This document shows, piece by piece, positions 1 through 64,000 of a stretch of 64,000 nt of DNA. Below the pieces are notes generated by a model that saw nothing but the letters and a program-made list of their open reading frames with translations, was not told where the DNA came from and did no database searches. The stretch lies in the NCBI RefSeq assembly GCF_000015565.1, contig NC_008786.1, forward strand, positions 3,162,001-3,226,000, in the 5' to 3' direction. The position numbers and the translations under genes were made by a program. The first letter of the stretch is position 1, and the number at the start of each line of letters is the position of its first letter. Source of the DNA: Verminephrobacter eiseniae EF01-2 (GTDB taxonomy: Bacteria > Pseudomonadota > Gammaproteobacteria > Burkholderiales > Burkholderiaceae_C).

Positions 1-330
1 CTCATAGGCAAAGCCCACGACCAGAATCGTCAGGAAAATCAGCACGGCCACGAAACCGGCCATGCCCACTTGCTGCAGCGTCACTGCCCAGGGGAAGAGA
101 AACGCGATTTCGAGGTCGAACAAGATGAACAAAATCGCCACCAGGTAGTAGCGCACATCGAACTTCATGCGCGCATCGTCGAAGGCTTCGAAGCCGCATT
201 CGTAGGGTGAGTTCTTCGCGGCATCCGGGCGGTTCGGGCCGAGCACATAACCCAACACCAGCGGCACGACGCCAACGGCAATGCCGACCAGGATGAACAA
301 AAGGACGGGGAGGTACTGATCGAGATTCAT
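1..330 (-). CDS. nuoA: NADH-quinone oxidoreductase subunit A, 3' end cut by window edge
   Basis: The minus strand from 330 reads [13 protein letters not shown] and stays open for 110 codons to the window edge, so roughly the last ten residues are missing. NuoA is a small membrane subunit of respiratory complex I, in the inner membrane near the quinone site. Three hydrophobic segments are visible (residues ~6-29, ~62-82, ~88-108). The loop between the first two carries the family signature YECGFE, followed by FDVRYYL and [12 protein letters not shown]. The gene starts the nuo operon, which continues off the window. The upstream order tRNA-Leu, secG, tpiA is the one commonly seen in Comamonadaceae. 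Confidence 0.95.
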
Positions 331-438
331 CGTGGGGATGCACTCAAGCGCTGCGGCCTGTCGGAGCCGGTGCCCGGGCATCCGGCGCCGGCAAGCAGGT
401 CAATGGTTTTGCCCATGTTTTTTTGCAAGTCTTCGTTC

Positions 439-523
439 TGGTGCCGTCGGCGAGACTCGAACTCGCACAGCTCGCGCCACTACCCCCTCAAGATAGCGTG
501 TCTACCAATTCCACCACGACGGC
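439..523 (-). tRNA. tRNA-Leu (anticodon GAG), CCA encoded
   Basis: The reverse complement gives an 85-nt tRNA. The acceptor stem GCCGTCG pairs with CGACGGC and is followed by A and an encoded CCA. The D-arm holds TGGTAGACAC. The anticodon stem CTATC/GGTAG encloses the loop TTGAGGG (anticodon GAG). A long variable arm is present, as in class II tRNAs, and the T-arm has GTTCGAGTC. It sits between secG and nuoA. Confidence 0.95.
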
Positions 524-624
524 CATTTTTTTGTCTGCTGGGCATGAGGAAGACGGGAAAAGCGCTTCGCAGACAATCGCGGATTCTACCCCCGCAAAAA
601 CCCTGGGTGGGCCTCGGCGCCTGA

Positions 625-987
625 TTATTTGGTCGGAATCTGCGCTGCCCCCGAAGCCGGTGTCGCCGCAGCCGATGCCGGTGCGCTGGCCGATGCAGCC
701 GGCGCCGCAGCGGCCGGGCTTTCCAGCACGCTGCCGGCGCCGGCGGGGCGGGAATTGCCAAAGTGGGCCAAGGCCAGCGTCGCCAGCAAAAACACCGATG
801 CCAGCACCGCCGTGGTGCGCGACAGGAAGTTGGCACTGCCGCTGGCGCCAAACAGGCTGCCGGAACTGCCGCTGCCAAATGCCGCCCCCATGTCCGCGCC
901 CTTGCCATGCTGGATCAGGATCAGGACGATCATCACCAGCGCCGCCAACATCTGCACGACCAAAATCAGATTCACGATCACGTTCAT
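625..987 (-). CDS. secG: Preprotein translocase subunit SecG
   Basis: 120 residues. SecG is the accessory membrane subunit of the SecYEG channel and assists SecA-driven protein export. Two hydrophobic segments are seen (residues ~3-25 and ~55-77). Between them is the family's conserved cytoplasmic loop, with [13 protein letters not shown] followed by a Gly/Ser-rich stretch ending [13 protein letters not shown]. The C-terminal ~40 residues are Ala/Pro-rich and low in complexity, longer than in E. coli SecG. The ATG overlaps the tpiA stop (ATGA, 984-987), so the two are probably translationally coupled. Confidence 0.95.
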
Positions 988-1790
988 TGTCTGTTCACCC
1001 CTGATTCCATCGCTGGCCCGCCGTCTGCGCAGGCCGCCGCGATGATTTGCAAAAAGTCCGGCGCCTTCAGCGCTGCGCCGCCGACCAGCCCGCCGTCGAT
1101 GTCGGGCTGCGCCAGCAATGGCGCGGCGTTGGCCGCGTTCATGCTGCCGCCGTACAGCAGACGGATGCGCCCGGCATGGCTGCTGGCAGCGCCAAGTTGC
1201 GCGCGCAGCACGGCATGCACCGCCTGCGCTTGCCGTGCAGACGCCGTGCGGCCCGTTCCTATGGCCCAGACCGGCTCATACGCCAGCACCACCTCACTGA
1301 TGCAATGGCCGTTGAGCTGTATCACTGCCGCCAGTTGGCGCCGGACCACGGCCTCGGTCTGGCCGGCCTCACGCTCTGGCAAGGTCTCGCCCAGGCAGAC
1401 GATGGGCGTCAGACCCGCCGCCAGCGCGCGCTGCACCTTCTTGGCCACCAGCGCGTCGGTTTCACCGTGGTACTGGCGCCGCTCGGAATGCCCGACCAGC
1501 GCATAGCGCACGCCAAAGTCCTTGAGCATGGCTGCCGACACCTCGCCGGTATAGGCGCCGGCCTCGTGCGGTGACAGATCCTGCGCGGCCAGCGCCAGCG
1601 CCGAGCCGGCCACCAACGCCTGCACCTGCGCCAGATAAGGCGCGGGCACGGCCAGCGCCACAGTGCAAGCGGCAGCATCCAGGTCGGCGATGCCGGCGCG
1701 GATGGCCTGCAGCAAGTCCTGGTTCGCGGCCAGGCTGCCATTCATCTTCCAGTTGCCGACGATGAGTTTTTTCCTGTCGTTCATGGTCAT
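984..1790 (-). CDS. tpiA: Triosephosphate isomerase
   Basis: 268 residues. Interconverts dihydroxyacetone phosphate and glyceraldehyde 3-phosphate in glycolysis. Diagnostic motifs are present in order: VGNWKMNG near the N-terminus (substrate Asn and Lys), GHSERR (catalytic His region), [11 protein letters not shown] (catalytic Glu, then flexible loop 6), and [12 protein letters not shown] (phosphate binding). The ATG at 1790 was chosen because it overlaps the stop of the upstream quinone oxidoreductase (ATGA). An internal ATG two codons later is the alternative. The gene overlaps secG by 4 nt downstream, so three genes form a coupled operon. Confidence 0.95.
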
Positions 1791-2788
1791 GGCCAAGTCA
1801 ACACGATTTTGCCGATATGCCGGTTCGACTCCATCAGCGCATGGGCTTGGCTGGCATCGGCCGCAGCAAACTGGCTGTGCACCACCGGGCGCAGCGTTCC
1901 GGCGGCCAGCAGCGGCCACACCCGTTCGCGCAGCGCGCGCGCAATCGCCCCTTTGAATGGCACGGCGCGGGGCCGCAGCGTGGAGCCGGTGATGGTCAGC
2001 CTGCGCCGCAACACCAGCCCGGCGTTCAAACTGCTCTTGACGCCGCCTTGCACGGCAATGATCACCAGGCGGCCATCTTCGGCCAGGCATTCCACCTCCC
2101 GCGCCACGTAGTCGCCAGCGACCATGTCGAGCACCACATCCACGCCCCGGCCTGCGGTGATGCGCTTGATTTCGGCGACGAAGTCCTGCGTTTTGTAGTC
2201 GATCGCATGCTGCGCGCCGAGCGCCAGACAGGCCGCGCATTTCTCCTGGCTGCCCGCCGTGGCAATGACCGTGGCGCCAAAAGCCCGCGCCAGTTGTATC
2301 GCGGCGACGCCGATGCCGCTGCTGCCGCCTTGCACCAGCAGGCTCTCGCCCGCTTGCAGCCGGCCCCGATCGAAGACATTGCTCCACACCGTGAAGAAGG
2401 TTTCCGGCAGCGACGCCGCCTGCACATCGCTCAGCCCTTCGGGCACCGGCAGGCATTGCACGACCGGCGCCACGCACCACTGCGCATAGCCCCCGCCGGC
2501 CAGCAGCGCGCAGACGCGATCGCCGACCCGGATGCCGGCCTCGGCCAGCGCCGCCGCATCGCCGGACTCGACCACGCCGGCGACTTCCAGCCCCGGAATG
2601 TCAGAACTGCCCGGCGGCGGTGCATAGTGCCCGAGCCGCTGCAACACATCGGGCCGGTTGACGCCACTGGCGCGAACACGGATCAGCAACTCTGCCGTGC
2701 CCGGTTGCGGCACCGGGCGCTCGGCCAGACCGAGCACCTCGGGGCCGCCAAAGGAGCGTATCTCTACCGCCTGCATGGTGCGCTTCAT
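1787..2788 (-). CDS. NAD(P)H quinone oxidoreductase, zinc-independent MDR family
   Basis: 333 residues. A medium-chain dehydrogenase/reductase of the quinone oxidoreductase/PIG3 type, predicted to use NADPH to reduce quinones or enones in the cytosol. The N-terminal GroES-like domain has [13 protein letters not shown] and PGLEVAGVV. It lacks the Cys/His ligands of zinc enzymes. The Rossmann domain has [15 protein letters not shown]. The start at 2788 ([10 protein letters not shown]) is favoured over the more upstream open frame, which lacks family similarity; 2776 is an alternative. No strong ribosome site precedes either. It overlaps tpiA by 4 nt. Confidence 0.85.
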
Positions 2789-2892
2789 GGGGGACGATGG
2801 GGGTTGTGGGGTGACGACGCAGCCAAGCGATCCTGGCCACCAGCGCATGGTTTGCCCGGCGCCAGTCGCGGCAACATCGATGGCAATGGGGA

Positions 2893-5166
2893 TCAGCCGA
2901 CGCGCTGCCCGGAGCCGGTATCGGCGGGCGGCGATTGCTGCTGCTGTTGCTCCGATGGCGGATGGCCATGGTCGCGCATCTCACGCCGCGGCTCGCGTTC
3001 GGCCAGTGCCGGACGGTCGCTGCCCGGCGCAGGGCGCTCGCTGCCTGTGCCGAAACGGTCGCTGCCCGGGGCAGGGCGTTCGGCCAGCACCTTCATCGAC
3101 AGCTTGACGCGACCCCTTTCGTCGGCTTCCATCACCTTGACCCGCACGATCTGGCCTTCGCTCAGGTAATCGGACACCCTCTCGACGCGCTCGTGGGCGA
3201 TCTGGCTGATGTGCAGCAGCCCGTCCTTGCCGGGCAGCAGGTTGATCAGCGCGCCGAAGTCCAGCAGCTTGGTCACCGGGCCTTCGTAGATCTTGCCGAT
3301 CTCGATCTCGGCGGTGATCTGCTCGATGCGGCGCTTGGCGATGTCGGCCTTGGCGGCGTCGGTCGCGGCGATGGTGATCGTGCCGTCCTCCTCGATGTTG
3401 ATCTGGCAGCCGGTTTCTTCGGTCAGCGCCCGGATCACGGCGCCGCCCTTGCCGATCACGTCGCGGATTTTCTCGGCGTTGATCTTCATCGTGTACAGCT
3501 TGGGCGCAAAGTTCGACACCTCGGTCTTGGCCTGGCCGATGGCTTGCTGCATCTTGCCCAGGATATGCATGCGCGCTTCCTTGGCCTGCGCCAGCGCCAC
3601 CTGCATGATCTCCCGGGTGATGCCCTGGATCTTGATGTCCATCTGCAATGCCGTGATGCCCGCCGTGGTGCCGGCCACCTTGAAGTCCATGTCCCCGAGG
3701 TGATCTTCGTCGCCCAGAATGTCGGTCAGCACCGCAAAGCGGTTGCCATCCTTGATCAGGCCCATTGCGATACCCGCCACATGCGCCTTCATCGGCACGC
3801 CCGCGTCCATCAGCGACAGGCAGCCCCCGCAGACCGAGGCCATCGACGAGGAGCCATTGGATTCGGTGATCTCCGAGACCACGCGCATGGTGTAGGGAAA
3901 CTCCTCCTTGGTCGGCAGCACCGCCACCAGCGCCCGCTTGGCCAGACGGCCATGGCCGATTTCGCGGCGCTTGGTCGAACCCATGCGCCCCACTTCGCCG
4001 GTGGCAAAGGGCGGCATGTTGTAGTGCAGCATGAAGCGGTCATCGTACTCGCCGGCCAGCGCGTCGATGCGCTGCGCATCGCGCTCGGTGCCCAGCGTGG
4101 CCACCGCCAGGGCCTGGGTTTCGCCGCGCGTGAACAGCGCCGAGCCATGGGCCCGGGGCAGCACGCCGGCGCGGATCTCGATGGGGCGCACGGTGCGCGT
4201 GTCACGGCCGTCGATGCGCGGCTCGCCGGCCAGTATCTGGCTGCGCACGATGCCCGCTTCGATGTCGAACAGCAGGCCCTCGGCCTTCACGGTGTCGCAT
4301 TCGACGCCATCGGCTTGCAACTGCGCCAGCACCGCCGCATAGGCTGCACGGCAAGCCTCGGTGCGGGCCTGCTTGTTGCGAATCTGGTAGGCCGCGCGCA
4401 GCTTGTCGTCCGCCAGCGCCGCCACCCGGGCGATCAGCGCCTCATCCCTGGCCGGCGCTTCCCATTGCCACACCGGCTTGCCGGCTGCGTGCACCAACTC
4501 GTGGATGGCATCGATCGCCACCTTGCCTTGCTGATGGCCGAACACCACGGCGCCGAGCATGATCTCTTCGGACAATTGCTGCGCCTCGGATTCGACCATC
4601 AGCACCGCCGCTTCGGTGCCGGCCACCACCAGATCCAACTGCGAGCTTTTGCGCGCCGTGGGGCCGGGATTGAGCCGGTACTCGCCCTGGATGTAACCCA
4701 CGCGCGCAGCCCCGATCGGGCCATTGAACGGAATGCCGGAGAGCGCCAGCGCGGCACTGCTGGCGATCAGCGCGGCGATGTCGGCGTCGACCTCGGGGTT
4801 CAGCGACAAGGTGTGGATGACCAGATGCACCTCATTGAAAAAGCCCTGCGGGAACAGCGGGCGCAGCGGCCGGTCGATCAGGCGGCTGGTCAGCGTTTCA
4901 TGCTCGCTGGGCTTGGCTTCGCGCTTGAAGAAACTGCCGGGGATCTTGCCCGCAGCGTAGGTCTTCTCGATGTAGTCCACCGTCAGCGGGAAGAAGTCCT
5001 GGCCGGGCTTGATCGAACGGGACGCGACCACGGTGGCCAGCACCACGGTGTCGTCGATGCTCACCAGCACCGCGCCGCTGGCCTGGCGGGCGATTTCGCC
5101 GGTCTCCATGACGACGGTCTGGTCACCCCATTGGAAAGTCTTGGTGACTTTATTGAAAATTCCCAT
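2893..5166 (-). CDS. pnp: Polyribonucleotide nucleotidyltransferase (PNPase)
   Basis: 757 residues. Phosphorolytic 3'-to-5' exoribonuclease of mRNA turnover and a degradosome component. Two RNase PH-like domains flank an all-alpha region. The second holds [14 protein letters not shown] and [11 protein letters not shown], with [16 protein letters not shown] domain ([16 protein letters not shown]) and an S1 domain ([29 protein letters not shown]) follow. After ~residue 700 there is a family-atypical low-complexity tail with two APGSDR units, a related GTGSER stretch and a run of five Gln. It lies downstream of rpsO, the usual order, with a terminator/attenuator hairpin between them. Confidence 0.97.
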
Positions 5167-5283
5167 TTCAACTCCTGTTTTGAACTACCCGATTGCGCTG
5201 TGGCGCCATTCGCCACCCGATGGCGTTCCGGCGAAGGAACGGCACAGGTTCACGCTGCATGTTCTGCATGTGGCTGCGAAGTG

Positions 5284-5313
5284 AAAAACGCCTGAGCAGG
5301 CCCAGGCGTTTTT
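5284..5313 (-). terminator. Intrinsic terminator between rpsO and pnp
   Basis: A perfect 8-bp stem AACGCCTG/CAGGCGTT (5287-5294 with 5303-5310) has an 8-nt loop and T-runs on both sides. On the minus strand it follows rpsO directly and ends in five Ts. It probably terminates or attenuates read-through from rpsO into pnp. Confidence 0.75.
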
Positions 5314-5326
5314 GCATGTGGTGAGA

Positions 5327-5593
5327 TTATTTGCGCAGCCCCAACTTGGCAATCAGCGCGGTGTAACGGTCTGCGTCCTTTGCCTTGAGGTAATCGAGCA
5401 GCTTGCGGCGGCGGCTGACCATGCGCAGCAGGCCACGGCGGCCATGGTGGTCCTTCGCATGGGTCTTGAAGTGCGGCGTCAGTTCGTTGATGCGGGCGGT
5501 CAGCAGGGCCACTTGCACTTCGGGGCTGCCGGTATCATTGGCCGCGCGGGCGTTCGCCTTGACGACTTCGGCCTTGATGGAGGATGCGATCAT
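5327..5593 (-). CDS. rpsO: 30S ribosomal protein S15
   Basis: 88 residues, the usual bacterial length. Primary 16S rRNA-binding protein of the small-subunit central domain. The sequence carries the family core [21 protein letters not shown], then [23 protein letters not shown], which forms the rRNA-binding helices. It lies upstream of pnp, as in most proteobacteria, with a terminator in the gap and a TATAAT box ~120 bp upstream. Confidence 0.97.
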
Positions 5594-5712
5594 GTCTTTC
5601 CTTGGAAGATGGGCCCACCGCTGTACGGGTTGGGCGGGCCTGGCGGTTTTGACTTGCGCCGGCGATCGGAAATGGCTGCCGGCGTGTGTCTTGCACCATG
5701 CAAAACCGGCCG

Positions 5713-5718
5713 ATTATA
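5713..5718 (-). promoter_or_regulatory. Candidate -10 box for rpsO
   Basis: A perfect TATAAT on the minus strand inside the last codons of the upstream aminotransferase, ~120 bp before the rpsO ATG. No clear -35 hexamer was found at 17 bp, so this is a suggestion only. Confidence 0.35.
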
Positions 5719-6871
5719 GCCCGGCCCAGTTTTTCAGCCGCTGCACGCCCTGCACCAGCCGCCCGGTGTCCTGGCAGGCAAAGCACCAGCGCAACCACCC
5801 CTGGGCCTCGGGGCCGAAGGCATTGCCCGGCGCCAGGCCCAGGCCGGCCTGCGCCAGCAACTGCTTGGCCAGCGCCAGAGAATCGTCGTGCGCTGCCATG
5901 CGGAAAAAGGCATACATGCCGGCGCGCGCAGCCGCCACCTCGACCCCCGGCAGCGCCTGCAGCAGGGCGACCAGCGTGTCACGGCAGTGCTTCAGATGGG
6001 CCACCACCTGCGGCGTGATCTCGTCGGCATGTGCCAAGGCCGCCATCCCGGCCCGCTGCGTGAAAACGCTGACACAGGAAGTATTGAACTCGATCAGCTT
6101 GCCCATATGCCGGCCCATCGACGGCGGCATGACCAGCCAGCCCAGGCGCCAGCCCGTCATCAAAAAGCTCTTGGAAAAGCTGTGCACCACGATCAGCCGG
6201 TCTTCGGGCTGCGCCAGATCCAGAAAACTCGGCGCGCAGCCGTTGGCGCTCGGCTCGTAGTACAGGCGCTCGTACACCTCGTCGGCCAAAATCCAGCAGC
6301 CGGTCTGGCGGCAGCGGGCAAGAATCGCGCGCTGCTCGGCGGCAGACAGCGTCCAGCCCGTCGGGTTGTTCGGCGCATTCAGCACCAGCAGCCGCGTGGC
6401 CGGGGTGATCGCCGCCAGCAGCGCGTCGACATCCAGCACCCAGGCGCCCCCCGGTTGCGGCCGCAGCGGCAAGCAGCGCAGCACGGCGCCCATGATCGCC
6501 GGCTGCGCGGTCAGATTCGGCCACACCGGCGTCACCGCCAGCACCTCATCGCCCGGATCGACCAGCGCCTGCACCGACAGCATCAGCGCCTGCACGCCCC
6601 CGCAAGTCACCGCGATCCGCTCGGCCCCCACCGCGCCGTGCAGGCGACCCATGGAATCGGCCAGCGCCTGGCGCAACGCCGGCAGCCCCAGGTTGTGCGT
6701 GTAAAACGTCTCGCCGCGCTGGATCGAATCCATTGCCGCCTGGCGCACGGCCAGCGGTGTCGCGGTGTCGCTTTCGCCAAACCAGAAGGCCAGCACATCG
6801 TCGCGCCCCAGGCCCGCATTGGCGACCTCACGGATCAGGGATTCTTCGAGGTTCAAGACAGTGTTGCGCAT
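5714..6871 (-). CDS. Pyridoxal-phosphate aminotransferase, class I/II
   Basis: 385 residues from the ATG at 6871; a TTG four codons upstream is also open. A fold-type I PLP aminotransferase of the aspartate aminotransferase superfamily. Visible signatures are the CGGVQALMLSV helix start, LLVLNAPNNPTGWTLS (substrate/PLP Asn), ILADEVYERLYYE (Asp to the PLP ring nitrogen), VVHSFSKSFLMTGWRLGWL (Schiff-base Lys), and a C-terminal LRWCFA with the carboxylate-binding Arg. Substrate cannot be told from sequence. The minus-strand stop lies just upstream of the rpsO promoter region. Confidence 0.88.
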   Translation of the reverse strand: MRNTVLNLEESLIREVANAGLGRDDVLAFWFGESDTATPLAVRQAAMDSIQRGETFYTHNLGLPALRQALADSMGRLHGAVGAERIAVTCGGVQALMLSVQALVDPGDEVLAVTPVWPNLTAQPAIMGAVLRCLPLRPQPGGAWVLDVDALLAAITPATRLLVLNAPNNPTGWTLSAAEQRAILARCRQTGCWILADEVYERLYYEPSANGCAPSFLDLAQPEDRLIVVHSFSKSFLMTGWRLGWLVMPPSMGRHMGKLIEFNTSCVSVFTQRAGMAALAHADEITPQVVAHLKHCRDTLVALLQALPGVEVAAARAGMYAFFRMAAHDDSLALAKQLLAQAGLGLAPGNAFGPEAQGWLRWCFACQDTGRLVQGVQRLKNWAGL

Positions 6872-6935
6872 GGCAGGATGCAAAAAATGGTGGCAGCGTG
6901 GACGGCGCCGTGCCGTTCACTGCCATCCTACGCCC

Positions 6936-7268
6936 ATGCGCCAACCTCCGATGTCCATCACTTCCACCCCCGCCACCCCCGCCACGACCCTGCCGGCCAA
7001 GGCCAAAGCACGCTGGGCCCCGCTGTTGCTGTCAGCGGGCCTGGCACTGTGCTTGACGGCAGCCGATGCGCAGACGCGTGAGAAAAAAACCAAAACCAAA
7101 AAAACCAAACCCCCGGCCACGCAGGCGCGCGCCAAGCCCTCGGTCAAAGTCACGCACCAGCCCAGCCCCTCCGAGGAAAGCCGCGCCGAGCGGGAGCGCC
7201 GTCTCTACCGCGAATGCCAAGGGCGGCCCAACGCCGGCGCCTGCCTGGGCTACACCCGAAAGCCGTAG
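6936..7268 (+). CDS. Small exported basic protein of unknown function
   Basis: 110 residues from the ATG at 6936 (another ATG at 6951). No family recognised. A hydrophobic segment, ARWAPLLLSAGLALCLTAADAQ, looks like a signal peptide with cleavage near ADA-Q. It is followed by a Lys/Thr-rich stretch (EKKTKTKKTKPP) and a C-terminal part with two Cys (ECQGRPNAGACLGY) that could form a disulphide. The stop codon TAG (7266-7268) lies in the GTAG flank of the first 158-bp palindromic element, so the original 3' end may have been altered. Confidence 0.55.
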   Translation: MRQPPMSITSTPATPATTLPAKAKARWAPLLLSAGLALCLTAADAQTREKKTKTKKTKPPATQARAKPSVKVTHQPSPSEESRAERERRLYRECQGRPNAGACLGYTRKP

Positions 7269-7426
7269 CGTCGCGTCACCGATCATCTGTCGGTCCGCGC
7301 TGGCCATCGAAGCGCATCGCGGCGTTGCATCGCTGGCCAATACGCTCGGTATGGGCTGCGCGCTGCGCCTTGCGTTGCGCTCCGATGGCTGCGCGCAGCC
7401 TACGACATCTGACCGATGACGCGACA
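7269..7426 (+). repeat. 158-bp palindromic CTAG element, copy 1 (orientation A)
   Basis: One of seven related ~158-bp units in the window, with TGTCGCGTCA-type inverted ends (here CGTCGCG at the left). Flanks are GTAG on the left and CTAA on the right. It sits exactly between two convergent genes. Their stop codons, plus-strand TAG at 7266-7268 and minus-strand TAG of ribD at 7427-7429, both lie in these flanks. The two halves are imperfect reverse complements, so the unit could fold into one long hairpin. It encodes no transposase. Confidence 0.85.
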
Positions 7427-8542
7427 CTAACCCCAAAACGGCTCCCGATCGCGCCAGCGCGCCAGGATGCGCACATCCTCGCCGACCCGCTCCAGGCCGT
7501 GAAAATCCAGCGCCTGCGCCTGCGACAGCGCCGCCAAAGGCGCCAACTGCGCCATGCCCAGGCCCGGCCCGATCAGTTTCGGCGCCAGGTACACCAGCAG
7601 TTCATCGACCAACCCTTGGCGCAGTAACGCGCCATTGAGCTGCTGCCCCGCCTCCACATGCAACTCATTGACCTGCCTGCGTGCCAGGTCGTGCAGCATG
7701 GCCGCCAAATCCACCCGGCCCTGGCTGTCGGGCAGCACGGCCAGCGTTGCACCGCGCTGCTCCAGCGCCCGCCTCTTGGCATCATTTTCTGCGGCGGCGT
7801 ATAGGTGCACTGCACGGTCTGCTGCGAATATGCAAGCATCCAGCGGTACCCGCAACGCGCTGTCGAGCAGCACCAGCGCCGGCTGCCGCTCGGTGTGCAG
7901 CGCGCGCACATCCAGCCGGGGGTCATCGGCCAGCACCGTCCCGATACCGGTCAGCAGCGCACAGGCCCTGGCCCGCCAGGCATGGCCATCGGCACGCGCA
8001 GCAGGCCCCGTGATCCATTGGCTGCTGCCATCGGCCAGCGCCGTCACCCCATCGAGCGACGCCGCCAGCTTCATGCGCACCCAGGGCCTGTGGCGCAGCA
8101 TCCGGCTGAAAAAACCCACATTCAGCTCGCGCGCGGCCTGCGCGCCCGGACCGACCTGCACCGCCACGCCGGCGGCACGCAAACGGGCAAAACCCTGCCC
8201 TGCGACCAAAGGATTCGGATCGGTCAGCGACGCCACCACCTTGGCAATGCCCGCAGCCACCAGCGCATCGCAACAAGGCCCCGTGCGCCCATGGTGCGAA
8301 CAAGGCTCCAGCGTGACATAAGCCGTAGCGCCACGCACCGAATGCCCGCCGGCTGCGGCATTGCGCAAGGCCATGATTTCGGCATGCGCGCCACCCGCAG
8401 GCCCGGTGCTGCCGCGGCCGATCACCACCCCGGCCGCATCGGCAATCACACAGCCGACACGCGGATTGGGTGAAGTGCGATACAAACCCTGATGGGCCAG
8501 GTCCAGGGCCTCGGTAATGGCTGCGGTAATGATGTCTGACAT
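7427..8542 (-). CDS. ribD: Bifunctional riboflavin biosynthesis protein RibD
   Basis: 371 residues from the ATG at 8542; an ATG four codons upstream (8554) is possible. Deaminase/reductase of riboflavin synthesis, converting the GTP-derived pyrimidine to the ribitylamino product. The N-terminal deaminase domain has GAHAEIMAL and the zinc cysteines of LEPCSHHGRTGPCCDAL. The C-terminal reductase domain has VRMKLAASLDGVTAL, a TGIGTVLADDPRL turn, and ELHVEAGQQLNGALL. Its TAG stop lies in the flank of palindromic element copy 1. No other rib gene is nearby. Confidence 0.93.
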   Translation of the reverse strand: MSDIITAAITEALDLAHQGLYRTSPNPRVGCVIADAAGVVIGRGSTGPAGGAHAEIMALRNAAAGGHSVRGATAYVTLEPCSHHGRTGPCCDALVAAGIAKVVASLTDPNPLVAGQGFARLRAAGVAVQVGPGAQAARELNVGFFSRMLRHRPWVRMKLAASLDGVTALADGSSQWITGPAARADGHAWRARACALLTGIGTVLADDPRLDVRALHTERQPALVLLDSALRVPLDACIFAADRAVHLYAAAENDAKRRALEQRGATLAVLPDSQGRVDLAAMLHDLARRQVNELHVEAGQQLNGALLRQGLVDELLVYLAPKLIGPGLGMAQLAPLAALSQAQALDFHGLERVGEDVRILARWRDREPFWG

Positions 8543-8660
8543 AGGTAAACCCATCGATACAAACCCGCCGGCGCACAGCGCTGTTTTGCGCCCGACGGTC
8601 AAACCAAAAGCATCGGCGGTATGCCGGCGGCAACCGGCCCGACGCCACAATTTGCGCCAT

Positions 8661-9332
8661 ATGATGCCCCGCACAAGCCATCGCCCCGGCCCTTCGAAAG
8701 GCTTTAGCCTGCTCGAAGTGCTGGTAGCCATTGTCATTTTGACCTTCGCCATTCTGGGCACCGTGGGCATGCAGGGATACGCGCTGCAGGCCAACCGCGA
8801 GGCGCGCTTGCAGGCCCAGGCCGTCATGCTCGCGAACGAACTGGCGGAAATGATGCGCGGGAACAATGCCATTGCCGTCCACCCCAAAGACAGCAACCCC
8901 TACATGCAGCAGGACGCCAGCAACTACTGCCTGCGCGTCGCCAATGCCAGCACGGGTTGTTCATCCACCACCGAGGTCGCGCAGGCACAAATGACCGACT
9001 GGCTCGCCAGGGTCCATGCCGATTTGCCGCAGGCAAAGGTCAAAGTCTGCTTCGATGGCGCCCCTTACGACACCGAGTCCGGCCTTGCGAAATGGGACTG
9101 TGATGACGCCGGTGACATTGCGTATATCAAGATAGGCTGGACCCGCCGCAGCACCAACACCGGCACCGGCTCCACGGTTGCCGGTTTCGAAAAAGCCACT
9201 GATGACGGCAGCCGCCCCTACGTCATCGTTCCGGTCACCGGCGGGGACCCCGCACCGGCCACCGGCACCACGCCAGCCGCCAGCACACCGGTCGCCAACG
9301 CCGCACCAGCCGCCGGCAGGAGCACCACATGA
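8661..9332 (+). CDS. pilV: Type IV pilus minor pilin / modification protein PilV
   Basis: 223 residues, starting at the first of two ATGs. A type III signal (KGFSLLEVLVAIVIL) places prepilin peptidase cleavage after Gly, with Glu at +5 of the mature protein. The first ~30 mature residues form the hydrophobic pilin helix. PilV-type minor pilins prime pilus assembly together with PilW, PilX and PilY1. The C-terminus turns into an Ala/Pro/Thr-rich tail. The gene starts the pilus operon and overlaps pilW by 4 nt. It is divergent from ribD with ~120 bp between starts. Confidence 0.85.
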   Translation: MMPRTSHRPGPSKGFSLLEVLVAIVILTFAILGTVGMQGYALQANREARLQAQAVMLANELAEMMRGNNAIAVHPKDSNPYMQQDASNYCLRVANASTGCSSTTEVAQAQMTDWLARVHADLPQAKVKVCFDGAPYDTESGLAKWDCDDAGDIAYIKIGWTRRSTNTGTGSTVAGFEKATDDGSRPYVIVPVTGGDPAPATGTTPAASTPVANAAPAAGRSTT

Positions 9333-10378
9333 TGCTGCCGGCCTGCCCCATCCGACGCTCGGGTCAGCCAAGCCCGCAGCATGGCATGACGCTGATCGAA
9401 CTGATGGTGGCCATGGCGCTGGGCCTGCTGATCGTGCTGGCCGCCGCCGCGTCCTTGCTGTTTGCGCGTGAAGGTTTCACCGCCGTCGATGCCGCATCGC
9501 AATTGCGCGACAACGGCCGCTTCCTGCAAAACCTGGTGCTGCGCCTGGGAGCGCAAACAGGCTACAAAAACCTGCGCTTTGCCACCGAAACCAAACGACT
9601 GGGCGCCGCGCCCGGCAACGCCCTGGCGCCGCCCGACATCTTTGGCGTGAACAACGCCAAGCGCGGAACCCAGAGCGAGTGGGACAGTGGCACTGAGCGC
9701 CAATCAGGCGAAGTCGGTTATGGCAGTGACATTCTGGTGCTGCGCTACCAAACCAGTTCAGCGACTGCCGACAGCGCAACCTCTGACAAAACGATGATCG
9801 ACTGCGCCGGCGTCGCCGCAACCAACGCACCGACAGAGCCGGGCGACAAACTGGTGAGCATTCTTTATGTGAAGGAGGACAGCGCCGGTGCAGAGCCAGC
9901 CCTCATGTGCGCGCGCTCCGAGACCGGGGCCGCCCCCTACGATGCCCAGCCCATCATCTCGGGGGTGGAAAACTTCCAGGTGCTCTATGGCGTCGATGGT
10001 ATCGGCCCTGCCAACACCGCAGTTCCCGGCACGACAGACAGGGTTGCTGACCGCTATCTGCGCGCGGACCAGTTGACAGTGTCCGACGGTCAGCCGGCCT
10101 CTATCAATAAGGCGGCCACTTACGCCAACTGGCGCCGGGTGCGCAGCATCCGCATTGGCGTCGTGCTTCGGGGGCCACCCGGTTCGGCCAAGCCGGACGG
10201 TGGCAATCAAACCTTTTATCCCCTCGGAATCACAAAAGACTCCGCTTCAGGAACCGAAGGCGCGGCTTTTTCCAGCAGCAATGACCCGGGCAGCAGATAC
10301 ACCCCCCCGTTTGATGGCCGCCTGCGCCAGACCCTGACTTTCACCGTGCATCTGCGCAACGCCCAGGATGAAAACTGA
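9329..10378 (+). CDS. pilW: Type IV pilus assembly protein PilW
   Basis: 349 residues. The N-terminus has the prepilin signal QHGMTLIELMVAMALGLLIVLAAAASLLFAREGF, typical of PilW (cleavage after Gly, then Met, with Glu at +5). The large C-terminal domain carries cysteines likely to pair, as in other PilW proteins, and the family pattern VRSIRIGVVLRGP. It joins the minor-pilin priming complex at the inner membrane. It is coupled to pilV (ATGA overlap) and overlaps pilX by 11 nt. Confidence 0.85.
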   Translation: MMLPACPIRRSGQPSPQHGMTLIELMVAMALGLLIVLAAAASLLFAREGFTAVDAASQLRDNGRFLQNLVLRLGAQTGYKNLRFATETKRLGAAPGNALAPPDIFGVNNAKRGTQSEWDSGTERQSGEVGYGSDILVLRYQTSSATADSATSDKTMIDCAGVAATNAPTEPGDKLVSILYVKEDSAGAEPALMCARSETGAAPYDAQPIISGVENFQVLYGVDGIGPANTAVPGTTDRVADRYLRADQLTVSDGQPASINKAATYANWRRVRSIRIGVVLRGPPGSAKPDGGNQTFYPLGITKDSASGTEGAAFSSSNDPGSRYTPPFDGRLRQTLTFTVHLRNAQDEN

Positions 10379-11045
10379 CATGCCCACCTGCAAACCGGGG
10401 CTGCGGCCCCTCCCTGCTTCTTCGAGACCGGCGAGACAACGTGGCTTGTCGCTGATCATCGTCATGCTGATACTGATCGTGGTGTCGATATTGGGCGTCG
10501 GCGGCATGCGGATTGCGATGATGGCAGAGCGCGGCACCCGCAATGACAGGGACATGCAAATAGCCTGGCAAGCGGCAGAGGCTGGTCTGGTCGACGCGGA
10601 ATTCGACATCACGGGCCAGTCTGCCAACTCCACCAGTAACAGAAGTGCGGTCTTCAAGCACAACGAGGTCGACCTTGCCAAATTCATTGACAATTGCGGC
10701 AGCGCAGACCAAAGCATTGGTTTGTGCACTTTGAAAGCCACTGGCAAACCGGTATGGTTGACGGTTGACTTTGAAGCCACGGACGGCAATGCCAAAACAG
10801 TGGAATTCGGCAAATACACAGGCCGTGCCTTTCCGACGGGACCGACAGGCATACGGCCAGCCCAAAAGCCGCGTTATCTGATAGAAATCATTCCAGATCA
10901 GCATGGGACCAGATCATTCAGAACGACCAACCAAAACGAGTTGACCGGCAGCGAAACCTTGTCTTATGTATACCGCGTCACCGCCATGGGTTTTGGTCCG
11001 AATAAAGAAGCACAAGCCGTGCTCCAGATGATTTACCGCAATTGA
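10368..11045 (+). CDS. pilX: Type IV pilus minor pilin PilX
   Basis: 225 residues from the ATG inside the pilW 3' end; an in-frame ATG at 10380 would match the usual short leader. The hydrophobic helix follows RQRGLSLIIVMLILIVVSILG. The residue at mature +5 is not Glu but Ile, as in several PilX proteins. GMRIAMMAERGTRNDRDMQIAWQAAEAGL is the PilX-type segment after the helix. The last codons overlap the non-coding leader of pilY1. It acts with PilV, PilW and PilY1 in pilus priming. Confidence 0.85.
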   Translation: MKTDMPTCKPGLRPLPASSRPARQRGLSLIIVMLILIVVSILGVGGMRIAMMAERGTRNDRDMQIAWQAAEAGLVDAEFDITGQSANSTSNRSAVFKHNEVDLAKFIDNCGSADQSIGLCTLKATGKPVWLTVDFEATDGNAKTVEFGKYTGRAFPTGPTGIRPAQKPRYLIEIIPDQHGTRSFRTTNQNELTGSETLSYVYRVTAMGFGPNKEAQAVLQMIYRN

Positions 11046-11056
11046 GAGGGATTCAC

Positions 11057-14000
11057 ATGCCTGCACCCACCTTCAGAGAAAACATGCCTGGCGGCCTTGG
11101 GTGCAAACTGCAAGTGCTGCGCCAGCGACTGCCGCAGCACCTGGCCGCTTATGCGCCCTGGATTTTTGCGCTCGCTTTGATACCCCTGTCCTGGGTGGCC
11201 ATTGGCGAAGAATCAGCGCCACCAAACATTCCAGCGGTCGATTTGGCGACCGTACCCTTGTTTGCGGAGATGACGGTGGACAAGCCTGCCATGACGTTGG
11301 CGCTGTCCGTGGAGCATCCGACGGTGGGGGCTGAATATAATGTAGCCGGAGGGGGAGACGATGCTTCCTATAATACTGTCACAGAGTATTTGGGATACTA
11401 CGATGCAGAGGGTTGCTACACGTACAATAACCGCCCCACGGAAGTTCTCGCACCAGGAGGACAAATCGCAGACTACAAGCGATTCGACCGGACCGGTTCG
11501 GCGGACAAACGCAGATGCACCAATGCATTCAGCGGCAATTTCCTGAACTGGGCATCCGGCTCTGCCATTGACATGTATCGATTGGCTCTTTCGGGTGGTG
11601 ACCGTTCCATTGACACACCAACGCTCACCATCTTGCAGCGTGCCATGATACCCAACGGCGATCCGATTTGCATGTGGCGCTACGGCTACTACTTCCCGAA
11701 GAAAATCCTGCGCAGAGATGGCGGCGGCACAGGTGCTTACTGGGGTGCAGTCCCCGCATCCATGATCACGGATGCGAATGACTCTGACATTCATGTGCTC
11801 AACACTCTCAACCGCATTTATTTCGGAACCTCGCGATCACCATTGCCTTCATCGAATCGGTGTGATGAGGATCTCCGGGGCTTCAACCTGGGATTCGCTG
11901 TCGACTATGGTGCGCGAGCCAATAATATCCCGTCCACCTCGGCCCGAGAACGTGCGACCTTCCGGCAAGATGGTATCCCTGAAGGTCTGGTTTATTGTGC
12001 CCAGCGTGGAGAATTTTGTTCATTCAGTGGTATCAAAGCAGTCTGGTATGGATCAAACCAGACTTGGAGTATTACTCCCGCCGTCAATGGCATCCAATGC
12101 GATACATCCAAACTGGGAACCCCACAGGGGATTCTTTGGTGGGTACCGGTGTGCTATGTCGGGGAGTACACTGGAGACTGGAGACCACCTGCACCTGCGG
12201 CCGAGGCTGCACCAGGCGCTTTGAATTCCGATGGTTTCTTTTACGCACGCGTGCAAGTTTGCAACGTCGATCGTGCAGGTGTCCTTCAGGATAGTCGTAA
12301 CTACAACTTTTGCACGCAATATCCCAATGGCAAGTTCAAGCCAACGGGCGTCATTCAAAAATACAGTGATCAAATGCGCTTTGCAGCATTTGGCTATCTG
12401 CTGGATCAAACCCGAAGCAGGGAGAATGGTCGCTATGGTGGCGTGTTGCGCGTGCCCATGAAATATGTAGGTGCAAAAACTTACGACATCAGCGGCCGCG
12501 ACAATACTCCTTCCGGAGGCAATCCGCATATCGAGTGGGATACCAACACCGGTGTGTTTGCCGCCAATCCCGATGCCAATGCATCGCCGCCCATCAGCGG
12601 GATCATCAATTATCTGAACAGGTTTGGCCGCTCCGGTACCAAGCCTGGCGTATACAAGGTATACGATCCCGTGGGTGAGCTTCATTATGAGGCGCTCCGG
12701 TATTTGCAGGGACTTCAGCCGAGTCCTGCGGCCATCGCAAAGCCCATCACCGATGACATGGCCGATGGCTTTCCTTACTTTACGACCTGGCATGATCCGT
12801 ATGGAGATGGGCGCCCGAATACCGGTGACTACTCATGTGTCAAAAGCAATATCCTGGTGATTGGAGATGACGGCACGCATGATGGCAATCGCCTGCCCGC
12901 AGCAGACGCGGCAAAAAACATTCCAGATATCAGTTACTGGCGCGGGATCGTTCAGGCGTTTGAGAAAAAAGCTGCCGGTACTTCTTATATCGATGGACAA
13001 GGAAACACCCAGAGTGTTAGCAATCCACATACCCCGAACTACGCTGTGCCAAACGATATCCAGATGAGCCAGATCATGGGTTCTGCGTACTGGGCCAGAA
13101 CGCACGATATTCGCGGCACCGGATGGACGGAGCAACGCGACAAGCAGCGCCCGGGCTTGCGGGTGAAAACATTCGCTTTTGATGTCAATGAGGGGGGAAA
13201 TCAGAATAATGCTGCATGGCGCCGTAACGTCAATCAGTTATTCATGGCAGCAAAATATGGCGGTTTTGAAACGGATCCGTTCAATCCCGGCAGCAAACCT
13301 TATAATGCCAAAGGCAATCCATTCCAGGACCAGACCGGCAATTTCAACGATGATGTCTGGCAAAAAACCAATGACCCGGGTGAGGCCGCTACCTACTATG
13401 TTTTCAACACCGCAAAGCCGAAGCCTGCGCGTGATCTGCTCAATGCTTTCGATGATATTTTCAGCCGTGGATCGGTCGTCACCCGCAGTGTGGCCGGTGG
13501 CAGCATGAATACGGGCCGCAAGCTCAGCACCAACCCGGATTCGCCCTCGGTGATATATTCAGCCACATTCGATACCAGCAATTGGAGCGGCGATGTCGTT
13601 GCAGAAAAGATCATCCTGAACGCCAGCCAGGCGAATGCGCCGGTGCTGGGGCCGCCGCTCTGGCGTGCTGCGACGCAGCTTGGTGCCCCTTCAGCCGTCA
13701 CCCGCAAAATTTTTATCACCCAGGCAAGCAGATCCGCCAGATCGGAAGTCGTCGGATTCACTTGGGCCACGATCAACGATACATTGAAGGGGTATATGAA
13801 CAGGTATAACCCGTCGGCAGCCCCGGACGACATGGGACGCGCCCGGGTCTCCTACCTGCGCGGTGATCGCAGCAAAGAGGGGAACCCGTTTCGGGTGCGC
13901 GGTTCCTTGCTGGGGGACATTGTCAACTCCAATATCTCGTATTCCGGCGCCCCCTCCAGGGCGGCATTCACTGACGCCGGGTACAAGGCCTTTAGCGAGC

Positions 14001-15610
14001 AATACGCCCAGCGCGTGCCGGTCGTGTTTGCGGGTGCGAATGACGGCATGCTCCATGCGTTCAATGCCAAAACGGGCGATGAATTGTTTGCCTATATTCC
14101 CAGTTGGCTGGCGCCCAAACTGTCCGCCTTGACAGATCCTGGCTTTGCCATCAATCACCAGAACTACGTGGATGCCCCTTCGGTGGTCGCAGATGCGCAG
14201 GTAGCGAATACCGGTGCAGCCACCGACTGGAAAACGGTGCTGGTTTCCGGCACCGGTGGTGGCGGCCCCGGCGTGTTTGCGTTGGACGTGTCGAACCCGG
14301 CGCAATTCGACGCCGCCAATGTGATGTGGGAATTTACGCGCGCCGATGACCCGGACATAGGCCAAGTGGTGGGCACACCCAAAGTCATGAAGATCATGAC
14401 CCAGGCCGCCCGCGTTACCGACGGCACTGCCAGCAGCACCACCACGCCCGCAAAGTATCGTTGGTTTGCCGTGGTGGGCAGCGGCGTCAACAATTATCGG
14501 CCTGAAAACGGAAAAAACAGCGCCACGGGCCAACCGGCGCTGTTCCTGTTGGCATTGGACAAGCCTGCGGGCCAAGCCTGGAGTTTGGGGAACAATTACT
14601 TCAAAGTGTCGCTACCGATAAACTCCACGCTGGCGAGAAGCAACCCCACAGGCTTGATCAACTTCAGCGCCTTGTACGGCATCCAAGGCGAAATGACGGA
14701 CATCTACATGGGTGATCTGCATGGCAACCTGTGGCGGCTGCAGTTCGCCGGTAAGGAGACAAGGGACTGGAACATGGGCAAGCTGTCGTTTTTCAACCAG
14801 GGCGACACCAGCACTCCCACTCCGATTCCGCTGTACATCGCGCGCACAGGGGATACCGTCCCGAAAGTGCAACCCATCGCTGCCGCGCCGGTCATTCTGC
14901 CCGGCCCGATCGTGGGGGGGGTGGAGTCGTTCTACGTCGTGGTCGGTACCGGAAAATACCTGGAGCCGAGGGACAGCGTCTCAACGACCCAGCAAACGGT
15001 GTATGCCATTTATGACGACGGCACCCGGACGACGGACGGGGCGTCCCGGGCGAGCGCAACCAGTGTCATCACGGGCCGCAGCCGCCTGCGGGCGGGGACT
15101 GTCGATAAGGACGGCAGAAAAGTGACTGTCAGCGCTTTCCAGTGGGGGCGTCCGATGGCCGACACGCAGGCCGCTCGCGCCGGCTGGTACTTTGATTTGC
15201 CCGTCACCGGCGAACGTGTCGACCAGGCGGCGCTGGATTTGGGCGCTCTGACGGTCGCCATCAACTCGAAGATTCCCGGTTCGACGGCGACGGGCGCTGC
15301 GTCTTGCGCGAATGCGATGGGGGGCGGCAATCAGTATGTTCTGAGCATCGACAACGGCGCCGGAACCTATGTGCCTTCCACCCTGGGCCTGCTGGGCCCG
15401 CCGGTGCTTCAGGCCAGTGACGGTGACGCCCGGGTGTCGCCCAGCGACAGCGCCGGCCAGCGCATTCGCACCGTCACATTGCATCGCTTTACGCAAGCCC
15501 AGGGGGGCATAGACAGCAGCGCTCCGCCTGTTACGATCAGCGAGACTATCGGCCGGCTCAGTTGGCGACAAGTCTTCAACTATCTGGATCTGAAGAACGC
15601 CTCGCCATGA
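11057..15610 (+). CDS. pilY1: Type IV pilus tip adhesin/assembly protein PilY1
   Basis: 1517 residues. The ATG at 11057 is preceded by GAGAGGG at good spacing, so it is preferred to the TTG at 11042. A hydrophobic export segment lies at residues ~32-50. The C-terminal half (from ~residue 930) is the PilY1 beta-propeller, with VPVVFAGANDGMLHAFNAKTGDELFAYIPSWL, then VLVSGTGGGGPGVFALDVSNP and VVGTGKYLE blade motifs. PilY1 caps or primes the pilus and mediates attachment. Base composition is lower in GC over 11300-13500 than in the flanking genes. The ATGA overlap with the next pilin supports one operon. Confidence 0.9.
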   Translation: MPAPTFRENMPGGLGCKLQVLRQRLPQHLAAYAPWIFALALIPLSWVAIGEESAPPNIPAVDLATVPLFAEMTVDKPAMTLALSVEHPTVGAEYNVAGGGDDASYNTVTEYLGYYDAEGCYTYNNRPTEVLAPGGQIADYKRFDRTGSADKRRCTNAFSGNFLNWASGSAIDMYRLALSGGDRSIDTPTLTILQRAMIPNGDPICMWRYGYYFPKKILRRDGGGTGAYWGAVPASMITDANDSDIHVLNTLNRIYFGTSRSPLPSSNRCDEDLRGFNLGFAVDYGARANNIPSTSARERATFRQDGIPEGLVYCAQRGEFCSFSGIKAVWYGSNQTWSITPAVNGIQCDTSKLGTPQGILWWVPVCYVGEYTGDWRPPAPAAEAAPGALNSDGFFYARVQVCNVDRAGVLQDSRNYNFCTQYPNGKFKPTGVIQKYSDQMRFAAFGYLLDQTRSRENGRYGGVLRVPMKYVGAKTYDISGRDNTPSGGNPHIEWDTNTGVFAANPDANASPPISGIINYLNRFGRSGTKPGVYKVYDPVGELHYEALRYLQGLQPSPAAIAKPITDDMADGFPYFTTWHDPYGDGRPNTGDYSCVKSNILVIGDDGTHDGNRLPAADAAKNIPDISYWRGIVQAFEKKAAGTSYIDGQGNTQSVSNPHTPNYAVPNDIQMSQIMGSAYWARTHDIRGTGWTEQRDKQRPGLRVKTFAFDVNEGGNQNNAAWRRNVNQLFMAAKYGGFETDPFNPGSKPYNAKGNPFQDQTGNFNDDVWQKTNDPGEAATYYVFNTAKPKPARDLLNAFDDIFSRGSVVTRSVAGGSMNTGRKLSTNPDSPSVIYSATFDTSNWSGDVVAEKIILNASQANAPVLGPPLWRAATQLGAPSAVTRKIFITQASRSARSEVVGFTWATINDTLKGYMNRYNPSAAPDDMGRARVSYLRGDRSKEGNPFRVRGSLLGDIVNSNISYSGAPSRAAFTDAGYKAFSEQYAQRVPVVFAGANDGMLHAFNAKTGDELFAYIPSWLAPKLSALTDPGFAINHQNYVDAPSVVADAQVANTGAATDWKTVLVSGTGGGGPGVFALDVSNPAQFDAANVMWEFTRADDPDIGQVVGTPKVMKIMTQAARVTDGTASSTTTPAKYRWFAVVGSGVNNYRPENGKNSATGQPALFLLALDKPAGQAWSLGNNYFKVSLPINSTLARSNPTGLINFSALYGIQGEMTDIYMGDLHGNLWRLQFAGKETRDWNMGKLSFFNQGDTSTPTPIPLYIARTGDTVPKVQPIAAAPVILPGPIVGGVESFYVVVGTGKYLEPRDSVSTTQQTVYAIYDDGTRTTDGASRASATSVITGRSRLRAGTVDKDGRKVTVSAFQWGRPMADTQAARAGWYFDLPVTGERVDQAALDLGALTVAINSKIPGSTATGAASCANAMGGGNQYVLSIDNGAGTYVPSTLGLLGPPVLQASDGDARVSPSDSAGQRIRTVTLHRFTQAQGGIDSSAPPVTISETIGRLSWRQVFNYLDLKNASP

Positions 15611-16068
15611 TGGCCTTTCGAAAATCTTCCCGAGGGTTCACGCTGATTGAACTCATGATCACGCTGGCAATCGTGGGGGTGCTCGTTGCCGTCGCTTATC
15701 CTGTTTACACGAACTCGATGATCAAAGGCCGCAGGGCCCAAGGCCGAACAGCGCTGGTGCAACTGTTGCAGCAGCAGGAACGCTATATGACCCAGCGCAA
15801 CAGCTACCTGGCTTTCACCACTGCCAAAGAGACAGGCGTTCCAACCCCAAACACGGCCCCATTCAAAACCTTTTCCGGAGACACATTCGCGGGCTCTTAC
15901 TACGTACTCAGTGCAGTTGCCTGTTCTGAAGCTGCGCCGATCACCACTTGTGTGAAAGTGACAGCCTCTCCGAGACAAGCCGATCCGGAAGTGGGAGATC
16001 TGACGATGACCAGTATCGGCGAGAAAAGCTGTACGGGTTCGGTCCCCCGCCTGTGCTGGCCCTCATGA
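15607..16068 (+). CDS. Type IV pilin-like protein (PilE family)
   Basis: 153 residues. The prepilin signal SRGFTLIELMITLAIVGVLVAVAYPVY is canonical, with cleavage after Gly, Phe at +1 and Glu at +5. The rest resembles PilE-type minor pilins located after pilY1: GRRAQGRTALVQLLQQQERYMTQRNSY, two Cys (VACSEAAPITTCVKV), and a C-terminal Cys pair near the end. The start overlaps the pilY1 stop (ATGA) and the stop overlaps the next gene's ATG. Confidence 0.85.
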   Translation: MMAFRKSSRGFTLIELMITLAIVGVLVAVAYPVYTNSMIKGRRAQGRTALVQLLQQQERYMTQRNSYLAFTTAKETGVPTPNTAPFKTFSGDTFAGSYYVLSAVACSEAAPITTCVKVTASPRQADPEVGDLTMTSIGEKSCTGSVPRLCWPS

Positions 16069-16643
16069 TGAAACGCCATACCGGCAAAGGCCGGGACCAC
16101 GGCTTCACGTTGATCGAACTGATGGTCACCATCGCGCTCGTGGCGGTGATGATGACGCTCGCGGCACCCAGCTTCGTTCAATATCTGCGCAATTCCGAGC
16201 TTACATCGCTGACCAACACGCTTTTGGCCGCCATCAATGCCGCCAAGAGCGAGGCCATGAAATCCGGCAAAAGTGCTTTCGTCCAGCCACTTGGCACGGG
16301 ATGGGCAAGCGGTTGGGTCGTCTATGTCAACCGTGAAAAACAAAGCAACCCCGGCATGGCTACCATCGTGCAAAAACAGGAACCCGTGAAGTCTTATTTC
16401 AGCATCGCGGGAAACGGTACTGCCGGTGAATCCGGTCCGTATATCAGGTTCGATAGTTCCGGGTACTCTGTCACCACCGGCGGGGCGCCTGCAGCTTTGA
16501 CCCTGACGATCCAACGGACCGACACAGACAGTGCGTCGGAGATACGGCACATCATCGTGGCACGGACCGGCAGGGTAAGGGCATGCAAACCGAAATTGAG
16601 CGCCAATAACAACAATGTCGTCAATGCCGGTCCGGACTGCTAG
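16065..16643 (+). CDS. FimT/GspH-type minor pseudopilin
   Basis: 192 residues. The prepilin signal DHGFTLIELMVTIALVAVMMTLAAPSF matches the GspH/FimT family, followed by LTNTLLAAINAAKSEAMKSG and a GWVVYVN motif. It probably belongs to the minor-pilin complex. The ATG overlaps the preceding pilin stop. The TAG stop (16641-16643) lies in the CTAG flank of palindromic element copy 2. This is the last gene of the pilus operon. Confidence 0.85.
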   Translation: MMKRHTGKGRDHGFTLIELMVTIALVAVMMTLAAPSFVQYLRNSELTSLTNTLLAAINAAKSEAMKSGKSAFVQPLGTGWASGWVVYVNREKQSNPGMATIVQKQEPVKSYFSIAGNGTAGESGPYIRFDSSGYSVTTGGAPAALTLTIQRTDTDSASEIRHIIVARTGRVRACKPKLSANNNNVVNAGPDC

Positions 16644-16802
16644 TGTCGCGTCATCGGTCAGATGTCGCAGGCTGCGCGCAGCCATCGGAGCGCAGCGCAA
16701 GGCGCATCGCGCAGCCCATACCGAGCTGTATTGGCAAGCGATGCAACACCGCGATGCGCTTCGATGGCCAGCGCAGACCGACAGATGATCGGTGACGCGA
16801 CA
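16644..16802 (-). repeat. 159-bp palindromic CTAG element, copy 2 (orientation B)
   Basis: Same family as copy 1, inverted. Left flank CTAG supplies the TAG of the fimT-like gene; right flank CTGG. Ends read TGTCGCGTCA and TGACGCGACA. The left arm carries minor substitutions relative to the other copies. Confidence 0.85.
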
Positions 16803-16964
16803 CTGGGGCACTTCAGGTTTCCGGGTGGGTGCCGCAACCCGGCGCGAGGATAATCGCCTTGCCGTGCGCCGGTCAGCCGGTGCGGGTCGCTGGCGTTATT
16901 CCATTCCTGAATCATCCGTGCACTTTGTCGGCGTCGCTTGCCGCATATTCGTACTGCGTGACCG

Positions 16965-17921
16965 TTGACTGATTTGCCCCACGCCCGCCTGACCCCGCAG
17001 ATGCGCGCTGTGCTCGAACGCATGGCCCGCGCCGGCCGGCCGTCGCTGCACCTGCTCCTGCCCCGGGATGCACGCCTGGCCTACGAGGCCAGATCGGGCG
17101 TGCTGGAACTGCCCCGGGCGGACTTGGCACGGGTGCAAGACCTGAGCATCCCGGCCCGCGATGGCCATGCGCTGCCTGCGCGGCTTTATGCGCCGTCCAC
17201 GGCGGCTGGGCTGGCGCTGCTGCTGTACATGCATGGCGGCGGCTTCACCATTGGCAGCATCGCCACGCACGACACGCTGTGCCGCGAACTGGCGCGCCTG
17301 GCCGGGTGCATGGTGGTGGCGCTGGATTACCGGTTGGCGCCGGAGCATCGCTTTCCCACGGCCAGCAACGACGCCTGGGATGCCTTGGTCTGGCTCGCTG
17401 CGAACGCGCCGCTGCTGGGGGCCGACCGCGCCCGCCTGGCCGTCGGCGGCGACAGCGCAGGCGGCACCCTGGCGGCCGTGAACGCCATCCTGGCGCGCGA
17501 TGCGGGCTTGCCGCTGGCATTGCAACTGCTGTTTTATCCGGGCTGCGCGGCCCATCAGGAGCACCCGTCCCACGCCCGCTTTGCCCGGGGCCTGGTGCTG
17601 GAGGCGCCCGCCATCCGCTGGTTTTTCGACCACTATGCCGGCAACCGCGAGGAGCGCGAGGACTGGCGCTTCGCCCCCTTGCTCGCGCCGGATGTCGACG
17701 GCGTGGCGCCGGCGTGGATCGGCCTGGCCGAGTACGATCCGCTGGTCGATGAGGGCGTGGCTTACGCCGACAAACTGCGCCTGGCCGGGGTGGCGGTGGA
17801 ACTGGATATCTACCGTGGGGTGACCCACGAATTCATCAAGATGGGCCGCGCCATCCCTGAGGCGCGCCAGGCCCATGCCGACGCAGCCCGGGCCTTGCGT
17901 CGCGCTTTCGTACAGGAGTGA
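16965..17921 (+). CDS. Alpha/beta hydrolase, hormone-sensitive-lipase-type esterase
   Basis: 318 residues from a TTG. The first ATG (17001) would cut into the family's N-terminal helix LTPQMRAVLERM, so the TTG is kept. A carboxylesterase of HSL family IV: oxyanion loop MHGGGF, catalytic Ser in GGDSAGGTLA, Asp in YDPLVDEG, and His in VTHEF. DYRLAPEHRFP is also diagnostic. Cytosolic, no signal peptide. It overlaps the following thioesterase-acetyltransferase gene region (GTGA), suggesting co-transcription. Confidence 0.88.
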   Translation: MTDLPHARLTPQMRAVLERMARAGRPSLHLLLPRDARLAYEARSGVLELPRADLARVQDLSIPARDGHALPARLYAPSTAAGLALLLYMHGGGFTIGSIATHDTLCRELARLAGCMVVALDYRLAPEHRFPTASNDAWDALVWLAANAPLLGADRARLAVGGDSAGGTLAAVNAILARDAGLPLALQLLFYPGCAAHQEHPSHARFARGLVLEAPAIRWFFDHYAGNREEREDWRFAPLLAPDVDGVAPAWIGLAEYDPLVDEGVAYADKLRLAGVAVELDIYRGVTHEFIKMGRAIPEARQAHADAARALRRAFVQE

Positions 17922-17926
17922 TCGAA

Positions 17927-18814
17927 GTGAACGGAGTCAAACCGACCATGCAACGCAGCGACTTTCGCTGTTTTCACCGCCTGCGCGTGCGCTGGGCCGA
18001 GGTGGACATGCAAAAAATCGTGTTCAACGCGCATTACCTGATGTACATCGACACGGCCATGTCCGACTACTGGCGCGCGCTGGCGCTGCCCTACGAAGCC
18101 GGCATGCTGGCCCTGGGCGGCGAGATGTACGTCAAGCAGGCGACGCTGCAATACCACGCCTCGGCGCGTCTGGACGATCAGTTGGATGTGGGCCTGCGCT
18201 GCGCGCGGATGGGCAACTCGTCGAGCCTGTTCCAGGCCGGCATCTTCAGCGCAGACCGGTTGCTGGTGTCGGGCGAACTGGTCTATGTATTTGCCGACCC
18301 GGCCACGCAGACCTCCAAACCGATGCCGCCGACCCTGCGCTCGATTTTCGAGGACTTCGAGGCCGGCGCCGCGATGGTGCAACTGCGCAGCGGCGACTGG
18401 AATGCGCTGGGCCACGATGCGGCTTGTCTGCGCAACGCCGTGTTCGTGCGTGAGCAAGGCATTGCGGCAGACCTCGAGGTCGATGCGCTCGACGCCAGCG
18501 CGCAGCATGTCGTCGCCTACAACCGCTTGGGGCAGGCCGTGGCCACCGGCCGCCTGCTGCCGGGCGTGCCCGCGCAAGACGGCATTGGCCGCATAGGTCG
18601 CCTGGCGGTAGACCGGTCCGTGCGCAGTGCGCAGTGGGGGCGGCAGCTACTGGACGCGCTGCTGGAGGCCGCGCGTGCACGCGGCGACCGCCAAGTGCAA
18701 CTGCACGCCCAATGCAGCGCCGAAGGGTTCTACCGCCGGGCCGGGTTTGCCGCAGAGGGCGCGCCCTGGGAAGAAGCCGGCATCGACCATATCCTGATGA
18801 CCCGCCGCCTGTAG
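17927..18814 (+). CDS. Fusion of hotdog-fold acyl-CoA thioesterase and GNAT acetyltransferase
   Basis: 295 residues. The GTG at 17927 has AGGAG 8 nt upstream; a GTG at 17918 and an ATG at 17948 are alternatives. Residues ~10-135 form a YbgC/4-hydroxybenzoyl-CoA thioesterase-like domain: LRVRWAEVDMQKIVFNAHYLMYIDTA, with the usual Asp of the active site. From ~145 there is an ElaA-like GNAT domain: RNAVFVREQGI, IGRLAVDRSVRSAQWGRQLLDALLEAA (acetyl-CoA loop), FYRRAGF. The two-domain arrangement is seen in some Burkholderiales, to my recollection; substrates are unknown. Confidence 0.82.
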   Translation: MNGVKPTMQRSDFRCFHRLRVRWAEVDMQKIVFNAHYLMYIDTAMSDYWRALALPYEAGMLALGGEMYVKQATLQYHASARLDDQLDVGLRCARMGNSSSLFQAGIFSADRLLVSGELVYVFADPATQTSKPMPPTLRSIFEDFEAGAAMVQLRSGDWNALGHDAACLRNAVFVREQGIAADLEVDALDASAQHVVAYNRLGQAVATGRLLPGVPAQDGIGRIGRLAVDRSVRSAQWGRQLLDALLEAARARGDRQVQLHAQCSAEGFYRRAGFAAEGAPWEEAGIDHILMTRRL

Positions 18815-18842
18815 TTTCCCCCTGCGCGTTGCCGCGCCATCC

Positions 18843-20234
18843 TCAGGATTTCGGACGCAGGCTGCGCAAGACGTTCCGCAGGCAATAGGCGCTGCCCAGC
18901 ACCATGACCCAGACCGTGACGGAAATGATGCCGACATTCCAGAATTCGCGATCGAACCCCATGGTCACCAAAATGGCCGTCAGCAGAAAAATGCCAAGAT
19001 ACTGAGGCCATGGAAGCCATGGGGCACGAAACGATAACGTGCCAAGATCATTCCTTGCCCAATGCCTTCTGAATGAAAGATGGCTCGCCAAAATGATCAG
19101 CCAGACCAGAATGCCGCCGCCGAGCGCAACGCCGAACATATAGTGGTAGGCGCTGGAACTGAACATGCTGGTCAGAACCGCGATCAATACCCCGACGCTG
19201 GAAACCAGCGTGGCCCGCACGGGTGCCCCCTGGCGGTTCAGTTGCCCGAACGCCGCCGGGGCAAAATTCCCGCGGGCCAATGAAAACAACATGCGCGCGC
19301 AGAGGTACAAATTGGCGTTCATGCTCGACAGCGCGGCGGTGATCAGCACGAAATTCATCGCTGCGGCGGCATAGGGAAAGCCGTAATAGGCGAACACCTT
19401 GACGAACGGGCTTTGCGTCACGCCCTTGGCCCCCGCCTCGGCCCATGGCACGATCGCCAACATGATGGCCAGCGACAGCCCATAGAACAGCACCAGGCGC
19501 ACGATCATCGTGCGCAGCGCGCGCGGTACGGCGATTTTCGGGTCTTGCGTTTCGCCGGCAGTCACGGCAATGATCTCGATGCCATAAAACGAGAAAATGG
19601 CCATCAACACCCCCATCCAGACGCCCGCAAAACCATGGGGCAAAAACCCCCGATCGGCGGTGTAATTGCCAAAACCCACGGCGGCGTGGCCGATGCCGAA
19701 AATCAGCGCCAGACCGGCGGTGATGAAAATGCAGATGGCCATGACCTTGATGGCCGAGAGCCAGTATTCCAGGCTGCCGAAGCTCGACACGGAGCGCGTA
19801 TTCGCATGGATGATCGCGGCGCCGAAACTGGCCGTCCACATCCAGACCGGGACGCCGGGAAACCAGAACGTCATATAGACACCAATCGCCACCGCCTCGC
19901 CGCCGATGGCAATCGACTGGGCCGCCCAATAGGTGTAGCGCACGATGAAGCCGAGCCACTCGCTCAGGTACAACTCGGCATAGGTGCCAAAGGAGCCCGC
20001 CGTCGGATGGGCCACCGCCATCTCGGACAGGCTGTACATCATGATCAGCGCAATCGTCGCCGCTATCAGATAGCTGAGCAGCACGCCGGGGCCCGCGTAG
20101 CCGATGGCGATGCCGCTGCCCATGAAAAGCCCCGTACCGATCGCGCCGCCAAGGCCGATCATGGTCAGTTGCCGCTGCGACAGCTTGCGCGCCAAGCCCT
20201 TTTCCCGCTCGATGATCTGCCCGTTTTTATCCAT
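18843..20234 (-). CDS. Amino-acid permease (APC superfamily, AAT type)
   Basis: 463 residues from the ATG at 20234. About twelve transmembrane helices. The N-terminus carries the family signature RQLTMIGLGGAIGTGLFMGSGIAIGYAGP, then SEMAVAHPTAGSFGTYAELYL, and later FYGIEIIAVTAGETQDPKIAVPRALR, typical of proton-coupled amino-acid permeases (GabP/AnsP/AroP group). Substrate not predictable. Monocistronic on the minus strand, convergent with the thioesterase fusion and divergent from the MerR regulator. The longer frame upstream of 20234 is a low-complexity tandem repeat and was not included. Confidence 0.88.
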   Translation of the reverse strand: MDKNGQIIEREKGLARKLSQRQLTMIGLGGAIGTGLFMGSGIAIGYAGPGVLLSYLIAATIALIMMYSLSEMAVAHPTAGSFGTYAELYLSEWLGFIVRYTYWAAQSIAIGGEAVAIGVYMTFWFPGVPVWMWTASFGAAIIHANTRSVSSFGSLEYWLSAIKVMAICIFITAGLALIFGIGHAAVGFGNYTADRGFLPHGFAGVWMGVLMAIFSFYGIEIIAVTAGETQDPKIAVPRALRTMIVRLVLFYGLSLAIMLAIVPWAEAGAKGVTQSPFVKVFAYYGFPYAAAAMNFVLITAALSSMNANLYLCARMLFSLARGNFAPAAFGQLNRQGAPVRATLVSSVGVLIAVLTSMFSSSAYHYMFGVALGGGILVWLIILASHLSFRRHWARNDLGTLSFRAPWLPWPQYLGIFLLTAILVTMGFDREFWNVGIISVTVWVMVLGSAYCLRNVLRSLRPKS

Positions 20235-20363
20235 TTTTATCCATCTGATTGCCAACTTTTGCGGTGAAGTGTGTGCCCACTGCGGATGCAAGGCCGAACG
20301 TGATGCCATGAACGCAAGACCCGAATGGAGCACGATGGGCGCGCTTGCCGCCCCCGCTGGCCA

Positions 20364-20415
20364 CCTTTTGTGCAGCCTTTTGTGCCGCCTCTTGTGCCGT
20401 CTTTTGTGTCGCCTT
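20364..20415. repeat. 12-bp tandem repeat upstream of the permease gene
   Basis: Four imperfect copies and a partial fifth of a 12-mer of the form CYTTTTGTGCCG. It lies ~130 bp before the permease start. In one minus-strand frame it reads as His-Lys-Arg-Arg repeats, which is probably an artefact. Confidence 0.7.
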
Positions 20416-20559
20416 TCGATGGTAGGCAAGCGTGGCCGGTGCCCGATGTCAACTGGTTGACGCTGGCGTGGATTTCATCTCCGTGAAAACCCGGGCTGCG
20501 CGCGGCAATGCCGGCATCGGGGCCACGTATAAAATCGGCGCCACTCTTTTGGAGTTTCC

Positions 20560-21087
20560 ATGGCAACGGCGATGCGTATCGGTGAACTGGGGCGGGCGAC
20601 CGGTGTGGACATCGAAACCATTCGCTACTACGAAAAAATCGGCCTGCTGCCCGCTCCGGCACGCAGCGACAACGGCTATCGCTCATATGCCCAGCCGCAT
20701 CTCGAACGCTTGGCGTTCATCCGCCATTGCCGGGCGCTGGACATTTCGCTGGCCGACGTGAAGCGATTGCTGGACTTCGCCGCACAGCCTGGCGCCGACT
20801 GCGGCGACATCGACCGACTGATAGACGCACAACTGGCCCGGGCCCGGGCGCGCCTGAAAAGCATGCGCGCGCTGGAGCGGCAACTGGCCGCTTTGCGCGC
20901 TCGCTGCCATCCCGGCCAGGTCACGGGCGAGTGCGGGATACTGCATGAGTTGATCGCAGCCGCCCACGGTGAGGCTTGCGCCTGCCATCGCGATGCCGGC
21001 GCCGATCCCGCGCCGACCGCGCGCCGGCGCGGGCAGGTGCTCGCGGCCAGCCCCCCGTACCCATTGACACGCAGGCCGGGCCCATGA
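20560..21087 (+). CDS. MerR-family regulator, CadR/PbrR-like
   Basis: 175 residues, GGAG before the ATG. The N-terminal winged HTH reads MRIGELGRATGVDIETIRYYEKIGLLP, then NGYRSYA and LERLAFIRHCRALDISLADVK. Six Cys (57, 81, 116, 125, 140, 142) include positions matching the metal-binding region of the Cd/Pb regulators CadR and PbrR. It would act by distorting a long-spacer promoter when metal binds. No metal efflux gene is adjacent; the next gene is an acyl-CoA dehydrogenase 52 bp downstream, so the target is unclear. The last ~25 residues are poorly conserved in character. Confidence 0.8.
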   Translation: MATAMRIGELGRATGVDIETIRYYEKIGLLPAPARSDNGYRSYAQPHLERLAFIRHCRALDISLADVKRLLDFAAQPGADCGDIDRLIDAQLARARARLKSMRALERQLAALRARCHPGQVTGECGILHELIAAAHGEACACHRDAGADPAPTARRRGQVLAASPPYPLTRRPGP

Positions 21088-21139
21088 AACAGCCCGTGCC
21101 GCGTGCCTGCCTGCCCTGCAGGAGCCTCAGGAGTCCCCG

Positions 21140-22819
21140 ATGAACCCATGCCCGGCCAGCACCCACCGCGTGTTCAACCAGAGCGCGCCCTGGGTCGACG
21201 TGAACCTGTTCACCACCAACCTGCCTTTGCAGGACGCTGTGCGCCTGCACTGCGCGGATTTGCCATTGACCTGGCTGAGTGCGCTGGGCGCTGAAATGGG
21301 CTCGGCCCAGATGCAAGAGCATGCGCGTCTGGCCAACACCCACAAGCCGCAGTTGCACACGCACGACCGTTTTGGCCAGCGCAGCGACATGGTGGAATTT
21401 CACCCGAGCTACCACGCGCTGATCGGCGCCGCGTTGCGCCACGGCCTGCACGCCACGGCCTGGACCCGCACCGGGGCGGCGGCAACCCATGCGCACACCG
21501 AGCGCGCCGCAGGCTTCATGCTGTTCACCGAGACCGAGCCCTCGGTGCTGTGCCCGGTGTCGATGAGCTACGCCGTGATACCCGCCTTGCGCGGCAATGC
21601 CGCCTTGTGGGCCGACTGGCATACCGGCCTGGCCGGCACCCGGTACGACCCGCGCCTGGTGCCGTACACGCAAAAATCCGCGCTCACCATGGGCATGGGC
21701 ATGACCGAAAAGCAGGGCGGCTCGGACGTGCGCGCCAACACCACACAGGCGCTGGCCGATGGGGCCGACGCCTGGGGGCCGCGCTACCGCCTGACGGGCC
21801 ATAAGTGGTTTTTCTCGGCGCCCATGTGCGACGCGTTTCTGGTGCTGGCCCAGGCGCCGGGCGGGCTGAGCTGCTTTTTCCTGCCGCGCGTGCTGCCCGC
21901 AGGCGAGGACGGGGCAGGGCGCATCAACACCCTGCGCATCCAGCGCCTGAAGGACAAACTGGGCAACCATGCCAACGCCAGCGCCGAGGTCGAGTTCATC
22001 GACGCCGTGGCCTGGCGCGTCGGCGAGGAAGGGCGCGGCGTGGCGCAGATACTGGAGATGGGCATCATGACGCGGCTCGACTGCGCCCTGGGCACCAGCG
22101 GCCTGATGCGCCAGGCGCTGGCGCTGGCGCTGAACCACGCGCGCCAGCGCATGGCCTTTGGCAAGAAACTGATCGATCAGCCGCTGATGCGCAATGTGCT
22201 GGCCGACCTGGCGCTGGAGAGCGAAGCGGCCACGGCGCTGTCCATCCGGCTCGCCAGCGCCTTTGACCGGCAAGAGCGCGACCCGCACGAAGCCATCATG
22301 GCCCGGCTGCTCACGCCCGTGGCCAAGTTCTGGGTCTGCAAGCGCGGCAGCGTATTTGCCCAGGAGGCCATGGAATGCCTGGGCGGCAACGGCTATGTGG
22401 AAGAGGGCGGCGCGGGCACCATGGCCCGCATCTACCGCGAAATGCCGCTCAACTCCATCTGGGAAGGGGCGGGCAACATCATGGCGCTGGACCTGCTGCG
22501 AGCGCTGCGCCGAGCCGACAGCGCCGCCGCCCTGGCCGACGAACTGGCCCCCGCACGCGGCGCCCACCCGGCGCTGGACCGCATGGCCAGCGCGCTGCCA
22601 CTGCGCATCGAAGCCATGGGCAGCGAGGCCCAAGCCCGCCGCCTGGCGCAAGACATGGCCCTGGCCGTGCAAGCGGCCCTGCTGTACCGCAGCGCCCCGG
22701 CCAGCGTGTTTGGCGCCTTCTGTGCATCCCGCCTGGGCGGCGACTGGGGCTACGGCTTCGGCACGCTGGGCGCCGGGATCGACTTCGAGGGCCTGCTGGC
22801 GCGCGCCTTGCCCGTCTGA
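21140..22819 (+). CDS. Acyl-CoA dehydrogenase, AidB-like
   Basis: 559 residues, the length of AidB rather than of ordinary ~380-residue acyl-CoA dehydrogenases. FAD flavoprotein. Motifs: FQ-like N-terminus FNQSAPWVDVNLF, MGMTEKQGGSDVRANTT (flavin/substrate loop), GHKWFFSAPMCDAFLVLAQ, RLKDKLGNHANASAEVEF, and QEAMECLGGNGYVEEGG. The C-terminal extension of AidB is present. In E. coli AidB is part of the adaptive response to alkylation. Here the SDR gene 55 bp downstream suggests a metabolic role instead, which is an inference. Confidence 0.85.
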   Translation: MNPCPASTHRVFNQSAPWVDVNLFTTNLPLQDAVRLHCADLPLTWLSALGAEMGSAQMQEHARLANTHKPQLHTHDRFGQRSDMVEFHPSYHALIGAALRHGLHATAWTRTGAAATHAHTERAAGFMLFTETEPSVLCPVSMSYAVIPALRGNAALWADWHTGLAGTRYDPRLVPYTQKSALTMGMGMTEKQGGSDVRANTTQALADGADAWGPRYRLTGHKWFFSAPMCDAFLVLAQAPGGLSCFFLPRVLPAGEDGAGRINTLRIQRLKDKLGNHANASAEVEFIDAVAWRVGEEGRGVAQILEMGIMTRLDCALGTSGLMRQALALALNHARQRMAFGKKLIDQPLMRNVLADLALESEAATALSIRLASAFDRQERDPHEAIMARLLTPVAKFWVCKRGSVFAQEAMECLGGNGYVEEGGAGTMARIYREMPLNSIWEGAGNIMALDLLRALRRADSAAALADELAPARGAHPALDRMASALPLRIEAMGSEAQARRLAQDMALAVQAALLYRSAPASVFGAFCASRLGGDWGYGFGTLGAGIDFEGLLARALPV

Positions 22820-22874
22820 GCCGGCAGGTGCATCGACCTGCCGTATGGCTGACCTGTAGCGAAAGGAATCGGAA

Positions 22875-23804
22875 ATGATCGAAGACTTCAACGGCAAGAC
22901 CGCCGTGCTGACCGGCGCAGGCTCCGGCTTTGGCCTCGAATGCGCCCGCATCGGCGCGCGCCTGGGCATGAACCTGGTGCTGGTCGATGTGCAACGGGAC
23001 GCGCTCGACACCGCAGCGGCCGAAATGCGGGCCAGTTGCAGCCCGGGCCGCCAGGTGCTGGCCCGCCAGGTGGACGTGGCAAACGCCGCCGGAATGCAGC
23101 AGTTGGCCGAAGACGTGCAGCAGCGCCTCGGCGCGCCGCACCTGGTGTTCAACAACGCCGGCGTGGGCGCAGGCGGCCTGGTGTGGGAGAACTCGGTCAA
23201 GGACTGGGAATGGGTGCTGGGCGTGAACCTGTGGGGGGTGGTGCACGGCGTGCGTCTGTTCACCCCGATGATGCTCGCCGCCGCAGGCAAAGACCCGGCC
23301 TGGCGCGGCCACATCGTCAACACCGCCAGCATGGCGGGACTGCTGGCAGCCCCCAACATGGGCATCTACAACGTCAGCAAGCACGCGGTGGTCAGCCTGT
23401 CGGAGACGCTGTACCAAGACCTGGCGCTGGTCACGGACCAGATCGGCGCCAGCGTGCTATGCCCCTTTTTCGTCTCCACCGCCATCCACCAGAGCCAGCG
23501 CAACCGCCCCGCCAGCCTGCCGGCCGACAGGCCCACCCGAAGCCAACGCATCAGCCGGGCCATGAGCAACAAGGCCGTGGGCAGCGGCAAGGTCAGCGCC
23601 GCTGCCGTTGCCCAAAAGGTGTTCGACGCCGTCGCCCAAGGCCGGTTCTACATCTACAGCCACCCCAAGTCCCTGGCCTCCGTGCAGACGCGCATGGAAG
23701 ACATCGTGCTGGGCCGCAACCCCACCGACCCCCTGGCCGACAAACCCGAAATCGGCGCGCAATTGCGCGCCGCGCTGCGCGCCGATGAAGCCGCAGGCGC
23801 CTGA
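22875..23804 (+). CDS. Short-chain dehydrogenase/reductase
   Basis: 309 residues. Classical SDR: cofactor loop LTGAGSGFGLECARIG, an acidic VLVDV after beta-2 favouring NAD(H), NNAGVG, catalytic Ser in VNTASMAG and YNVSKHA (YxxxK). The C-terminal ~80 residues extend beyond the basic fold and contain YIYSHPKSLASVQTRM, as in SDRs often annotated near acyl-CoA dehydrogenases. GAAAGGAATC precedes the ATG. It is probably co-transcribed with the AidB-like gene. Confidence 0.85.
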   Translation: MIEDFNGKTAVLTGAGSGFGLECARIGARLGMNLVLVDVQRDALDTAAAEMRASCSPGRQVLARQVDVANAAGMQQLAEDVQQRLGAPHLVFNNAGVGAGGLVWENSVKDWEWVLGVNLWGVVHGVRLFTPMMLAAAGKDPAWRGHIVNTASMAGLLAAPNMGIYNVSKHAVVSLSETLYQDLALVTDQIGASVLCPFFVSTAIHQSQRNRPASLPADRPTRSQRISRAMSNKAVGSGKVSAAAVAQKVFDAVAQGRFYIYSHPKSLASVQTRMEDIVLGRNPTDPLADKPEIGAQLRAALRADEAAGA

Positions 23805-23808
23805 GCCG

Positions 23809-23916
23809 TGATTCCATTTCCCAATCGTTCGTGAGCGCGAAGGCGAAGCGCAGACAGCACGAATGCACGGCAAGCGACGCCGGCAAAGCGCACGGATGAT
23901 TCGGGAATGGAATTAC
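23809..23916. repeat. 108-bp unit with ~18-bp imperfect inverted ends
   Basis: TGATTCCATTTCCCAAT at the left end mirrors ATTCGGGAATGGAATTA at the right end (about 14 of 17 positions pair). The unit lies between an SDR stop and a transposase remnant. It may be a miniature element or the end of a deleted insertion sequence. A terminator role is also possible. Confidence 0.45.
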
Positions 23917-23938
23917 TGAATGACTTCGACGCGATCGA

Positions 23939-24220
23939 GTGTCGTTCAACCTGCCCGACGGGCGCGCTCTGTTCGATCATTTGAACCACACCTTCAGTGC
24001 CAGGGCCACCGGCATGGTCGAGAGGTTCGATGGCCGCATAGCGGATGTCCTGAGGCCCCACAGGTGCAACAGCCGCGAGGACATGGAGCAGACCTTGCCG
24101 CGCCATGTGGCCCTGTACAACCAACTTGCGCAGTCAGCGCTGGGCAGCAAGACACCTATGCAGGCCATGAAGGAGTGGCACCAGGGGGCACCCGCATCCG
24201 TTTCACAAGCGGCCATATGA
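23939..24220 (+). pseudogene. C-terminal remnant of an integrase-core (IS481/IS3-like) transposase
   Basis: A 93-codon frame with GMVERFDGRIADVLRPHRCNS, REDMEQTL, HVALYNQL, SALGSKTPMQAMKEW. This is the tail of a DDE integrase-core transposase, with the last catalytic region ahead of the C-terminus. The N-terminal HTH and first catalytic residues are absent. No intact inverted repeats were found around it apart from the 108-bp unit on its left. Confidence 0.7.
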
Positions 24221-24391
24221 TCGTCCGGGATGCAACACCGACGCCGTGCCGATGGATTCCAGCGCCAGAGCACGCCAGAGCACGCCAGTGATTGGCACCG
24301 ACGGGCACAGCGCCTGGCGTTGCCGGTCAAGCCCCGAATGATTTGTAATCGATAGCTGCACGCGCTGTCAGAACGAGCGCCAGGGCCTATC

Positions 24392-26191
24392 TTGACGACT
24401 ACCTCCCGCATCGACTTCACCCAGCCGCTGGACGGCCAGGCCGCGCGCCTGCGCCAAGCCTTTGGCAGGCCGCGCCAACTGTTGCTGGCCCACACCCATG
24501 CCGACGTGCGCGCGGTGCTCGACGCCGTGCATGCCGCAGCGCAGCGCGGCCACTGGTGCGTGGGCTATCTGCGCTATGAGGCAGCGGCGGCGTTCGACAC
24601 CGCCTTGCAAACCCACGCGGCCGATGGCCCGCTGGCCTGGTTTGCCGTGCACGACGCTCCCATGCCCTGGCCGGATGACAATCTGCAGCAGCGGGCGGCC
24701 GACCCGGCACGGGTGGAGTGGGCCGACGGCCCGGAGCGTGCCGCGTTTGACGCAGCGCTGGCCCGCATACAGCAGGCCATCAGCGCGGGCGAGCTGTACC
24801 AGGTCAATTACACCGCCCCGCTCAGGGGCCGCTTGCAGGGCGCCGCCGAGGCGCTGTTTGCCGCGCTGCAACAGGCCCAGCCTGGCGGCTACGCGGCGCA
24901 TATCGTTGCCGGGGATGAGCAGTTGCTGTCGGTGTCGCCCGAACTGTTCTTCGACTGGCACGATGCGCCCGGCGGCGGCCGCATCGTGGCCCGCCCGATG
25001 AAAGGCACGGCCCCGCGCGGCGCCACGCCCGGGCAGGACATGGCCAACGCCGAGTGGCTGCGCACGGCACCCAAGGAGCGGGCCGAGAACGTGATGATCG
25101 TCGACCTGCTGCGCAACGACATGGCGCGCATCGCCCTGCCGCACAGCGTGCGCGTGCCGGTGCTGTTTGCCACGCAGGCTCTGCCCACGGTGTGGCAGAT
25201 GACCTCGGACGTGCAGGCGCGCACACGGCCGGGCACCACGCTGACCGATGTGTTTGCTGCGCTGTTTCCCTGCGGTTCGGTCACCGGCGCGCCCAAGGTG
25301 CGCGCGATGCAGATGATCCGCCAACTCGAGCCTGCCCCGCGCGGTGTGTACTGCGGCGCCGTGGGCGTGGTGCGGCCTCGCGGCCCCGCCGGGGCCGATG
25401 GGCTGCGCGCCGTGGCCGCCACGTTCAACGTGCCGATACGCACCGTGGTGCTGCATACGCAGGGCGGCCAGCAGCGCGTCCACTGCGGCATCGGCAGCGG
25501 CATCACCTGCGGCGCGCAGGCCGATGCCGAGTGGCGCGAATGGCAGTACAAGCGCGCCTTCGTCGAGCGCGCCAGCATGCCGTTCGAACTGCTGGAAACC
25601 CTGGCCCTGGAGGACGCAGCGTTTCGCCATCTGCCCGAGCACCTGGCCCGCCTGCGCGGCGCTGCGGCGCATTTCGGCGTGCCGTGGGATGCCGATGCCG
25701 TGCAGCAATGCCTGCGGGCGCTGGCGCAGCGCCACCTGGCGCAGCGCTGGCGTGTGCGCCTGCTGCTGGACGCTGCGGGCCGGCCCCGGGCCGAGGCCTT
25801 TGCCCTGCACGCCGCATCGGAGCCGGTGCGCCTGGCGCTGGCCACCCGGGCGTTCACGGCGGCGCACAGCGAGTTTGTGCGCTACAAGACGACGCGCCGC
25901 GCGCATTACGCGGCTTTTGCGCCGACTGCGCCGGGGGTGTTCGACACGCTGCTGTGGAACGAGGCCGGCGAGATCACTGAAAGCACCTTCGGCAACATCG
26001 CCGCATACATCGACGGCCGCTGGGTGACCCCGCCATGCTGCTGCGGCCTGCTGCCCGGCGTGGGCCGCGCCGTGGCGCTGCGCGAAGGGCGCGTGGCAGA
26101 GGCCGTGCTGCGCCTGACCGACAGGCCCCGGGTACAGGGCTGGGCGTTCATCAACAGCCTGCGCGGGTGGCTGGCCGCCACGGTGCAGTAA
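24392..26191 (+). CDS. Fused aminodeoxychorismate synthase component I and aminodeoxychorismate lyase (PabB-PabC)
   Basis: 599 residues from a TTG. Residues ~1-385 are the chorismate-binding domain: ELYQVNYTAPL, RPMKGTAPRG (conserved Lys), PKERAENVMIVDLLRND, FPCGSVTGAPKVRAM, and CGIGSGIT. From ~390 a class IV PLP aminotransferase/lyase domain follows, with VRYKTTRRAHY (Schiff-base Lys), FDTLLWNEAGEITESTFGNIA and GLLPGVGR. Together they would turn chorismate into 4-aminobenzoate for folate synthesis. No pabA glutaminase is present in the window. The nearby upstream transposase scar leaves the promoter uncertain. Confidence 0.88.
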   Translation: MTTTSRIDFTQPLDGQAARLRQAFGRPRQLLLAHTHADVRAVLDAVHAAAQRGHWCVGYLRYEAAAAFDTALQTHAADGPLAWFAVHDAPMPWPDDNLQQRAADPARVEWADGPERAAFDAALARIQQAISAGELYQVNYTAPLRGRLQGAAEALFAALQQAQPGGYAAHIVAGDEQLLSVSPELFFDWHDAPGGGRIVARPMKGTAPRGATPGQDMANAEWLRTAPKERAENVMIVDLLRNDMARIALPHSVRVPVLFATQALPTVWQMTSDVQARTRPGTTLTDVFAALFPCGSVTGAPKVRAMQMIRQLEPAPRGVYCGAVGVVRPRGPAGADGLRAVAATFNVPIRTVVLHTQGGQQRVHCGIGSGITCGAQADAEWREWQYKRAFVERASMPFELLETLALEDAAFRHLPEHLARLRGAAAHFGVPWDADAVQQCLRALAQRHLAQRWRVRLLLDAAGRPRAEAFALHAASEPVRLALATRAFTAAHSEFVRYKTTRRAHYAAFAPTAPGVFDTLLWNEAGEITESTFGNIAAYIDGRWVTPPCCCGLLPGVGRAVALREGRVAEAVLRLTDRPRVQGWAFINSLRGWLAATVQ

Positions 26192-26480
26192 AACACCCCC
26201 GGCAGGCAAGCCAGCGCCAAACCGCCGCCAGCCGCACAGCATATGGCTGGGCAGGGCAGCCGGCACCAAGCCCGCGCCCAGGCACCAAGCCGGCGACCAG
26301 CAACGCGGCAAGACCGTCTCGCCCGGGCGCTCGCCGTGCGCCAGTGGGCAGCAGTGGGCAGGCCAGCACGGTCGGGGTTGCGCTGTTGAAGGGACGCAGC
26401 ACCATGGTGGCGGGCCGTTGCTTGCACCCGCTGCCGGCAATGCCTTGCCCGGTCAGGGCGGATGTGCACTGTTGCCCTAG

Positions 26481-26639
26481 TGTCGTGTCACGGATCAGAT
26501 GTCGTAGGCTGCGCGCAGCCATCGGAGCGTAGCGCAAGGCGCATCGCGCAGTCCATACCGAGCTGTATTGGCAAGCGATGCAACGCCGCGATGCGCTTCG
26601 ATGGCCAGCGCAGACCGACAGATGATCGGTGACGCGACA
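26481..26639 (-). repeat. 159-bp palindromic CTAG element, copy 3 (orientation B)
   Basis: Member of the seven-copy family, with a perfect CTAG on both sides (26477-26480 and 26640-26643). This is what a 4-bp target duplication would look like. It lies ~290 bp after the pabB-pabC stop. Confidence 0.85.
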
Positions 26640-26643
26640 CTAG

Positions 26644-27352
26644 GTGCGAAGTACCCGGTGGGCAGGTCGTGTTCAGCGCTTGCGGCACTTTTCAATCGGT
26701 TCGCCCTGGCGGCGGGAGGCGTCCATGTCATTTTCTTGTGCGGCAAGCTGATGCACTGCGAAAGCCCGTATGCATAGCGCCTTCCGCTCTCCTGCGGCAG
26801 GCACACGCTACATCGCGGTGACGGCGGCAACCTTCCTGCCGTTCACCACCGGCGCCTGCCGGTCTTGTCTTTCCAGGGTACTCGCCAGCGTGGGCTTCGA
26901 TCCGGGCCAGACCGGCCCTGGAGCGCGCAGCGGCGCGCTGGCCGGGCCTTGCCTGTCGCTGGCGCTGATGATCGGTGGCATGGGCCGGCACATGCCGGGC
27001 GCCTTCCTCTTGGTGCACTCGTGCATCGTGCCCGAGCGGCTGATGCAGTTCGGCGGCATCTACGGCGCCATGCAGTTGCGCTCCGCCCGTGCCAGCCGTG
27101 AAGCCGTTGGTGCTGCGCACGCCCGGCGCCGGGGCGGCTGCCGGCAAAGTCATGGCGCATTGCCGTGGCGCATTGTCGTGGCGTCGATGGCTTGCAAACT
27201 GCCGCGGCGCATTGCCTTTCCGGAGACCTTGCCGCGCCCCGGTGCCGGTAAAGTGTCGCGCTCCGGGTTGCGCACCCTGGATATGCCCGGAAGATCGCAT
27301 GACCCCCGGGCAGTGACTGCCCGCCTTCCACCACCACCGCCACCACCGCCCG
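26644..27352. other. Gene-poor stretch
   Basis: Open frames on both strands here have compositions typical of GC-rich non-coding sequence and no recognisable family. A short imperfect duplication of GTGGCGCATTG occurs around 27160-27220. Nothing could be assigned. Confidence 0.5.
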
Positions 27353-27796
27353 ATGGCCGCCATCCATATCACCGATATCGAAGCCGCGATCAACCACTGG
27401 CGCAGCCGTGCGCCGTCGCCCGACGGCATCACGCTGGCGCCCGAGGTCCGGGCGCTCGCCGAGGTCTATGCGCTGATGGTTTACCGGCATCAGGATGAGG
27501 CCGCCGAAGACCGCTGGCCGCCGCAAGCGCTGGCCGCATGGCGGGCCTGGTACGACTCCACGCCCGATACGCCCTGCATCGCCATCTGTTCGACCAGCCA
27601 GGGTGACGATCTTTGCAAGGGCTGCGGGCGCACTGTCGACGAAGTGCGGTGCTGGCCGGCAATGACCCCGGCGCAAAAGCGCATGGTGTGGCGCCGTATC
27701 ACGCTCGAACACAAAGCCTGGCGTTTCAACCGCTATGCCGAGCGGGTGGCGCCGCAGGCATCGGTCGAGCCGGTCGTTTCAACCCCATCGGCCTGA
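27353..27796 (+). CDS. DUF3717/DUF1289 two-domain protein
   Basis: 147 residues. The N-terminal part (IHITDIEAAINHWRSRAPS, APEVRALAEVYALMVY) matches DUF3717. The C-terminal part is DUF1289-like, with CIAICSTSQGDDLCKGCGRTVDEVRCW: five Cys in a CxxxC...CxxC pattern that suggests metal or Fe-S binding. Function unknown in both families. Convergent with the carbon-nitrogen hydrolase gene on the other strand. Confidence 0.75.
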   Translation: MAAIHITDIEAAINHWRSRAPSPDGITLAPEVRALAEVYALMVYRHQDEAAEDRWPPQALAAWRAWYDSTPDTPCIAICSTSQGDDLCKGCGRTVDEVRCWPAMTPAQKRMVWRRITLEHKAWRFNRYAERVAPQASVEPVVSTPSA

Positions 27797-27852
27797 CGAC
27801 GCCGTGGTCGCCGTGGTGTGGTGCCGCTGGCCGACGGGCACCGTCGATGGCA

Positions 27853-28662
27853 TCACCGCCCAGGCTCCAACTCGGGTCTGGCAAAGCGGCGGTTGGCCAG
27901 CACGGGCAAGACCCGGCGGGCATGGGCGATGCGCGCCGGGTCGAGCGCGGCGATCAGCAGGGCCGGGCTTTCGGCGGCGCGTGCCACGACCACGCCCAGC
28001 GGATCGACCACCATGCTGTGGCCGATGTTGCGCTCGCCGCATTCGCCCGCAGCCACGGCGTAGCAGGTGTTTTCGAGCGCGCGTGCGCTGAGCAGCAACT
28101 CCCAGTGGGCCTCCTTGAGCGGGCCTTTGACCCAGGCTGCGGGCAACACCAGCACCTCGGCGCCGTCGAGCGCAAGGCGCCGGGCCAGTTCGGGAAAGCG
28201 CAGGTCGTAGCAGGTCATCAGGCCCAGTTTCAGGCCCGCGACCTCGATCAGGGGCGGCACCTCGTCGCCGGGCATGACATTGGCCGACTCCTGCGCCGAA
28301 AACGCATCGTAGAGATGGAGCTTGCGGTACTGCGCCAGGATTTGGCCGTCGCGCAGCGCGATCAGCAGGTTGAACACCTTGTCGTTCGCGGCCGGCACAT
28401 GCACGCACATCATCACCGTCAGCCCGGTCAGTGGCGCGCTGCGGCTGGCTTGCAGCAGCCGGGTCACGAACGGGCCGTCGAGCGGTTGCGCCGACCTGCG
28501 CACCAGGTCGGGGTCGGTGATGTCGCGCGCCAGCACGCCTTCGGGCAGAACCAGCAGATCGGCGCGCTCGCGCCCGGCCTGCGCCATCAATTCCAGACAG
28601 GTATCGGCATTGCGCTGCCATTCAGGGCGGACGGCAAACTGGCCGAGTGCGACTTTCATCAT
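27853..28662 (-). CDS. Carbon-nitrogen hydrolase (nitrilase superfamily)
   Basis: 269 residues from the first of two ATGs. Nitrilase-superfamily amidase with the Glu-Lys-Cys triad: Glu in LLVLPEGVL, Lys in YRKLHLYDAF, Cys in GLMTCYDLRFPELARRLA. The pattern is closest to the Nit2/omega-amidase-like or deaminated-glutathione amidase branches; the substrate is not settled. It starts one base before the stop of the upstream solute-binding protein, so the genes are co-transcribed. Confidence 0.85.
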   Translation of the reverse strand: MMKVALGQFAVRPEWQRNADTCLELMAQAGRERADLLVLPEGVLARDITDPDLVRRSAQPLDGPFVTRLLQASRSAPLTGLTVMMCVHVPAANDKVFNLLIALRDGQILAQYRKLHLYDAFSAQESANVMPGDEVPPLIEVAGLKLGLMTCYDLRFPELARRLALDGAEVLVLPAAWVKGPLKEAHWELLLSARALENTCYAVAAGECGERNIGHSMVVDPLGVVVARAAESPALLIAALDPARIAHARRVLPVLANRRFARPELEPGR

Positions 28663-29643
28663 TCATCCTTGGGTTCGAGCGGCGCGCGAGCGCATGTCCG
28701 ACGGGAACAGATCCTGCGGCGAGAGGCAGGCGCGGGTGATCTGCTGGGCGTGCAATTCCTTGCCGAAGTCGGCAATCATCGGCTCATTGTGCGCGAAGCC
28801 GTTGCGGTTCCATGCGTCGGGCAGGTCGCGCGCGGTCTGCTGCAGCTCGTCGATCAACCAGGGCGTGGTGTCGGCGTACTTGCGGCGCTTTTCCAGCCAC
28901 AGCCGGGCCGCCTCGTCGAGCAATTCGCTCAGGGCCTGCGGCAGGCCCGGCTGCGCCTGCACCAAGGCCCGCCTGATGCCCAGCAGATGGATGCCAGGCA
29001 CATAGCCCGTGGCCCGGAAATAGTCGACCTCGGCCTGCCGGCAACGGGGCAGCAAAGGCCGCAGACCGGAGTCCGGCGCGAAGAAGCCGGGCGGCATGAA
29101 GGGCGTGAATACGGCGTCGAGCGCGCCCGCGTGCAGCAGATCGACCAGGGGGCGCTCGCCGGCCACGGCCTCGATGCGGCCGGCCCGCCCATGGCCGCCG
29201 AGCCGGTCGGCCACCGGATGCGCAGCCGTCAGGCGCCCGGCGAACCACCGGGCGTCTTCGATGCCTATGCCGGCCTGGCGCAAGATGGCGCGGGTCCAGA
29301 CATTGCCCGAGTCCTGCCAGCCGGTCAGCCCGATGCGCTTGCCGGCCAACTGGCTGATTTGCGTCAACGGGCTGTGCGCCGCAGTGATGATGCAGCGGTG
29401 GCGGAAGGCGCGCATCAGGAAATGCGGCACACCGGCGATGGCCTCGTCGCCACGCGCGCGCGCCTGCGCATAGCGGCTGAACGAGATCTCGCCGGCGTCG
29501 TAGCGCAGATCGCGCGCCAGGTCGGGCAGGGCCGCCACGCGGTGGAGTTGGACCTCCAGCGCGTCCGAGCGCACATCGCCGAGCGCCAGCGGGGTCAGGT
29601 AGTCCCAGTCGCGCACCGCCAGGCGCAGCGTCGTCTTCGTCAT
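28663..29643 (-). CDS. Pht5/NMT1-like substrate-binding domain protein
   Basis: 326 residues, GGAG before the ATG. Similar in layout to 4,5-dihydroxyphthalate decarboxylase-annotated proteins and NMT1/THI5-like periplasmic binding folds: RDWDYLTPLALGDV near the N-terminus, FSRYAQARARGD, GKRIGLTGWQDSGNVWTRAILR, ATGYVPGIHLLGIRR. No signal peptide is evident, so a cytosolic enzyme-like role is possible. The adjacent Bug-type binding protein and amidase suggest uptake and breakdown of an aromatic or amide compound, which is inferred. Confidence 0.72.
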   Translation of the reverse strand: MTKTTLRLAVRDWDYLTPLALGDVRSDALEVQLHRVAALPDLARDLRYDAGEISFSRYAQARARGDEAIAGVPHFLMRAFRHRCIITAAHSPLTQISQLAGKRIGLTGWQDSGNVWTRAILRQAGIGIEDARWFAGRLTAAHPVADRLGGHGRAGRIEAVAGERPLVDLLHAGALDAVFTPFMPPGFFAPDSGLRPLLPRCRQAEVDYFRATGYVPGIHLLGIRRALVQAQPGLPQALSELLDEAARLWLEKRRKYADTTPWLIDELQQTARDLPDAWNRNGFAHNEPMIADFGKELHAQQITRACLSPQDLFPSDMRSRAARTQG

Positions 29644-29654
29644 GCCGGCTCCGT

Positions 29655-30632
29655 TCAGTCCAACGCAATGCCGCGATCTTGCGCCAGTTGGCGCCAGCGC
29701 TCGCGGCTCTTGCGCTGCTCTTGCAGCAGTTCGTCGCCGATCAGCGTATCGGGCTGGCTGCCCATTGCCAGCAGCCCGGCGCGGACCGGGGGCGACAACA
29801 GCGTCTGCCGCAGCGTTTCCTGCAGCAGCGCGAGCACGGCAGGCGGTACTGCGCGGGGCGCGTACAAAGCCGTCCAGCCCAGCAGTTGCAACTGCGGGTA
29901 GCCCAGTTCGCCCACCGTCGGCACCTCGGGCAGCGCGGCCAGGCGCGTGCTGCCGGTCACGGCCAAGGCCCTGAGCTTGCCGGCCTGGATCAGCGCCAGC
30001 GTGGCCGACGGGGTGTCGAACTGCATATCGACGCTGCCCCCGAGCAGATCGATCTGGGCCGGGCCCGGCCCCCTGTACGGCACATGGCGGAGCACGGTGC
30101 CGCTGAGCAGGCTCAGCATCTCGCCCAGCATATGCGGATTGGTCGCCGGGCCGGCGCTGGCGTAGCTGATCCTGCCAGGGTCGGCCCTGGCGGCTGCGAG
30201 CAGTTCGGCCAGGCTCGCGATGCCGGAATGGCCACCCACCACCAGCAGGAAGGGCGAGGCGCTGATGCGCCCTATCGGCGCGAAGTCGGCATCGGCGTCG
30301 TAGGGCAGCTTGCGCCTGGACACCGCCGGCAGCATCACCATCACGCTCGAAGCCCCGGCGAGCAGCGTATGGCCGTCGGCCGGGGCCTTGGCCACCACAT
30401 TCACCCCGATGGCGCCGCCCGCGCCGGCGCGGTTGTCCACCACCATCTGCTGCCCCAGCCGGCGCCCCATCTCTTGCGCCACCAGCCGGGCCGCCGCGTC
30501 CGATGCCGAGCCGGGCGTCGTATGCACGATCAGCTTGATCGGCCGGTCGGGATAGGCCGGCGCGCTGCCCGCACCGCCAGCGCAGGCCGCGCACGCCATG
30601 AACAGCAAGAAGCGCAGGATTCGGGTTGGCAT
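29655..30632 (-). CDS. Bug-family tripartite tricarboxylate transporter solute-binding protein
   Basis: 325 residues. A signal peptide (TRILRFLLFMACAACAGGAGSA) is followed by AYPDRPIKLIVHTTPGSASDAAARL and VVDNRAGAGGAIGVNVVAKAPADGHTLL, diagnostic of the Bug/TctC family that is expanded in Burkholderiales. ISYASAGPATNPHMLGEML and VPYRGPGPAQIDLLGGSVDMQFD are further family motifs. It binds carboxylates in the periplasm. No TctA/TctB membrane genes are in the window, so it is an orphan, as most Bug proteins are. Confidence 0.9.
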   Translation of the reverse strand: MPTRILRFLLFMACAACAGGAGSAPAYPDRPIKLIVHTTPGSASDAAARLVAQEMGRRLGQQMVVDNRAGAGGAIGVNVVAKAPADGHTLLAGASSVMVMLPAVSRRKLPYDADADFAPIGRISASPFLLVVGGHSGIASLAELLAAARADPGRISYASAGPATNPHMLGEMLSLLSGTVLRHVPYRGPGPAQIDLLGGSVDMQFDTPSATLALIQAGKLRALAVTGSTRLAALPEVPTVGELGYPQLQLLGWTALYAPRAVPPAVLALLQETLRQTLLSPPVRAGLLAMGSQPDTLIGDELLQEQRKSRERWRQLAQDRGIALD

Positions 30633-31154
30633 CGGGTGATTCCGTGGTGGGGGTGAAAGACAGACGACGGCCGCGCCGTGACGGCCACTGTATATGCCAC
30701 TGTATAGGTCGGCGCGCGCGGGTCAATGGCGTTCTTCGGGCGCCCACCGGCGTGGCCGATCTGGCGCGACGCTGGGCGCGCCCGCTGGCGTCTTGCCGAT
30801 CTCACGCCTGGCGCGCATGGCTTGGCGCACCTGCCAGCGAGGGCCGCCGCCGCATGAGATGACGGCGCTGGCGCGCCCGGAGTTCTGGGATGCGGGGTCG
30901 CGGGGTCGCCCGGCGCGCCGGTCGGGGCGTCGCGATGGACGACCCGGCGCCGTCTGCCACCGGCCCGCAGTCCATCGATGGATCGGGGAAAGCCGTTCAT
31001 ACGAGCGCGGCCACTGCCGATTCCCTGGCCCTGGCGTTGCACGGAAGACCGCAACCGCCCCGGGTTGCGCCGGCACCGGTCGCGGCAGCGGTCATCCGAT
31101 GCCAGGCAGTGCCAGGCGGCTATGGAGGTATGGGGAGATATGGGGGGCAGGCGC
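30633..31154. other. Gene-poor stretch
   Basis: GC-rich sequence between the bug gene start and the surface-protein pseudogene. No frame with recognisable content on either strand. Confidence 0.5.
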
Positions 31155-32470
31155 TCAGAACCAGAAATCGAGGGCCTGATCTTCGGATCTCTTGCCGATG
31201 ATGGACAGCGGCATATACGCCGCAGCCCCGAGCACGGTGATGACGCCATCGGCCTTGCCGTCGGCATCGAACCGGCCGCCATCTTCGATCTGAAAATCCA
31301 GCCGCAGGCGGCCGCCTTCGGTCACCATCTTGCCGCCGTAGGGCGCGCTGGCCAGGTTCACCCAGATGCCGGTGTCGTCCTCGATCCAGTAGCCGTTGGC
31401 GCCCTGCGCCGGGTCTACGTACAGGCTGAAACTCTCGCTGCGGCCTGTCGCGCCCGGCGTCGCCGAGAAACTCAGCAGCCCGACGGGCATCTCCATCTCC
31501 GGGGGCAACTGCGCAGGCGCGGCCTTGTGCTCCAGGCTGGTGATGCGTGCCAGGCTGTCGGGGCCGAGCTTGCCATCCCGGCTGCCGGCGACCAGGGTGA
31601 CGGTCTGGGTCGAGGCCACGGCAGATTGTGTTTTGTCCGGGATGCCGTCGCCGTTGCCGTCACCGGTGACGGCGCCATCCGGGCCGGTGATGCCGGGAGC
31701 CTGCTCCTCCCGGGCGTCGGGCAGGCCGTCACGGTCCTGGTCCAGCGGCCTGGATTTCGGGGCCGCTGATGCGCGGGGCGCAGCGGGGGTCGGCGCAGCG
31801 GTATCGTTGGCGACCGGCATCTGGTCGAAACCGGCGGCGGCGTTGCCGGCGGCGTCCTGTATGACGGTGGCGCTGCTTGCGGGGTCGTAGCCGACGCTCA
31901 CCTGCTGGCCCGGTGCCACGGCGGTGGCCAGCGTCAGGGCGACGGTCCCGTCCGCATTCACGCTGACACCGGTGACGGCGTTGGGCTGTCCATCGACCAG
32001 CACGGTAAAGGCGCCGGGGGCGACCTCGTCGGTGGCCTTCAGGGCTTCACCGTAGCGGATCAGCAGTTGTCTGGCGTTCACGGTGATGCTGTCGCCGGCG
32101 TATGTGTCGGTGTCCATATGTCCATGTGTGCGAGTGCGGGCCGCAGGGTGTCGATGTCGAAATGGCGCACTGCCAGCGGCCTGGTGCCCGGCGCACCGGC
32201 ATCGTTGGCCGTGCTGACGCTGAGGCTGCTCGACTGGCGCTGCACGCCGTTACCCGCAGTCAGTGTAGCGCTCCACACGGTATCGGATGGGCGCGTCCAC
32301 CCGCCCAGCCAGCAGTTTTCGGGCGGGGTCACGGTAAAGCCGTTCACGTCCACCGGTTCGGAGAAGGTCAACGTCACTGTGCTGGAGGGGTGGGCCAGGT
32401 TCAAAAGCGCACGCTCGCGCTCCGGCATCGCGGGGTTGCGGGCCATCTCGACGGTCGCGGTGATGGTCAT
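31155..32470 (-). pseudogene. SwmB-domain surface protein, broken by an 8-bp near-duplication
   Basis: The upper part (start 32470, MTITATVEMARN) is an Ig-like segment (SSTVTLTFSEPVDVNGF) running to LRPALAHMD. The frame then shifts, and the lower part (from 32117) continues with TDTYAGDSITVNARQLLIRYGEAL, one SwmB domain, an Asp-rich DQDRDGLPD/GDGNGDGIPD calcium-binding linker, and a C-terminal domain. That last domain is nearly collinear with the end of the 1460-residue protein at 43076-47458. At the junction ATGGACAT is followed by ATGGACAC; removing 8 bases restores one frame. No signal peptide is seen. If the lower half is expressed alone it starts at 32117. Confidence 0.78.
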
Positions 32471-33128
32471 ATGCGGCTCTTTGACGGGGTGCTTGCCATG
32501 GGTGTTCGCCGACTCGGTGCGGGCGCCACATCCCCCTGGCGGGGCATCGCGCCAACGGACTTCAAGGGTCTGGTGGCTGCTGCCACTTCATCGGGGCGAG
32601 GGATGATGGGGTGCGGGGCCGCTGCGCCTGGCAGATGGCAAGGCGCGGGTCTTTGCAGCGGCCGCTTCGGGCGGGCCAGCCATGCGCGGGCGGGCGCAGG
32701 CCCGCTTGGCATCGGCCCGCAGGCACCGGGCTTGGGCCACTGGCCCCGCCGGCGGGCGAACAGGCTGCCGGCATGGCCCATGGCGGCGTGCGCAGCGGGG
32801 CCGGCGTTGCGCGCGCTGACCCTGCGTGCCCCGGCGTACCCGTTGGTTCGTCCGAGGCGCAGTAGCTCTGTGGTGTTCTCTGGTTCCAGCCCGGGCGTCG
32901 CCGCACCGGCACCAGCGCGTGCCGGGACGGGCTGCCTGCGGCACCACGGCAGCGCCCGGTGTGCGCCTGCCCGGCGCCGCTGTGTGGGCGGGCCGTTGAT
33001 TGGACACCGCAGCGTTGCAAGGCGATGTTTCCTCTTTTTCTCACCTGCCTGCGGGCAGGCTCCGGGCGGGGGCGGGGTGGCCCGGCCCCCGTCATGCGCA
33101 AGCCTTGGCCCGGGCTGGCCAAGGCTGG
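32471..33128. other. Gene-poor stretch
   Basis: GC-rich sequence upstream of the broken surface-protein gene. Long frames exist on several strands but none shows protein-like composition or a recognisable motif. Confidence 0.5.
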
Positions 33129-33286
33129 TGTCGCGTCACCGATCATCTGTCGGTCTGCGCTGGCCATCGAAGCGCAGCGCGGCGTTGCATCGCTTGCCAA
33201 TACGCCCGGTATTGGCTGCGCGATGCGCCTTGCGCTGCGCTCCGATGGCTGCGCGCAGCCTACGACATCTGATCGGTGACGCGACA
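33129..33286 (+). repeat. 158-bp palindromic CTAG element, copy 4 (orientation A)
   Basis: Flanks are CTGG on the left and CCAG on the right, which are themselves inverted. It stands 140 bp from the 3' end of abiEii. Confidence 0.85.
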
Positions 33287-33408
33287 CCAGGGCCAGGCTT
33301 TTGCCGGGTGGGGCGGCCCAGGCAGGCGGATGCCGGTTCGACATGGGCGCATCATACGTGGCACCACCAGCCCTGCGAGCGTTGCGGCGGCCACTGCGGG
33401 AATCTGCG

Positions 33409-33443
33409 TCCTCTGCGGACGACTTCGTTCAATCCGCAGAGGA
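33409..33443. repeat. Hairpin at the abiEii 3' end
   Basis: TCCTCTGCGGA pairs perfectly with TCCGCAGAGGA over 11 bp with a 13-nt loop. The outer TCTGCGTC and GACGCAGA (33403-33410, 33451-33458) can also pair. It overlaps the last codons of abiEii. A U-tract is missing, so a role as terminator is uncertain. Confidence 0.5.
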
Positions 33444-34442
33444 TGCAGGGGACGCAGATTTCTTGGGTGTGGATCCCTGGCCCGGCGCGGCGACGGCCTT
33501 TGCGGCCTCCAGCGCCGCTGCGTGCTGGAGATGGGCCTTGGCCTCCTGGAACTGTCCACCGACCGTCGAGGCCAGGTAGTCCAGGTAACGCTCGTCGCCG
33601 AGCGTCCTCTTGACGGTGCCCGCATCGATGAACCTGCGCATTTGGTCCTGGAACGCCGCGCTTTTGACCACCGCCGGAATCATCTCGATGGCCCGGTCGA
33701 GCAGTTCGGGGAAGTTGGGGATGCCGTAGTCCCTGATCTTGCTGGCGACCATGCGGGGGTCGAGCTCGGCGCGCTTTTTGAGCAGCCAGGCGATGTCCCA
33801 GAGGTCGCGGTAGCGGATCTTCGCGGCTGTCGGGGGCAGTGGCGCGCCCTGGTTGTCCACGAGCGAGGTGGGGAAGGCCACGATCTTGTCGGCCAAAATT
33901 TCGGAGACCGATTCGACGTTGACCAGGATTTCCTTCATGCCGCCGAGAAACTCGTAGTTCTGGCGCAGCGGGACGAGTTCGACCTGGTAGGCGGGGATGT
34001 TGGCGATTTCGAGTTTGATTTTCTGGCGGGGCATGGCGGCGTTTTCCGGAGCGGTCTCGATCGAGATCCACCACCTGTCCAGTGCGACGCCTGACCTGCC
34101 GACCGCGCGCCCTTTGGGTTCCTTGGGCTCCTTGACCGTCACGTTCAGGCCGAAACGCAGCCCAATGTGCTTCTCGATGCACTCCTCGATGCCTTGCATC
34201 TTGTCAGCCGTGAAATCGCGGCCACCGGCGAAGTCGAGGTCCTCGCTGAATCGGTCCGAGCCACGGCAGAGCCGAAGCGAGGTGCCGCCCTGGAAGACCA
34301 AGTGCTTGAGCAGGCCGGCGTCATCAAGGGCTTGGAAGATCTCGTGGTGCAGCAACTCCTTTTCCACCACCGGGCGCATGGCCGACAACTGGTCGTCGCG
34401 CATGGCCAACTCGACCATGGCGTTGAAATCTTGCCGGTTCAT
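33429..34442 (-). CDS. abiEii: AbiEii nucleotidyltransferase toxin, type IV TA / abortive infection
   Basis: 337 residues. Nucleotidyltransferase fold of the AbiEii/MenT family: motif HLVFQGGTSLRLCRGSDRFSEDLDFAGG holds the GG-S core and the metal-binding DLD. LADKIVAFPTS follows and then RYRDLWDIAWLL, also conserved. The protein halts growth during phage infection, probably by modifying an RNA. The C-terminus is Ala/Lys-rich. It is coupled to abiEi by an ATGA overlap. A complete and apparently intact module. Confidence 0.9.
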   Translation of the reverse strand: MNRQDFNAMVELAMRDDQLSAMRPVVEKELLHHEIFQALDDAGLLKHLVFQGGTSLRLCRGSDRFSEDLDFAGGRDFTADKMQGIEECIEKHIGLRFGLNVTVKEPKEPKGRAVGRSGVALDRWWISIETAPENAAMPRQKIKLEIANIPAYQVELVPLRQNYEFLGGMKEILVNVESVSEILADKIVAFPTSLVDNQGAPLPPTAAKIRYRDLWDIAWLLKKRAELDPRMVASKIRDYGIPNFPELLDRAIEMIPAVVKSAAFQDQMRRFIDAGTVKRTLGDERYLDYLASTVGGQFQEAKAHLQHAAALEAAKAVAAPGQGSTPKKSASPASSAD

Positions 34443-34993
34443 GCGACCTCCACCGCGTCTTCTTCGAGCGCTTCGCGGTCGATCATGTTGACGTTGCGGC
34501 CGACGCGCAAGAGGTCCCGCACGGCCGCCATCTTGTGGGCGATTCGAAGCGGGCGGCCCTCGATGCGTTGCGTGTGCGCGAGGATGTCGGCGACCGAGCG
34601 CTTGGTGTGGGTGAACTCGATGGTGCCAAACGGCGTCTCGTGGGTGCCGCTGGCCCCCGTGGTCATCACCGTGATCCGGTCCATGGGGATTTGCGAGATC
34701 ACCCCATATTCGGACAGGATAGCCTCCAGGCTCAGGTAGGACAGGGCACCTGGCCGCAGCGCCTTGGCCAAGTCTTCGATGATCCGGCTGTTGCGGCTTG
34801 CGGCGGCAGGGTTCACGTAGATCCCGCGGGCGGCGCGGATCAGCAGCCGGTCGGCGACCATCCGCTGCAAAGACTTCTCCATGGCCTTGGCGCCCTCGCC
34901 GGGGAACATCTTCCCGATATCCGCCTTCGACAAGATGTAGACGCCCCTTTTGTCGAGGGCTGCGAGCCGATGGATGAGGTCGATTTTCTTCAT
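34439..34993 (-). CDS. abiEi: AbiEi antitoxin / transcriptional autorepressor
   Basis: 184 residues. The N-terminal winged-helix part (MKKIDLIHRLAALDKRGVYILSKADIGKMFP, then LQRMVADRLLIRAARGIYV) is the AbiEi DNA-binding domain. The C-terminal part (LSYLSLEAILSEYGVISQIPMDRITVMTTG) carries the antitoxin activity in known members. It should repress its own promoter through the two inverted repeats upstream. ATGA overlap with the toxin gene. Confidence 0.88.
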   Translation of the reverse strand: MKKIDLIHRLAALDKRGVYILSKADIGKMFPGEGAKAMEKSLQRMVADRLLIRAARGIYVNPAAASRNSRIIEDLAKALRPGALSYLSLEAILSEYGVISQIPMDRITVMTTGASGTHETPFGTIEFTHTKRSVADILAHTQRIEGRPLRIAHKMAAVRDLLRVGRNVNMIDREALEEDAVEVA

Positions 34994-35004
34994 AAGTTTT
35001 GCAT

Positions 35005-35026
35005 AACCCTACTCCAATGTAGGGTT
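35005..35026 (-). promoter_or_regulatory. AbiEi operator 1 (candidate)
   Basis: Perfect inverted repeat AACCCTAC/GTAGGGTT with a 6-nt spacer, 12 bp upstream of the abiEi ATG. Confidence 0.7.
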
Positions 35027-35080
35027 CAGATGTCCTTATCGTATTTCTCGGGTTTTGCGGTGTCAATTCAAGTAATCATG

Positions 35081-35102
35081 AACCCTACTCAAAGATAGGG
35101 TA
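35081..35102 (-). promoter_or_regulatory. AbiEi operator 2 (candidate)
   Basis: Second copy of the same inverted repeat, AACCCTA/TAGGGTA, about 76 bp from operator 1 centre to centre. Known AbiEi proteins bind two such repeats in their promoter cooperatively. Confidence 0.65.
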
Positions 35103-35168
35103 TGACTTGACTTGATCGCCGTTCGCTGGCCGCTGGCTCGGGCTGGACGCACCGGGAGCGCCCGCTAG

Positions 35169-35326
35169 TGTCGCGTCACGGATCAGATGTCGTAGGCTGC
35201 GCGCAGCCATCGGAGCGCAGCGCAAGGCGCATCGCTTGCCCATACCGAGCTGTATTGGCAAGCGATGCAACGCCGCGATGCGCTTCGATGGCCAGCGCAG
35301 ACCGACAGATGATCGGTGACGCGACA
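35169..35326 (-). repeat. 158-bp palindromic CTAG element, copy 5 (orientation B)
   Basis: Flanks CTAG (left) and CCAG (right). It lies between the AbiE operators and the next TA-like pair. Confidence 0.85.
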
Positions 35327-35454
35327 CCAGGAAGAAAGCACGAAAACAATAAAAATTGGAGCTTGGCTACCCGCGCGTTGAACAAATCCAGCGTTCCTAG
35401 CTCAAACCGTGCAAAAAAACCTAAAATTCAAAGCAGCAACTCTGTTTTCACACC

Positions 35455-35745
35455 ATGTCTGCCGCATCCTTGATCGCCACCCACATGAACGCGCCCTACG
35501 GCAAGCTCGTAAGCGCCGGGGATGTGGTCGCGTCCTTGAAAAGCGGATTTCTTGCAGCCTCCACCCAGGAGGCGAACGGTATACTGGAGGCACTGTTCAC
35601 GGAAGTGCCGCCAGACCTCATTCTGAAATGCGCCGATCAGATCCAGGCTCCCTTGGGGATGGTCAATCATCTCTACCAAGTGACCCTGGATCGTGGCCTG
35701 ATGCACAGTCAGGCGTGGGAGGATGCTGTGGGTGCTCTTGCGTGA
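35455..35745 (+). CDS. Putative antitoxin partner of an AbiEii-like toxin
   Basis: 96 residues, not recognised as a named family. Visible pieces: MSAASLIATHMNAPYGKLVSAGDVVASL, then PPDLILKCADQIQAPLGMVNHLY. Mostly helical and acidic. Its stop overlaps a GTG (GTGA, 35742-35745) that opens the reading frame of a nucleotidyltransferase toxin relative. That suggests an antitoxin role by position only. Confidence 0.55.
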   Translation: MSAASLIATHMNAPYGKLVSAGDVVASLKSGFLAASTQEANGILEALFTEVPPDLILKCADQIQAPLGMVNHLYQVTLDRGLMHSQAWEDAVGALA

Positions 35746-36479
35746 AGAAGATCACGCCCAAAGACATTCGGCAGCATAAGCTGACCGGCAAATGGCGTTT
35801 GCTAGAGCGCTTTTCAGACGCCACCAACAGGCAAGCCGAGAAAGCTGCCAAAGCGCCCCTGTGACCTGTTCTTGGTGGTGGCACACGCCTCATGCTTGCA
35901 ATCGAGCATCGACTGAGTGATGACGTGGACTTGTTCATCACCGACCCACAGTGGATTGGCTACCTCACCCCTCGGCTGAATGACGCCATTGAGGAAAAGG
36001 TCAAGAGCTATCACGAAGGCACCACGTCCCTCAAGTTGGAGTTTGCAGAGGGTGAGATCGACTACATCGTCAGCACACCGCTGCTGGGTTTGCCGAATGA
36101 ATCATCTCCCGAAAGCGTCTATGAGCTTGAGCCCGTAGCTGAGGTTCTTGCAAAGAAGCTGTTTTATCGAGGGGGCACGCTCACTCCACGCGATCTCTTT
36201 GACTGGCGCATGATCGAGATGCACGTCCCGCAGGAGGACTTGCATCTGGAGAAGATGGCCTATGTCTTGCGAGACAAGCTCGCTGGCATCGCCCAGGCAT
36301 TGGATGCCATAGGCCAGCTAGACCCGAGCCACCCTCGGTGGAGCAGCATACGCACGCCCTACCCGCTTGATTTGCGGGAGACAGTTCATTGGGCGCAAGA
36401 ACGGGTCGCTCACTATCAGGCCATGGCCGAGTCCTACACAGAGCCATCGCAAAACAGCGATTCTTCACCATCTCCTTGA
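35742..36479 (+). pseudogene. AbiEii-like nucleotidyltransferase with an in-frame TGA
   Basis: Read from the GTG at 35742 the frame gives KKITPKDIRQHKLTGKWRLL, then a TGA at 35862-35864 (codon 41). Straight on in the same frame comes PVLGGGTRLMLAIEHRLSDDVDLFI, the nucleotidyltransferase core with GGGTRL and DDVDL. The rest (195 codons from the ATG at 35892) keeps EVLAKKLFYRGG and RDLFDWRMIE. A single TGG-to-TGA change would explain it. A product started at 35892 would lose the GGGTR loop and should be inactive. Confidence 0.72.
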
Positions 36480-36772
36480 ACATTTTGGCGAGCGCACAGG
36501 GCTGCGAGGTGCGCGCCCAGGTCGGCAATACCTGCGCTGCGCAACTCGTCGGCTACCCGCATCGAGCGGGCATCTCTCCTGGGCAGCAGAACCGCCCTGG
36601 CGCCCTCGTAGGGACGCGGTAGCGGGTGCCATAGCCACGTCGCCGGAAAGGCGCGCATGGCCTCGAAAAAGGACTGGGTGACCGCGTCTTCGTTGCTGAT
36701 GACGAACATCTCCACGACATGACCGTTGCCACGCAGCCCATGCGCTGCCCGCTCCAGCGCGTTTTGGCGCGT
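36434..36772 (-). pseudogene. Unrecognised 5'-truncated gene fragment
   Basis: The minus frame is open from an in-frame TAG at 36775 and reads QNALERAAHGLRGNGHVV, then EMFVISNEDAVTQSFFEAMRAF, LWHPLPRPYEGARAV. Composition looks protein-like. A GTG at 36715 could start a 93-residue product. The upstream end coincides with the start of a different plasmid-gene fragment on the other strand, so this looks like a cut gene. Family not recognised. Confidence 0.4.
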
Positions 36773-36774
36773 CT

Positions 36775-37038
36775 ATGGACGTGTCCAAGGCCGATTACAT
36801 GATCGGGGTGGACATGGCCCGCAAGGGATTCAGCCCCGACCAGATCGGCCGGGCCATCGAGCAGGCCAGCCCGGAGCTACCGACCCGCAAGGCAGGCCAT
36901 GAGGCCGACTACGTGGCCCGCACGGTCAAGGCGGTGTTCACCCATCCCGAGGTGGTCAAGTACCAGCAGGAACAGGCCAAGGAAGCCCAGCAGCGCAGCA
37001 GCAGGCGCGAGAGGGACAGCGGCCCCAGCTTAGGCTAA
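36775..37038 (+). pseudogene. C-terminal piece of a conjugative relaxase or primase (TraI/TraC-like)
   Basis: 87 codons: MDVSKADYMIGVDMARKGFS, PDQIGRAIEQASPEL, RKAGHEADYVARTVKAVFTHPEV. This pattern is found at the ends of long plasmid relaxase or primase proteins, in my recollection. The N-terminal catalytic parts are missing, and the 5' boundary abuts the fragment on the opposite strand. It overlaps the parE remnant stop by 4 nt. Confidence 0.45.
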
Positions 37039-37283
37039 AGGTGCCGCTCAGCGTCCTGCCGTTGATGCAGGACGCGAATCACGTCCAGATGGTCGGCGTA
37101 GTCCAGAAAGTAGACCACGTGCGAGCCGCACAGGTACTTCATGAATTCGGGAAAAACATCGGCGAGGCGACCCTGTTTTGTGCCTGCTGCCAGTCCCTCG
37201 AAGGCGGCCACAAGGCTGTGGTGGTAGGTGTCTGCCTGCTCCATCGACCAGTGTTTGAGCGTGTAGAGCCAGATTTCCTCAAG
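37035..37283 (-). pseudogene. parE toxin, 5'-truncated
   Basis: 82 codons of the ParE/RelE fold: LEEIWLYTLKHWSMEQADTY, FPEFMKYLCGSHVVYFLDYAD, DVIRVLHQRQDAERHL. The first ~12-15 residues of a normal ParE and the partner parD are missing. The cut point coincides with the left edge of the partition ATPase fragment on the other strand. Confidence 0.7.
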
Positions 37284-37583
37284 GCGGCCGGCCTGGCGGC
37301 CACCATCCGCGTCATCAAGCGGTTGATTGATTCCGGCCAGAACGGCGAATTGAAGTGGAAGCTGGTCGTCAACCGCTACAAATCGACCAGCAAGGAACAA
37401 ACCGCGCTCGTCGAGCGCATGCGCCAGCAGTTCGGCGCGAACTTCGTGCAATTCACCTTCGGCGAGCGTGTCGGCCTGACCGACTGCCTCGCGCGTGGCG
37501 TGCCGATCTGGGAATACAAGGGCACGCCGACGGAAGTGGGCGAAGCCTGGCGCGCGCTGCCGTCCGCTCTCGGCCTGGCGTGA
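37281..37583 (+). pseudogene. C-terminal fragment of a plasmid partition ATPase (ParA/IncC type)
   Basis: About 100 codons: AAGLAATIRVIKRLIDSGQN, LKWKLVVNRYKSTSKEQTAL, RMRQQFGANFVQFTFGERVGL, WEYKGTPTEVGEAWRALP. The Walker A and B regions are missing. It is followed after 10 nt by the ParB frame, the normal par order. Confidence 0.6.
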
Positions 37584-37593
37584 GGTGGTGAAT

Positions 37594-37893
37594 ATGGCGA
37601 CAACAAAGAAATCATCCGGCGCAGTAATGGACTTCCTGGGTGGCCTCGGCGACGAAGCGGCCAGCGGGCCAGCGATGCGCCGCCCTCGATGTTCGCGGTG
37701 ACGGCCATCCGGCCCGACCCGGAACAGCCTCGAACCGGGTTCGACCAGGAGCGACACGACAACCTGGTGGCGTCCATGAAGGAAATGGGCGTGCTCCAGC
37801 CGTTGCTGCTGCGCGAGACTGGCGAGAACCCGCCCTACGAAATCATCGCCGGGGAACGGCGGTGGCGAGCCGCGAAAGCGGCCGGCCAGCGAG
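37594..37893 (+). pseudogene. parB/korB-like gene, frameshifted and 3'-truncated
   Basis: The ATG at 37594 starts [24 protein letters not shown]. An exact 8-bp tandem duplication GGCCAGCG (near 37660-37676) then shifts the frame. Deleting one copy restores [21 protein letters not shown], then [17 protein letters not shown] and [16 protein letters not shown], the ParB N-terminal domain with its GERRWRA motif. Homology stops near 37890. Confidence 0.72.
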
Positions 37894-37945
37894 CCGGACG
37901 CCGGCAGCTCTGGCGAAGGTGCCGGCGACGATGGCCTGGGCAGAA

Positions 37946-38040
37946 GTGGCGCGATAGACGGGCCTGGGTGGTGCGATGGACGACGGCGGCCGAGTTATCC
38001 ACAAAATTTGCCGTCCGGTGGTGCGATAGACGACGCCGGG
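37946..38040. other. Relic plasmid origin: iteron-like repeats and a DnaA box
   Basis: Three copies of a TGGYGCGATRGACG repeat lie at ~37947, 37969 and 38020, with a fourth degenerate copy near 38136. Between the second and third sits a perfect DnaA box TTATCCACA (37996-38004) next to an AT-rich AAAATTT. The neighbours are partition-gene pieces, which fits a plasmid replication origin. No rep gene is present. Confidence 0.5.
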
Positions 38041-38158
38041 CGCGCGAAGGCGGGCCGGCCAGCGCCTGGTCGGCCTAGCGGATGTGGCACGAAGAACGCG
38101 CGGACTGGATGGGAAGCGGGAAAGGCGGCAGGCCCGGCGCGATGGATGCCGGCGTGCG

Positions 38159-38200
38159 TGGTGACACGAAGGAGCTGGCCAGGCGCGGGGCCTGTCACCA
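38159..38200. repeat. 42-bp TGGTGACA/TGTCACCA element, copy 1
   Basis: Begins TGGTGACA and ends TGTCACCA, with AGCTGGCC and GCGCGGGGCC inside. Two more copies of exactly 42 bp occur at 41303 and 41362. It lies directly before palindromic element copy 6. Confidence 0.65.
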
Positions 38201-38206
38201 GCCTAG

Positions 38207-38365
38207 TGTCGCGTCACCGATCATCTGTCGGTCTGCGCTGGCCATCGAAGCGCATCGCGGCGTTGCATCGCTTGCCAATACAGCTCGGTATGGGCTGCGC
38301 GATGCGCCTTGCGCTGCGCTCCGATGACTGCGCGCAGCCTACGACATCTGATCCGTGACGCGACA
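38207..38365 (+). repeat. 159-bp palindromic CTAG element, copy 6 (orientation A)
   Basis: Perfect CTAG on both sides (38203-38206, 38366-38369). The right CTAG supplies the TAG stop of the resolvase gene on the minus strand. Confidence 0.85.
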
Positions 38366-38917
38366 CTAGCGGCGGCCGCGCTGCGGCGTCTGCACGTCGA
38401 AGCCGGGCAGCAGCTCGCTCAAGGGCTGCGCGCCGGCAGTGCGCGGCCGCAGGGCGGGCGCGGGCGGCGGTGCCGGCGACTTCGCGGCCGAACTGGGGGG
38501 AAAGGTGCCTTGCTCCACCAGGCGGCCGTACCAGCCGGCCAGGTTATTCTTCGCAAGCTCCATACTGAGCTTGCGAGTGTCGCGGGTCAGGTGTTTCGTG
38601 ATGTGGACGGCGACGCCCTTGGCCATGAAGTCGAGCACCTGCAAGGCCGATTCGCCCAGGCGCGAGATTTCGGGCGACAAGATCACGTAGCCGCGCTGGG
38701 CCTCGGCCAGCATGTCGGCCAGGGCACGCTTGCGCCACGACTTGGCACGGCTGCCGATTTCCTCGACGATCTTGAGCGGCGCGAACCCGTGCGCGTTGGC
38801 GTACTCCAGCAGGCCGAGTTTCTGGTTCGCCGCGTTCTGGTCGTCGGTCGAAACCCGCAGGTATGCGAAATACCTGCTCGCAGCGGCCGTTACCGTTGGT
38901 GTTTTCTTGGGCTTCAT
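38366..38917 (-). CDS. Serine-recombinase N-terminal domain with a foreign C-terminus
   Basis: 183 residues. Residues ~15-110 are a resolvase/invertase catalytic domain: YFAYLRVSTDDQNAANQKLG with the nucleophile Ser, ADMLAEAQRGYVILSPEISRL. The normally conserved Arg after RLG is Glu here (SRLGESALQ). After VAVHITKH the usual long helix and HTH are replaced by LTRDTRKLSMELAKNNLAGW and a Pro/Ala-rich tail. Recombination activity is therefore doubtful. The stop is in the flank of palindromic element copy 6. Probably a deletion fusion of plasmid genes. Confidence 0.6.
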   Translation of the reverse strand: MKPKKTPTVTAAASRYFAYLRVSTDDQNAANQKLGLLEYANAHGFAPLKIVEEIGSRAKSWRKRALADMLAEAQRGYVILSPEISRLGESALQVLDFMAKGVAVHITKHLTRDTRKLSMELAKNNLAGWYGRLVEQGTFPPSSAAKSPAPPPAPALRPRTAGAQPLSELLPGFDVQTPQRGRR

Positions 38918-38976
38918 GGGCTGTGTTTTGCATAAAGGTATGAAGAGCTTTAAATAATACGCTGATGGAACAAAAT

Positions 38977-39000
38977 AAACGGGTTATTAATTAGCCGTTT
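38977..39000. promoter_or_regulatory. AT-rich inverted repeat upstream of the resolvase gene
   Basis: AAACGG and CCGTTT arms 6 bp long flank an AT-rich centre (GTTATTAATTAG). It stands ~60 bp before the resolvase start in an otherwise GC-rich region, a plausible operator or promoter. Confidence 0.4.
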
Positions 39001-39027
39001 TCATACCGGCGAAATCATGGTTTTTTT

Positions 39028-39261
39028 GAGCCTGGTTGGCGCATCAAGTACGCCGTCGATAGCCTCCCGGCCACGCTGGCCCAGGTGGTGCAGTACCTGG
39101 GCGACGGCGGCGAACTCAAGCCGGAGAAGGTCGGCGAGATTTGGGCCGGCCTGGCCGTCTTGCAGAAGGCTTTGAAGAAGGCGGGCCACCCGCGACCGGC
39201 CAAGCCGAAGAGGTCGCCGAAGCCCATGCCCGGCCAGGTTGGCCTGCCGCTGGAATCTTGA
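39028..39261 (+). pseudogene. 5'-truncated plasmid gene fragment
   Basis: A frame without a start codon: EPGWRIKYAVDSLPATLAQVV, LKPEKVGEIWAGLAVLQKALK, then a basic Pro/Lys-rich end. Protein-like codon use, family not recognised. Confidence 0.4.
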
Positions 39262-39323
39262 TCGCGGGGCACAAATGCCCTACAATAGAGGCATGTTTAG
39301 ACTCGACCATGAAGGGGCCCGGA

Positions 39324-39536
39324 ATGGCTAAGTCACTGCTCGACAAGATCGGCCTGGAACGCTCGAACAAGCTGATGCGTGAAGCCACGCACCAGGCCAT
39401 CGCCGACGCGCACGCGCACGGCCTGCCGGTCACGGCGGACGTGGGCGGCGTGCTCTCCAAAATCTTCCCTGACGGCCATGTGGAACCCGTGAAGCCCGCG
39501 CCGGCAATCGCTAAAAAAGAGACCTTGGCCGCATGA
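39324..39536 (+). CDS. Small protein preceding the zeta toxin, probable antitoxin
   Basis: 70 residues from the ATG at 39324 (another ATG at 39309), with an AAGGGG stretch upstream. Sequence pieces: MAKSLLDKIGLERSNKLMRE, DAHAHGLPVTADVGGVLSKIF. It is coupled to the zeta gene by ATGA overlap. Unrelated in appearance to the classical epsilon antitoxin; the role is inferred from position. Confidence 0.6.
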   Translation: MAKSLLDKIGLERSNKLMREATHQAIADAHAHGLPVTADVGGVLSKIFPDGHVEPVKPAPAIAKKETLAA

Positions 39537-40471
39537 CCGAAATCCCCCCGCAGGAAGTAGAAGCGGGGCCACGGATGATCGTTTTCGCCGGGCCGAACGG
39601 CTCGGGGAAAAGCACTGTCACGGATGGCCTCAAGCTCGATGAAGCGTTCCCCGGCGTCTACATCAACGCCGACGACATCGCGCGCACCGAGCTGGGCCAC
39701 ATCCCCGATGTGACCCAGCGCAACCTGGATGCCGCGAAGCTGGCCGAACAGCGCCGCAAGGATGCGTTGGAGAAGGGCCAGCCCTTTGCCTTTGAAACCG
39801 TCATGTCCACGCCTGGCAAGCTCGCCCTGCTTCAAGAAGCCAAGGGCAAGGGCTTCCAGGTCGAACTGGTGTTCGTCACCACGCGCGACGCTGACATCAA
39901 CATCGCCCGCGTATCGAACCGTGTGGCCCTCGGCGGCCACCAGGTCGAGCCGGACAAGGTGCGCGAGCGGTACGAACGTGCAATGCAGCTTCTGCCCAGC
40001 GCCGTCGAGCTAGCCGACACGGCCGACGCCTTCGACAACAGCGGCACAGAGCCGGTGCATGTGGCGATGAAGCGCGACAAGGCCGTGGAGCTGGTCAACG
40101 CGGACAAGGCCCCGGCCTGGGTCGCCGAGCGCTTGGCCGAGCCGTACCGCGAGCGCATGGATTCGCGCGCGCAGATCGCCGCCGCGTTCCAGCAGGCTGC
40201 GGCCGGTAGCGCGGCCGGCCTGCCGCCCGTGCTCAAGGATGCGGAAATTGGCCACGGCAAGACCTACGCGGGGCTGGTGCTCGAAGTGACGAAGCGCCAC
40301 GCCTTGCAGAAGGCCGGGGCGAACGTGTACGTGGTTCACGACCGGGCGCTGTGCCCGCCTGTGAGTTTGGAGAAGGGAAAAACCGCGACGCTCGCCTACC
40401 AATACGAGAAGGGCGGCAAGCATGTCGAGCCGGCCCGCAATGCGGGCCAGAAGAACGAGATAGGACGATGA
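39533..40471 (+). CDS. Zeta-toxin-type kinase with a C-terminal KfrB-like domain
   Basis: 312 residues. Residues ~10-210 are a zeta/UDP-N-acetylglucosamine kinase-like P-loop protein: MIVFAGPNGSGKSTVTDG (Walker A), PGVYINADDIARTELG, PFAFETVMSTPGK, VTTRDADINIARVSNRVALGGH. The last ~75 residues (HGKTYAGLVLEVTKRHALQK, VYVVHDRALC) resemble the KfrB domain of IncP-type plasmid proteins. Zeta toxins phosphorylate UDP-GlcNAc and poison peptidoglycan synthesis. Preceded by a coupled small gene. The frame appears intact. Confidence 0.8.
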   Translation: MTEIPPQEVEAGPRMIVFAGPNGSGKSTVTDGLKLDEAFPGVYINADDIARTELGHIPDVTQRNLDAAKLAEQRRKDALEKGQPFAFETVMSTPGKLALLQEAKGKGFQVELVFVTTRDADINIARVSNRVALGGHQVEPDKVRERYERAMQLLPSAVELADTADAFDNSGTEPVHVAMKRDKAVELVNADKAPAWVAERLAEPYRERMDSRAQIAAAFQQAAAGSAAGLPPVLKDAEIGHGKTYAGLVLEVTKRHALQKAGANVYVVHDRALCPPVSLEKGKTATLAYQYEKGGKHVEPARNAGQKNEIGR

Positions 40472-40475
40472 GGCC

Positions 40476-40757
40476 ATGCCAGCAAAACCCACGACTGACG
40501 CCCACAAGGCCGGCGCGAACCGCCGCGTTTTCCGTGCGCTGCTGACAACGCACGACCTCATGCTGAAAGACAGCGCCGAACTGATCGGCATGCACACTGG
40601 TCGTCCGTGCAGCTACCGCACGGTGAAATCCTGGATGGCCGACCCCGACGAAGTGGCGACGGCCAGGCCATGCCCGGAATGGGCCGTAGAGGCGCTACGC
40701 GCAGCCGTGGAGCGGCCCGAACTGCTGGAGCGCATCCGCAGCCATGCGGCCGCGTAA
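40476..40757 (+). CDS. Small plasmid-type protein of unknown function
   Basis: 93 residues, starting 5 nt after the zeta stop. Pieces: RRVFRALLTTHDLMLKDSAEL, RPCSYRTVKSWMADPDEV, PEWAVEALRAAVERPELLERI. The spacing (a helical pair and YRTVKSWM) resembles a helix-turn-helix, so a DNA-binding role is possible. Family not identified. Confidence 0.6.
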   Translation: MPAKPTTDAHKAGANRRVFRALLTTHDLMLKDSAELIGMHTGRPCSYRTVKSWMADPDEVATARPCPEWAVEALRAAVERPELLERIRSHAAA

Positions 40758-40803
40758 GGGGCCGCCATGAGCGATTCCAGCGTGAAGGCGAAGCCGGTGG
40801 ACG

Positions 40804-41211
40804 GTGCTGGGTTCCTGGGTCGCGGCGACGTGCCTGGTGACGGCCCTGGACTTTGCCGCCGTCACGCGCTCCTGGTTGCCCCTGGTGTTCTTCGCCGGCC
40901 TCCTGCTGGTGGTCAACATCGTCCAGGCCAGCGCCTCGACGCTGCTGGCTGTCCGTGCTGGCCGGCAGTCCTGGGACGCCTTCACGTCCTTGCATGTGGT
41001 GGTCGCGGCCTCGGCCGTGGCCTTTCTCCTGGCCGGCGCGACGGCGCTGGGCGAGCAGGCCATCGACGGCCGGATGTACGCGCGCTGCGGCGAGTGGTAT
41101 CCGCAGGTCTACACGGTGGCGGCCACCGTGGCCGCCTTCGAGAAGGCCCAGGCCGAGACTGCCGGCGACAAGCCGGGCATGCCGTTCATCATCGAGCGGG
41201 ACGACGAGTAA
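40804..41211 (+). CDS. Small membrane protein, possibly frameshifted at its start
   Basis: 135 residues from a GTG. About three transmembrane segments (LGSWVAATCLVTALDFAAV, LPLVFFAGLLLVVNIVQA, SLHVVVAASAVAFLLAG), then a soluble tail ending PFIIERDDE. An ATG at 40767 begins MSDSSVKAKPVDG in another frame and runs into the same start point. A one-base change could therefore have split an original longer gene. Plasmid accessory protein by context. Confidence 0.5.
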   Translation: MLGSWVAATCLVTALDFAAVTRSWLPLVFFAGLLLVVNIVQASASTLLAVRAGRQSWDAFTSLHVVVAASAVAFLLAGATALGEQAIDGRMYARCGEWYPQVYTVAATVAAFEKAQAETAGDKPGMPFIIERDDE

Positions 41212-41302
41212 CCGCCGCGCCCCCTGGGCGGGAAAGGAACAGCCATGAAGGTCTACGGCCGCTATGGGACTGACCATAACGGCAGGGGCCTTTTTCGTGG
41301 GC

Positions 41303-41344
41303 TGGTGACACCTGGCGCAGCTCGACCGCGCGGGCCTGTCACCA
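41303..41344. repeat. 42-bp TGGTGACA/TGTCACCA element, copy 2
   Basis: Begins TGGTGACA and ends TGTCACCA, with AGCTCGACCGCGCGGGCC inside. It shares length and core with the copy at 38159. Confidence 0.65.
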
Positions 41345-41361
41345 TCTACAGCGCGCCGGTT

Positions 41362-41403
41362 TGGTGACGTGGCCAGCTCGCCGGCGCGGCCGATCTGTCA
41401 CCA
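41362..41403. repeat. 42-bp TGGTGACA/TGTCACCA element, copy 3
   Basis: Begins TGGTGACG and ends TGTCACCA, with AGCTCGCCGGCGCGGCC inside. 17 bp after copy 2. Confidence 0.6.
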
Positions 41404-41500
41404 TAAGACGGCTAGACCTTCTTGCTGGTGAATGACTGCTTCGGCGGGGTGTACTGGCCGCTGGCGACGCGCACAGCGTACCGCTCCAGGGTCAGGGGTT

Positions 41501-41923
41501 CTACACCGGAACCCCGGAAAATTCCGTCAGCCCAACTCCAGCTTCAATCTGCAAGTTTTTTGACACGCTCGGCAAGGCGTCCGAACGCCTCATTGACGTA
41601 CTCCATGGCCTTAGGTTCTGTGCCCTGCGCAGCTTGTGTTGTTCGGAACACTGGACCATGCCGTCATAGGGTCGCGATTTCTTATTACGTTCGGCTTCGG
41701 ACGCTTCTTCCATGACGAGGGCGTAGCGGTAAAACCCGGGGAACTCGTTGGACAAGGCAATGCGTTGATCGTCAGTTGTCCCGACCCAGATTCTGTGCAG
41801 ATCGGGCATGTATCCCATCATGCGATCGATGATGGCAGGTGCGCTGTCGACGCCCTGGGCAGAGAGCTGTTGCATGTGCTGATCGATCTTCGTGGCCAGC
41901 CGACGAAATGCACTCATGCCCAT
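41501..41923 (-). CDS. Hypothetical passenger gene of the transposon remnant
   Basis: 140 residues from the ATG at 41923 (another at 41917). Pieces: SAFRRLATKIDQHMQQLSAQG, AIIDRMMGYMPDLHRIWVGT, DDQRIALSNEFPGFYRYALVMEEA. Unknown function. The last residues are encoded by the left inverted repeat of the transposon, so the natural C-terminus may be lost; a frameshift near 41620 is also possible because the last third looks less protein-like. Confidence 0.5.
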   Translation of the reverse strand: MGMSAFRRLATKIDQHMQQLSAQGVDSAPAIIDRMMGYMPDLHRIWVGTTDDQRIALSNEFPGFYRYALVMEEASEAERNKKSRPYDGMVQCSEQHKLRRAQNLRPWSTSMRRSDALPSVSKNLQIEAGVGLTEFSGVPV

Positions 41924-41934
41924 GGCGTTCTGAT

Positions 41935-42270
41935 TCACGCGGTTGCGAGCGTCAAGTGCCCGATCGGCTCGGACGCTGGCCGCACTTTGATTTCGATGTC
42001 GTAGCCGAGGCGATTCAGGCAATCCATCAGCTTGCGCTCGGACAGGTTGGTGAAGTCGCCGTGCATCATGCCTGACACCTTCGGTTGCGGGATGCCCATG
42101 CGTTTGGCAGCCGCTTGCTGATTCAGTCCGAGGGCGCGCATCGCCTTCCTGATCTCGACCCCCAGGCCGGTCTTGATCTTCAGCTTCTCGGCGTCGGCCA
42201 GTTCAAGGTCCGCGAAGACGTTACCCGCGCTGCGCTGAACCTCGACGCCTTCAATGATTCGTTTTTGCAT
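41935..42270 (-). CDS. XRE-family HTH antitoxin (HigA-like)
   Basis: 111 residues, AGGAG before the ATG. The core GLGVEIRKAMRALGLNQQAAAKRMGIPQPKVSGMM is a helix-turn-helix of the HigA-2 type, followed by LSERKLMDCLNRLGYDIEI. The upstream toxin frame overlaps its start by 20 nt, the toxin-first order of Gp49/HigB modules. It would repress its own operon and neutralise the toxin; the toxin is truncated here. Confidence 0.8.
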   Translation of the reverse strand: MQKRIIEGVEVQRSAGNVFADLELADAEKLKIKTGLGVEIRKAMRALGLNQQAAAKRMGIPQPKVSGMMHGDFTNLSERKLMDCLNRLGYDIEIKVRPASEPIGHLTLATA

Positions 42271-42415
42271 TTCGTAGCTCCTGTGCCAATGCCTCGGCCA
42301 CTTTCAGCCGGGCGCGGATGATGTCCATGTCCGCCTTCGGCGTGGCAATCCCGCTCTTGCTCTTCCTGTTCAGGTAACAATACAAGCACCACAAGCGCAA
42401 GACATATGTCGCAAA
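42251..42415 (-). pseudogene. Gp49/HigB-type toxin remnant
   Basis: The C-terminal ~40 codons read LNRKSKSGIATPKADMDIIR, ARLKVAEALAQELRNAK, the typical end of RelE-superfamily Gp49-like toxins. Upstream codons (FATYVLRLWCLYCY) are only loosely toxin-like, and the N-terminal half is missing. Confidence 0.6.
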
Positions 42416-42552
42416 ACAGGTGTTTTACGACACCTCCACAACACCTCCACAACACCCGCCGAAAGTGATCGCGCAGCCTGTCCCAAAATGTGCGGAAAAC
42501 AGTGTCGCAATATGCCTACATCCGGAAACCATTTTTTGATGGTTATCCGTCT

Positions 42553-42627
42553 ATGTTGGTTGGTTACATGCGCGTGTCGTCGGACTCCGACCGGCAGAGC
42601 ACGAACTTGCAGCGCGACGCGCTGCTC
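42553..42627 (+). pseudogene. TnpR-type resolvase, N-terminal stub
   Basis: Twenty-five codons, MLVGYMRVSSDSDRQSTNLQ and RDALL, are the start of a Tn3-family serine resolvase with the catalytic Ser. Homology then ends. It lies just after a stretch (42420-42550) that could be what is left of the res site. Confidence 0.6.
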
Positions 42628-42724
42628 GTTCCAGAGCGGCGGCAACATCATCGACCTGGATGCGTTCCTGGCCGGGCTGGAGTTTGGATGACGGAAATTT
42701 CTGGGGTTCCGGCGTAGCCCCCAG

Positions 42725-42880
42725 TGTCGCGTCACCGATCATCTGTCGGTCCGCGCTGGCCATCGGAGCGCAGCGCAAGACGCATCGCGCCGCCCATACC
42801 GATCTGTATTGGCAAGCGATGCAACGCCGCGATGCGCTTCGATGGCCAGCGCGGACCGACAGATGATCGGTGACGCGACA
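42725..42880. repeat. 156-bp palindromic CTAG element, copy 7 (hybrid)
   Basis: Flanks CCAG and CCAA. Unlike the other copies, both ends carry the same arm type: the first 41 bases are the exact reverse complement of the last 41. The middle then follows the orientation-B sequence. It overlaps the last two bases of the transposon remnant. Confidence 0.85.
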
Positions 42881-42956
42881 CCAAGCCGCGCCGCCTTCCC
42901 GGGCGCATCGCTGCCTTTGCCAACGGTGCCGATGTCTGCGCCAGCATCGCCAATGG

Positions 42957-42990
42957 CTGAAGACTGAAGACTGAAGATTGAAGGCTGAGG
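42957..42990. repeat. Short CTGAAGA tandem repeat
   Basis: About four imperfect copies of a 7-mer CTGAAGA/CTGAAGG, followed by two copies of a CCCCCCTCAACCCGG unit (43005-43035). It lies just after the 3' end of the large SwmB protein gene. Confidence 0.5.
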
Positions 42991-43075
42991 GGCGGATACC
43001 CGGCCCCCCCTCAACCCGGCCCCCCTCAACCCGGGCCGGCCCCCAACTGCCATCGGCGCCAGCCCGGCCGGGCGC

Positions 43076-46000
43076 TCACAGCCAGAAGCCTTGGGACACC
43101 ACGTCGGGCGCCGACCCGACGATGGACAACTGCATATGCGCCGCCGCCCCGGAGGTGGTGATCTGGCCGTTGACCTCGCCGTCGGTGTCGAACTGGCCGC
43201 CGTCTTCGATCTGGAAATCCAGCCGCAGGCGGTTGCCCTCGGTCACCATCTTGCCGCCGTAAGGTTCGCTGGCCAGGTTCACCCAGGTGCCGGTGCGGTC
43301 TTGCACCCAATAGCCCGTTGTCCCCTTATCCGGGTCTACGTACACGCTGAAGCTCTCGGTGCTGCCGGCCGTGGTCAGCGTCGTGGAAAAGTTCAGCAGC
43401 CCTATCGGCATCTCCATCCCCTTGGGCAACTGGGCCGGCGCGGTCTTTTGCTCCAGGCTGGTGATGCGCGACTGGTTGTCGGTGCCGACCTTGCCGTCCT
43501 GGCTGCCGACGACCAGGGTGGTGCCACCGACCGAGCCGACTGCGGACTGCTCGCTGTCGCTGATGCCGTCGCCGTTGCCGTCGCCGTCGGCGCCATTCGG
43601 GCCGACGCTCCGGCCCTCATCGGCGTCGGGCACGCCGTCGCCGTCCCGGTCTGGCTTCGCCGGCGTCGTGGGGGTGGTGACGGGCGGGGTCGGCGCGGGG
43701 CTGAGGTTGGTCACGACCGGCACCCTGAAGCTGCCCATGTCGTAGCCGGTCTCGTCCTGTATCGCCTTGAGGTCGTTGCCGACGGCGGGGTCGGTGCCGC
43801 TGTTGGGCGTGGGGTCGGTGTAGCTGACGGACAGCGTATCGCGGTAGGTCACGGCGCGCGCCAGCGTCAGCGTGACGGTCTTGGCCGCTGCGTTCACGCT
43901 CACTGCGGTCACCGCGATGCGTGTGCCGTCGGCGTCGCGCACGTCGAAAGCCCCGGGCAGCGGTGCGTGGTCCGGGTCGCCGTCCAAGCCGCTGGCCCGG
44001 GCGAAGCTGAGCACCAACTGGTCGCCGTTGACCGTGGCGCTGCTGTACACCGGGGGCGTGTCGTTGGTCACGGTCGTGGTGAAGCTGCTCACGTCGTTGC
44101 CGGCGGCGTCCTGTATCACGCCGCTGGTGTCGTCGCCGGTCACCGGGTCGGTGCCGCTGTTGGTCGTGGGGTCGGTGTAGCTGACGCGCACCGTCTCGCC
44201 GAGGGCCACAGGGCGGATCAGCGTCAGCGTGACGGTCTTGCTCGCTGCATCCACGCTCACTGCGCTCACGCCGATGCGTTCGTTATCGGCGCCGACGGTG
44301 ACCACGAAAGCCCCGGGGGCCGGTTTTTTCGCCGGGTCGCCCTCGAGTCCGTTGGCTTGGTCGAAGCGGATCACCAATTGCTTGCCGTTGACCGTGGCGC
44401 CGCTGTGCACCGGGGGCGTTTTGTTGATCATCGACGTGGACGGCACCGTGAAGGTGTTCACGTCATTGCCGGCGGCGTCTTGCAGCGCGTTGGTGTCGTC
44501 GCCGGTCACCGGGTCGGCGCCGCTGTTGGGCGTGGGGTCGGTGTAGGTGACGGTCACCCGCTCGTTGTGCGCCACGGCGCGCGCCAGCGTCAGCTCGACG
44601 GTCTTGGTCGCGGCATTCACGGTTACGGCGGTCACCGCGATGCGCGCGCCATCGGCGCCGCGCACGTCGAACGTCTCGACGGCCGGCTTGTGGGCCGGGT
44701 CGGCGTCGAGTCCGGTGGCCTGCTCGAAGCGGAGCACCATCTTGTCGCCGTTCACCGTGGCGCGGCTGTACACCGGGGCCGTCTTGTTGACCACGGGCGC
44801 GGCGGTGAAGCTGGCCACGTCATAGCCGTTCGCGTCTTGTACCCCGTCGTTGCCGTCGCCGGCCGGGTCGGTGTAGCTGACGGTCACCGTCTCGCCGTTG
44901 GCGGCGGGGCGGCTGAGCGTCAGCACCACGGTCTTGGTCGCCGCATCCACTTTCACGGCGGTCACCGTGATGGCGGCGCCACCGGCGGCGCCGGTGACCC
45001 GGAAAAGCCCCGGGGTCGGGTTGCCGCCGAGTCCTTCGGCCTGGTCGTAGCGCAGCGCCAACTGGTCGCCGACCACCGTGGCGCGGTTGTGCACCGGCGG
45101 CGTTTTGTTGGTCACATTCTCCCTGGTGAAGGTGGCCACGTCATTGCCGGCGGCGTCCTGTATCGCGTTGCGGTCGTTGCCCGCCGTGGGGTCGGTGTAG
45201 GTGACGGACAGCGGCTCGTCGTAGGCCGCAGCGCGGCTGAGCGTCAGCGTCACGGTCTTGGCCGCCGCATCCACCACCACCGCAGTCACCGTGATGGCGG
45301 CCCCGGTGGCCGAGCCGGTGACGCGGAAAGCCGTGGCGGCCGGTCCGTTGGCCGCGTCCAGCCCGGTGGCCTGCGCGAAGCTGAGCACCAGCTTGTCGCC
45401 GTTGGCCGTGGCGCCGCTGCACACCGGCGGCGTCTGGTTGGTCACGGCGCTGGTGAAGCTGCTCACGTCATTGCCGGCAGCGTCTTGCAGCACATTGGTG
45501 TCGTCGCCGGCCACGGGATCGACGCCGGTGTTCGGCGTGGGGTCGGTGTAGCTGACGGACACCTGCTCGCCGTGGGCCACGGCGCGCTCCAGCGTCAGCG
45601 TGACGGTCTTGGCCGTGGCATTCACGTTCACGCCGCGCACGGCGATGCGCTCGTTATCGGCGCCGGTGACCGTGAACGCATCGTTGCCCGGCACGCGGAC
45701 CCCGTCCAGTCCGTTGGCCTGCGCGAAGCTGAGCACCAACAGGTTGCCGTCGGCCGTGGCGCCGCTGCACAGCGGGGGCGTTTTGTTGACCACGGACGCG
45801 GCGGTGAAGCTGGCCACGTCCAGGCCGTTCGTGTCTTGTATCCCGTTGTCGCCGTCGCCGGCCGGGTCGGTGTAGTTGACGAGCACCGTCTCGCCGTTGA
45901 CGACAGGGCGGCTGAGCGTCAGCGTGACCGTCTTGGTCGCTGCATCCACATTCACTTCGGTCACGGTGATGGCGGTGCCACTGCTGCCGGTGACGCTGAA

Positions 46001-47458
46001 AGCCGTGTTCGCCGGTTTGTGGCTCGGGTCGGCGTCGAGTCCTTCGGCCTGGTCGTAGCGCAGCACCAGCTTGTCGCCGACCACCGTGGCGCGGTTGTGC
46101 GCCGGCGGCGTTTTGTTGACCACGGTCTGCTGCGTGAAGGTGGCCACGTCATTGCCGGCCGTGTCCTGTATCACGCCGGTGGTCTGGTTGCCGGCCGGGT
46201 CGGTGTAGGTGACGGACACCTGCTCGCCGTAGGCCGCCGGGCGGCTGAGCGTCAGCGTCACGGTCTTGGCCGCTGCATCCACGGCCACTGCGGTCACCGT
46301 GATGTTGCCGGAGACGCTGAAAGCCGTGGCGGCCGGTGCCGCGGCGCCGTCCAGGCCCGCCGCATCGGCGAAGCTGAGCACCAGCTTGTTACCGTTGACC
46401 GTGGCGCCGCTGCACAGCGGGGGCGTTGCGTTGGTGACGGCCTGGTTGGTCAGGCCGACGGCGTCGTTGCCGGCGGCGTCTTGTATCGCGTCGTTGCCGT
46501 TGCCGTGGTTGACCGCAGGGGCGGTGTAGTTGACGGTCACCGTCTCGCCGTTCTTGGCGGCGCGGCTGAGCGTCAGCGTGACGGTTCTGGTCGCCGCATC
46601 CACGCCCACGCCGGTCACCGTGATCGCCTCGCCACTGCTGCCGGTGACGCTGAAAGCCGTGGCGGCCGGTTTGCGGGCCGCGTCCCCGTTCAGGGCTTCG
46701 TCGTAGCGCAGCACCAGTTGGTCGCCGGTGACCGTGGCGGCTTCCAGCGTGGGCCGTTTGGTGTCTACGGTGAAGGTGCCGCTGCTAAGGTTGGTGTCTG
46801 CTGCCGGGCGGTTGTTCGCCTCATCGCCCATCTGGTCGTGTTTTACCCTGATGACGTTGTTGCTGCTGCTCTGTACGTTCTCATTGGGTCTGATCGTGAG
46901 GATATAGATCCGGGCAGTCCGGCCACCAAATCCGGTGTCAGCGGGCTCGATGCTGACCAGCGTGCAATTGGAGCCCGACATGTCTATGCTTTTGCTCGTG
47001 AGCCACACTACACCGTAGTCACGGACGTTCTCGCTGAAAGTCAAGGTGACGGTGGTGGTTTCGCCGATGGTGAGGGTGGAATCGGCAAAGACGGCGGATT
47101 CGAGACGTGGCTTCACGTTGTCGACCATGACGTCACCCGAGGTCCCGTGCTGCCCCGGCCCCAAATTGCCGTTTGCATCGCGTATGCTGCCCAGCCACAG
47201 GGAAATTTTTCCATACTGCCCATCGATGCCAGCATCCGGGGTGAGCGTGACGGTCCATTGGGTGTTGTTGCTGCCGGCTACAGCTGTCAGATTGCTCGGC
47301 GTGAAGCGAGCACGGTAACCTTCGATGTTGTACAGGCTGGCGAGGTTGAAAGAGTCCGGCCGTATCGGTTGGTTGAACGTAATGGTCGCCGTTACGGTGC
47401 GATCGTTTTCGTTCATGCGGTAATTACTGTATGTAATGTTTACGCCGAGAGTGGCCAT
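43076..47458 (-). CDS. Large SwmB-repeat surface protein
   Basis: 1460 residues from the ATG at 47458, with AAGGAG upstream. Two Ig-like domains (residues ~1-113, ~114-230) carry SGDVMVDNVKPRLESA and TVTLTFSEN. Nine SwmB domains of ~100-110 residues follow (~232-1225), each with a GATVNGDKLVLSF-type start, VDAATKTVTLTLSR and a VTYTDP...IQDAAGNDV end. Next come a Pro/Thr linker, an Asp-rich calcium-binding stretch (DRDGDGVPDADE, DGNGDGISDSE) and a ~150-residue C-terminal domain with GYWVQDRTGTWVNLAS. No N-terminal signal peptide is present, so export may be type I or unknown. Probable adhesin. Confidence 0.85.
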   Translation of the reverse strand: MATLGVNITYSNYRMNENDRTVTATITFNQPIRPDSFNLASLYNIEGYRARFTPSNLTAVAGSNNTQWTVTLTPDAGIDGQYGKISLWLGSIRDANGNLGPGQHGTSGDVMVDNVKPRLESAVFADSTLTIGETTTVTLTFSENVRDYGVVWLTSKSIDMSGSNCTLVSIEPADTGFGGRTARIYILTIRPNENVQSSSNNVIRVKHDQMGDEANNRPAADTNLSSGTFTVDTKRPTLEAATVTGDQLVLRYDEALNGDAARKPAATAFSVTGSSGEAITVTGVGVDAATRTVTLTLSRAAKNGETVTVNYTAPAVNHGNGNDAIQDAAGNDAVGLTNQAVTNATPPLCSGATVNGNKLVLSFADAAGLDGAAAPAATAFSVSGNITVTAVAVDAAAKTVTLTLSRPAAYGEQVSVTYTDPAGNQTTGVIQDTAGNDVATFTQQTVVNKTPPAHNRATVVGDKLVLRYDQAEGLDADPSHKPANTAFSVTGSSGTAITVTEVNVDAATKTVTLTLSRPVVNGETVLVNYTDPAGDGDNGIQDTNGLDVASFTAASVVNKTPPLCSGATADGNLLVLSFAQANGLDGVRVPGNDAFTVTGADNERIAVRGVNVNATAKTVTLTLERAVAHGEQVSVSYTDPTPNTGVDPVAGDDTNVLQDAAGNDVSSFTSAVTNQTPPVCSGATANGDKLVLSFAQATGLDAANGPAATAFRVTGSATGAAITVTAVVVDAAAKTVTLTLSRAAAYDEPLSVTYTDPTAGNDRNAIQDAAGNDVATFTRENVTNKTPPVHNRATVVGDQLALRYDQAEGLGGNPTPGLFRVTGAAGGAAITVTAVKVDAATKTVVLTLSRPAANGETVTVSYTDPAGDGNDGVQDANGYDVASFTAAPVVNKTAPVYSRATVNGDKMVLRFEQATGLDADPAHKPAVETFDVRGADGARIAVTAVTVNAATKTVELTLARAVAHNERVTVTYTDPTPNSGADPVTGDDTNALQDAAGNDVNTFTVPSTSMINKTPPVHSGATVNGKQLVIRFDQANGLEGDPAKKPAPGAFVVTVGADNERIGVSAVSVDAASKTVTLTLIRPVALGETVRVSYTDPTTNSGTDPVTGDDTSGVIQDAAGNDVSSFTTTVTNDTPPVYSSATVNGDQLVLSFARASGLDGDPDHAPLPGAFDVRDADGTRIAVTAVSVNAAAKTVTLTLARAVTYRDTLSVSYTDPTPNSGTDPAVGNDLKAIQDETGYDMGSFRVPVVTNLSPAPTPPVTTPTTPAKPDRDGDGVPDADEGRSVGPNGADGDGNGDGISDSEQSAVGSVGGTTLVVGSQDGKVGTDNQSRITSLEQKTAPAQLPKGMEMPIGLLNFSTTLTTAGSTESFSVYVDPDKGTTGYWVQDRTGTWVNLASEPYGGKMVTEGNRLRLDFQIEDGGQFDTDGEVNGQITTSGAAAHMQLSIVGSAPDVVSQGFWL

Positions 47459-47977
47459 GGGATGCTCCTTGGGTGGGATGATCGGTGTGTGGATTCGGTG
47501 TTGGCGCCATCTCTGCGCGCGGGCATGGCACCGGTCTTTACGGGTCTTGCGGTGGTTGCTACTGGTGCCGTGGCGGCCTGCGTAAAGTGCCGGCCCCGGC
47601 CAAAGCCGGATGGGGCGGCGCAGATAGCTATAACGACAAGGGGTTGGCCCGGCATGGGGCTGCATCATACGTGAAGAAAAGCTGCCGCAGGTGCCGTGAT
47701 GCAACGTTTGTGGTGGCGCAAACGGCGTGGCAGGCAGGCGGCGAGGGCGCAAGGATGAAGGCGCAAGGATGAGCGCTGCAGGCGGAGGGAGAAAACAGGC
47801 GCGGACTGTGCCCGGGTGGCGCGCCATGGTTTTTAGGGTATTCGTAAAAGCGGGTTGGGCAAGCCGGTGATGAACGCAAAGCGCAGGCGGCCCACAATCG
47901 CAAAACCGTGCTGCTTGTATCTTGCCGTTTCCGTAAGATGTCGTTATCGACAATCGTAAAAAAGTGTGTTGTTCGCC
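47459..47977. other. Intergenic region upstream of the SwmB protein gene
   Basis: About 500 bp with no supported gene on either strand. It should hold the promoter of the surface-protein gene and that of the small gene at 47978, but no clear box was found. Confidence 0.5.
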
Positions 47978-48205
47978 ATGCTTCATCGCCACCTCGATCA
48001 TCAACGCTTCACCCTCGCTGCAATCGACGACGTGATCTCACGCGGGCGGTGGCGGGAGTGGGCGGAACTGCGCCGGGCGGCTTTGTCCGACCGCACCCTG
48101 CTGGACAAGGTGGAGCGCGTGTGTCGCCCTTACGCTTGTGACCCCTACGCGCAACGACATCACTTCTGGATGCACTATGCCGAAGAACACCGCACCGCAG
48201 CCTGA
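47978..48205 (+). CDS. Small protein upstream of a truncated AbiEii-like gene, possible antitoxin
   Basis: 75 residues from the ATG at 47978. Pieces: MLHRHLDHQRFTLAAIDDVI, GRWREWAELRRAALSDRTLL, CDPYAQRHHFWMHYAEE. Family not recognised. It overlaps the next frame by 29 nt, and that frame is a nucleotidyltransferase toxin relative, which suggests a TA pair. Confidence 0.6.
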   Translation: MLHRHLDHQRFTLAAIDDVISRGRWREWAELRRAALSDRTLLDKVERVCRPYACDPYAQRHHFWMHYAEEHRTAA

Positions 48206-48398
48206 CTGGGAGCTCGTCTTGTCCTGTGCCGCAGGTCTCCAGCGCATCCTGCCGGATGCCGTGTTGCTCGGAGGAACCGCCTCGGCGATCCACGCCGGGC
48301 ATCGCTTCTCACGCGACGCCGACCCTGTGCCGACTGATCTGCGCCATCGCTTCGATGAAGTTTCAGAAGCCCTGTGGACTGGCGCAATCGCTTTCTGA
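48177..48398 (+). pseudogene. AbiEii-like nucleotidyltransferase, 3'-truncated
   Basis: The ATG at 48177 starts MPKNTAPQPDWELVLSCAAG, then RILPDAVLLGGTASAIHAGHR, SRDAD, LRHRFDEV. This is the GG-T nucleotidyltransferase core of an AbiEii/DUF1814-type toxin. After ~65 residues the frame runs into unrelated sequence and stops. The rest of the gene is absent; the dinJ-yafQ module begins there. Confidence 0.65.
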
Positions 48399-48445
48399 AA
48401 AATGGAATGACACGCCTCTTGTCACCCGACTCGTCACCCGACTCG

Positions 48446-48716
48446 TCACTCGAACAAATCGGCATGCGTGCCAGTACGCACGAACACAACCGAAGCATGC
48501 TTTGCGTTGTCATCGAGCTTGTAGGCCAGCAAAAAATCACCGCCGATATGGCACTCCCGGTGTCCCTCCCGGTCACCGCCCAAAGGGTGATCGCGCCATC
48601 GAGGCCCGAGAGGGCCATCGTTGGCGATCAGCAGCAGCATCGCCTCCTCGAGCCGGTTCATGTCATGGCGGCCAGCCCGCGACAAGCGCTCCCAGTCCTT
48701 CAGGAAAACTTCGCAT
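48446..48716 (-). pseudogene. yafQ: yafQ toxin, probable 1-nt deletion at codon 2
   Basis: From the second codon on, the frame reads EVFLKDWERLSRAGRHDMNR, WRDHPLGGDREGHRECHIGG, DFLLAYKL, VRTGTHADLFE, a complete YafQ with its catalytic His/Asp pattern. No start codon exists in that frame after the dinJ stop. An ATG at 48716 is one base out of phase. Inserting one base (ATGCG to ATGCGN) would give M-R-E-V-F-L. A TTG at 48685 could start a shortened product lacking the first strand. Confidence 0.7.
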
Positions 48717-48745
48717 AGTCCGCCGCACGAGGCAGCGGGGAGCGC

Positions 48746-49027
48746 TTACTTGCGGCTGTTTTTTTCGAGGTCATCCAACAGTTCGGCAGCGGTGTCGAAA
48801 CGGACACGGTGTGTGCGTGCCATTTCGTCAGCCTCGGCCATCGCGGCGCGCGTTTTTGCGTTGGGTACCTCGAGCGCAAACGGCATTTGCTTGTCGGCGA
48901 CCACGCGCATCAAAAATGCGCGCACGGCGTCAGAAACCGACAGACCCATTGCCGCCAATGTCTCGGTGGCTTGCGCCTTGATTCGTTCGTCCACGCGGAC
49001 GTGAACCATCGTGGTGGTGGTGGTCAC
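48746..49027 (-). CDS. dinJ: DinJ/RelB-family antitoxin
   Basis: 93 residues from a GTG at 49027 with GGAGG 5 nt upstream; an ATG at 49009 is the alternative. Ribbon-helix-helix N-terminus: MVHVRVDERIKAQATETLAAMGLSVSDAVRAFLMRVV, then PFALEVPNAKTRAAMAEADE, typical of RelB/DinJ. The C-terminal part binds YafQ. The partner is the frameshifted yafQ 29 nt downstream. Confidence 0.88.
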   Translation of the reverse strand: MTTTTTMVHVRVDERIKAQATETLAAMGLSVSDAVRAFLMRVVADKQMPFALEVPNAKTRAAMAEADEMARTHRVRFDTAAELLDDLEKNSRK

Positions 49028-49382
49028 AGTGGCCTCCTTTCAGGTGGAGTCGCACTGTATCTCAATTGTTCGCGAGTTCGCGAGCGAGGGACTGCCCACT
49101 GTCCTGACGCCGGTGATCCAACCGAGACTGTCCTCACTCTGGCGCACGCCCTGCCTTGCCGCCTTGCGCATTCAGCCCGCTGGCGATGTGCTTGCGCGCG
49201 CGCTGCGACCACTCGGCGCTGACGAGCAGCTTGCGCCCCTTTGCGCCCACTATTTACGCCTGCGAGCGGCAGCGGGCAGCCAGTCCTGCCCTGGCGCCGA
49301 TTTTCCGATGGCGTAATACAATGTTCGACGGCGGGTTGGGTTTCGTGCAGGCTGGCACGGCGTTGCATGACATTGCGGAGAT
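49028..49382. other. Intergenic region between dinJ and mazE
   Basis: No gene recognised. A TACAAT at 49317-49322 lies ~60 bp before mazE and may be its -10 box, without a clear -35. Confidence 0.4.
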
Positions 49383-49649
49383 ATGAAAATGGAGCTTGTA
49401 TTCAAGAGGCTGGGGAACTCCACGGGGTTGACCTTTCCTGCGGCATTTTTGCGCGAACATGGTGTCAGGGAAGGCCAAACCGTTGTGGTCGAAGCGGCCG
49501 ATGACGGTACGATTACCTTGCAGCCAAAGGCAATCCGCAAGCGCTACACGGCGGCGCAATTGAATGCACAGTGCGATTTGAAGGCCGCAATGCCTTCTGA
49601 TCTCGTGGCTTGGGAGCGTGCCCCGGCGGTCGGCAGCGAAGCGCCATGA
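49383..49649 (+). CDS. mazE: MazE antitoxin (AbrB/SpoVT fold)
   Basis: 88 residues. The N-terminal swapped-hairpin domain is visible: MELVFKRLGNSTGLTFPAAFLREHGVREGQTVVVEAADDG. The C-terminal tail binds the toxin. It overlaps mazF by 4 nt (ATGA). Autoregulation expected. Confidence 0.85.
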   Translation: MKMELVFKRLGNSTGLTFPAAFLREHGVREGQTVVVEAADDGTITLQPKAIRKRYTAAQLNAQCDLKAAMPSDLVAWERAPAVGSEAP

Positions 49650-50008
49650 CATCGCGCGGCCGTGGCCGCCAGGTCAGGCAAGGCGATATCCTGCTCGTCA
49701 CGCCCGATCCGGCGGCAGGAAGCGAAATCCGGGGGGAGCGGCCAGTGCTCGTTCTGTCGAACTCGGAGTTCAATCGCGTTGGCCGGGCACTGGTGGCTGC
49801 GATAACGCAGGGTGGAAATTTCGACCGGGTCAGAGGCTGGGCTGTATCACTGATGGGCACAGGCACTGAAACACAAGGCGCAGTCGTCCTGAGCCAATGC
49901 CGCATGATCGACTATATCGAGCGCGGTGCCAGGCATGTTGAATCTGTGCCTTCTCATGTCATTGAAGAAGCATTGGCAAAGCTCCAGGCAGCGCTCGACC
50001 CTGAATGA
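49646..50008 (+). CDS. mazF: MazF/PemK endoribonuclease toxin
   Basis: 120 residues. RQGDILLVTPDPAAGSEIRGERPVLVLSNSEFNRVGRALVAAIT is the MazF core with the usual Arg and Ser/Thr catalytic positions, and QGAVVLSQCRMIDYIERGAR follows. A sequence-specific mRNA cleaving toxin. The ATG at 49646 overlaps the mazE stop. The pair looks intact. Confidence 0.88.
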   Translation: MTSRGRGRQVRQGDILLVTPDPAAGSEIRGERPVLVLSNSEFNRVGRALVAAITQGGNFDRVRGWAVSLMGTGTETQGAVVLSQCRMIDYIERGARHVESVPSHVIEEALAKLQAALDPE

Positions 50009-50079
50009 GTGGTGCGCATTGCAGCCTGAACAAGCCTTTGCCCGATTTTTGGCGCCAAACGAATGTAGTGCGATGCGGG

Positions 50080-50143
50080 CCTTTTTTCTCGCGTTTGGTT
50101 TGTAGTCGCGCTTGGACTGGCCAGTGTATTCAGGTGTCCGCAT
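50080..50143 (-). pseudogene. yafQ 5' stub after the second dinJ
   Basis: The ATG at 50143 overlaps the dinJ 3' end and opens MRTPEYTGQSKRDYK, the usual YafQ N-terminus. After about 20 codons homology stops and the frame continues into unrelated sequence. Confidence 0.55.
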
Positions 50144-50399
50144 CGAGTTTGGCGAACAGGTCTTTGAGGTTGGCGGTCTTCGTGACCCTGCCGGCGCGGG
50201 CGTCCTTCATCGCCTGGATCGTCATCGCATTCGGAATCAGCGGCTCGAAGGGCAGTGCCTTGTCCTGCGCCACCTTCGTGAGCAGCAGCCGCACGGCGTC
50301 GGACACGGTCAGGCCCATCGCAGCCAGGACAGAGGCCGCTTCTGCCTTGATCGCGCCGTCGATGCGCGCTTGTACGAGTTGGGTTGCAGCCATGATCAT
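50130..50399 (-). CDS. DinJ/RelB-family antitoxin, second copy
   Basis: 89 residues from the ATG at 50399; the ATG at 50393 (AAGGAG 9 nt away) is equally likely. Ribbon-helix-helix: ATQLVQARIDGAIKAEAASVLAAMGLTVSDAVRLLLTKVAQ, then LPFEPLIPNAMTIQAMKDA. Same family as the copy at 48746 but clearly diverged. Its yafQ is reduced to a stub, so it is an orphan antitoxin. Confidence 0.85.
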   Translation of the reverse strand: MIMAATQLVQARIDGAIKAEAASVLAAMGLTVSDAVRLLLTKVAQDKALPFEPLIPNAMTIQAMKDARAGRVTKTANLKDLFAKLDADT

Positions 50400-50495
50400 T
50401 TGCTCCTTGCACCGAGTGAATGACATCGTAATTCACAAATGATGGCAATGCAATGCGTCACGCTGGCTTGGCAACCGACCTTCAGCCTCCAGCCT

Positions 50496-50786
50496 TCAGC
50501 CTTCCATCCTCGGCGAGTGTGTTTGCAGCCAGTCTTTCAGCGCGTCATCGATGCGTGTCTGCCATCCGTGCCCGGTGGCTTTGAAAGCGGCCATCACATC
50601 GGGCGATAGTCGAATGGTGGTGGCTTGTTTCGTGGGTGCCTTTTGCGGGCCGCGCACGCGCATGCCAAGCGTTTTTTGCAGCGCCGGTGGCAGAGCGAGA
50701 TGGGCGGGTTTGAAGCGGCGCAGGTCTGCCGCCGTCAGTTCGCGGACTTCGCCATCGTCATCGATCAGCGGTGCGTGTTGGGTCAT
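50496..50786 (-). CDS. brnA: BrnA-family antitoxin
   Basis: 96 residues. EVRELTAADLRRFKPAHLALPPALQKTLGMRVRGPQKAP is the BrnA N-terminal pattern. TTIRLSPDVMAAFKATGHGWQTRIDDALKDWL is the ribbon-helix-helix DNA-binding part, placed C-terminally as in BrnA. It follows brnT with a 29-nt overlap, the typical toxin-first order. Confidence 0.85.
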   Translation of the reverse strand: MTQHAPLIDDDGEVRELTAADLRRFKPAHLALPPALQKTLGMRVRGPQKAPTKQATTIRLSPDVMAAFKATGHGWQTRIDDALKDWLQTHSPRMEG

Positions 50787-51039
50787 GGCTTTGTATCTCC
50801 CGACGGTTGGCTTTGCGAAAGCTGATGACACGAATGCCGCCAGCCACTGGGGTAAAGCACAGCACATGCAAGCGCTCGTCCAGAAAACCCACCGCTACGA
50901 AGCGTGTTTCCGGGTAGTCCTTGCGCGTGTCTTGCCCAATGACTGCGGTGTCAAAGTCGAATTCTGCCGCCCGCTCGAAACTCAGCTTCCTGTCACGGAT
51001 GTTGGCCTCGTTCCTGGCTGCGTGGAATTCAATGTGCAT
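50758..51039 (-). CDS. brnT: BrnT-family ribonuclease toxin
   Basis: 93 residues from the ATG at 51039. RNEANIRDRKLSFERAAEFDF, YPETRFVAVGFLDERLHVLCFTPVAGGIRVISFRKANRREI is the BrnT pattern with the conserved Arg and the terminal SxRxA-like motif. A RelE-fold ribonuclease of type II TA modules. The pair with brnA is intact. Confidence 0.87.
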   Translation of the reverse strand: MHIEFHAARNEANIRDRKLSFERAAEFDFDTAVIGQDTRKDYPETRFVAVGFLDERLHVLCFTPVAGGIRVISFRKANRREIQSHDPTRTADR

Positions 51040-51187
51040 GGCCTTTATCGTAATGACGATTTGCTGTGCACCGCCGTTTTTGTGATGACGATTGGCGGTG
51101 CTGGCGGGCATTGTGTGTCCCTCCAGCGGGTCTTTGGCGCCATCGTCGGCGCTGCCCGGTGCGGGCTTTGCCAGCGCGCAGGCGATT

Positions 51188-52519
51188 TCAGCGCAACGGG
51201 AAGGGGGCCAGCGGCAGGCCGCCGAGTTCTTCGTCGATGCGGAGCATTTCGTTCCACTTGGCGGTGCGTTCGCCACGGGTGATGGCCCCGACTTTGATCA
51301 GGTCTGCGCCCCAGCCTACGGCCAGGTGCGCGACCGAGACATCTTCGCTTTCGCCGGAGCGGGCGGAGACGATGGTGGCCCAGCCTGCGGCGCGGGCGGC
51401 TGCATGGGCCTGCCAGGCGCGGGTGACGGTGCCGGCCTGGTTGACCTTGATCAGCGCGGTGTTGCAGGCGCCCTCGCGTGCCGCCGTGGCGATGCGCTGC
51501 GGGTCGCTGACCAGGTAGTCGTCGCCGACGATGAGCGCGCGGGCGGCAAATGCGGCGGTGGCCGCGCGCATGCCGATGGGGTCATGTTCGCTCGCCGGGT
51601 CTTCGATGGCGATGATGGGGTAGGCCTGCAGCCACTGGCCGACGACGGCGAGCCATTCGGTGCGCGAGAAGCTGCGCTTTTCTGCCGCCAGGTGGTAGCT
51701 GCCGCCGCGCTCGAATTCGCTGGCGGCGATGTCCAGCGAAATGCCCAGGTCGATGCCGGGGCGAAACCCGGCGCGTTCGATGCCCAGGGTCAGTAGTTCC
51801 AGCGCCTGTTCGTTGCGCGCCAGCGCGGGCCAGTGCCCGCCTTCGTCGGCGACGCCGTGCGCCGGGCCGCGCGCGGCAAACAGCGCCCCCACGGCCAGGT
51901 GCACTTCGGCGATATGGACGAGTGCATCGCCGATCGTGGCGGCCGTCAGCGGGATGAGCATGAAGTCTTGCAGGTCCACGCGCCGGGCCGCGTGCGCGCC
52001 GCCGCCGATGATTTGCACTTCGGGCCGGGCCAGGTGGCGCACCCCGGCGGGGTTCAGGTAGCGCCACAGCGGCATTTGCCGCACGGCGGCGGCGCTGTGC
52101 AGCGCGGCCAGCGAGGTGGCCACGGTGGCGTTGCCGCCGAGCAACTGGCGCGTCGGGCTGGGGTCGAGCCGGTCGAGCGTGGCGTCGATGGCGGCCTGGT
52201 CGGTCACCGCCATGCCGATCAGCGCGGGGGCGATGATGCTGCGCACCCGGTCGAGCGCGGTGAGCACGTCGTATCCGCCCAGCCGGGTGCCGCCGTCGCG
52301 CAGGTCGCTGGCTTCGGCCGAGCCTCGGGAGGCGCCGGCCGGGGCGATGGCCCGCCCGCGCTGGCCGCCGGCGGTGGTGATCTCGACTTCGACGGTGGGG
52401 CGCCCACGCGAATCCCAGACGCGGCGGCCATGCAGCGCGGCGATGCGCTCCGTGGCGCTGCTGGCGCTGGTGGCCGTGGTGGTGGTGCTTGTGCTTGCGG
52501 TTGCGCTTGTCGTGGTCAT
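51188..52519 (-). CDS. Divergent enolase paralogue
   Basis: 443 residues with a Ser/Thr-rich N-terminus. Enolase fold: VWDSRGRPTVEVEI, GASRG loop, HGVADEGG (Glu208 equivalent), LDIAASEF, AIEDPASE, IVGDDYLVS (metal ligands), ALIKVNQAG (catalytic Lys), ARSGESED, and ERTAKWNEMLRIDEEL. Two positions near the active site differ: Glu167 is Asp (VDLQDFM) and the His before Arg-Ser is Ala (SARSG). That suggests a substrate other than 2-phosphoglycerate. It ends the catabolic operon and overlaps the kinase gene by 4 nt. Confidence 0.85.
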   Translation of the reverse strand: MTTTSATASTSTTTTATSASSATERIAALHGRRVWDSRGRPTVEVEITTAGGQRGRAIAPAGASRGSAEASDLRDGGTRLGGYDVLTALDRVRSIIAPALIGMAVTDQAAIDATLDRLDPSPTRQLLGGNATVATSLAALHSAAAVRQMPLWRYLNPAGVRHLARPEVQIIGGGAHAARRVDLQDFMLIPLTAATIGDALVHIAEVHLAVGALFAARGPAHGVADEGGHWPALARNEQALELLTLGIERAGFRPGIDLGISLDIAASEFERGGSYHLAAEKRSFSRTEWLAVVGQWLQAYPIIAIEDPASEHDPIGMRAATAAFAARALIVGDDYLVSDPQRIATAAREGACNTALIKVNQAGTVTRAWQAHAAARAAGWATIVSARSGESEDVSVAHLAVGWGADLIKVGAITRGERTAKWNEMLRIDEELGGLPLAPFPLR

Positions 52520-53592
52520 GGCAGATGTTCTTTCCAGGCGGCCAGCAGCGCGAGCGGGTCGCACGGTGGCGGATCGGTCAGGCCGGCGCGCACGCGCGCC
52601 CGGGCGAAATCTCGCACCACGGCCCGTTGCGCCGGGGCCAGGTATTCGACCGGCGAGCGGCCATCGACGCGGGCGAGCATCAGCGCGGGCAGCAGCCGCC
52701 CGGCGCGATCGAGCAGCGCCGATGGCGGCTCCCAGTCGATCTGTTGCCGGTAGGCGTGCAGCAGCGCGGCAAAGGCCGCCACGAGCGGCCCGCGCTGGCC
52801 GGGCAGCAGCAGTCGTTTGAGCGCCAGGTGGTTCAGGCAGAACGCCAGGTCGAACGCCGGGTCGCCCCACCAGGCGCATTCGGCGTCGAGGAAGATCGGC
52901 CCCTCGGGCCCGGCCAGGATGTTTTTCGGGCTGACATCGCCGTGCACCAGCGCCCGGCGCTGGCCCAGCGTGGTGTGCGCCAGTTGCCTGACGGCCGGGG
53001 CCAGGTCGGGGTGGCGCTGGGCAATGGTCTCCAGGTAGGGGTGGATGCGCAGCGCGATGAACAGCGGTTCGGTGTCGAAGTCTGCCGCGAGTTCGGGCCG
53101 GGCGGCGCTGCGCGCATGGATGCGGCCCAGGCGTTCGCCGACCAGGGCCGCGAGCCGGACATCGACCTGGCCGGCGAGCAGTTGCGCCTTCCAGACCGGG
53201 TGCTGCGCGGGGTCGAGGTATTCCATGGCGATCAGGTGCTGCGCGGGGTCGCAGGCGAGCACTTTCGGGCAAACCCCGGGTTGCAGCGCATCGACGGTGC
53301 GCAGCCACTGCGCTTCGTAGCGGCTGCGTTCGAGCGGGGCGTGCCAGTTGCCGACCGCCAGTTCGGCCAGCGGTTGCTTGATGACGATCTGCCCGGCGCG
53401 GGTGCTGACGTGCCAGATGTCCGAGGAGATGCCGCCGCGCAGCGCCTGGGCGGCCGGGGTTTCGCCGGCGCCGAGCAGTCCGGCGGCGCGCAAAAACAGG
53501 GCGAAGGGGCGGGGCAGGGCGCTGGCCGGGGCGGCGGATGTCGCGGGCGGGGCGCTGCATGGGGCGGCGGGTGGGGCGGCGGGGCGGGTCAT
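52516..53592 (-). CDS. APH-fold small-molecule kinase
   Basis: 358 residues after an Ala/Pro-rich N-terminus. Aminoglycoside-phosphotransferase/choline-kinase fold: GGISSDIWHVSTRAGQIVIKQ (nucleotide-binding Lys), IAMEYLD, RRALVHGDVSPKNILAG (catalytic Asp and Asn), IFLDAECAWWGDPAFDLAF (metal Asp). Resembles the methylthioribose kinase or homoserine kinase branch; the substrate is unknown. Between the flavoprotein and enolase genes with ATGA overlaps on both sides, so it may phosphorylate the substrate the enolase paralogue uses. Confidence 0.83.
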   Translation of the reverse strand: MTRPAAPPAAPCSAPPATSAAPASALPRPFALFLRAAGLLGAGETPAAQALRGGISSDIWHVSTRAGQIVIKQPLAELAVGNWHAPLERSRYEAQWLRTVDALQPGVCPKVLACDPAQHLIAMEYLDPAQHPVWKAQLLAGQVDVRLAALVGERLGRIHARSAARPELAADFDTEPLFIALRIHPYLETIAQRHPDLAPAVRQLAHTTLGQRRALVHGDVSPKNILAGPEGPIFLDAECAWWGDPAFDLAFCLNHLALKRLLLPGQRGPLVAAFAALLHAYRQQIDWEPPSALLDRAGRLLPALMLARVDGRSPVEYLAPAQRAVVRDFARARVRAGLTDPPPCDPLALLAAWKEHLP

Positions 53593-56003
53593 GCTGGCTT
53601 TATGCCGGCGGCGGCATGCTCGCGGGCGAACCGGGCTTCGATCTGGGCCTTGGCCGAGCGGTATTGCCGGGGCCAGTCGATCGGCGTGTAGCCGATTCTG
53701 GCGGCTTCGGTCAAGGTCCAGGCCGGGTTGGCCAGATGCGGGCGCGCGATGGCGCACAGGTCGGCGCGGCCTGCGGCCAGGATGCTGTTGGCGTGGTCGG
53801 CTTCGCTGATCGCGCCGACGGCGATGGTGGCGATGCCGGCTTCTTGCCGGATGCGGTCGGCAAACGGTGTCTGGAACATGCGGCCATAGACCGGCTGCTC
53901 TTTTTTGCTGACCTGGCCTGCGGAGCAGTCGATCATGTCGGCGCCGGCGGCTTTGAAGGCTTTGGCGATTTGCACGGCGTCGTCGGGCGTGGTGCCGCCT
54001 TCGACCCAGTCGTGGGCCGAGATGCGCACCGACATCGGGCGCTCGCCCGGCCAGACGGCGCGCATCGCGGCGAACACTTGCAGCGGGTAGCGCAGGCGGT
54101 TGGCCAGCGTGCCGCCGTAGTCGTCGCTGCGCCAGTTGGTCAGCGGCGAGATGAAGCCCGAGAGCAGGTAGCCATGCGCGCAGTGCAGTTCCAGCCAGTC
54201 GGCGCCGGTTTCGGCGGCGGCCTCGGTGGCGGCGACGAACTGCGCCAGGACTTCGTCCATGTCGGCGCGTGTCATCGCGCGCGCCGTCTGGCTGATGCCT
54301 TGCAGGTATTGCAGCGGCGAGGCGGCGATGAGGGGCCAGTTGCCTTGCTCCAGCGGCAGGTCGATGCCGTCCCAGGCGCACCGGGTGGAGGCTTTGGCGC
54401 CGGCGTGGCCCAGTTGTATTGCGAAGCGGGCGTCGGTGTGGTGGTGAATCCAGTCGGCAATGCGCTTGAAGGCCGCCGTGTGCGCGCTGTGGTACAGGCC
54501 CGGGCAGCCGGGGGTGATGCGGCCGCTGGCGCTGACGCAGGTCATCTCGGCGAACACCAGGCCGGCGCCGCCCATTGCGCGCGCGCCCAGGTGCACCAGG
54601 TGGTAGTCGCTGACCAGGCCGTCGTGCGCGCTGTACTGCGCCATCGGCGAGACCACGATGCGGTTCTTGAGCGTCAGGCCGCGCACGGTGCAGGGCGTGA
54701 ACATCGGCGGCGGTGGCAGCGGCAGCGGCGGCGCCGGTGATTGCTGCGGTGACGGCAGCGGCGCGCAGTGCCCGGGCTGCGCTGCGCCGGCGCGCCCGGC
54801 GAACCAGCGCTCGTAGCCGGCCAGCCAGTGCGGGTCGCGCAGGCGCAGGTTTTCGTGGCTGATGCGCTGGCTGCGCGTGAGCATGGAGTACATGAACTGC
54901 GGGCCCTCGAGCTGGTCGCAGTAGCGCTGGCCGCAGGCTTCGAACCACTCCATCGCGTTCCAGGCCGCGTTTTGCAGGCGCAGCGTTTCGATGCGGCGCG
55001 CCTGCTGGTAGCGGGTGAGCAGTTCGCTGATCGGCTCCGGGTGCTGGCGCTGCTGCTGGAACTGGCTGGCCAGTTCGATGGCGTCTTCGATGGCCAGCTT
55101 GGTGCCCGAGCCGATCGCGAAATGCGCGGTGTGCACCGCGTCGCCCATCAGCACCAGATGGCTGCCGCATTCGTTTTGCAGCCACCATTGCCCGCAGACC
55201 ACGCGCTGGAAGTTCAGCCAGGCCGAGCCGCGCAGGTGGCGCGCGTTGGTCATCAGCGTGGCGCCTTGCAGGTGGCGCGCGAACAGTTGCTCGCAAAAGG
55301 CGACCGATTGCGCCTGGTCGGCCTGGTCCAGCCCATGGGCCAGCCACACCGATTCGGGGCATTCGACGATGAAGGTGCTGGTGTCTGCGTCGAACTGGTA
55401 GATGTGGGCCTGAAACCAGCCATGCGCGGTTTTCTCGAACACGAAGGTGAAGGCCGAGTAGCGCTTGTGCGTGCCCAGCCACAGGTAGCGGTTCGGGCGC
55501 AGCACGATGTCGGGCTGGAACTGCTGGCGGTACTTGGCGCGCAGCGATGAATGGATGCCGTCGCTGGCGATGATCAGATCGGCGTCGGGGTAGTCGGTGT
55601 CGGAGTTGGCCTCGGTCTCGAACACCAGTTGCACGCCCAGTTCCTCGCAGCGCGCTTGCAGGATGTTGAGCAGCCTCTTGCGCCCTATGCCGACGAAGCC
55701 GTGGCCGCCGCAGCGCATGTGCTGGCCCTTGAACTCCAGCGCAATGTCGTCCCAGTGGTTGAAGGCTTGCTCGATCGCGTCGGCCGTGGGCCGATCGTGG
55801 CGCCGCATGTTGTCCATGGTCGCGTCGGAGAACACCACGCCCCAGCCGAAGGTGTCATAGGGCTTGTTGCGCTCGACCACGGTCACGCGGTGGGAGGGGT
55901 CTTGCTGCTTCATCAGCAGACCGAAGTACAGGCCGGCAGGGCCGCCGCCGATGCATACGATGTTCAAGGCTTGCTCCTTGTCGGTGTTTATCTGTGCTGT
56001 CAC
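53589..56003 (-). CDS. 2-Aminobenzoyl-CoA monooxygenase/reductase-type flavoprotein
   Basis: 804 residues, two flavin domains. The N-terminal ~420 residues are an aromatic FAD monooxygenase: [49 protein letters not shown] and [26 protein letters not shown]. After a Pro-rich linker (~425-437) an Old Yellow Enzyme domain follows: [50 protein letters not shown]. This architecture is that of anthraniloyl-CoA monooxygenase/reductase, with salicylyl-CoA hydroxylases related. The CoA ligase is not in the window. ATGA overlaps link it to livF and the kinase gene. Confidence 0.88.
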
Positions 56004-56754
56004 TGCGGCTGCGCGGCGCCGGCCGGCTGGCGCGCATCGTCGGCGCTGGCGCCCAGGTAGGTGGCCTGCACGCGCGGGTCTTGGGCCAGCGCCCGGGAGG
56101 GGCCGGCCAGCGCGATTTCGCCGGTCTCCAGCACGTAGCCGTGGTCGGAGCTTTCCAGCGCGGCGCGCGCGTTTTGCTCGACCAGCAGGATCGATACGCC
56201 GTCGGCGCGCAACTGGCGCACGATGGCCAGTATCTCGCGCACGATCAGCGGCGCCAGGCCCAGGCTGGGCTCGTCGAGCATCAGCAGGCGCGGCGCGGAC
56301 ATCAGCGCCCGGCCCAGCGCGAGCATTTGCCGCTCGCCGCCCGAGAGCGTGTCGGCGCGCTGCGCCCGGCGCTCGGCCAGGCGCGGAAAGCGCTCATACA
56401 CCGATTGCAGGCGGCGGCGCAGGGCTTCGGGGCGCAGGCGGCGCACATAGGCGCCCAGTTGCAGGTTGTCCAGCACGCTCAGCGCGCCGAACAGTTCGCG
56501 CTGCTCGGGCACCAGGCACAGGCCGCGCTCGACGCGCGTTTGCACGTCGAGCGCGTGCAGGTCCTGGCCGTCGAGCCGCAGCACGCCGCGCGCCGGCAGT
56601 AGCCCCATCGCGGCGGCCAGCAAGGTGGTCTTGCCGGCCCCGTTCGGGCCGATCACCGAGACGATCTGGCCGCTGTGCAGCGACAGCGTGACGCCGCGCA
56701 CGGCCTCGACCTGGCCGTAGGCGACATGCAGGTCGGCGATTTCCAGCATCACAG

Positions 56755-56758
<4 letters not shown>
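56000..56758 (-). CDS. livF: Branched-chain-type ABC transporter ATP-binding protein LivF
   Basis: 252 residues. Walker A ([11 protein letters not shown]), the Q-loop region [11 protein letters not shown], signature [16 protein letters not shown], Walker B ([14 protein letters not shown]), and the H-loop-like [11 protein letters not shown]. Second ATPase of a HAAT-family importer. The C-terminus ends in a short Ala/Pro/Gln tail. ATGA overlaps join it to the livM-livG fusion and to the flavoprotein gene. Substrate probably an aromatic acid given the neighbours. Confidence 0.9.
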
Positions 56759-58568
<1,810 letters not shown>

Positions 58569-58572
<4 letters not shown>

Positions 58573-59624
58573 GGCTCCAGTTCCTCGGGGTCTTCTTCGG
58601 AGTGCACGCTCATCCAGGAGCGCAGCATCAGCACCGGGATCAGCAGGCTGAACACGATCACGTCCTTGAGCGCGCCGCTCCAGAACGAGGCGAAGCTCTC
58701 GAGCACGCCGACCGCCAGCGCGCCCAGTGCCGTCATCGGGTAGCTCACCAGGCCGCCGATGATGGCCGCGACGAAAGCCTTCAGGCCGATGATGAAGCCC
58801 GAGTCGTAGTACATGGTGGTCACCGGCGCGATCAGCACGCCGATCAGCCCGGCCAGCAGCGAGGCGCAGCCGTAGGCCAGCCGGGCGGTGCGCGCCGGGC
58901 GGATGCCGACCAGCCGCGCGCCGACCCGGTTGACGGCGGTGGCGCGCAGCGCCTTGCCGGCCACGGTGCGCTCGAACACCAGAAAGAACAGGCCGCTGAG
59001 CACGCCGGCGGCGGCCAGCATCAGCAGCACCTGGCCGCCGACGGTAAAGCCGGCGCCGAGCGTCAGCGCGCCATCGACCAGCGCCCTGGTGCGCGAGCCT
59101 TCCGGCCCGAAGAACAGCAGCCCCAGGTTGGACAGCAGAAAGTGCAGCGCCAGCGAGACGATCAGCAGCACCAGCACCGACGCATCGGCGATCGGCTGGA
59201 ACACCACGCGCGCCAGCAGCGGCGCGATCGGCAGCACCAGCAGCACGGCCAGCGCGACATGCAGCCAGGCGGGGGTGCCGGGGCCGGCGGCCAGCCAGGC
59301 CAGCGCACAGGGCAGCAGCGGCAGCAGGCCCCAGGCCAGGGCCGCCCCGGGGATGCTGCGCCACTGGCCGCGCCGCAGCAGGCTGGCGCTTTCGGTGAGC
59401 GTGGCCAGCAGCGCCAGCACCGCCACCAGGCCGATGGTCGGCGGCAGGCGGCCGGTTTCGAAGGCCGCCAGCGTGAGTGCGGCAAAGGCGGCAATGTCGC
59501 CAAAGGGCACGAACACCACCCGCGTGACGGAAAAGACCAGCACCAGGCCGAGTCCGGCGAGCAAATAAACCGCACCGTTGGCCAGGCCATCGGTGAGCAG
59601 GATCAGCGCGACATCCCAGGTCAT
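58569..59624 (-). CDS. livH: Branched-chain-type ABC transporter permease LivH
   Basis: 351 residues, longer than the usual ~290-300. Hydrophobic throughout, with [41 protein letters not shown] at the N-terminus, [20 protein letters not shown] (EAA-like cytoplasmic loop) and [18 protein letters not shown]. The C-terminal end is acidic (EEDPEELEP). First of six genes coupled by 4-nt overlaps. No periplasmic binding protein gene is seen in the window. Confidence 0.9.
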
Positions 59625-59719
59625 CGGCGGCCCCCGTGGCGGGCGGCAATGCCCGGCGCGGACAGCGGCCCCGGCGGCATGTGGCTGGCGCCGCTCGGGT
59701 GCCCGGCGGCCACGGCGGC

Positions 59720-59790
59720 AGGGGAATCGACAGGGACAGCGGCAGGGGAATCGGCAAGGACAGCGGCAGGGACGGCGGCAGACAGCGCCG
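59720..59790. repeat. Short GC-rich tandem repeat upstream of livH
   Basis: Two and a half imperfect copies of a ~24-bp GGGAATCGRCARGGACAGCGGCA unit in the 219-bp gap between the SDR stop and livH. No gene is seen in the gap. Confidence 0.5.
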
Positions 59791-59843
59791 GCGCGCAGCG
59801 GGGCGGCGCGCTGGCATGCAGGTGCGGCACGGCAGTCATGCGC

Positions 59844-60584
59844 TTACAGCAGCAGGCCGCCGACGCTGGTGCCGCCGCAGACATACAGCACCTGGCCGGT
59901 GACGAAGCCGCTGCCGGCGTCGGTGAAAAACCGCACGGCCCGCGCCACATCGGCTGCCTCGCCCAGGCGCTGCACCGGTATCGAGGCGATCAGCGCGCGC
60001 TCTTGCGCGCTGCCGGCCGGCACCACGGCGCGGTACATGTCGGTGCGCACCGGCCCTGGCGCGACCACGTTGACGGTGATGCCCTCGGGCGCGAGTTCCA
60101 GCGCCCAGGTGCGCGCCATGCCCGACATGCCGGCCTTGGTGGCCGAGTAACTGCTGCGCCCGGCCCAGCCCAGCGCGGCGCGCGAGGACAGCAGCACCAC
60201 GCGGCCGAAGCGCCGGGCGCGCATGGCCGGCAGCGCTGCCTGCACGATCTGCACCGCGCAGCCCAGGTGCAGCGCGGCCAGCGCATTCAGGTCTTCGAGC
60301 CGCACCTCGGGCAGCGGCGCGGGGCGGATGGCGCCGGCGTTGTGCACCACGGTCGTCAGCGCAAAGCGCTGCGCCAGCGTCTGCATGACCTGCGCGGTGG
60401 CGGCGCGGTCGGTCAGATCGACCTGGATGCTGTGCAGCTTCGGGTGCGCGATCGGGCAGTGCTCGAGCGCCAGCGACACCACTTCATGGCCCTGCGCCAG
60501 CAGGTCTGCGCAGATGGCGTAGCCAATGCCGGTGCTGGCGCCGGTGACGACGGCTGCCGTTGGGGCGGGGGGCGGGTGGGGCAT
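59844..60584 (-). CDS. Short-chain dehydrogenase/reductase of the aromatic-CoA gene cluster
   Basis: 246 residues. Classical SDR: VVTGASTGIGYAICADL, VDLTDRAA, VVHNAGAIRPAPL, VLLSSRAALGWAG, SYSATKAGMSGMARTWALEL (YxxxK) and NVVAPGPVRTDMY. It would oxidise or reduce an alcohol/ketone intermediate with NAD(P). First gene on the minus strand downstream of the divergent marR; 219 bp separate it from livH, so it may be the promoter-proximal gene of the operon. Confidence 0.88.
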   Translation of the reverse strand: MPHPPPAPTAAVVTGASTGIGYAICADLLAQGHEVVSLALEHCPIAHPKLHSIQVDLTDRAATAQVMQTLAQRFALTTVVHNAGAIRPAPLPEVRLEDLNALAALHLGCAVQIVQAALPAMRARRFGRVVLLSSRAALGWAGRSSYSATKAGMSGMARTWALELAPEGITVNVVAPGPVRTDMYRAVVPAGSAQERALIASIPVQRLGEAADVARAVRFFTDAGSGFVTGQVLYVCGGTSVGGLLL

Positions 60585-61079
60585 GGGTTTTCCGGTGCGG
60601 TGTCAGTCCATCGCGGCCCGCGCCTTCGCGCCGGGCCAGCCGGCTGCGCTGGCCCGGGCCGGCGGGGCGGTGCTCGGCGCTGCCGCCATCGCAGTCGACA
60701 TTGCAGCCGCCGCCACGGCGTTTGTGCGCGACAGACTGCGCGCCATCAGCCGGGCCTCCTTGTCAGCGGGCGGGCGTCGATGCAGCCCGGCTGCCCGGGC
60801 CGTTGCTGCGCCCGGCGGCGCCACTCGCCGCGCCGGATTTTTTGCCAGGGCGTCGATGGCCGCGCGTCGCGACCGGCCACACAAGAAACACCGGATTCCG
60901 GCAGCGCGCCGGTGAGCGCCAAAATGCCTGCGCGATGGGAGGCTGCGCGATGAAAAGCTGCGCGATGAAAGGCTGCGCCAGCCGGCAGGCGCAGCCTTTC
61001 CGACCTCTGTGACGAATGCTCTCTCGGCCATGGTGTTTTACCGGTCCATCTGCTCGTGCTTTAAGTCTAAATAAATCCA
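60585..61079. other. Gene-poor stretch with short repeats
   Basis: No supported gene. Around 60940-60985 three copies of a 15-bp AGGCTGCGCGATGAA repeat occur. The marR-SDR divergent promoter region begins at its right end. Confidence 0.5.
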
Positions 61080-61092
61080 ATATCATTGATAT
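61080..61092 (+). promoter_or_regulatory. Candidate MarR operator
   Basis: Perfect palindrome ATATCA-T-TGATAT in an AT-rich island 50 bp before the marR start and within the divergent region that faces the SDR/liv operon. Size and symmetry fit MarR-family operators. Confidence 0.55.
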
Positions 61093-61141
61093 ACCTGCTA
61101 ACCCTAACACTTTCCATGCCCGCTCCGAACCCGCTTGCCGT

Positions 61142-61627
61142 ATGACACAGCCCCCGCCCGAAGCGCATCTTTTCGTCAACGACTACCTGCCGGCGCTGCT
61201 GGCGCAGGCCAGTTGGCTGATTTCCTCGGAGTTCCATGGGGTGGCTCGGGCGCATGGCTTTTCCGTCTCCGAATGGCGCGTGCTGGCCTCGCTGGCCGGC
61301 GGTGTGCCGATCAGCATCGGCCGGCTGGCGCAACTGTCGGTGACCAAGCAGCCGACGGTCACCCGCCTGCTCGACCGGATGCAGGCCAAGAACCATGTCG
61401 AGCGCCTGCCCCACGACAGTGACCGCCGCATCACGCTGGTGCGCATCACGCCCACCGGCATACAGGCCGTGCAGCAGTTGATCGACCTGGCGCGCGAGCA
61501 CGAGCGGCGCGTGCTCGCGCCCTTCGGCCTGGCGCGTGCCGGGGAATTGAAGAGCACGCTGCGGCAGATGATTGCGCAACATGCGCGCGCCGAGGCGCAG
61601 CCGCAAGCGCCAGACGACGCGCGCTGA
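61142..61627 (+). CDS. MarR-family transcriptional regulator
   Basis: 161 residues from the ATG at 61142; the longer frame upstream covers the promoter. Winged helix: FSVSEWRVLASLAGGVPISIGRLAQLSVTKQPTVTRLLDRMQAKNHVERL, wing DSDRRITLVRITPTGIQAV. A ligand-responsive repressor. Its divergent position and the palindrome suggest control of the 2-aminobenzoyl-CoA-type operon, with an aromatic-CoA thioester as possible ligand (an inference from related systems). Confidence 0.88.
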   Translation: MTQPPPEAHLFVNDYLPALLAQASWLISSEFHGVARAHGFSVSEWRVLASLAGGVPISIGRLAQLSVTKQPTVTRLLDRMQAKNHVERLPHDSDRRITLVRITPTGIQAVQQLIDLAREHERRVLAPFGLARAGELKSTLRQMIAQHARAEAQPQAPDDAR

Positions 61628-61757
61628 GCGCCCCCGGCGGCCGCCCGGCAGGCGTTGGCCCCGGAGCGTGGCCGCTGCGCGTTGCCGCAGGGGCGGCTTT
61701 GCTCCAACGCGCTGCGCCGGGGTCGGCGCGCCGGCATGAAAATACACTCGGGCGCAT

Positions 61758-62654
61758 ATGAACCAAACACCTTCAGCCTTCGTCTTGATCGCCATCGCGC
61801 TGGCCACCCTGGCCACCGGCATTGGCAGCGTGTGGCTGGCCGCATTGCTGATGCGGCTGGGCCTGGGCGGGCGCAACGGCAGCGTCGGGCCGCAGCATCT
61901 GCTGAGCCTGGCGGCAGGCGTCTTGCTGGCCACCGCTTTCATGCACCTGCTGCCCGAGGCTTTCGAGGGCCGGGCCGAGGCGCATGATCTGTTTGCCACG
62001 CTGCTGGTGGGCCTGGTGTTTTTCTTTCTGCTCGACAAGGCCGAGCTTTGGCACCATGGGCACGAGCATGGCCACGCCGTGCGTGGTACGGACGGGCACG
62101 GCCATGCCGGGTCTGATGCGCATGCGCATGCGCATGGCCATGCCGGGCGTGACACGGGCGGGCCTGGCCCGAATGAGCACGCGCACCGGCACGATGGCCC
62201 GCGCACGGGCGGCTGGGCGGTGCTCACCGGGGACGGCGTGCATTGCTTTGGCGATGGCATCCTGATTGCATCGGCCTTCATGGCCGACATCCGCCTGGGC
62301 GTGCTGGCGGCGGTATCGGTGCTGGTGCACGAGGTGCCGCACCATATGGGCGACCTGGTGGTGCTGTGCCAGACCAACCCCAGCCAGCGCATCGCGCTGC
62401 TCAAAGTGTCGCTGGCCGGCGCCGTGACGGTGCTCGGCGGCGTGGCGGGCTATTTCCTGGTCGGGCAGTTGCAGGACTTTCTGCCGTATTTCCTGGTGCT
62501 GGCGTCGAGCAGCTTTGTCTATGTGGCGCTGGCCGATCTGATTCCCCAACTGCAAAAGCGCCTGACGGCCCGGGCGACGCTGGTCCAGATCGTCTGGCTG
62601 CTCGTCGGCATGGCGCTGGTCACGCTGGTGCGCGCGCTGGCCGACAGGCATTGA
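61758..62654 (+). CDS. ZIP-family metal transporter
   Basis: 298 residues, about eight membrane segments. The third loop is His-rich (HHGHEHGHAVRG, HGHAGSDAHAHAHGHAG), as in ZIP carriers of Zn/Fe. The signature helices HCFGDGILIASAFM and LVHEVPHHMGDLVVL carry the metal-binding His and Glu of TM4 and TM5. It imports divalent metal into the cytosol. No regulator or partner genes are adjacent. Confidence 0.9.
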   Translation: MNQTPSAFVLIAIALATLATGIGSVWLAALLMRLGLGGRNGSVGPQHLLSLAAGVLLATAFMHLLPEAFEGRAEAHDLFATLLVGLVFFFLLDKAELWHHGHEHGHAVRGTDGHGHAGSDAHAHAHGHAGRDTGGPGPNEHAHRHDGPRTGGWAVLTGDGVHCFGDGILIASAFMADIRLGVLAAVSVLVHEVPHHMGDLVVLCQTNPSQRIALLKVSLAGAVTVLGGVAGYFLVGQLQDFLPYFLVLASSSFVYVALADLIPQLQKRLTARATLVQIVWLLVGMALVTLVRALADRH

Positions 62655-62766
62655 ATGCCTGGCCGGTGGCGCTGGATGGCCGGCCGCGCCCTGCTTTTCT
62701 GAGCGCCGCCGGGGCCTGATCGGCCGGTGCACCGGCCCCTGCGATGGGGCCGCAGGGGGCCTGGAC

Positions 62767-63528
62767 TTAGCGGGCCAGCTCTGCGCGCACCGCAGCGACC
62801 TGGCGGCGCGAGACGGTCAGCAGTTCGGTCGAGCCTTGCAGCCGCACGGCCCAGCCTTCGCCCTCCTCGGGGTCGTAGTGCTTTTCCAGCGCGCGCATCG
62901 CGCGGCGCGCCACCAGCGCGTTGCGGTGGATGCGCAGCAAGTGCGGCGCAAACCGGGCTTGCAGCTCGCCCAGGGAGCTGTCGAGGATGTAGCTGCGCGT
63001 GGTGGTGCGCACGGTCACATACTTTTGCTCGGCCTTGAAGTACAGCACCTCGGCCAGCGGCAGGCGCTCGGTGCGGCCCCGGTCCTGGATCAGCAGGGTT
63101 TCGCCTTCGGGCAGGTCGGGGGCCGGCGCCGGCGCCGTGGCCGCAGCGGGCTTGCGCTGCGCCTTGGCCAGGGCTTGCAGCAGGCGCTCGCGGCGCACCG
63201 GCTTGGTCAGGTAGTCCACGGCGTCGAGCTCGAACGCGCTGACCGCGTGGCTGGTGTGCGCGGTCACGAACACCACGGACGGGGGCAGCGGCAGGGTGCG
63301 CAGCGCGTGGGCCAGGGTCAGGCCGTCTTGCCCGGGCATGTGGATGTCCAGCAGCACCAGGTCGAAAGCGCGCCCGCCGGTGGGGGTCAGCAGCGCCATG
63401 GTCTCGGCCGCGTTGGCGGCCTCGGCCACCGTGCCGCGCCGGATGTCGGCGCTGCCCACGCAGTCCGACAGCAGGCTGCGCAGGCGGCTGCGCGCCAGCG
63501 CTTCGTCGTCAACGATGAGGATATTCAT
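62767..63528 (-). CDS. LytTR-family response regulator, AlgR type
   Basis: 253 residues. Receiver domain: MNILIVDDEALARSRLR, LVLLDIHMPGQDGLTLA (phosphoacceptor Asp), VVFVTAHTSHAVSAF, DYLTKPVRRERLLQAL. After an Ala/Pro linker, a LytTR DNA-binding domain: VLYFKAEQKYVTVRTTTRSYIL, LGELQARFAPHLLRIHRNALVARRAM. AlgR-type regulators control pilus and exopolysaccharide genes in relatives, so regulation of the fim/pil operon here is possible. No sensor kinase gene precedes it within the window. Confidence 0.88.
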   Translation of the reverse strand: MNILIVDDEALARSRLRSLLSDCVGSADIRRGTVAEAANAAETMALLTPTGGRAFDLVLLDIHMPGQDGLTLAHALRTLPLPPSVVFVTAHTSHAVSAFELDAVDYLTKPVRRERLLQALAKAQRKPAAATAPAPAPDLPEGETLLIQDRGRTERLPLAEVLYFKAEQKYVTVRTTTRSYILDSSLGELQARFAPHLLRIHRNALVARRAMRALEKHYDPEEGEGWAVRLQGSTELLTVSRRQVAAVRAELAR

Positions 63529-64000
63529 GCGCCTTGCCTTCCTTTGCCGGCAACCCGCGCCATGCCGGTCTTGCCGCCCGCCGCTGGCTTCGGGCGCCCG
63601 GGGTGGGTCCGTGGGGGGCGGTCCATCGGCCTGGCCCCTTGCCGAAAGCCGTTGTCATGGTAGCGCCGACTGTGCGGGCCGTGGCGCCGGTTACAAGCGC
63701 TGCGCCGGCCATCGGCGCGCCGATGCCTGGGCGCGGCAGGACAGGCCGGCGGCGGCGCACGCAGCAGGGCGGGGGAATCCGTCGGCAAAGCGCAACACGG
63801 CGCTGCCCGCAGCCTGCGCAGCGACGCTGGCGGCGCCGGACCGCCACGGCGAGACCGGCGGGTTCATCGCGCAGCGCCCGGCGCTGCGCGCTGGCGCCGG
63901 GTGCGCAGAGGATCGGAGGCGGTGCCGCAAGAGGCCCGGCAGACCCAAGAGGCCGGCATGCCATCCCGGCCATGGGTGCCGGGTGTGCCGGGTGTGCCGG
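63529..64000. other. Gene-poor stretch at the window end
   Basis: GC-rich sequence upstream of the response regulator. Open frames on the minus strand have Arg/Pro/Ala-rich, shadow-like compositions and no recognisable motif. Confidence 0.45.

Follow-up and report, generated by a model that had tools for sequence, protein, structure and literature searches.

A palindromic repeat of Verminephrobacter eiseniae, very probably an IS630-type miniature element inserted almost only at CTAG

Introduction

A 64,000-bp stretch of the chromosome of Verminephrobacter eiseniae EF01-2 (the window) carries seven copies of a palindromic element of about 158 bp, some of them placed directly at the stop codons of genes. 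This arrangement raises the question of whether the element is mobile DNA with a preferred target, a structural repeat or a functional sequence. A reading of the sequence alone had proposed a non-autonomous element that inserts specifically into CTAG and lends TAG stop codons to genes. The analyses described here indicate, with a probability of roughly 0.93, that the element is a MITE (a short mobile DNA without genes of its own) present at several hundred places in this genome and almost only at CTAG.

Results

All seven proposed copies were found, with core lengths of 156 to 159 bp and with both orientations represented, as follows.

Copy 1: 7265..7430, core 7269-7426 (158 bp), plus strand, flanks GTAG/CTAA; a ribD-like ORF (7427-8896, minus strand) and an ORF at 6765-7268 (plus strand) both stop in a flank TAG.
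Copy 2: 16640..16806, core 16644-16802 (159 bp), minus strand, flanks CTAG/CTGG; a GspH/pilin-like ORF (15948-16643) stops in the left-flank TAG.
Copy 3: 26477..26643, core 26481-26639 (159 bp), minus strand, flanks CTAG/CTAG; a paralogous empty stretch is known.
Copy 4: 33125..33290, core 33129-33286 (158 bp), plus strand, flanks CTGG/CCAG.
Copy 5: 35165..35330, core 35169-35326 (158 bp), minus strand, flanks CTAG/CCAG.
Copy 6: 38203..38369, core 38207-38365 (159 bp), plus strand, flanks CTAG/CTAG; a resolvase-like ORF (38366-38917, minus strand) stops in the right-flank TAG; long hairpin on both strands.
Copy 7: 42721..42884, core 42725-42880 (156 bp), strand unassigned, flanks CCAG/CCAA; nearly symmetric ends, with arms of 53 nt matching at 96%.

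The flank pairs are CTAG or close variants of it; copies 3 and 6 have CTAG at each side. The four ORFs end in flank TAGs at 7268 and 16643 (plus strand) and at 7427 and 38366 (minus strand). The word TGTCGCGTCA was present at all 14 ends, perfectly at 12 and with one mismatch at 2. As a bare word it is only moderately unusual, there being 15 matches in the window versus 6.5 expected and 1 of 100 shuffles reaching 15. Copies with two perfect 10-bp ends, however, numbered 227 in the genome versus none for a reversed-pattern control, indicating that paired and correctly spaced ends are far beyond chance.

A sample covering 44% of the chromosome (2.458 Mb) contained the element at 148 places, 132 of which were two-ended copies, and extrapolation gave some 320 to 340 places per genome. 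The seven copies in 64 kb, described as a high density in the sequence-only reading, exceed the genome-wide mean only mildly, ∼335 places in 5.57 Mb corresponding to about 4 per window. The element makes up 0.89% of the sampled DNA and is the most abundant of the interspersed palindromic families met in this genome. Its length was 158 to 159 bp in 118 of the two-ended copies (longest, 192 bp), its orientations were about equally frequent (68/132 in one of them) and the median identity to the consensus was 98.7% (88 copies). The ends, TGTCGCGTCA and TGACGCGACA, belong to terminal inverted repeats of MITE type, about 24 bp long (TGTCGCGTCACSGATCAKMTGTCG). A solitary end at L087:5288, considered as a possible autonomous element, proved to be a 36-bp element consisting of little but ends.

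CTAG is depleted sevenfold in this genome; outside the elements, only 0.8% of NTAN sites are CTAG. Nonetheless, CTAG was found on both sides of 72 of the 132 two-ended copies and on at least one side of 111, and where TA was intact on both sides the inferred target was CTAG in 45 of 50 cases. Of the 264 ends, 240 had T at −3 and 216 had A at −2. In the sample, a copy occupied 139 of the 367 CTAG-type sites; a strict count put the share at 24%.

Duplication of the target could be examined in a few cases; at CTAG sites, direct and inverted repeats are indistinguishable. A joined site could be aligned for 19 copies, of which 3 were used, 10 were tandem neighbours and 6 were too weak to judge. One copy with flanks GCAC/GCAC gave a clear result, the tetranucleotide being single in paralogous empty sites (best identity, 92%) and duplicated at the copy. 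Further direct 4-bp repeats were GTAC/GTAC and CTCG/CTCG. For copy 3, the empty paralogue, 84% identical over 118 bp, has a single CCAG at the site. The sole congener comparison over an insertion site was at 73% identity. Together with the flanks and with CTAG-flanked insertion sequences (ISs) in other genera, these empty sites support target-specific insertion of a non-autonomous element, most likely with duplication of 4 bp.

Another reading of the repeat would be a palindrome of REP/BIME type mobilised by a RAYT (Y1) transposase; CTAG would then belong to the repeat itself and not be a duplicated target. RAYT-linked REPs carry a GTAG-type tetranucleotide, CTAG could be read as part of an inverted repeat since it is itself palindromic, and the hairpin fold of copy 6 is strong on both strands (z of −8.3 and −11.9). 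A hairpin without target duplication would then be anticipated, whereas here the flanks of some non-CTAG copies (GCAC, GTAC and CTCG) are direct 4-bp repeats, GCAC being single when the site is empty. Furthermore, neighbouring copies in tandem share a single tetranucleotide between them, and the ends are similar to those found on IS630 elements of the DDE type. A REP/BIME origin is, hence, very improbable.

A less remote alternative, though still unlikely, is that the same MITE duplicates only the 2-bp TA, as is canonical for IS630/Tc1-mariner elements, and itself ends in G and C, the CTAG pair being a consequence of a C-TA-G target. In TA-intact copies the outer base of the tetranucleotide varied more than the inner (8 versus 1, with the GTAC/GTAC copy left out), which fits TA duplication plus a terminal G/C better than a 4-bp duplication. 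The pairs GTAG/CTAG, TTAG/CTAG and CTAG/CTAA in this genome and TTAG/CTAT in another genus exhibit this constancy of the inner G/C, and another IS630 group of this genome, with GAGCAT ends, obeys the TA rule. The passages available on ISY100, an IS630-family element, likewise describe duplication of TA (PMC2170065). Exact 4-bp repeats, however, would not arise from TA plus a terminal G/C: GCAC/GCAC and GTAC/GTAC here, and GTAG/GTAG (3/54) and CTAC/CTAC (1/54) in related ISs. Because of these GCAC, GTAC, GTAG and CTAC cases, a first model of TA duplication was replaced by the 4-bp one and TA retained as the rival.

The ends of the element match those of IS630-family ISs of Polaromonas and other organisms (L172, L174, L175 and L200 to L203), and ISs of this kind are likewise inserted in CTAG. 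The protein of L174 is an IS630-family transposase (NF033545, 101.6 bits with a cut-off of 100; Pfam DDE_3), and its gene stops 7 bp before the outer end, within the same terminal repeat; L172, at which both ends are present, and L175 are alike in this respect. The ISs of Polaromonas CG9_12, 1,175 to 1,177 bp long, begin with TGTCGCGTCATG. Of 80 IS loci kept, 54 had an inverted-repeat pair, 31 of these with CTAG on both sides. A relative is also encoded at 6 loci on viral contigs. The proposed search for a full IS with such ends was thus successful in other genera, whereas the host genome yielded no parent IS; its closest transposase is 48% identical and belongs to an IS with different ends (GTACCGCTGCACAGAG). 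The host has an IS630 transposase of 412 aa (L054). MITEs usually, though not necessarily, have ends in common with an autonomous element of the same genome; here, shared ends were seen only in other genomes. An IS701 (DDE_5) parent was also considered, and no match was present in the genome. Separately, a transposase remnant lies among three MITE copies in L181, with no matching IS end seen beside it.

The placement of copies relative to genes was determined in a 30% sample. Of 91 copies, 63 lay between predicted genes (39 tandem, 14 convergent and 10 divergent), 26 overlapped predicted ORFs and 2 were at the edges of stretches. Copies do sit at the TAG codons of genes, as had been proposed, with 16 of the 91 exactly at a predicted gene's TAG; since 13 of 151 copy-free CTAG sites were placed in the same way, the lending of stop codons is mainly a side effect of CTAG targeting. 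At copy 1, the small plus-strand gene stops at the position seen in a congener, and ribD runs on for two more codons than it does in that congener.

A functional RNA, terminator or regulatory repeat held by selection would account for very stable hairpins and for the intergenic position of most copies. Such a function is nevertheless a slight prospect: no Rfam match at gathering thresholds was obtained over the 64 kb, orientations are about equal, more than a quarter of the copies overlap predicted ORFs and the end word, counted 303 + 306 times here, was absent from 46 congeners with up to 2 mismatches allowed.

The end word was found in 10 other genomes, including other genera of the family, and relatives of the MITE of 158 to 159 bp in other genera had CTAG/CTAG in 4 of 10 flank pairs and one CTAG in 3 more. 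Genomes G128, G333 and G339 had single end words and no paired end; these may be chance matches, as a control pattern also matched 2 of 399 and 1 of 47 genomes. One congener (G034) contains a full-length relative with 74% identity and different ends, so the element is not without kin in the genus. The burst of copies probably occurred after the species split from the sampled congeners or after acquisition from elsewhere in the family.

Flanks that deviate from CTAG showed a directional pattern. In the TA bases of the flanks, changes from T:A to C:G, which produce CTGG or CCAG, were about 10 times as frequent as at A/T bases of the element body, and this excess was present even in copies without private changes in the body. 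The genome contains a gene pair for a C5-methylase and Vsr. Tentatively, CTAG may have been actively destroyed over the time span of the burst, a very-short-patch system being one candidate; a cause of CTAG avoidance would then be directly measurable. Alternatively, the same flank data could reflect alteration of one end during insertion itself. Comparison of copies having no changed flank with those having one or more gave no significant relation between flank decay and age (P = 0.30; 121 copies), which speaks against slow accumulation of changes. A test of the Vsr context was suggestive only, with C at −5 in 18 of 84 CTGG versus 14 of 131 CTAG flanks (P = 0.048, uncorrected), and the companion CCAG test went in the opposite direction (3/69 versus 15/132; P = 0.12).

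Discussion

In the proposed mechanism, the ends were recognised in trans by an IS630-family transposase, and the element was joined to CTAG with a stagger of 4 nt. Such a stagger would leave CTAG on both sides of each insertion, and every insertion would then create two new CTAG target sites. Insertion at a stop of the form NNC TAG should leave the codon readable, and its survival, due to CTAG being kept at both ends, may help copies to persist. As no parent transposase was found in the genome, copies have probably lost their mobility, except where another resident IS630 element that targets CTAG can move them. The filling of a target can be gauged here: occupied sites make up a quarter (strict count) to two fifths of the CTAG-type sites sampled. 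The flanks, about 670 ends by extrapolation, supply CTAG words of known origin in several hundred replicates, which can be used to test the rarity of CTAG in bacteria. If CTAG destruction is true, these insertions, nearly each beginning with two CTAG words, amount to a natural mutation-accumulation experiment.

In titles and abstracts on Verminephrobacter repeats, VeiPR1, IS630 MITEs and CTAG with short patch repair, the element was not described as a MITE. The element is probably VeiPR1, which passages of a review (PMC3975124, citing the Pinel thesis of 2009) present, with no sequence given there, as a palindromic repeat of very high abundance, restricted by their account to V. eiseniae and forming 2.3% of its genome; the share measured here was 0.89%, and relatives exist in other genera. 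A named repeat of a symbiont, undescribed in the searchable literature, is thus probably explained as an IS630-type MITE whose choice of target is very strict.

The closest known systems include the IS630-family ISs of Polaromonas sp. CG9_12 and P. glacialis (L200 to L203), relatives of the L174 protein that have the same start, TGTCGCGTCA(T/C)G. Three of the four are flanked by CTAG, L202 having CTAG/CTAC; they are 1,165 to 1,177 bp long with a transposase sequence, whereas the element here is 158 bp without one. ISY100 belongs to the IS630/Tc1-mariner family but, according to the portion of PMC2170065 available, duplicates TA and is autonomous. The repeat treated in the accessible part of PMC3110155 is a different betaproteobacterial one. 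MITEPsy1 of Pseudomonas syringae pv. phaseolicola likewise inserts at CTAG, or at YTAA, with a 4-bp duplication; unlike the element here, it is 100 bp long, has ends like ISPsy2 (IS5 with a question mark) and is listed with 5 chromosomal copies in the relevant passages of PMC3189936. MITECca01 of Cardinium cOegib is, from the sections of PMC9769881 that treat it, another lineage-specific symbiont MITE, with 169 copies forming 3.5% of the chromosome, but it is derived from IS982, and intact copies of its parental IS are still present.

Anatomy, copy number and distribution of the element

The seven copies of a palindromic element that a sequence-only reading had placed in the window were all present at the claimed coordinates, each being 156 to 159 bp long. 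Every copy contained terminal inverted repeats of ∼24 bp, TGTCGCGTCACSGATCAKMTGTCG, and an imperfect palindrome; copy 6, folded as RNA, gave a single long hairpin from either strand, and no Rfam match was detected in the window at gathering thresholds. By its anatomy, the element is a MITE of the IS630 type. The window (66.0% GC) comprises bases 3162001 to 3226000 of a 5,566,749-bp contig, and the review passage on V. eiseniae gives a genome of 5.6 Mb with 65.3% GC (PMC3975124). Besides this chromosome, the assembly includes a 31,194-bp contig, 8 kb of which aligned with Xylella taiwanensis plasmids (85% identity across 63% of its length); a published title likewise reports extensive identity between Xylella plasmids and the V. 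eiseniae plasmid pVEIS01.

A whole-genome search for the unit, as that reading had proposed, detected 227 matches with two perfect 10-bp ends and a gap of 125 to 150 bp, and 0 for a reversed control. A 20-position end word (≤2 mismatches) was found 303 times on one strand of the host genome and 306 times on the other, and in none of 46 congeners. One congener, G034, had a full-length relative with 74% identity and other ends, and only the middle 55 bp matched in many congeners. Positions 55 to 110 resembled the middles of many congener repeats with differing ends (e.g., loci L032 and L033), as if MITE families had a core in common.

BLAST was performed on a 44% sample (2.458 Mb) consisting of evenly spaced chromosome stretches and the window. 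Of 148 places detected, 132 had both ends, the other 16 being pieces, mini-elements or copies cut at stretch edges; extrapolation gave 335 places in the genome and somewhat fewer copies. Orientation was balanced (68/132 in one direction), and median identity to the consensus was 98.7% (n = 88). Mini-elements of 36 to 47 bp, hardly more than two ends with CTAG or CCAG on each side, were observed at L087:5288, L286:18403 and L299:11863, and a copy at L036:14309-15929 was interrupted by ∼1.6 kb that appeared IS-like by eye.

A review passage describes VeiPR1, a palindromic repeat said to be unique to V. eiseniae and to account for ∼2.3% of its genome (PMC3975124). VeiPR1, for which that passage gives no sequence, is probably the MITE described here, since the MITE covered 0.89% of the 44% sample versus 0.30% (61 runs) for the other palindromic family met, which has a ∼60-bp period and short tandem runs (e.g., L043:15564-15744 and L037:3252-3330). 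Judged by titles and abstracts, no paper in the literature searched described this V. eiseniae element as a MITE. A very long CRISPR-like array of 170 repeats containing CTGCCGGATAGGCAGCTC, which we take to be type I-F, was observed in L139 (chromosome 1600001 to 1620000), the only sampled 20-kb stretch with these repeats. Other features in the window were as follows.

Window 43076-48004, minus strand: gene for a large protein carrying nine stretches of SWM_repeat, seen as direct repeats ∼320 to 360 bp apart
Window 31155-32117, minus strand: second gene, with one SWM_repeat stretch
Window 33429-40471: toxin-antitoxin-like cluster (AbiEii twice, ParE-like, Zeta-toxin with KfrB domain), adjoining a resolvase-like gene

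Target site and duplication

Among 264 ends in the 44% sample, flank positions −4 to −1 were C (247), T (240), A (216) and G (257). CTAG was present on both sides in 72 of 132 two-ended copies and on at least one side in 111. Outside elements, CTAG occurred at 0.13 of the second-order expectation and made up 0.8% of NTAN sites. Comparison of 139 loci with a copy and 228 CTAG sites without one indicated that 38% of CTAG-type sites were filled, or 24% when only intact CTAG on both sides was counted.

As CTAG is its own reverse complement, CTAG|CTAG flanks alone fit a duplication and a longer inverted repeat equally; copies at other sites can separate the two. A 192-bp copy was flanked by GCAC|GCAC. 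Its site was empty in three paralogous stretches of locus L042, where the tetranucleotide was present once, as GCAC in two of them and as GTAC in the third. Copy 3 had an empty paralogue with one CCAG, so that the proposed comparison of empty sites yielded a single tetranucleotide in both cases. Further copies had GTAC|GTAC and CTCG|CTCG flanks. The joined site was alignable for 19 copies, of which the GCAC copy, copy 3 and copy 1 were used; of the remainder, 10 lay in tandem with a neighbouring copy and 6 were too weakly aligned. A rival to duplication of 4 bp is that insertion duplicates 2 bp, TA, and this is retained because copies with an intact TA varied more at the outer than the inner tetranucleotide base (8 versus 1).

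Gene ends

Four window open reading frames terminated at a flank TAG, in agreement with the sequence-only reading: a ribD-like, a GspH/pilin-like and a resolvase-like frame and one small frame with no Pfam match. A simple coding model applied to a 30% sample predicted 1,064 genes, 161 with a TAG end. The MITE lay exactly at a predicted gene's TAG in 16/91 copies and at the TAGs of two genes in none, while 13 of 151 copy-free CTAG sites were at predicted stops and 52 within predicted genes; these counts are approximate, as the genes overlooked by the model include the pilin-like frame at copy 2. At copy 1, comparison with congener G030 (ribD 79% identical) revealed a TGA at the same codon of the small gene and, in ribD, a TGA two codons before the present flank-TAG end in the host.

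Related insertion sequences

In a family-wide search of 399 genomes including the host, the end word was present in 10 other genomes and a control pattern in 2. The MITE itself (158 to 159 bp) was detected in G421, G366 and G350, genomes of other genera, and a more distant form in G338 (68 to 71% identity). G171 had two pairs of similar ends spaced 158 bp, and a DNA search for the MITE gave no match there; G128, G333 and G339 had the end word without a paired end. Among the relatives in other genera, 4/10 flank pairs were CTAG|CTAG and 3 more had one CTAG.

The full IS with MITE-like ends that had been suggested as a search target was found in other genera. Loci L172, L174 and L175, in three of the genomes with the end word, are decayed ISs that have the terminal repeat of the MITE, and their transposase frame stops 7 bp before its outer end; both ends were retained in L172, and a profile search identified the L174 protein as an IS630-family transposase. 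Of 547 loci with transposase relatives in named genomes, the best 80 were kept, and inverted ends beside TA were paired by script in 54. CTAG was present on both sides in 31 of these and other exact 4-bp repeats in 4 (GTAG three times, CTAC once), with unequal flanks in 7 and wrong or unclear pairing in 12. IS copies of Polaromonas CG9_12 begin TGTCGCGTCATG.

In the host genome, DDE_3 gave 27 matches, 26 above the cut-off. No close parent of the MITE was found there, as the transposase closest to the L174 type was 48% identical and belonged to an IS with different ends, GTACCGCTGCACAGAG, itself in CTAG. A second IS630 group (∼1.1 kb, ends GTCCACTGCACCATTG) was in CTAG at L063, L065 to L068, L071 and L073, and at L065 and L068 a MITE copy starts exactly where this IS stops. 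A third group, with ends GAGCATTTTTGA (L055 to L060 and L062), had plain TA flanks with variable outer bases and is a useful contrast to the CTAG-sited groups.

Alteration of the flanks

In 121 full-length copies, T:A to C:G changes were detected at 47/484 flank T/A positions versus 69/6,762 body A/T positions, the latter falling to 18 when only rare variants were taken. Copies without a private body change still had the change at 23/252 flank T/A positions. There was no clear increase in flank change with body divergence across the 121 copies (P = 0.30), and hence the flanks may have been altered at insertion itself. The few CTGG|CTGG or CCAG|CCAG copies may represent original targets rather than changes. 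The host has genes for a C5-cytosine methylase followed by a Vsr mismatch endonuclease (L319:406-1935, chromosome near 1298363), a pair that is a possible cause of CTAG scarcity. Among the altered flanks, CTGG and CCAG, which are complements of each other, came first and CTCG next; a Salmonella study gives CTGG as the commonest form of decayed CTAG in that organism (PMC5337935), a form shared with the MITE flanks.
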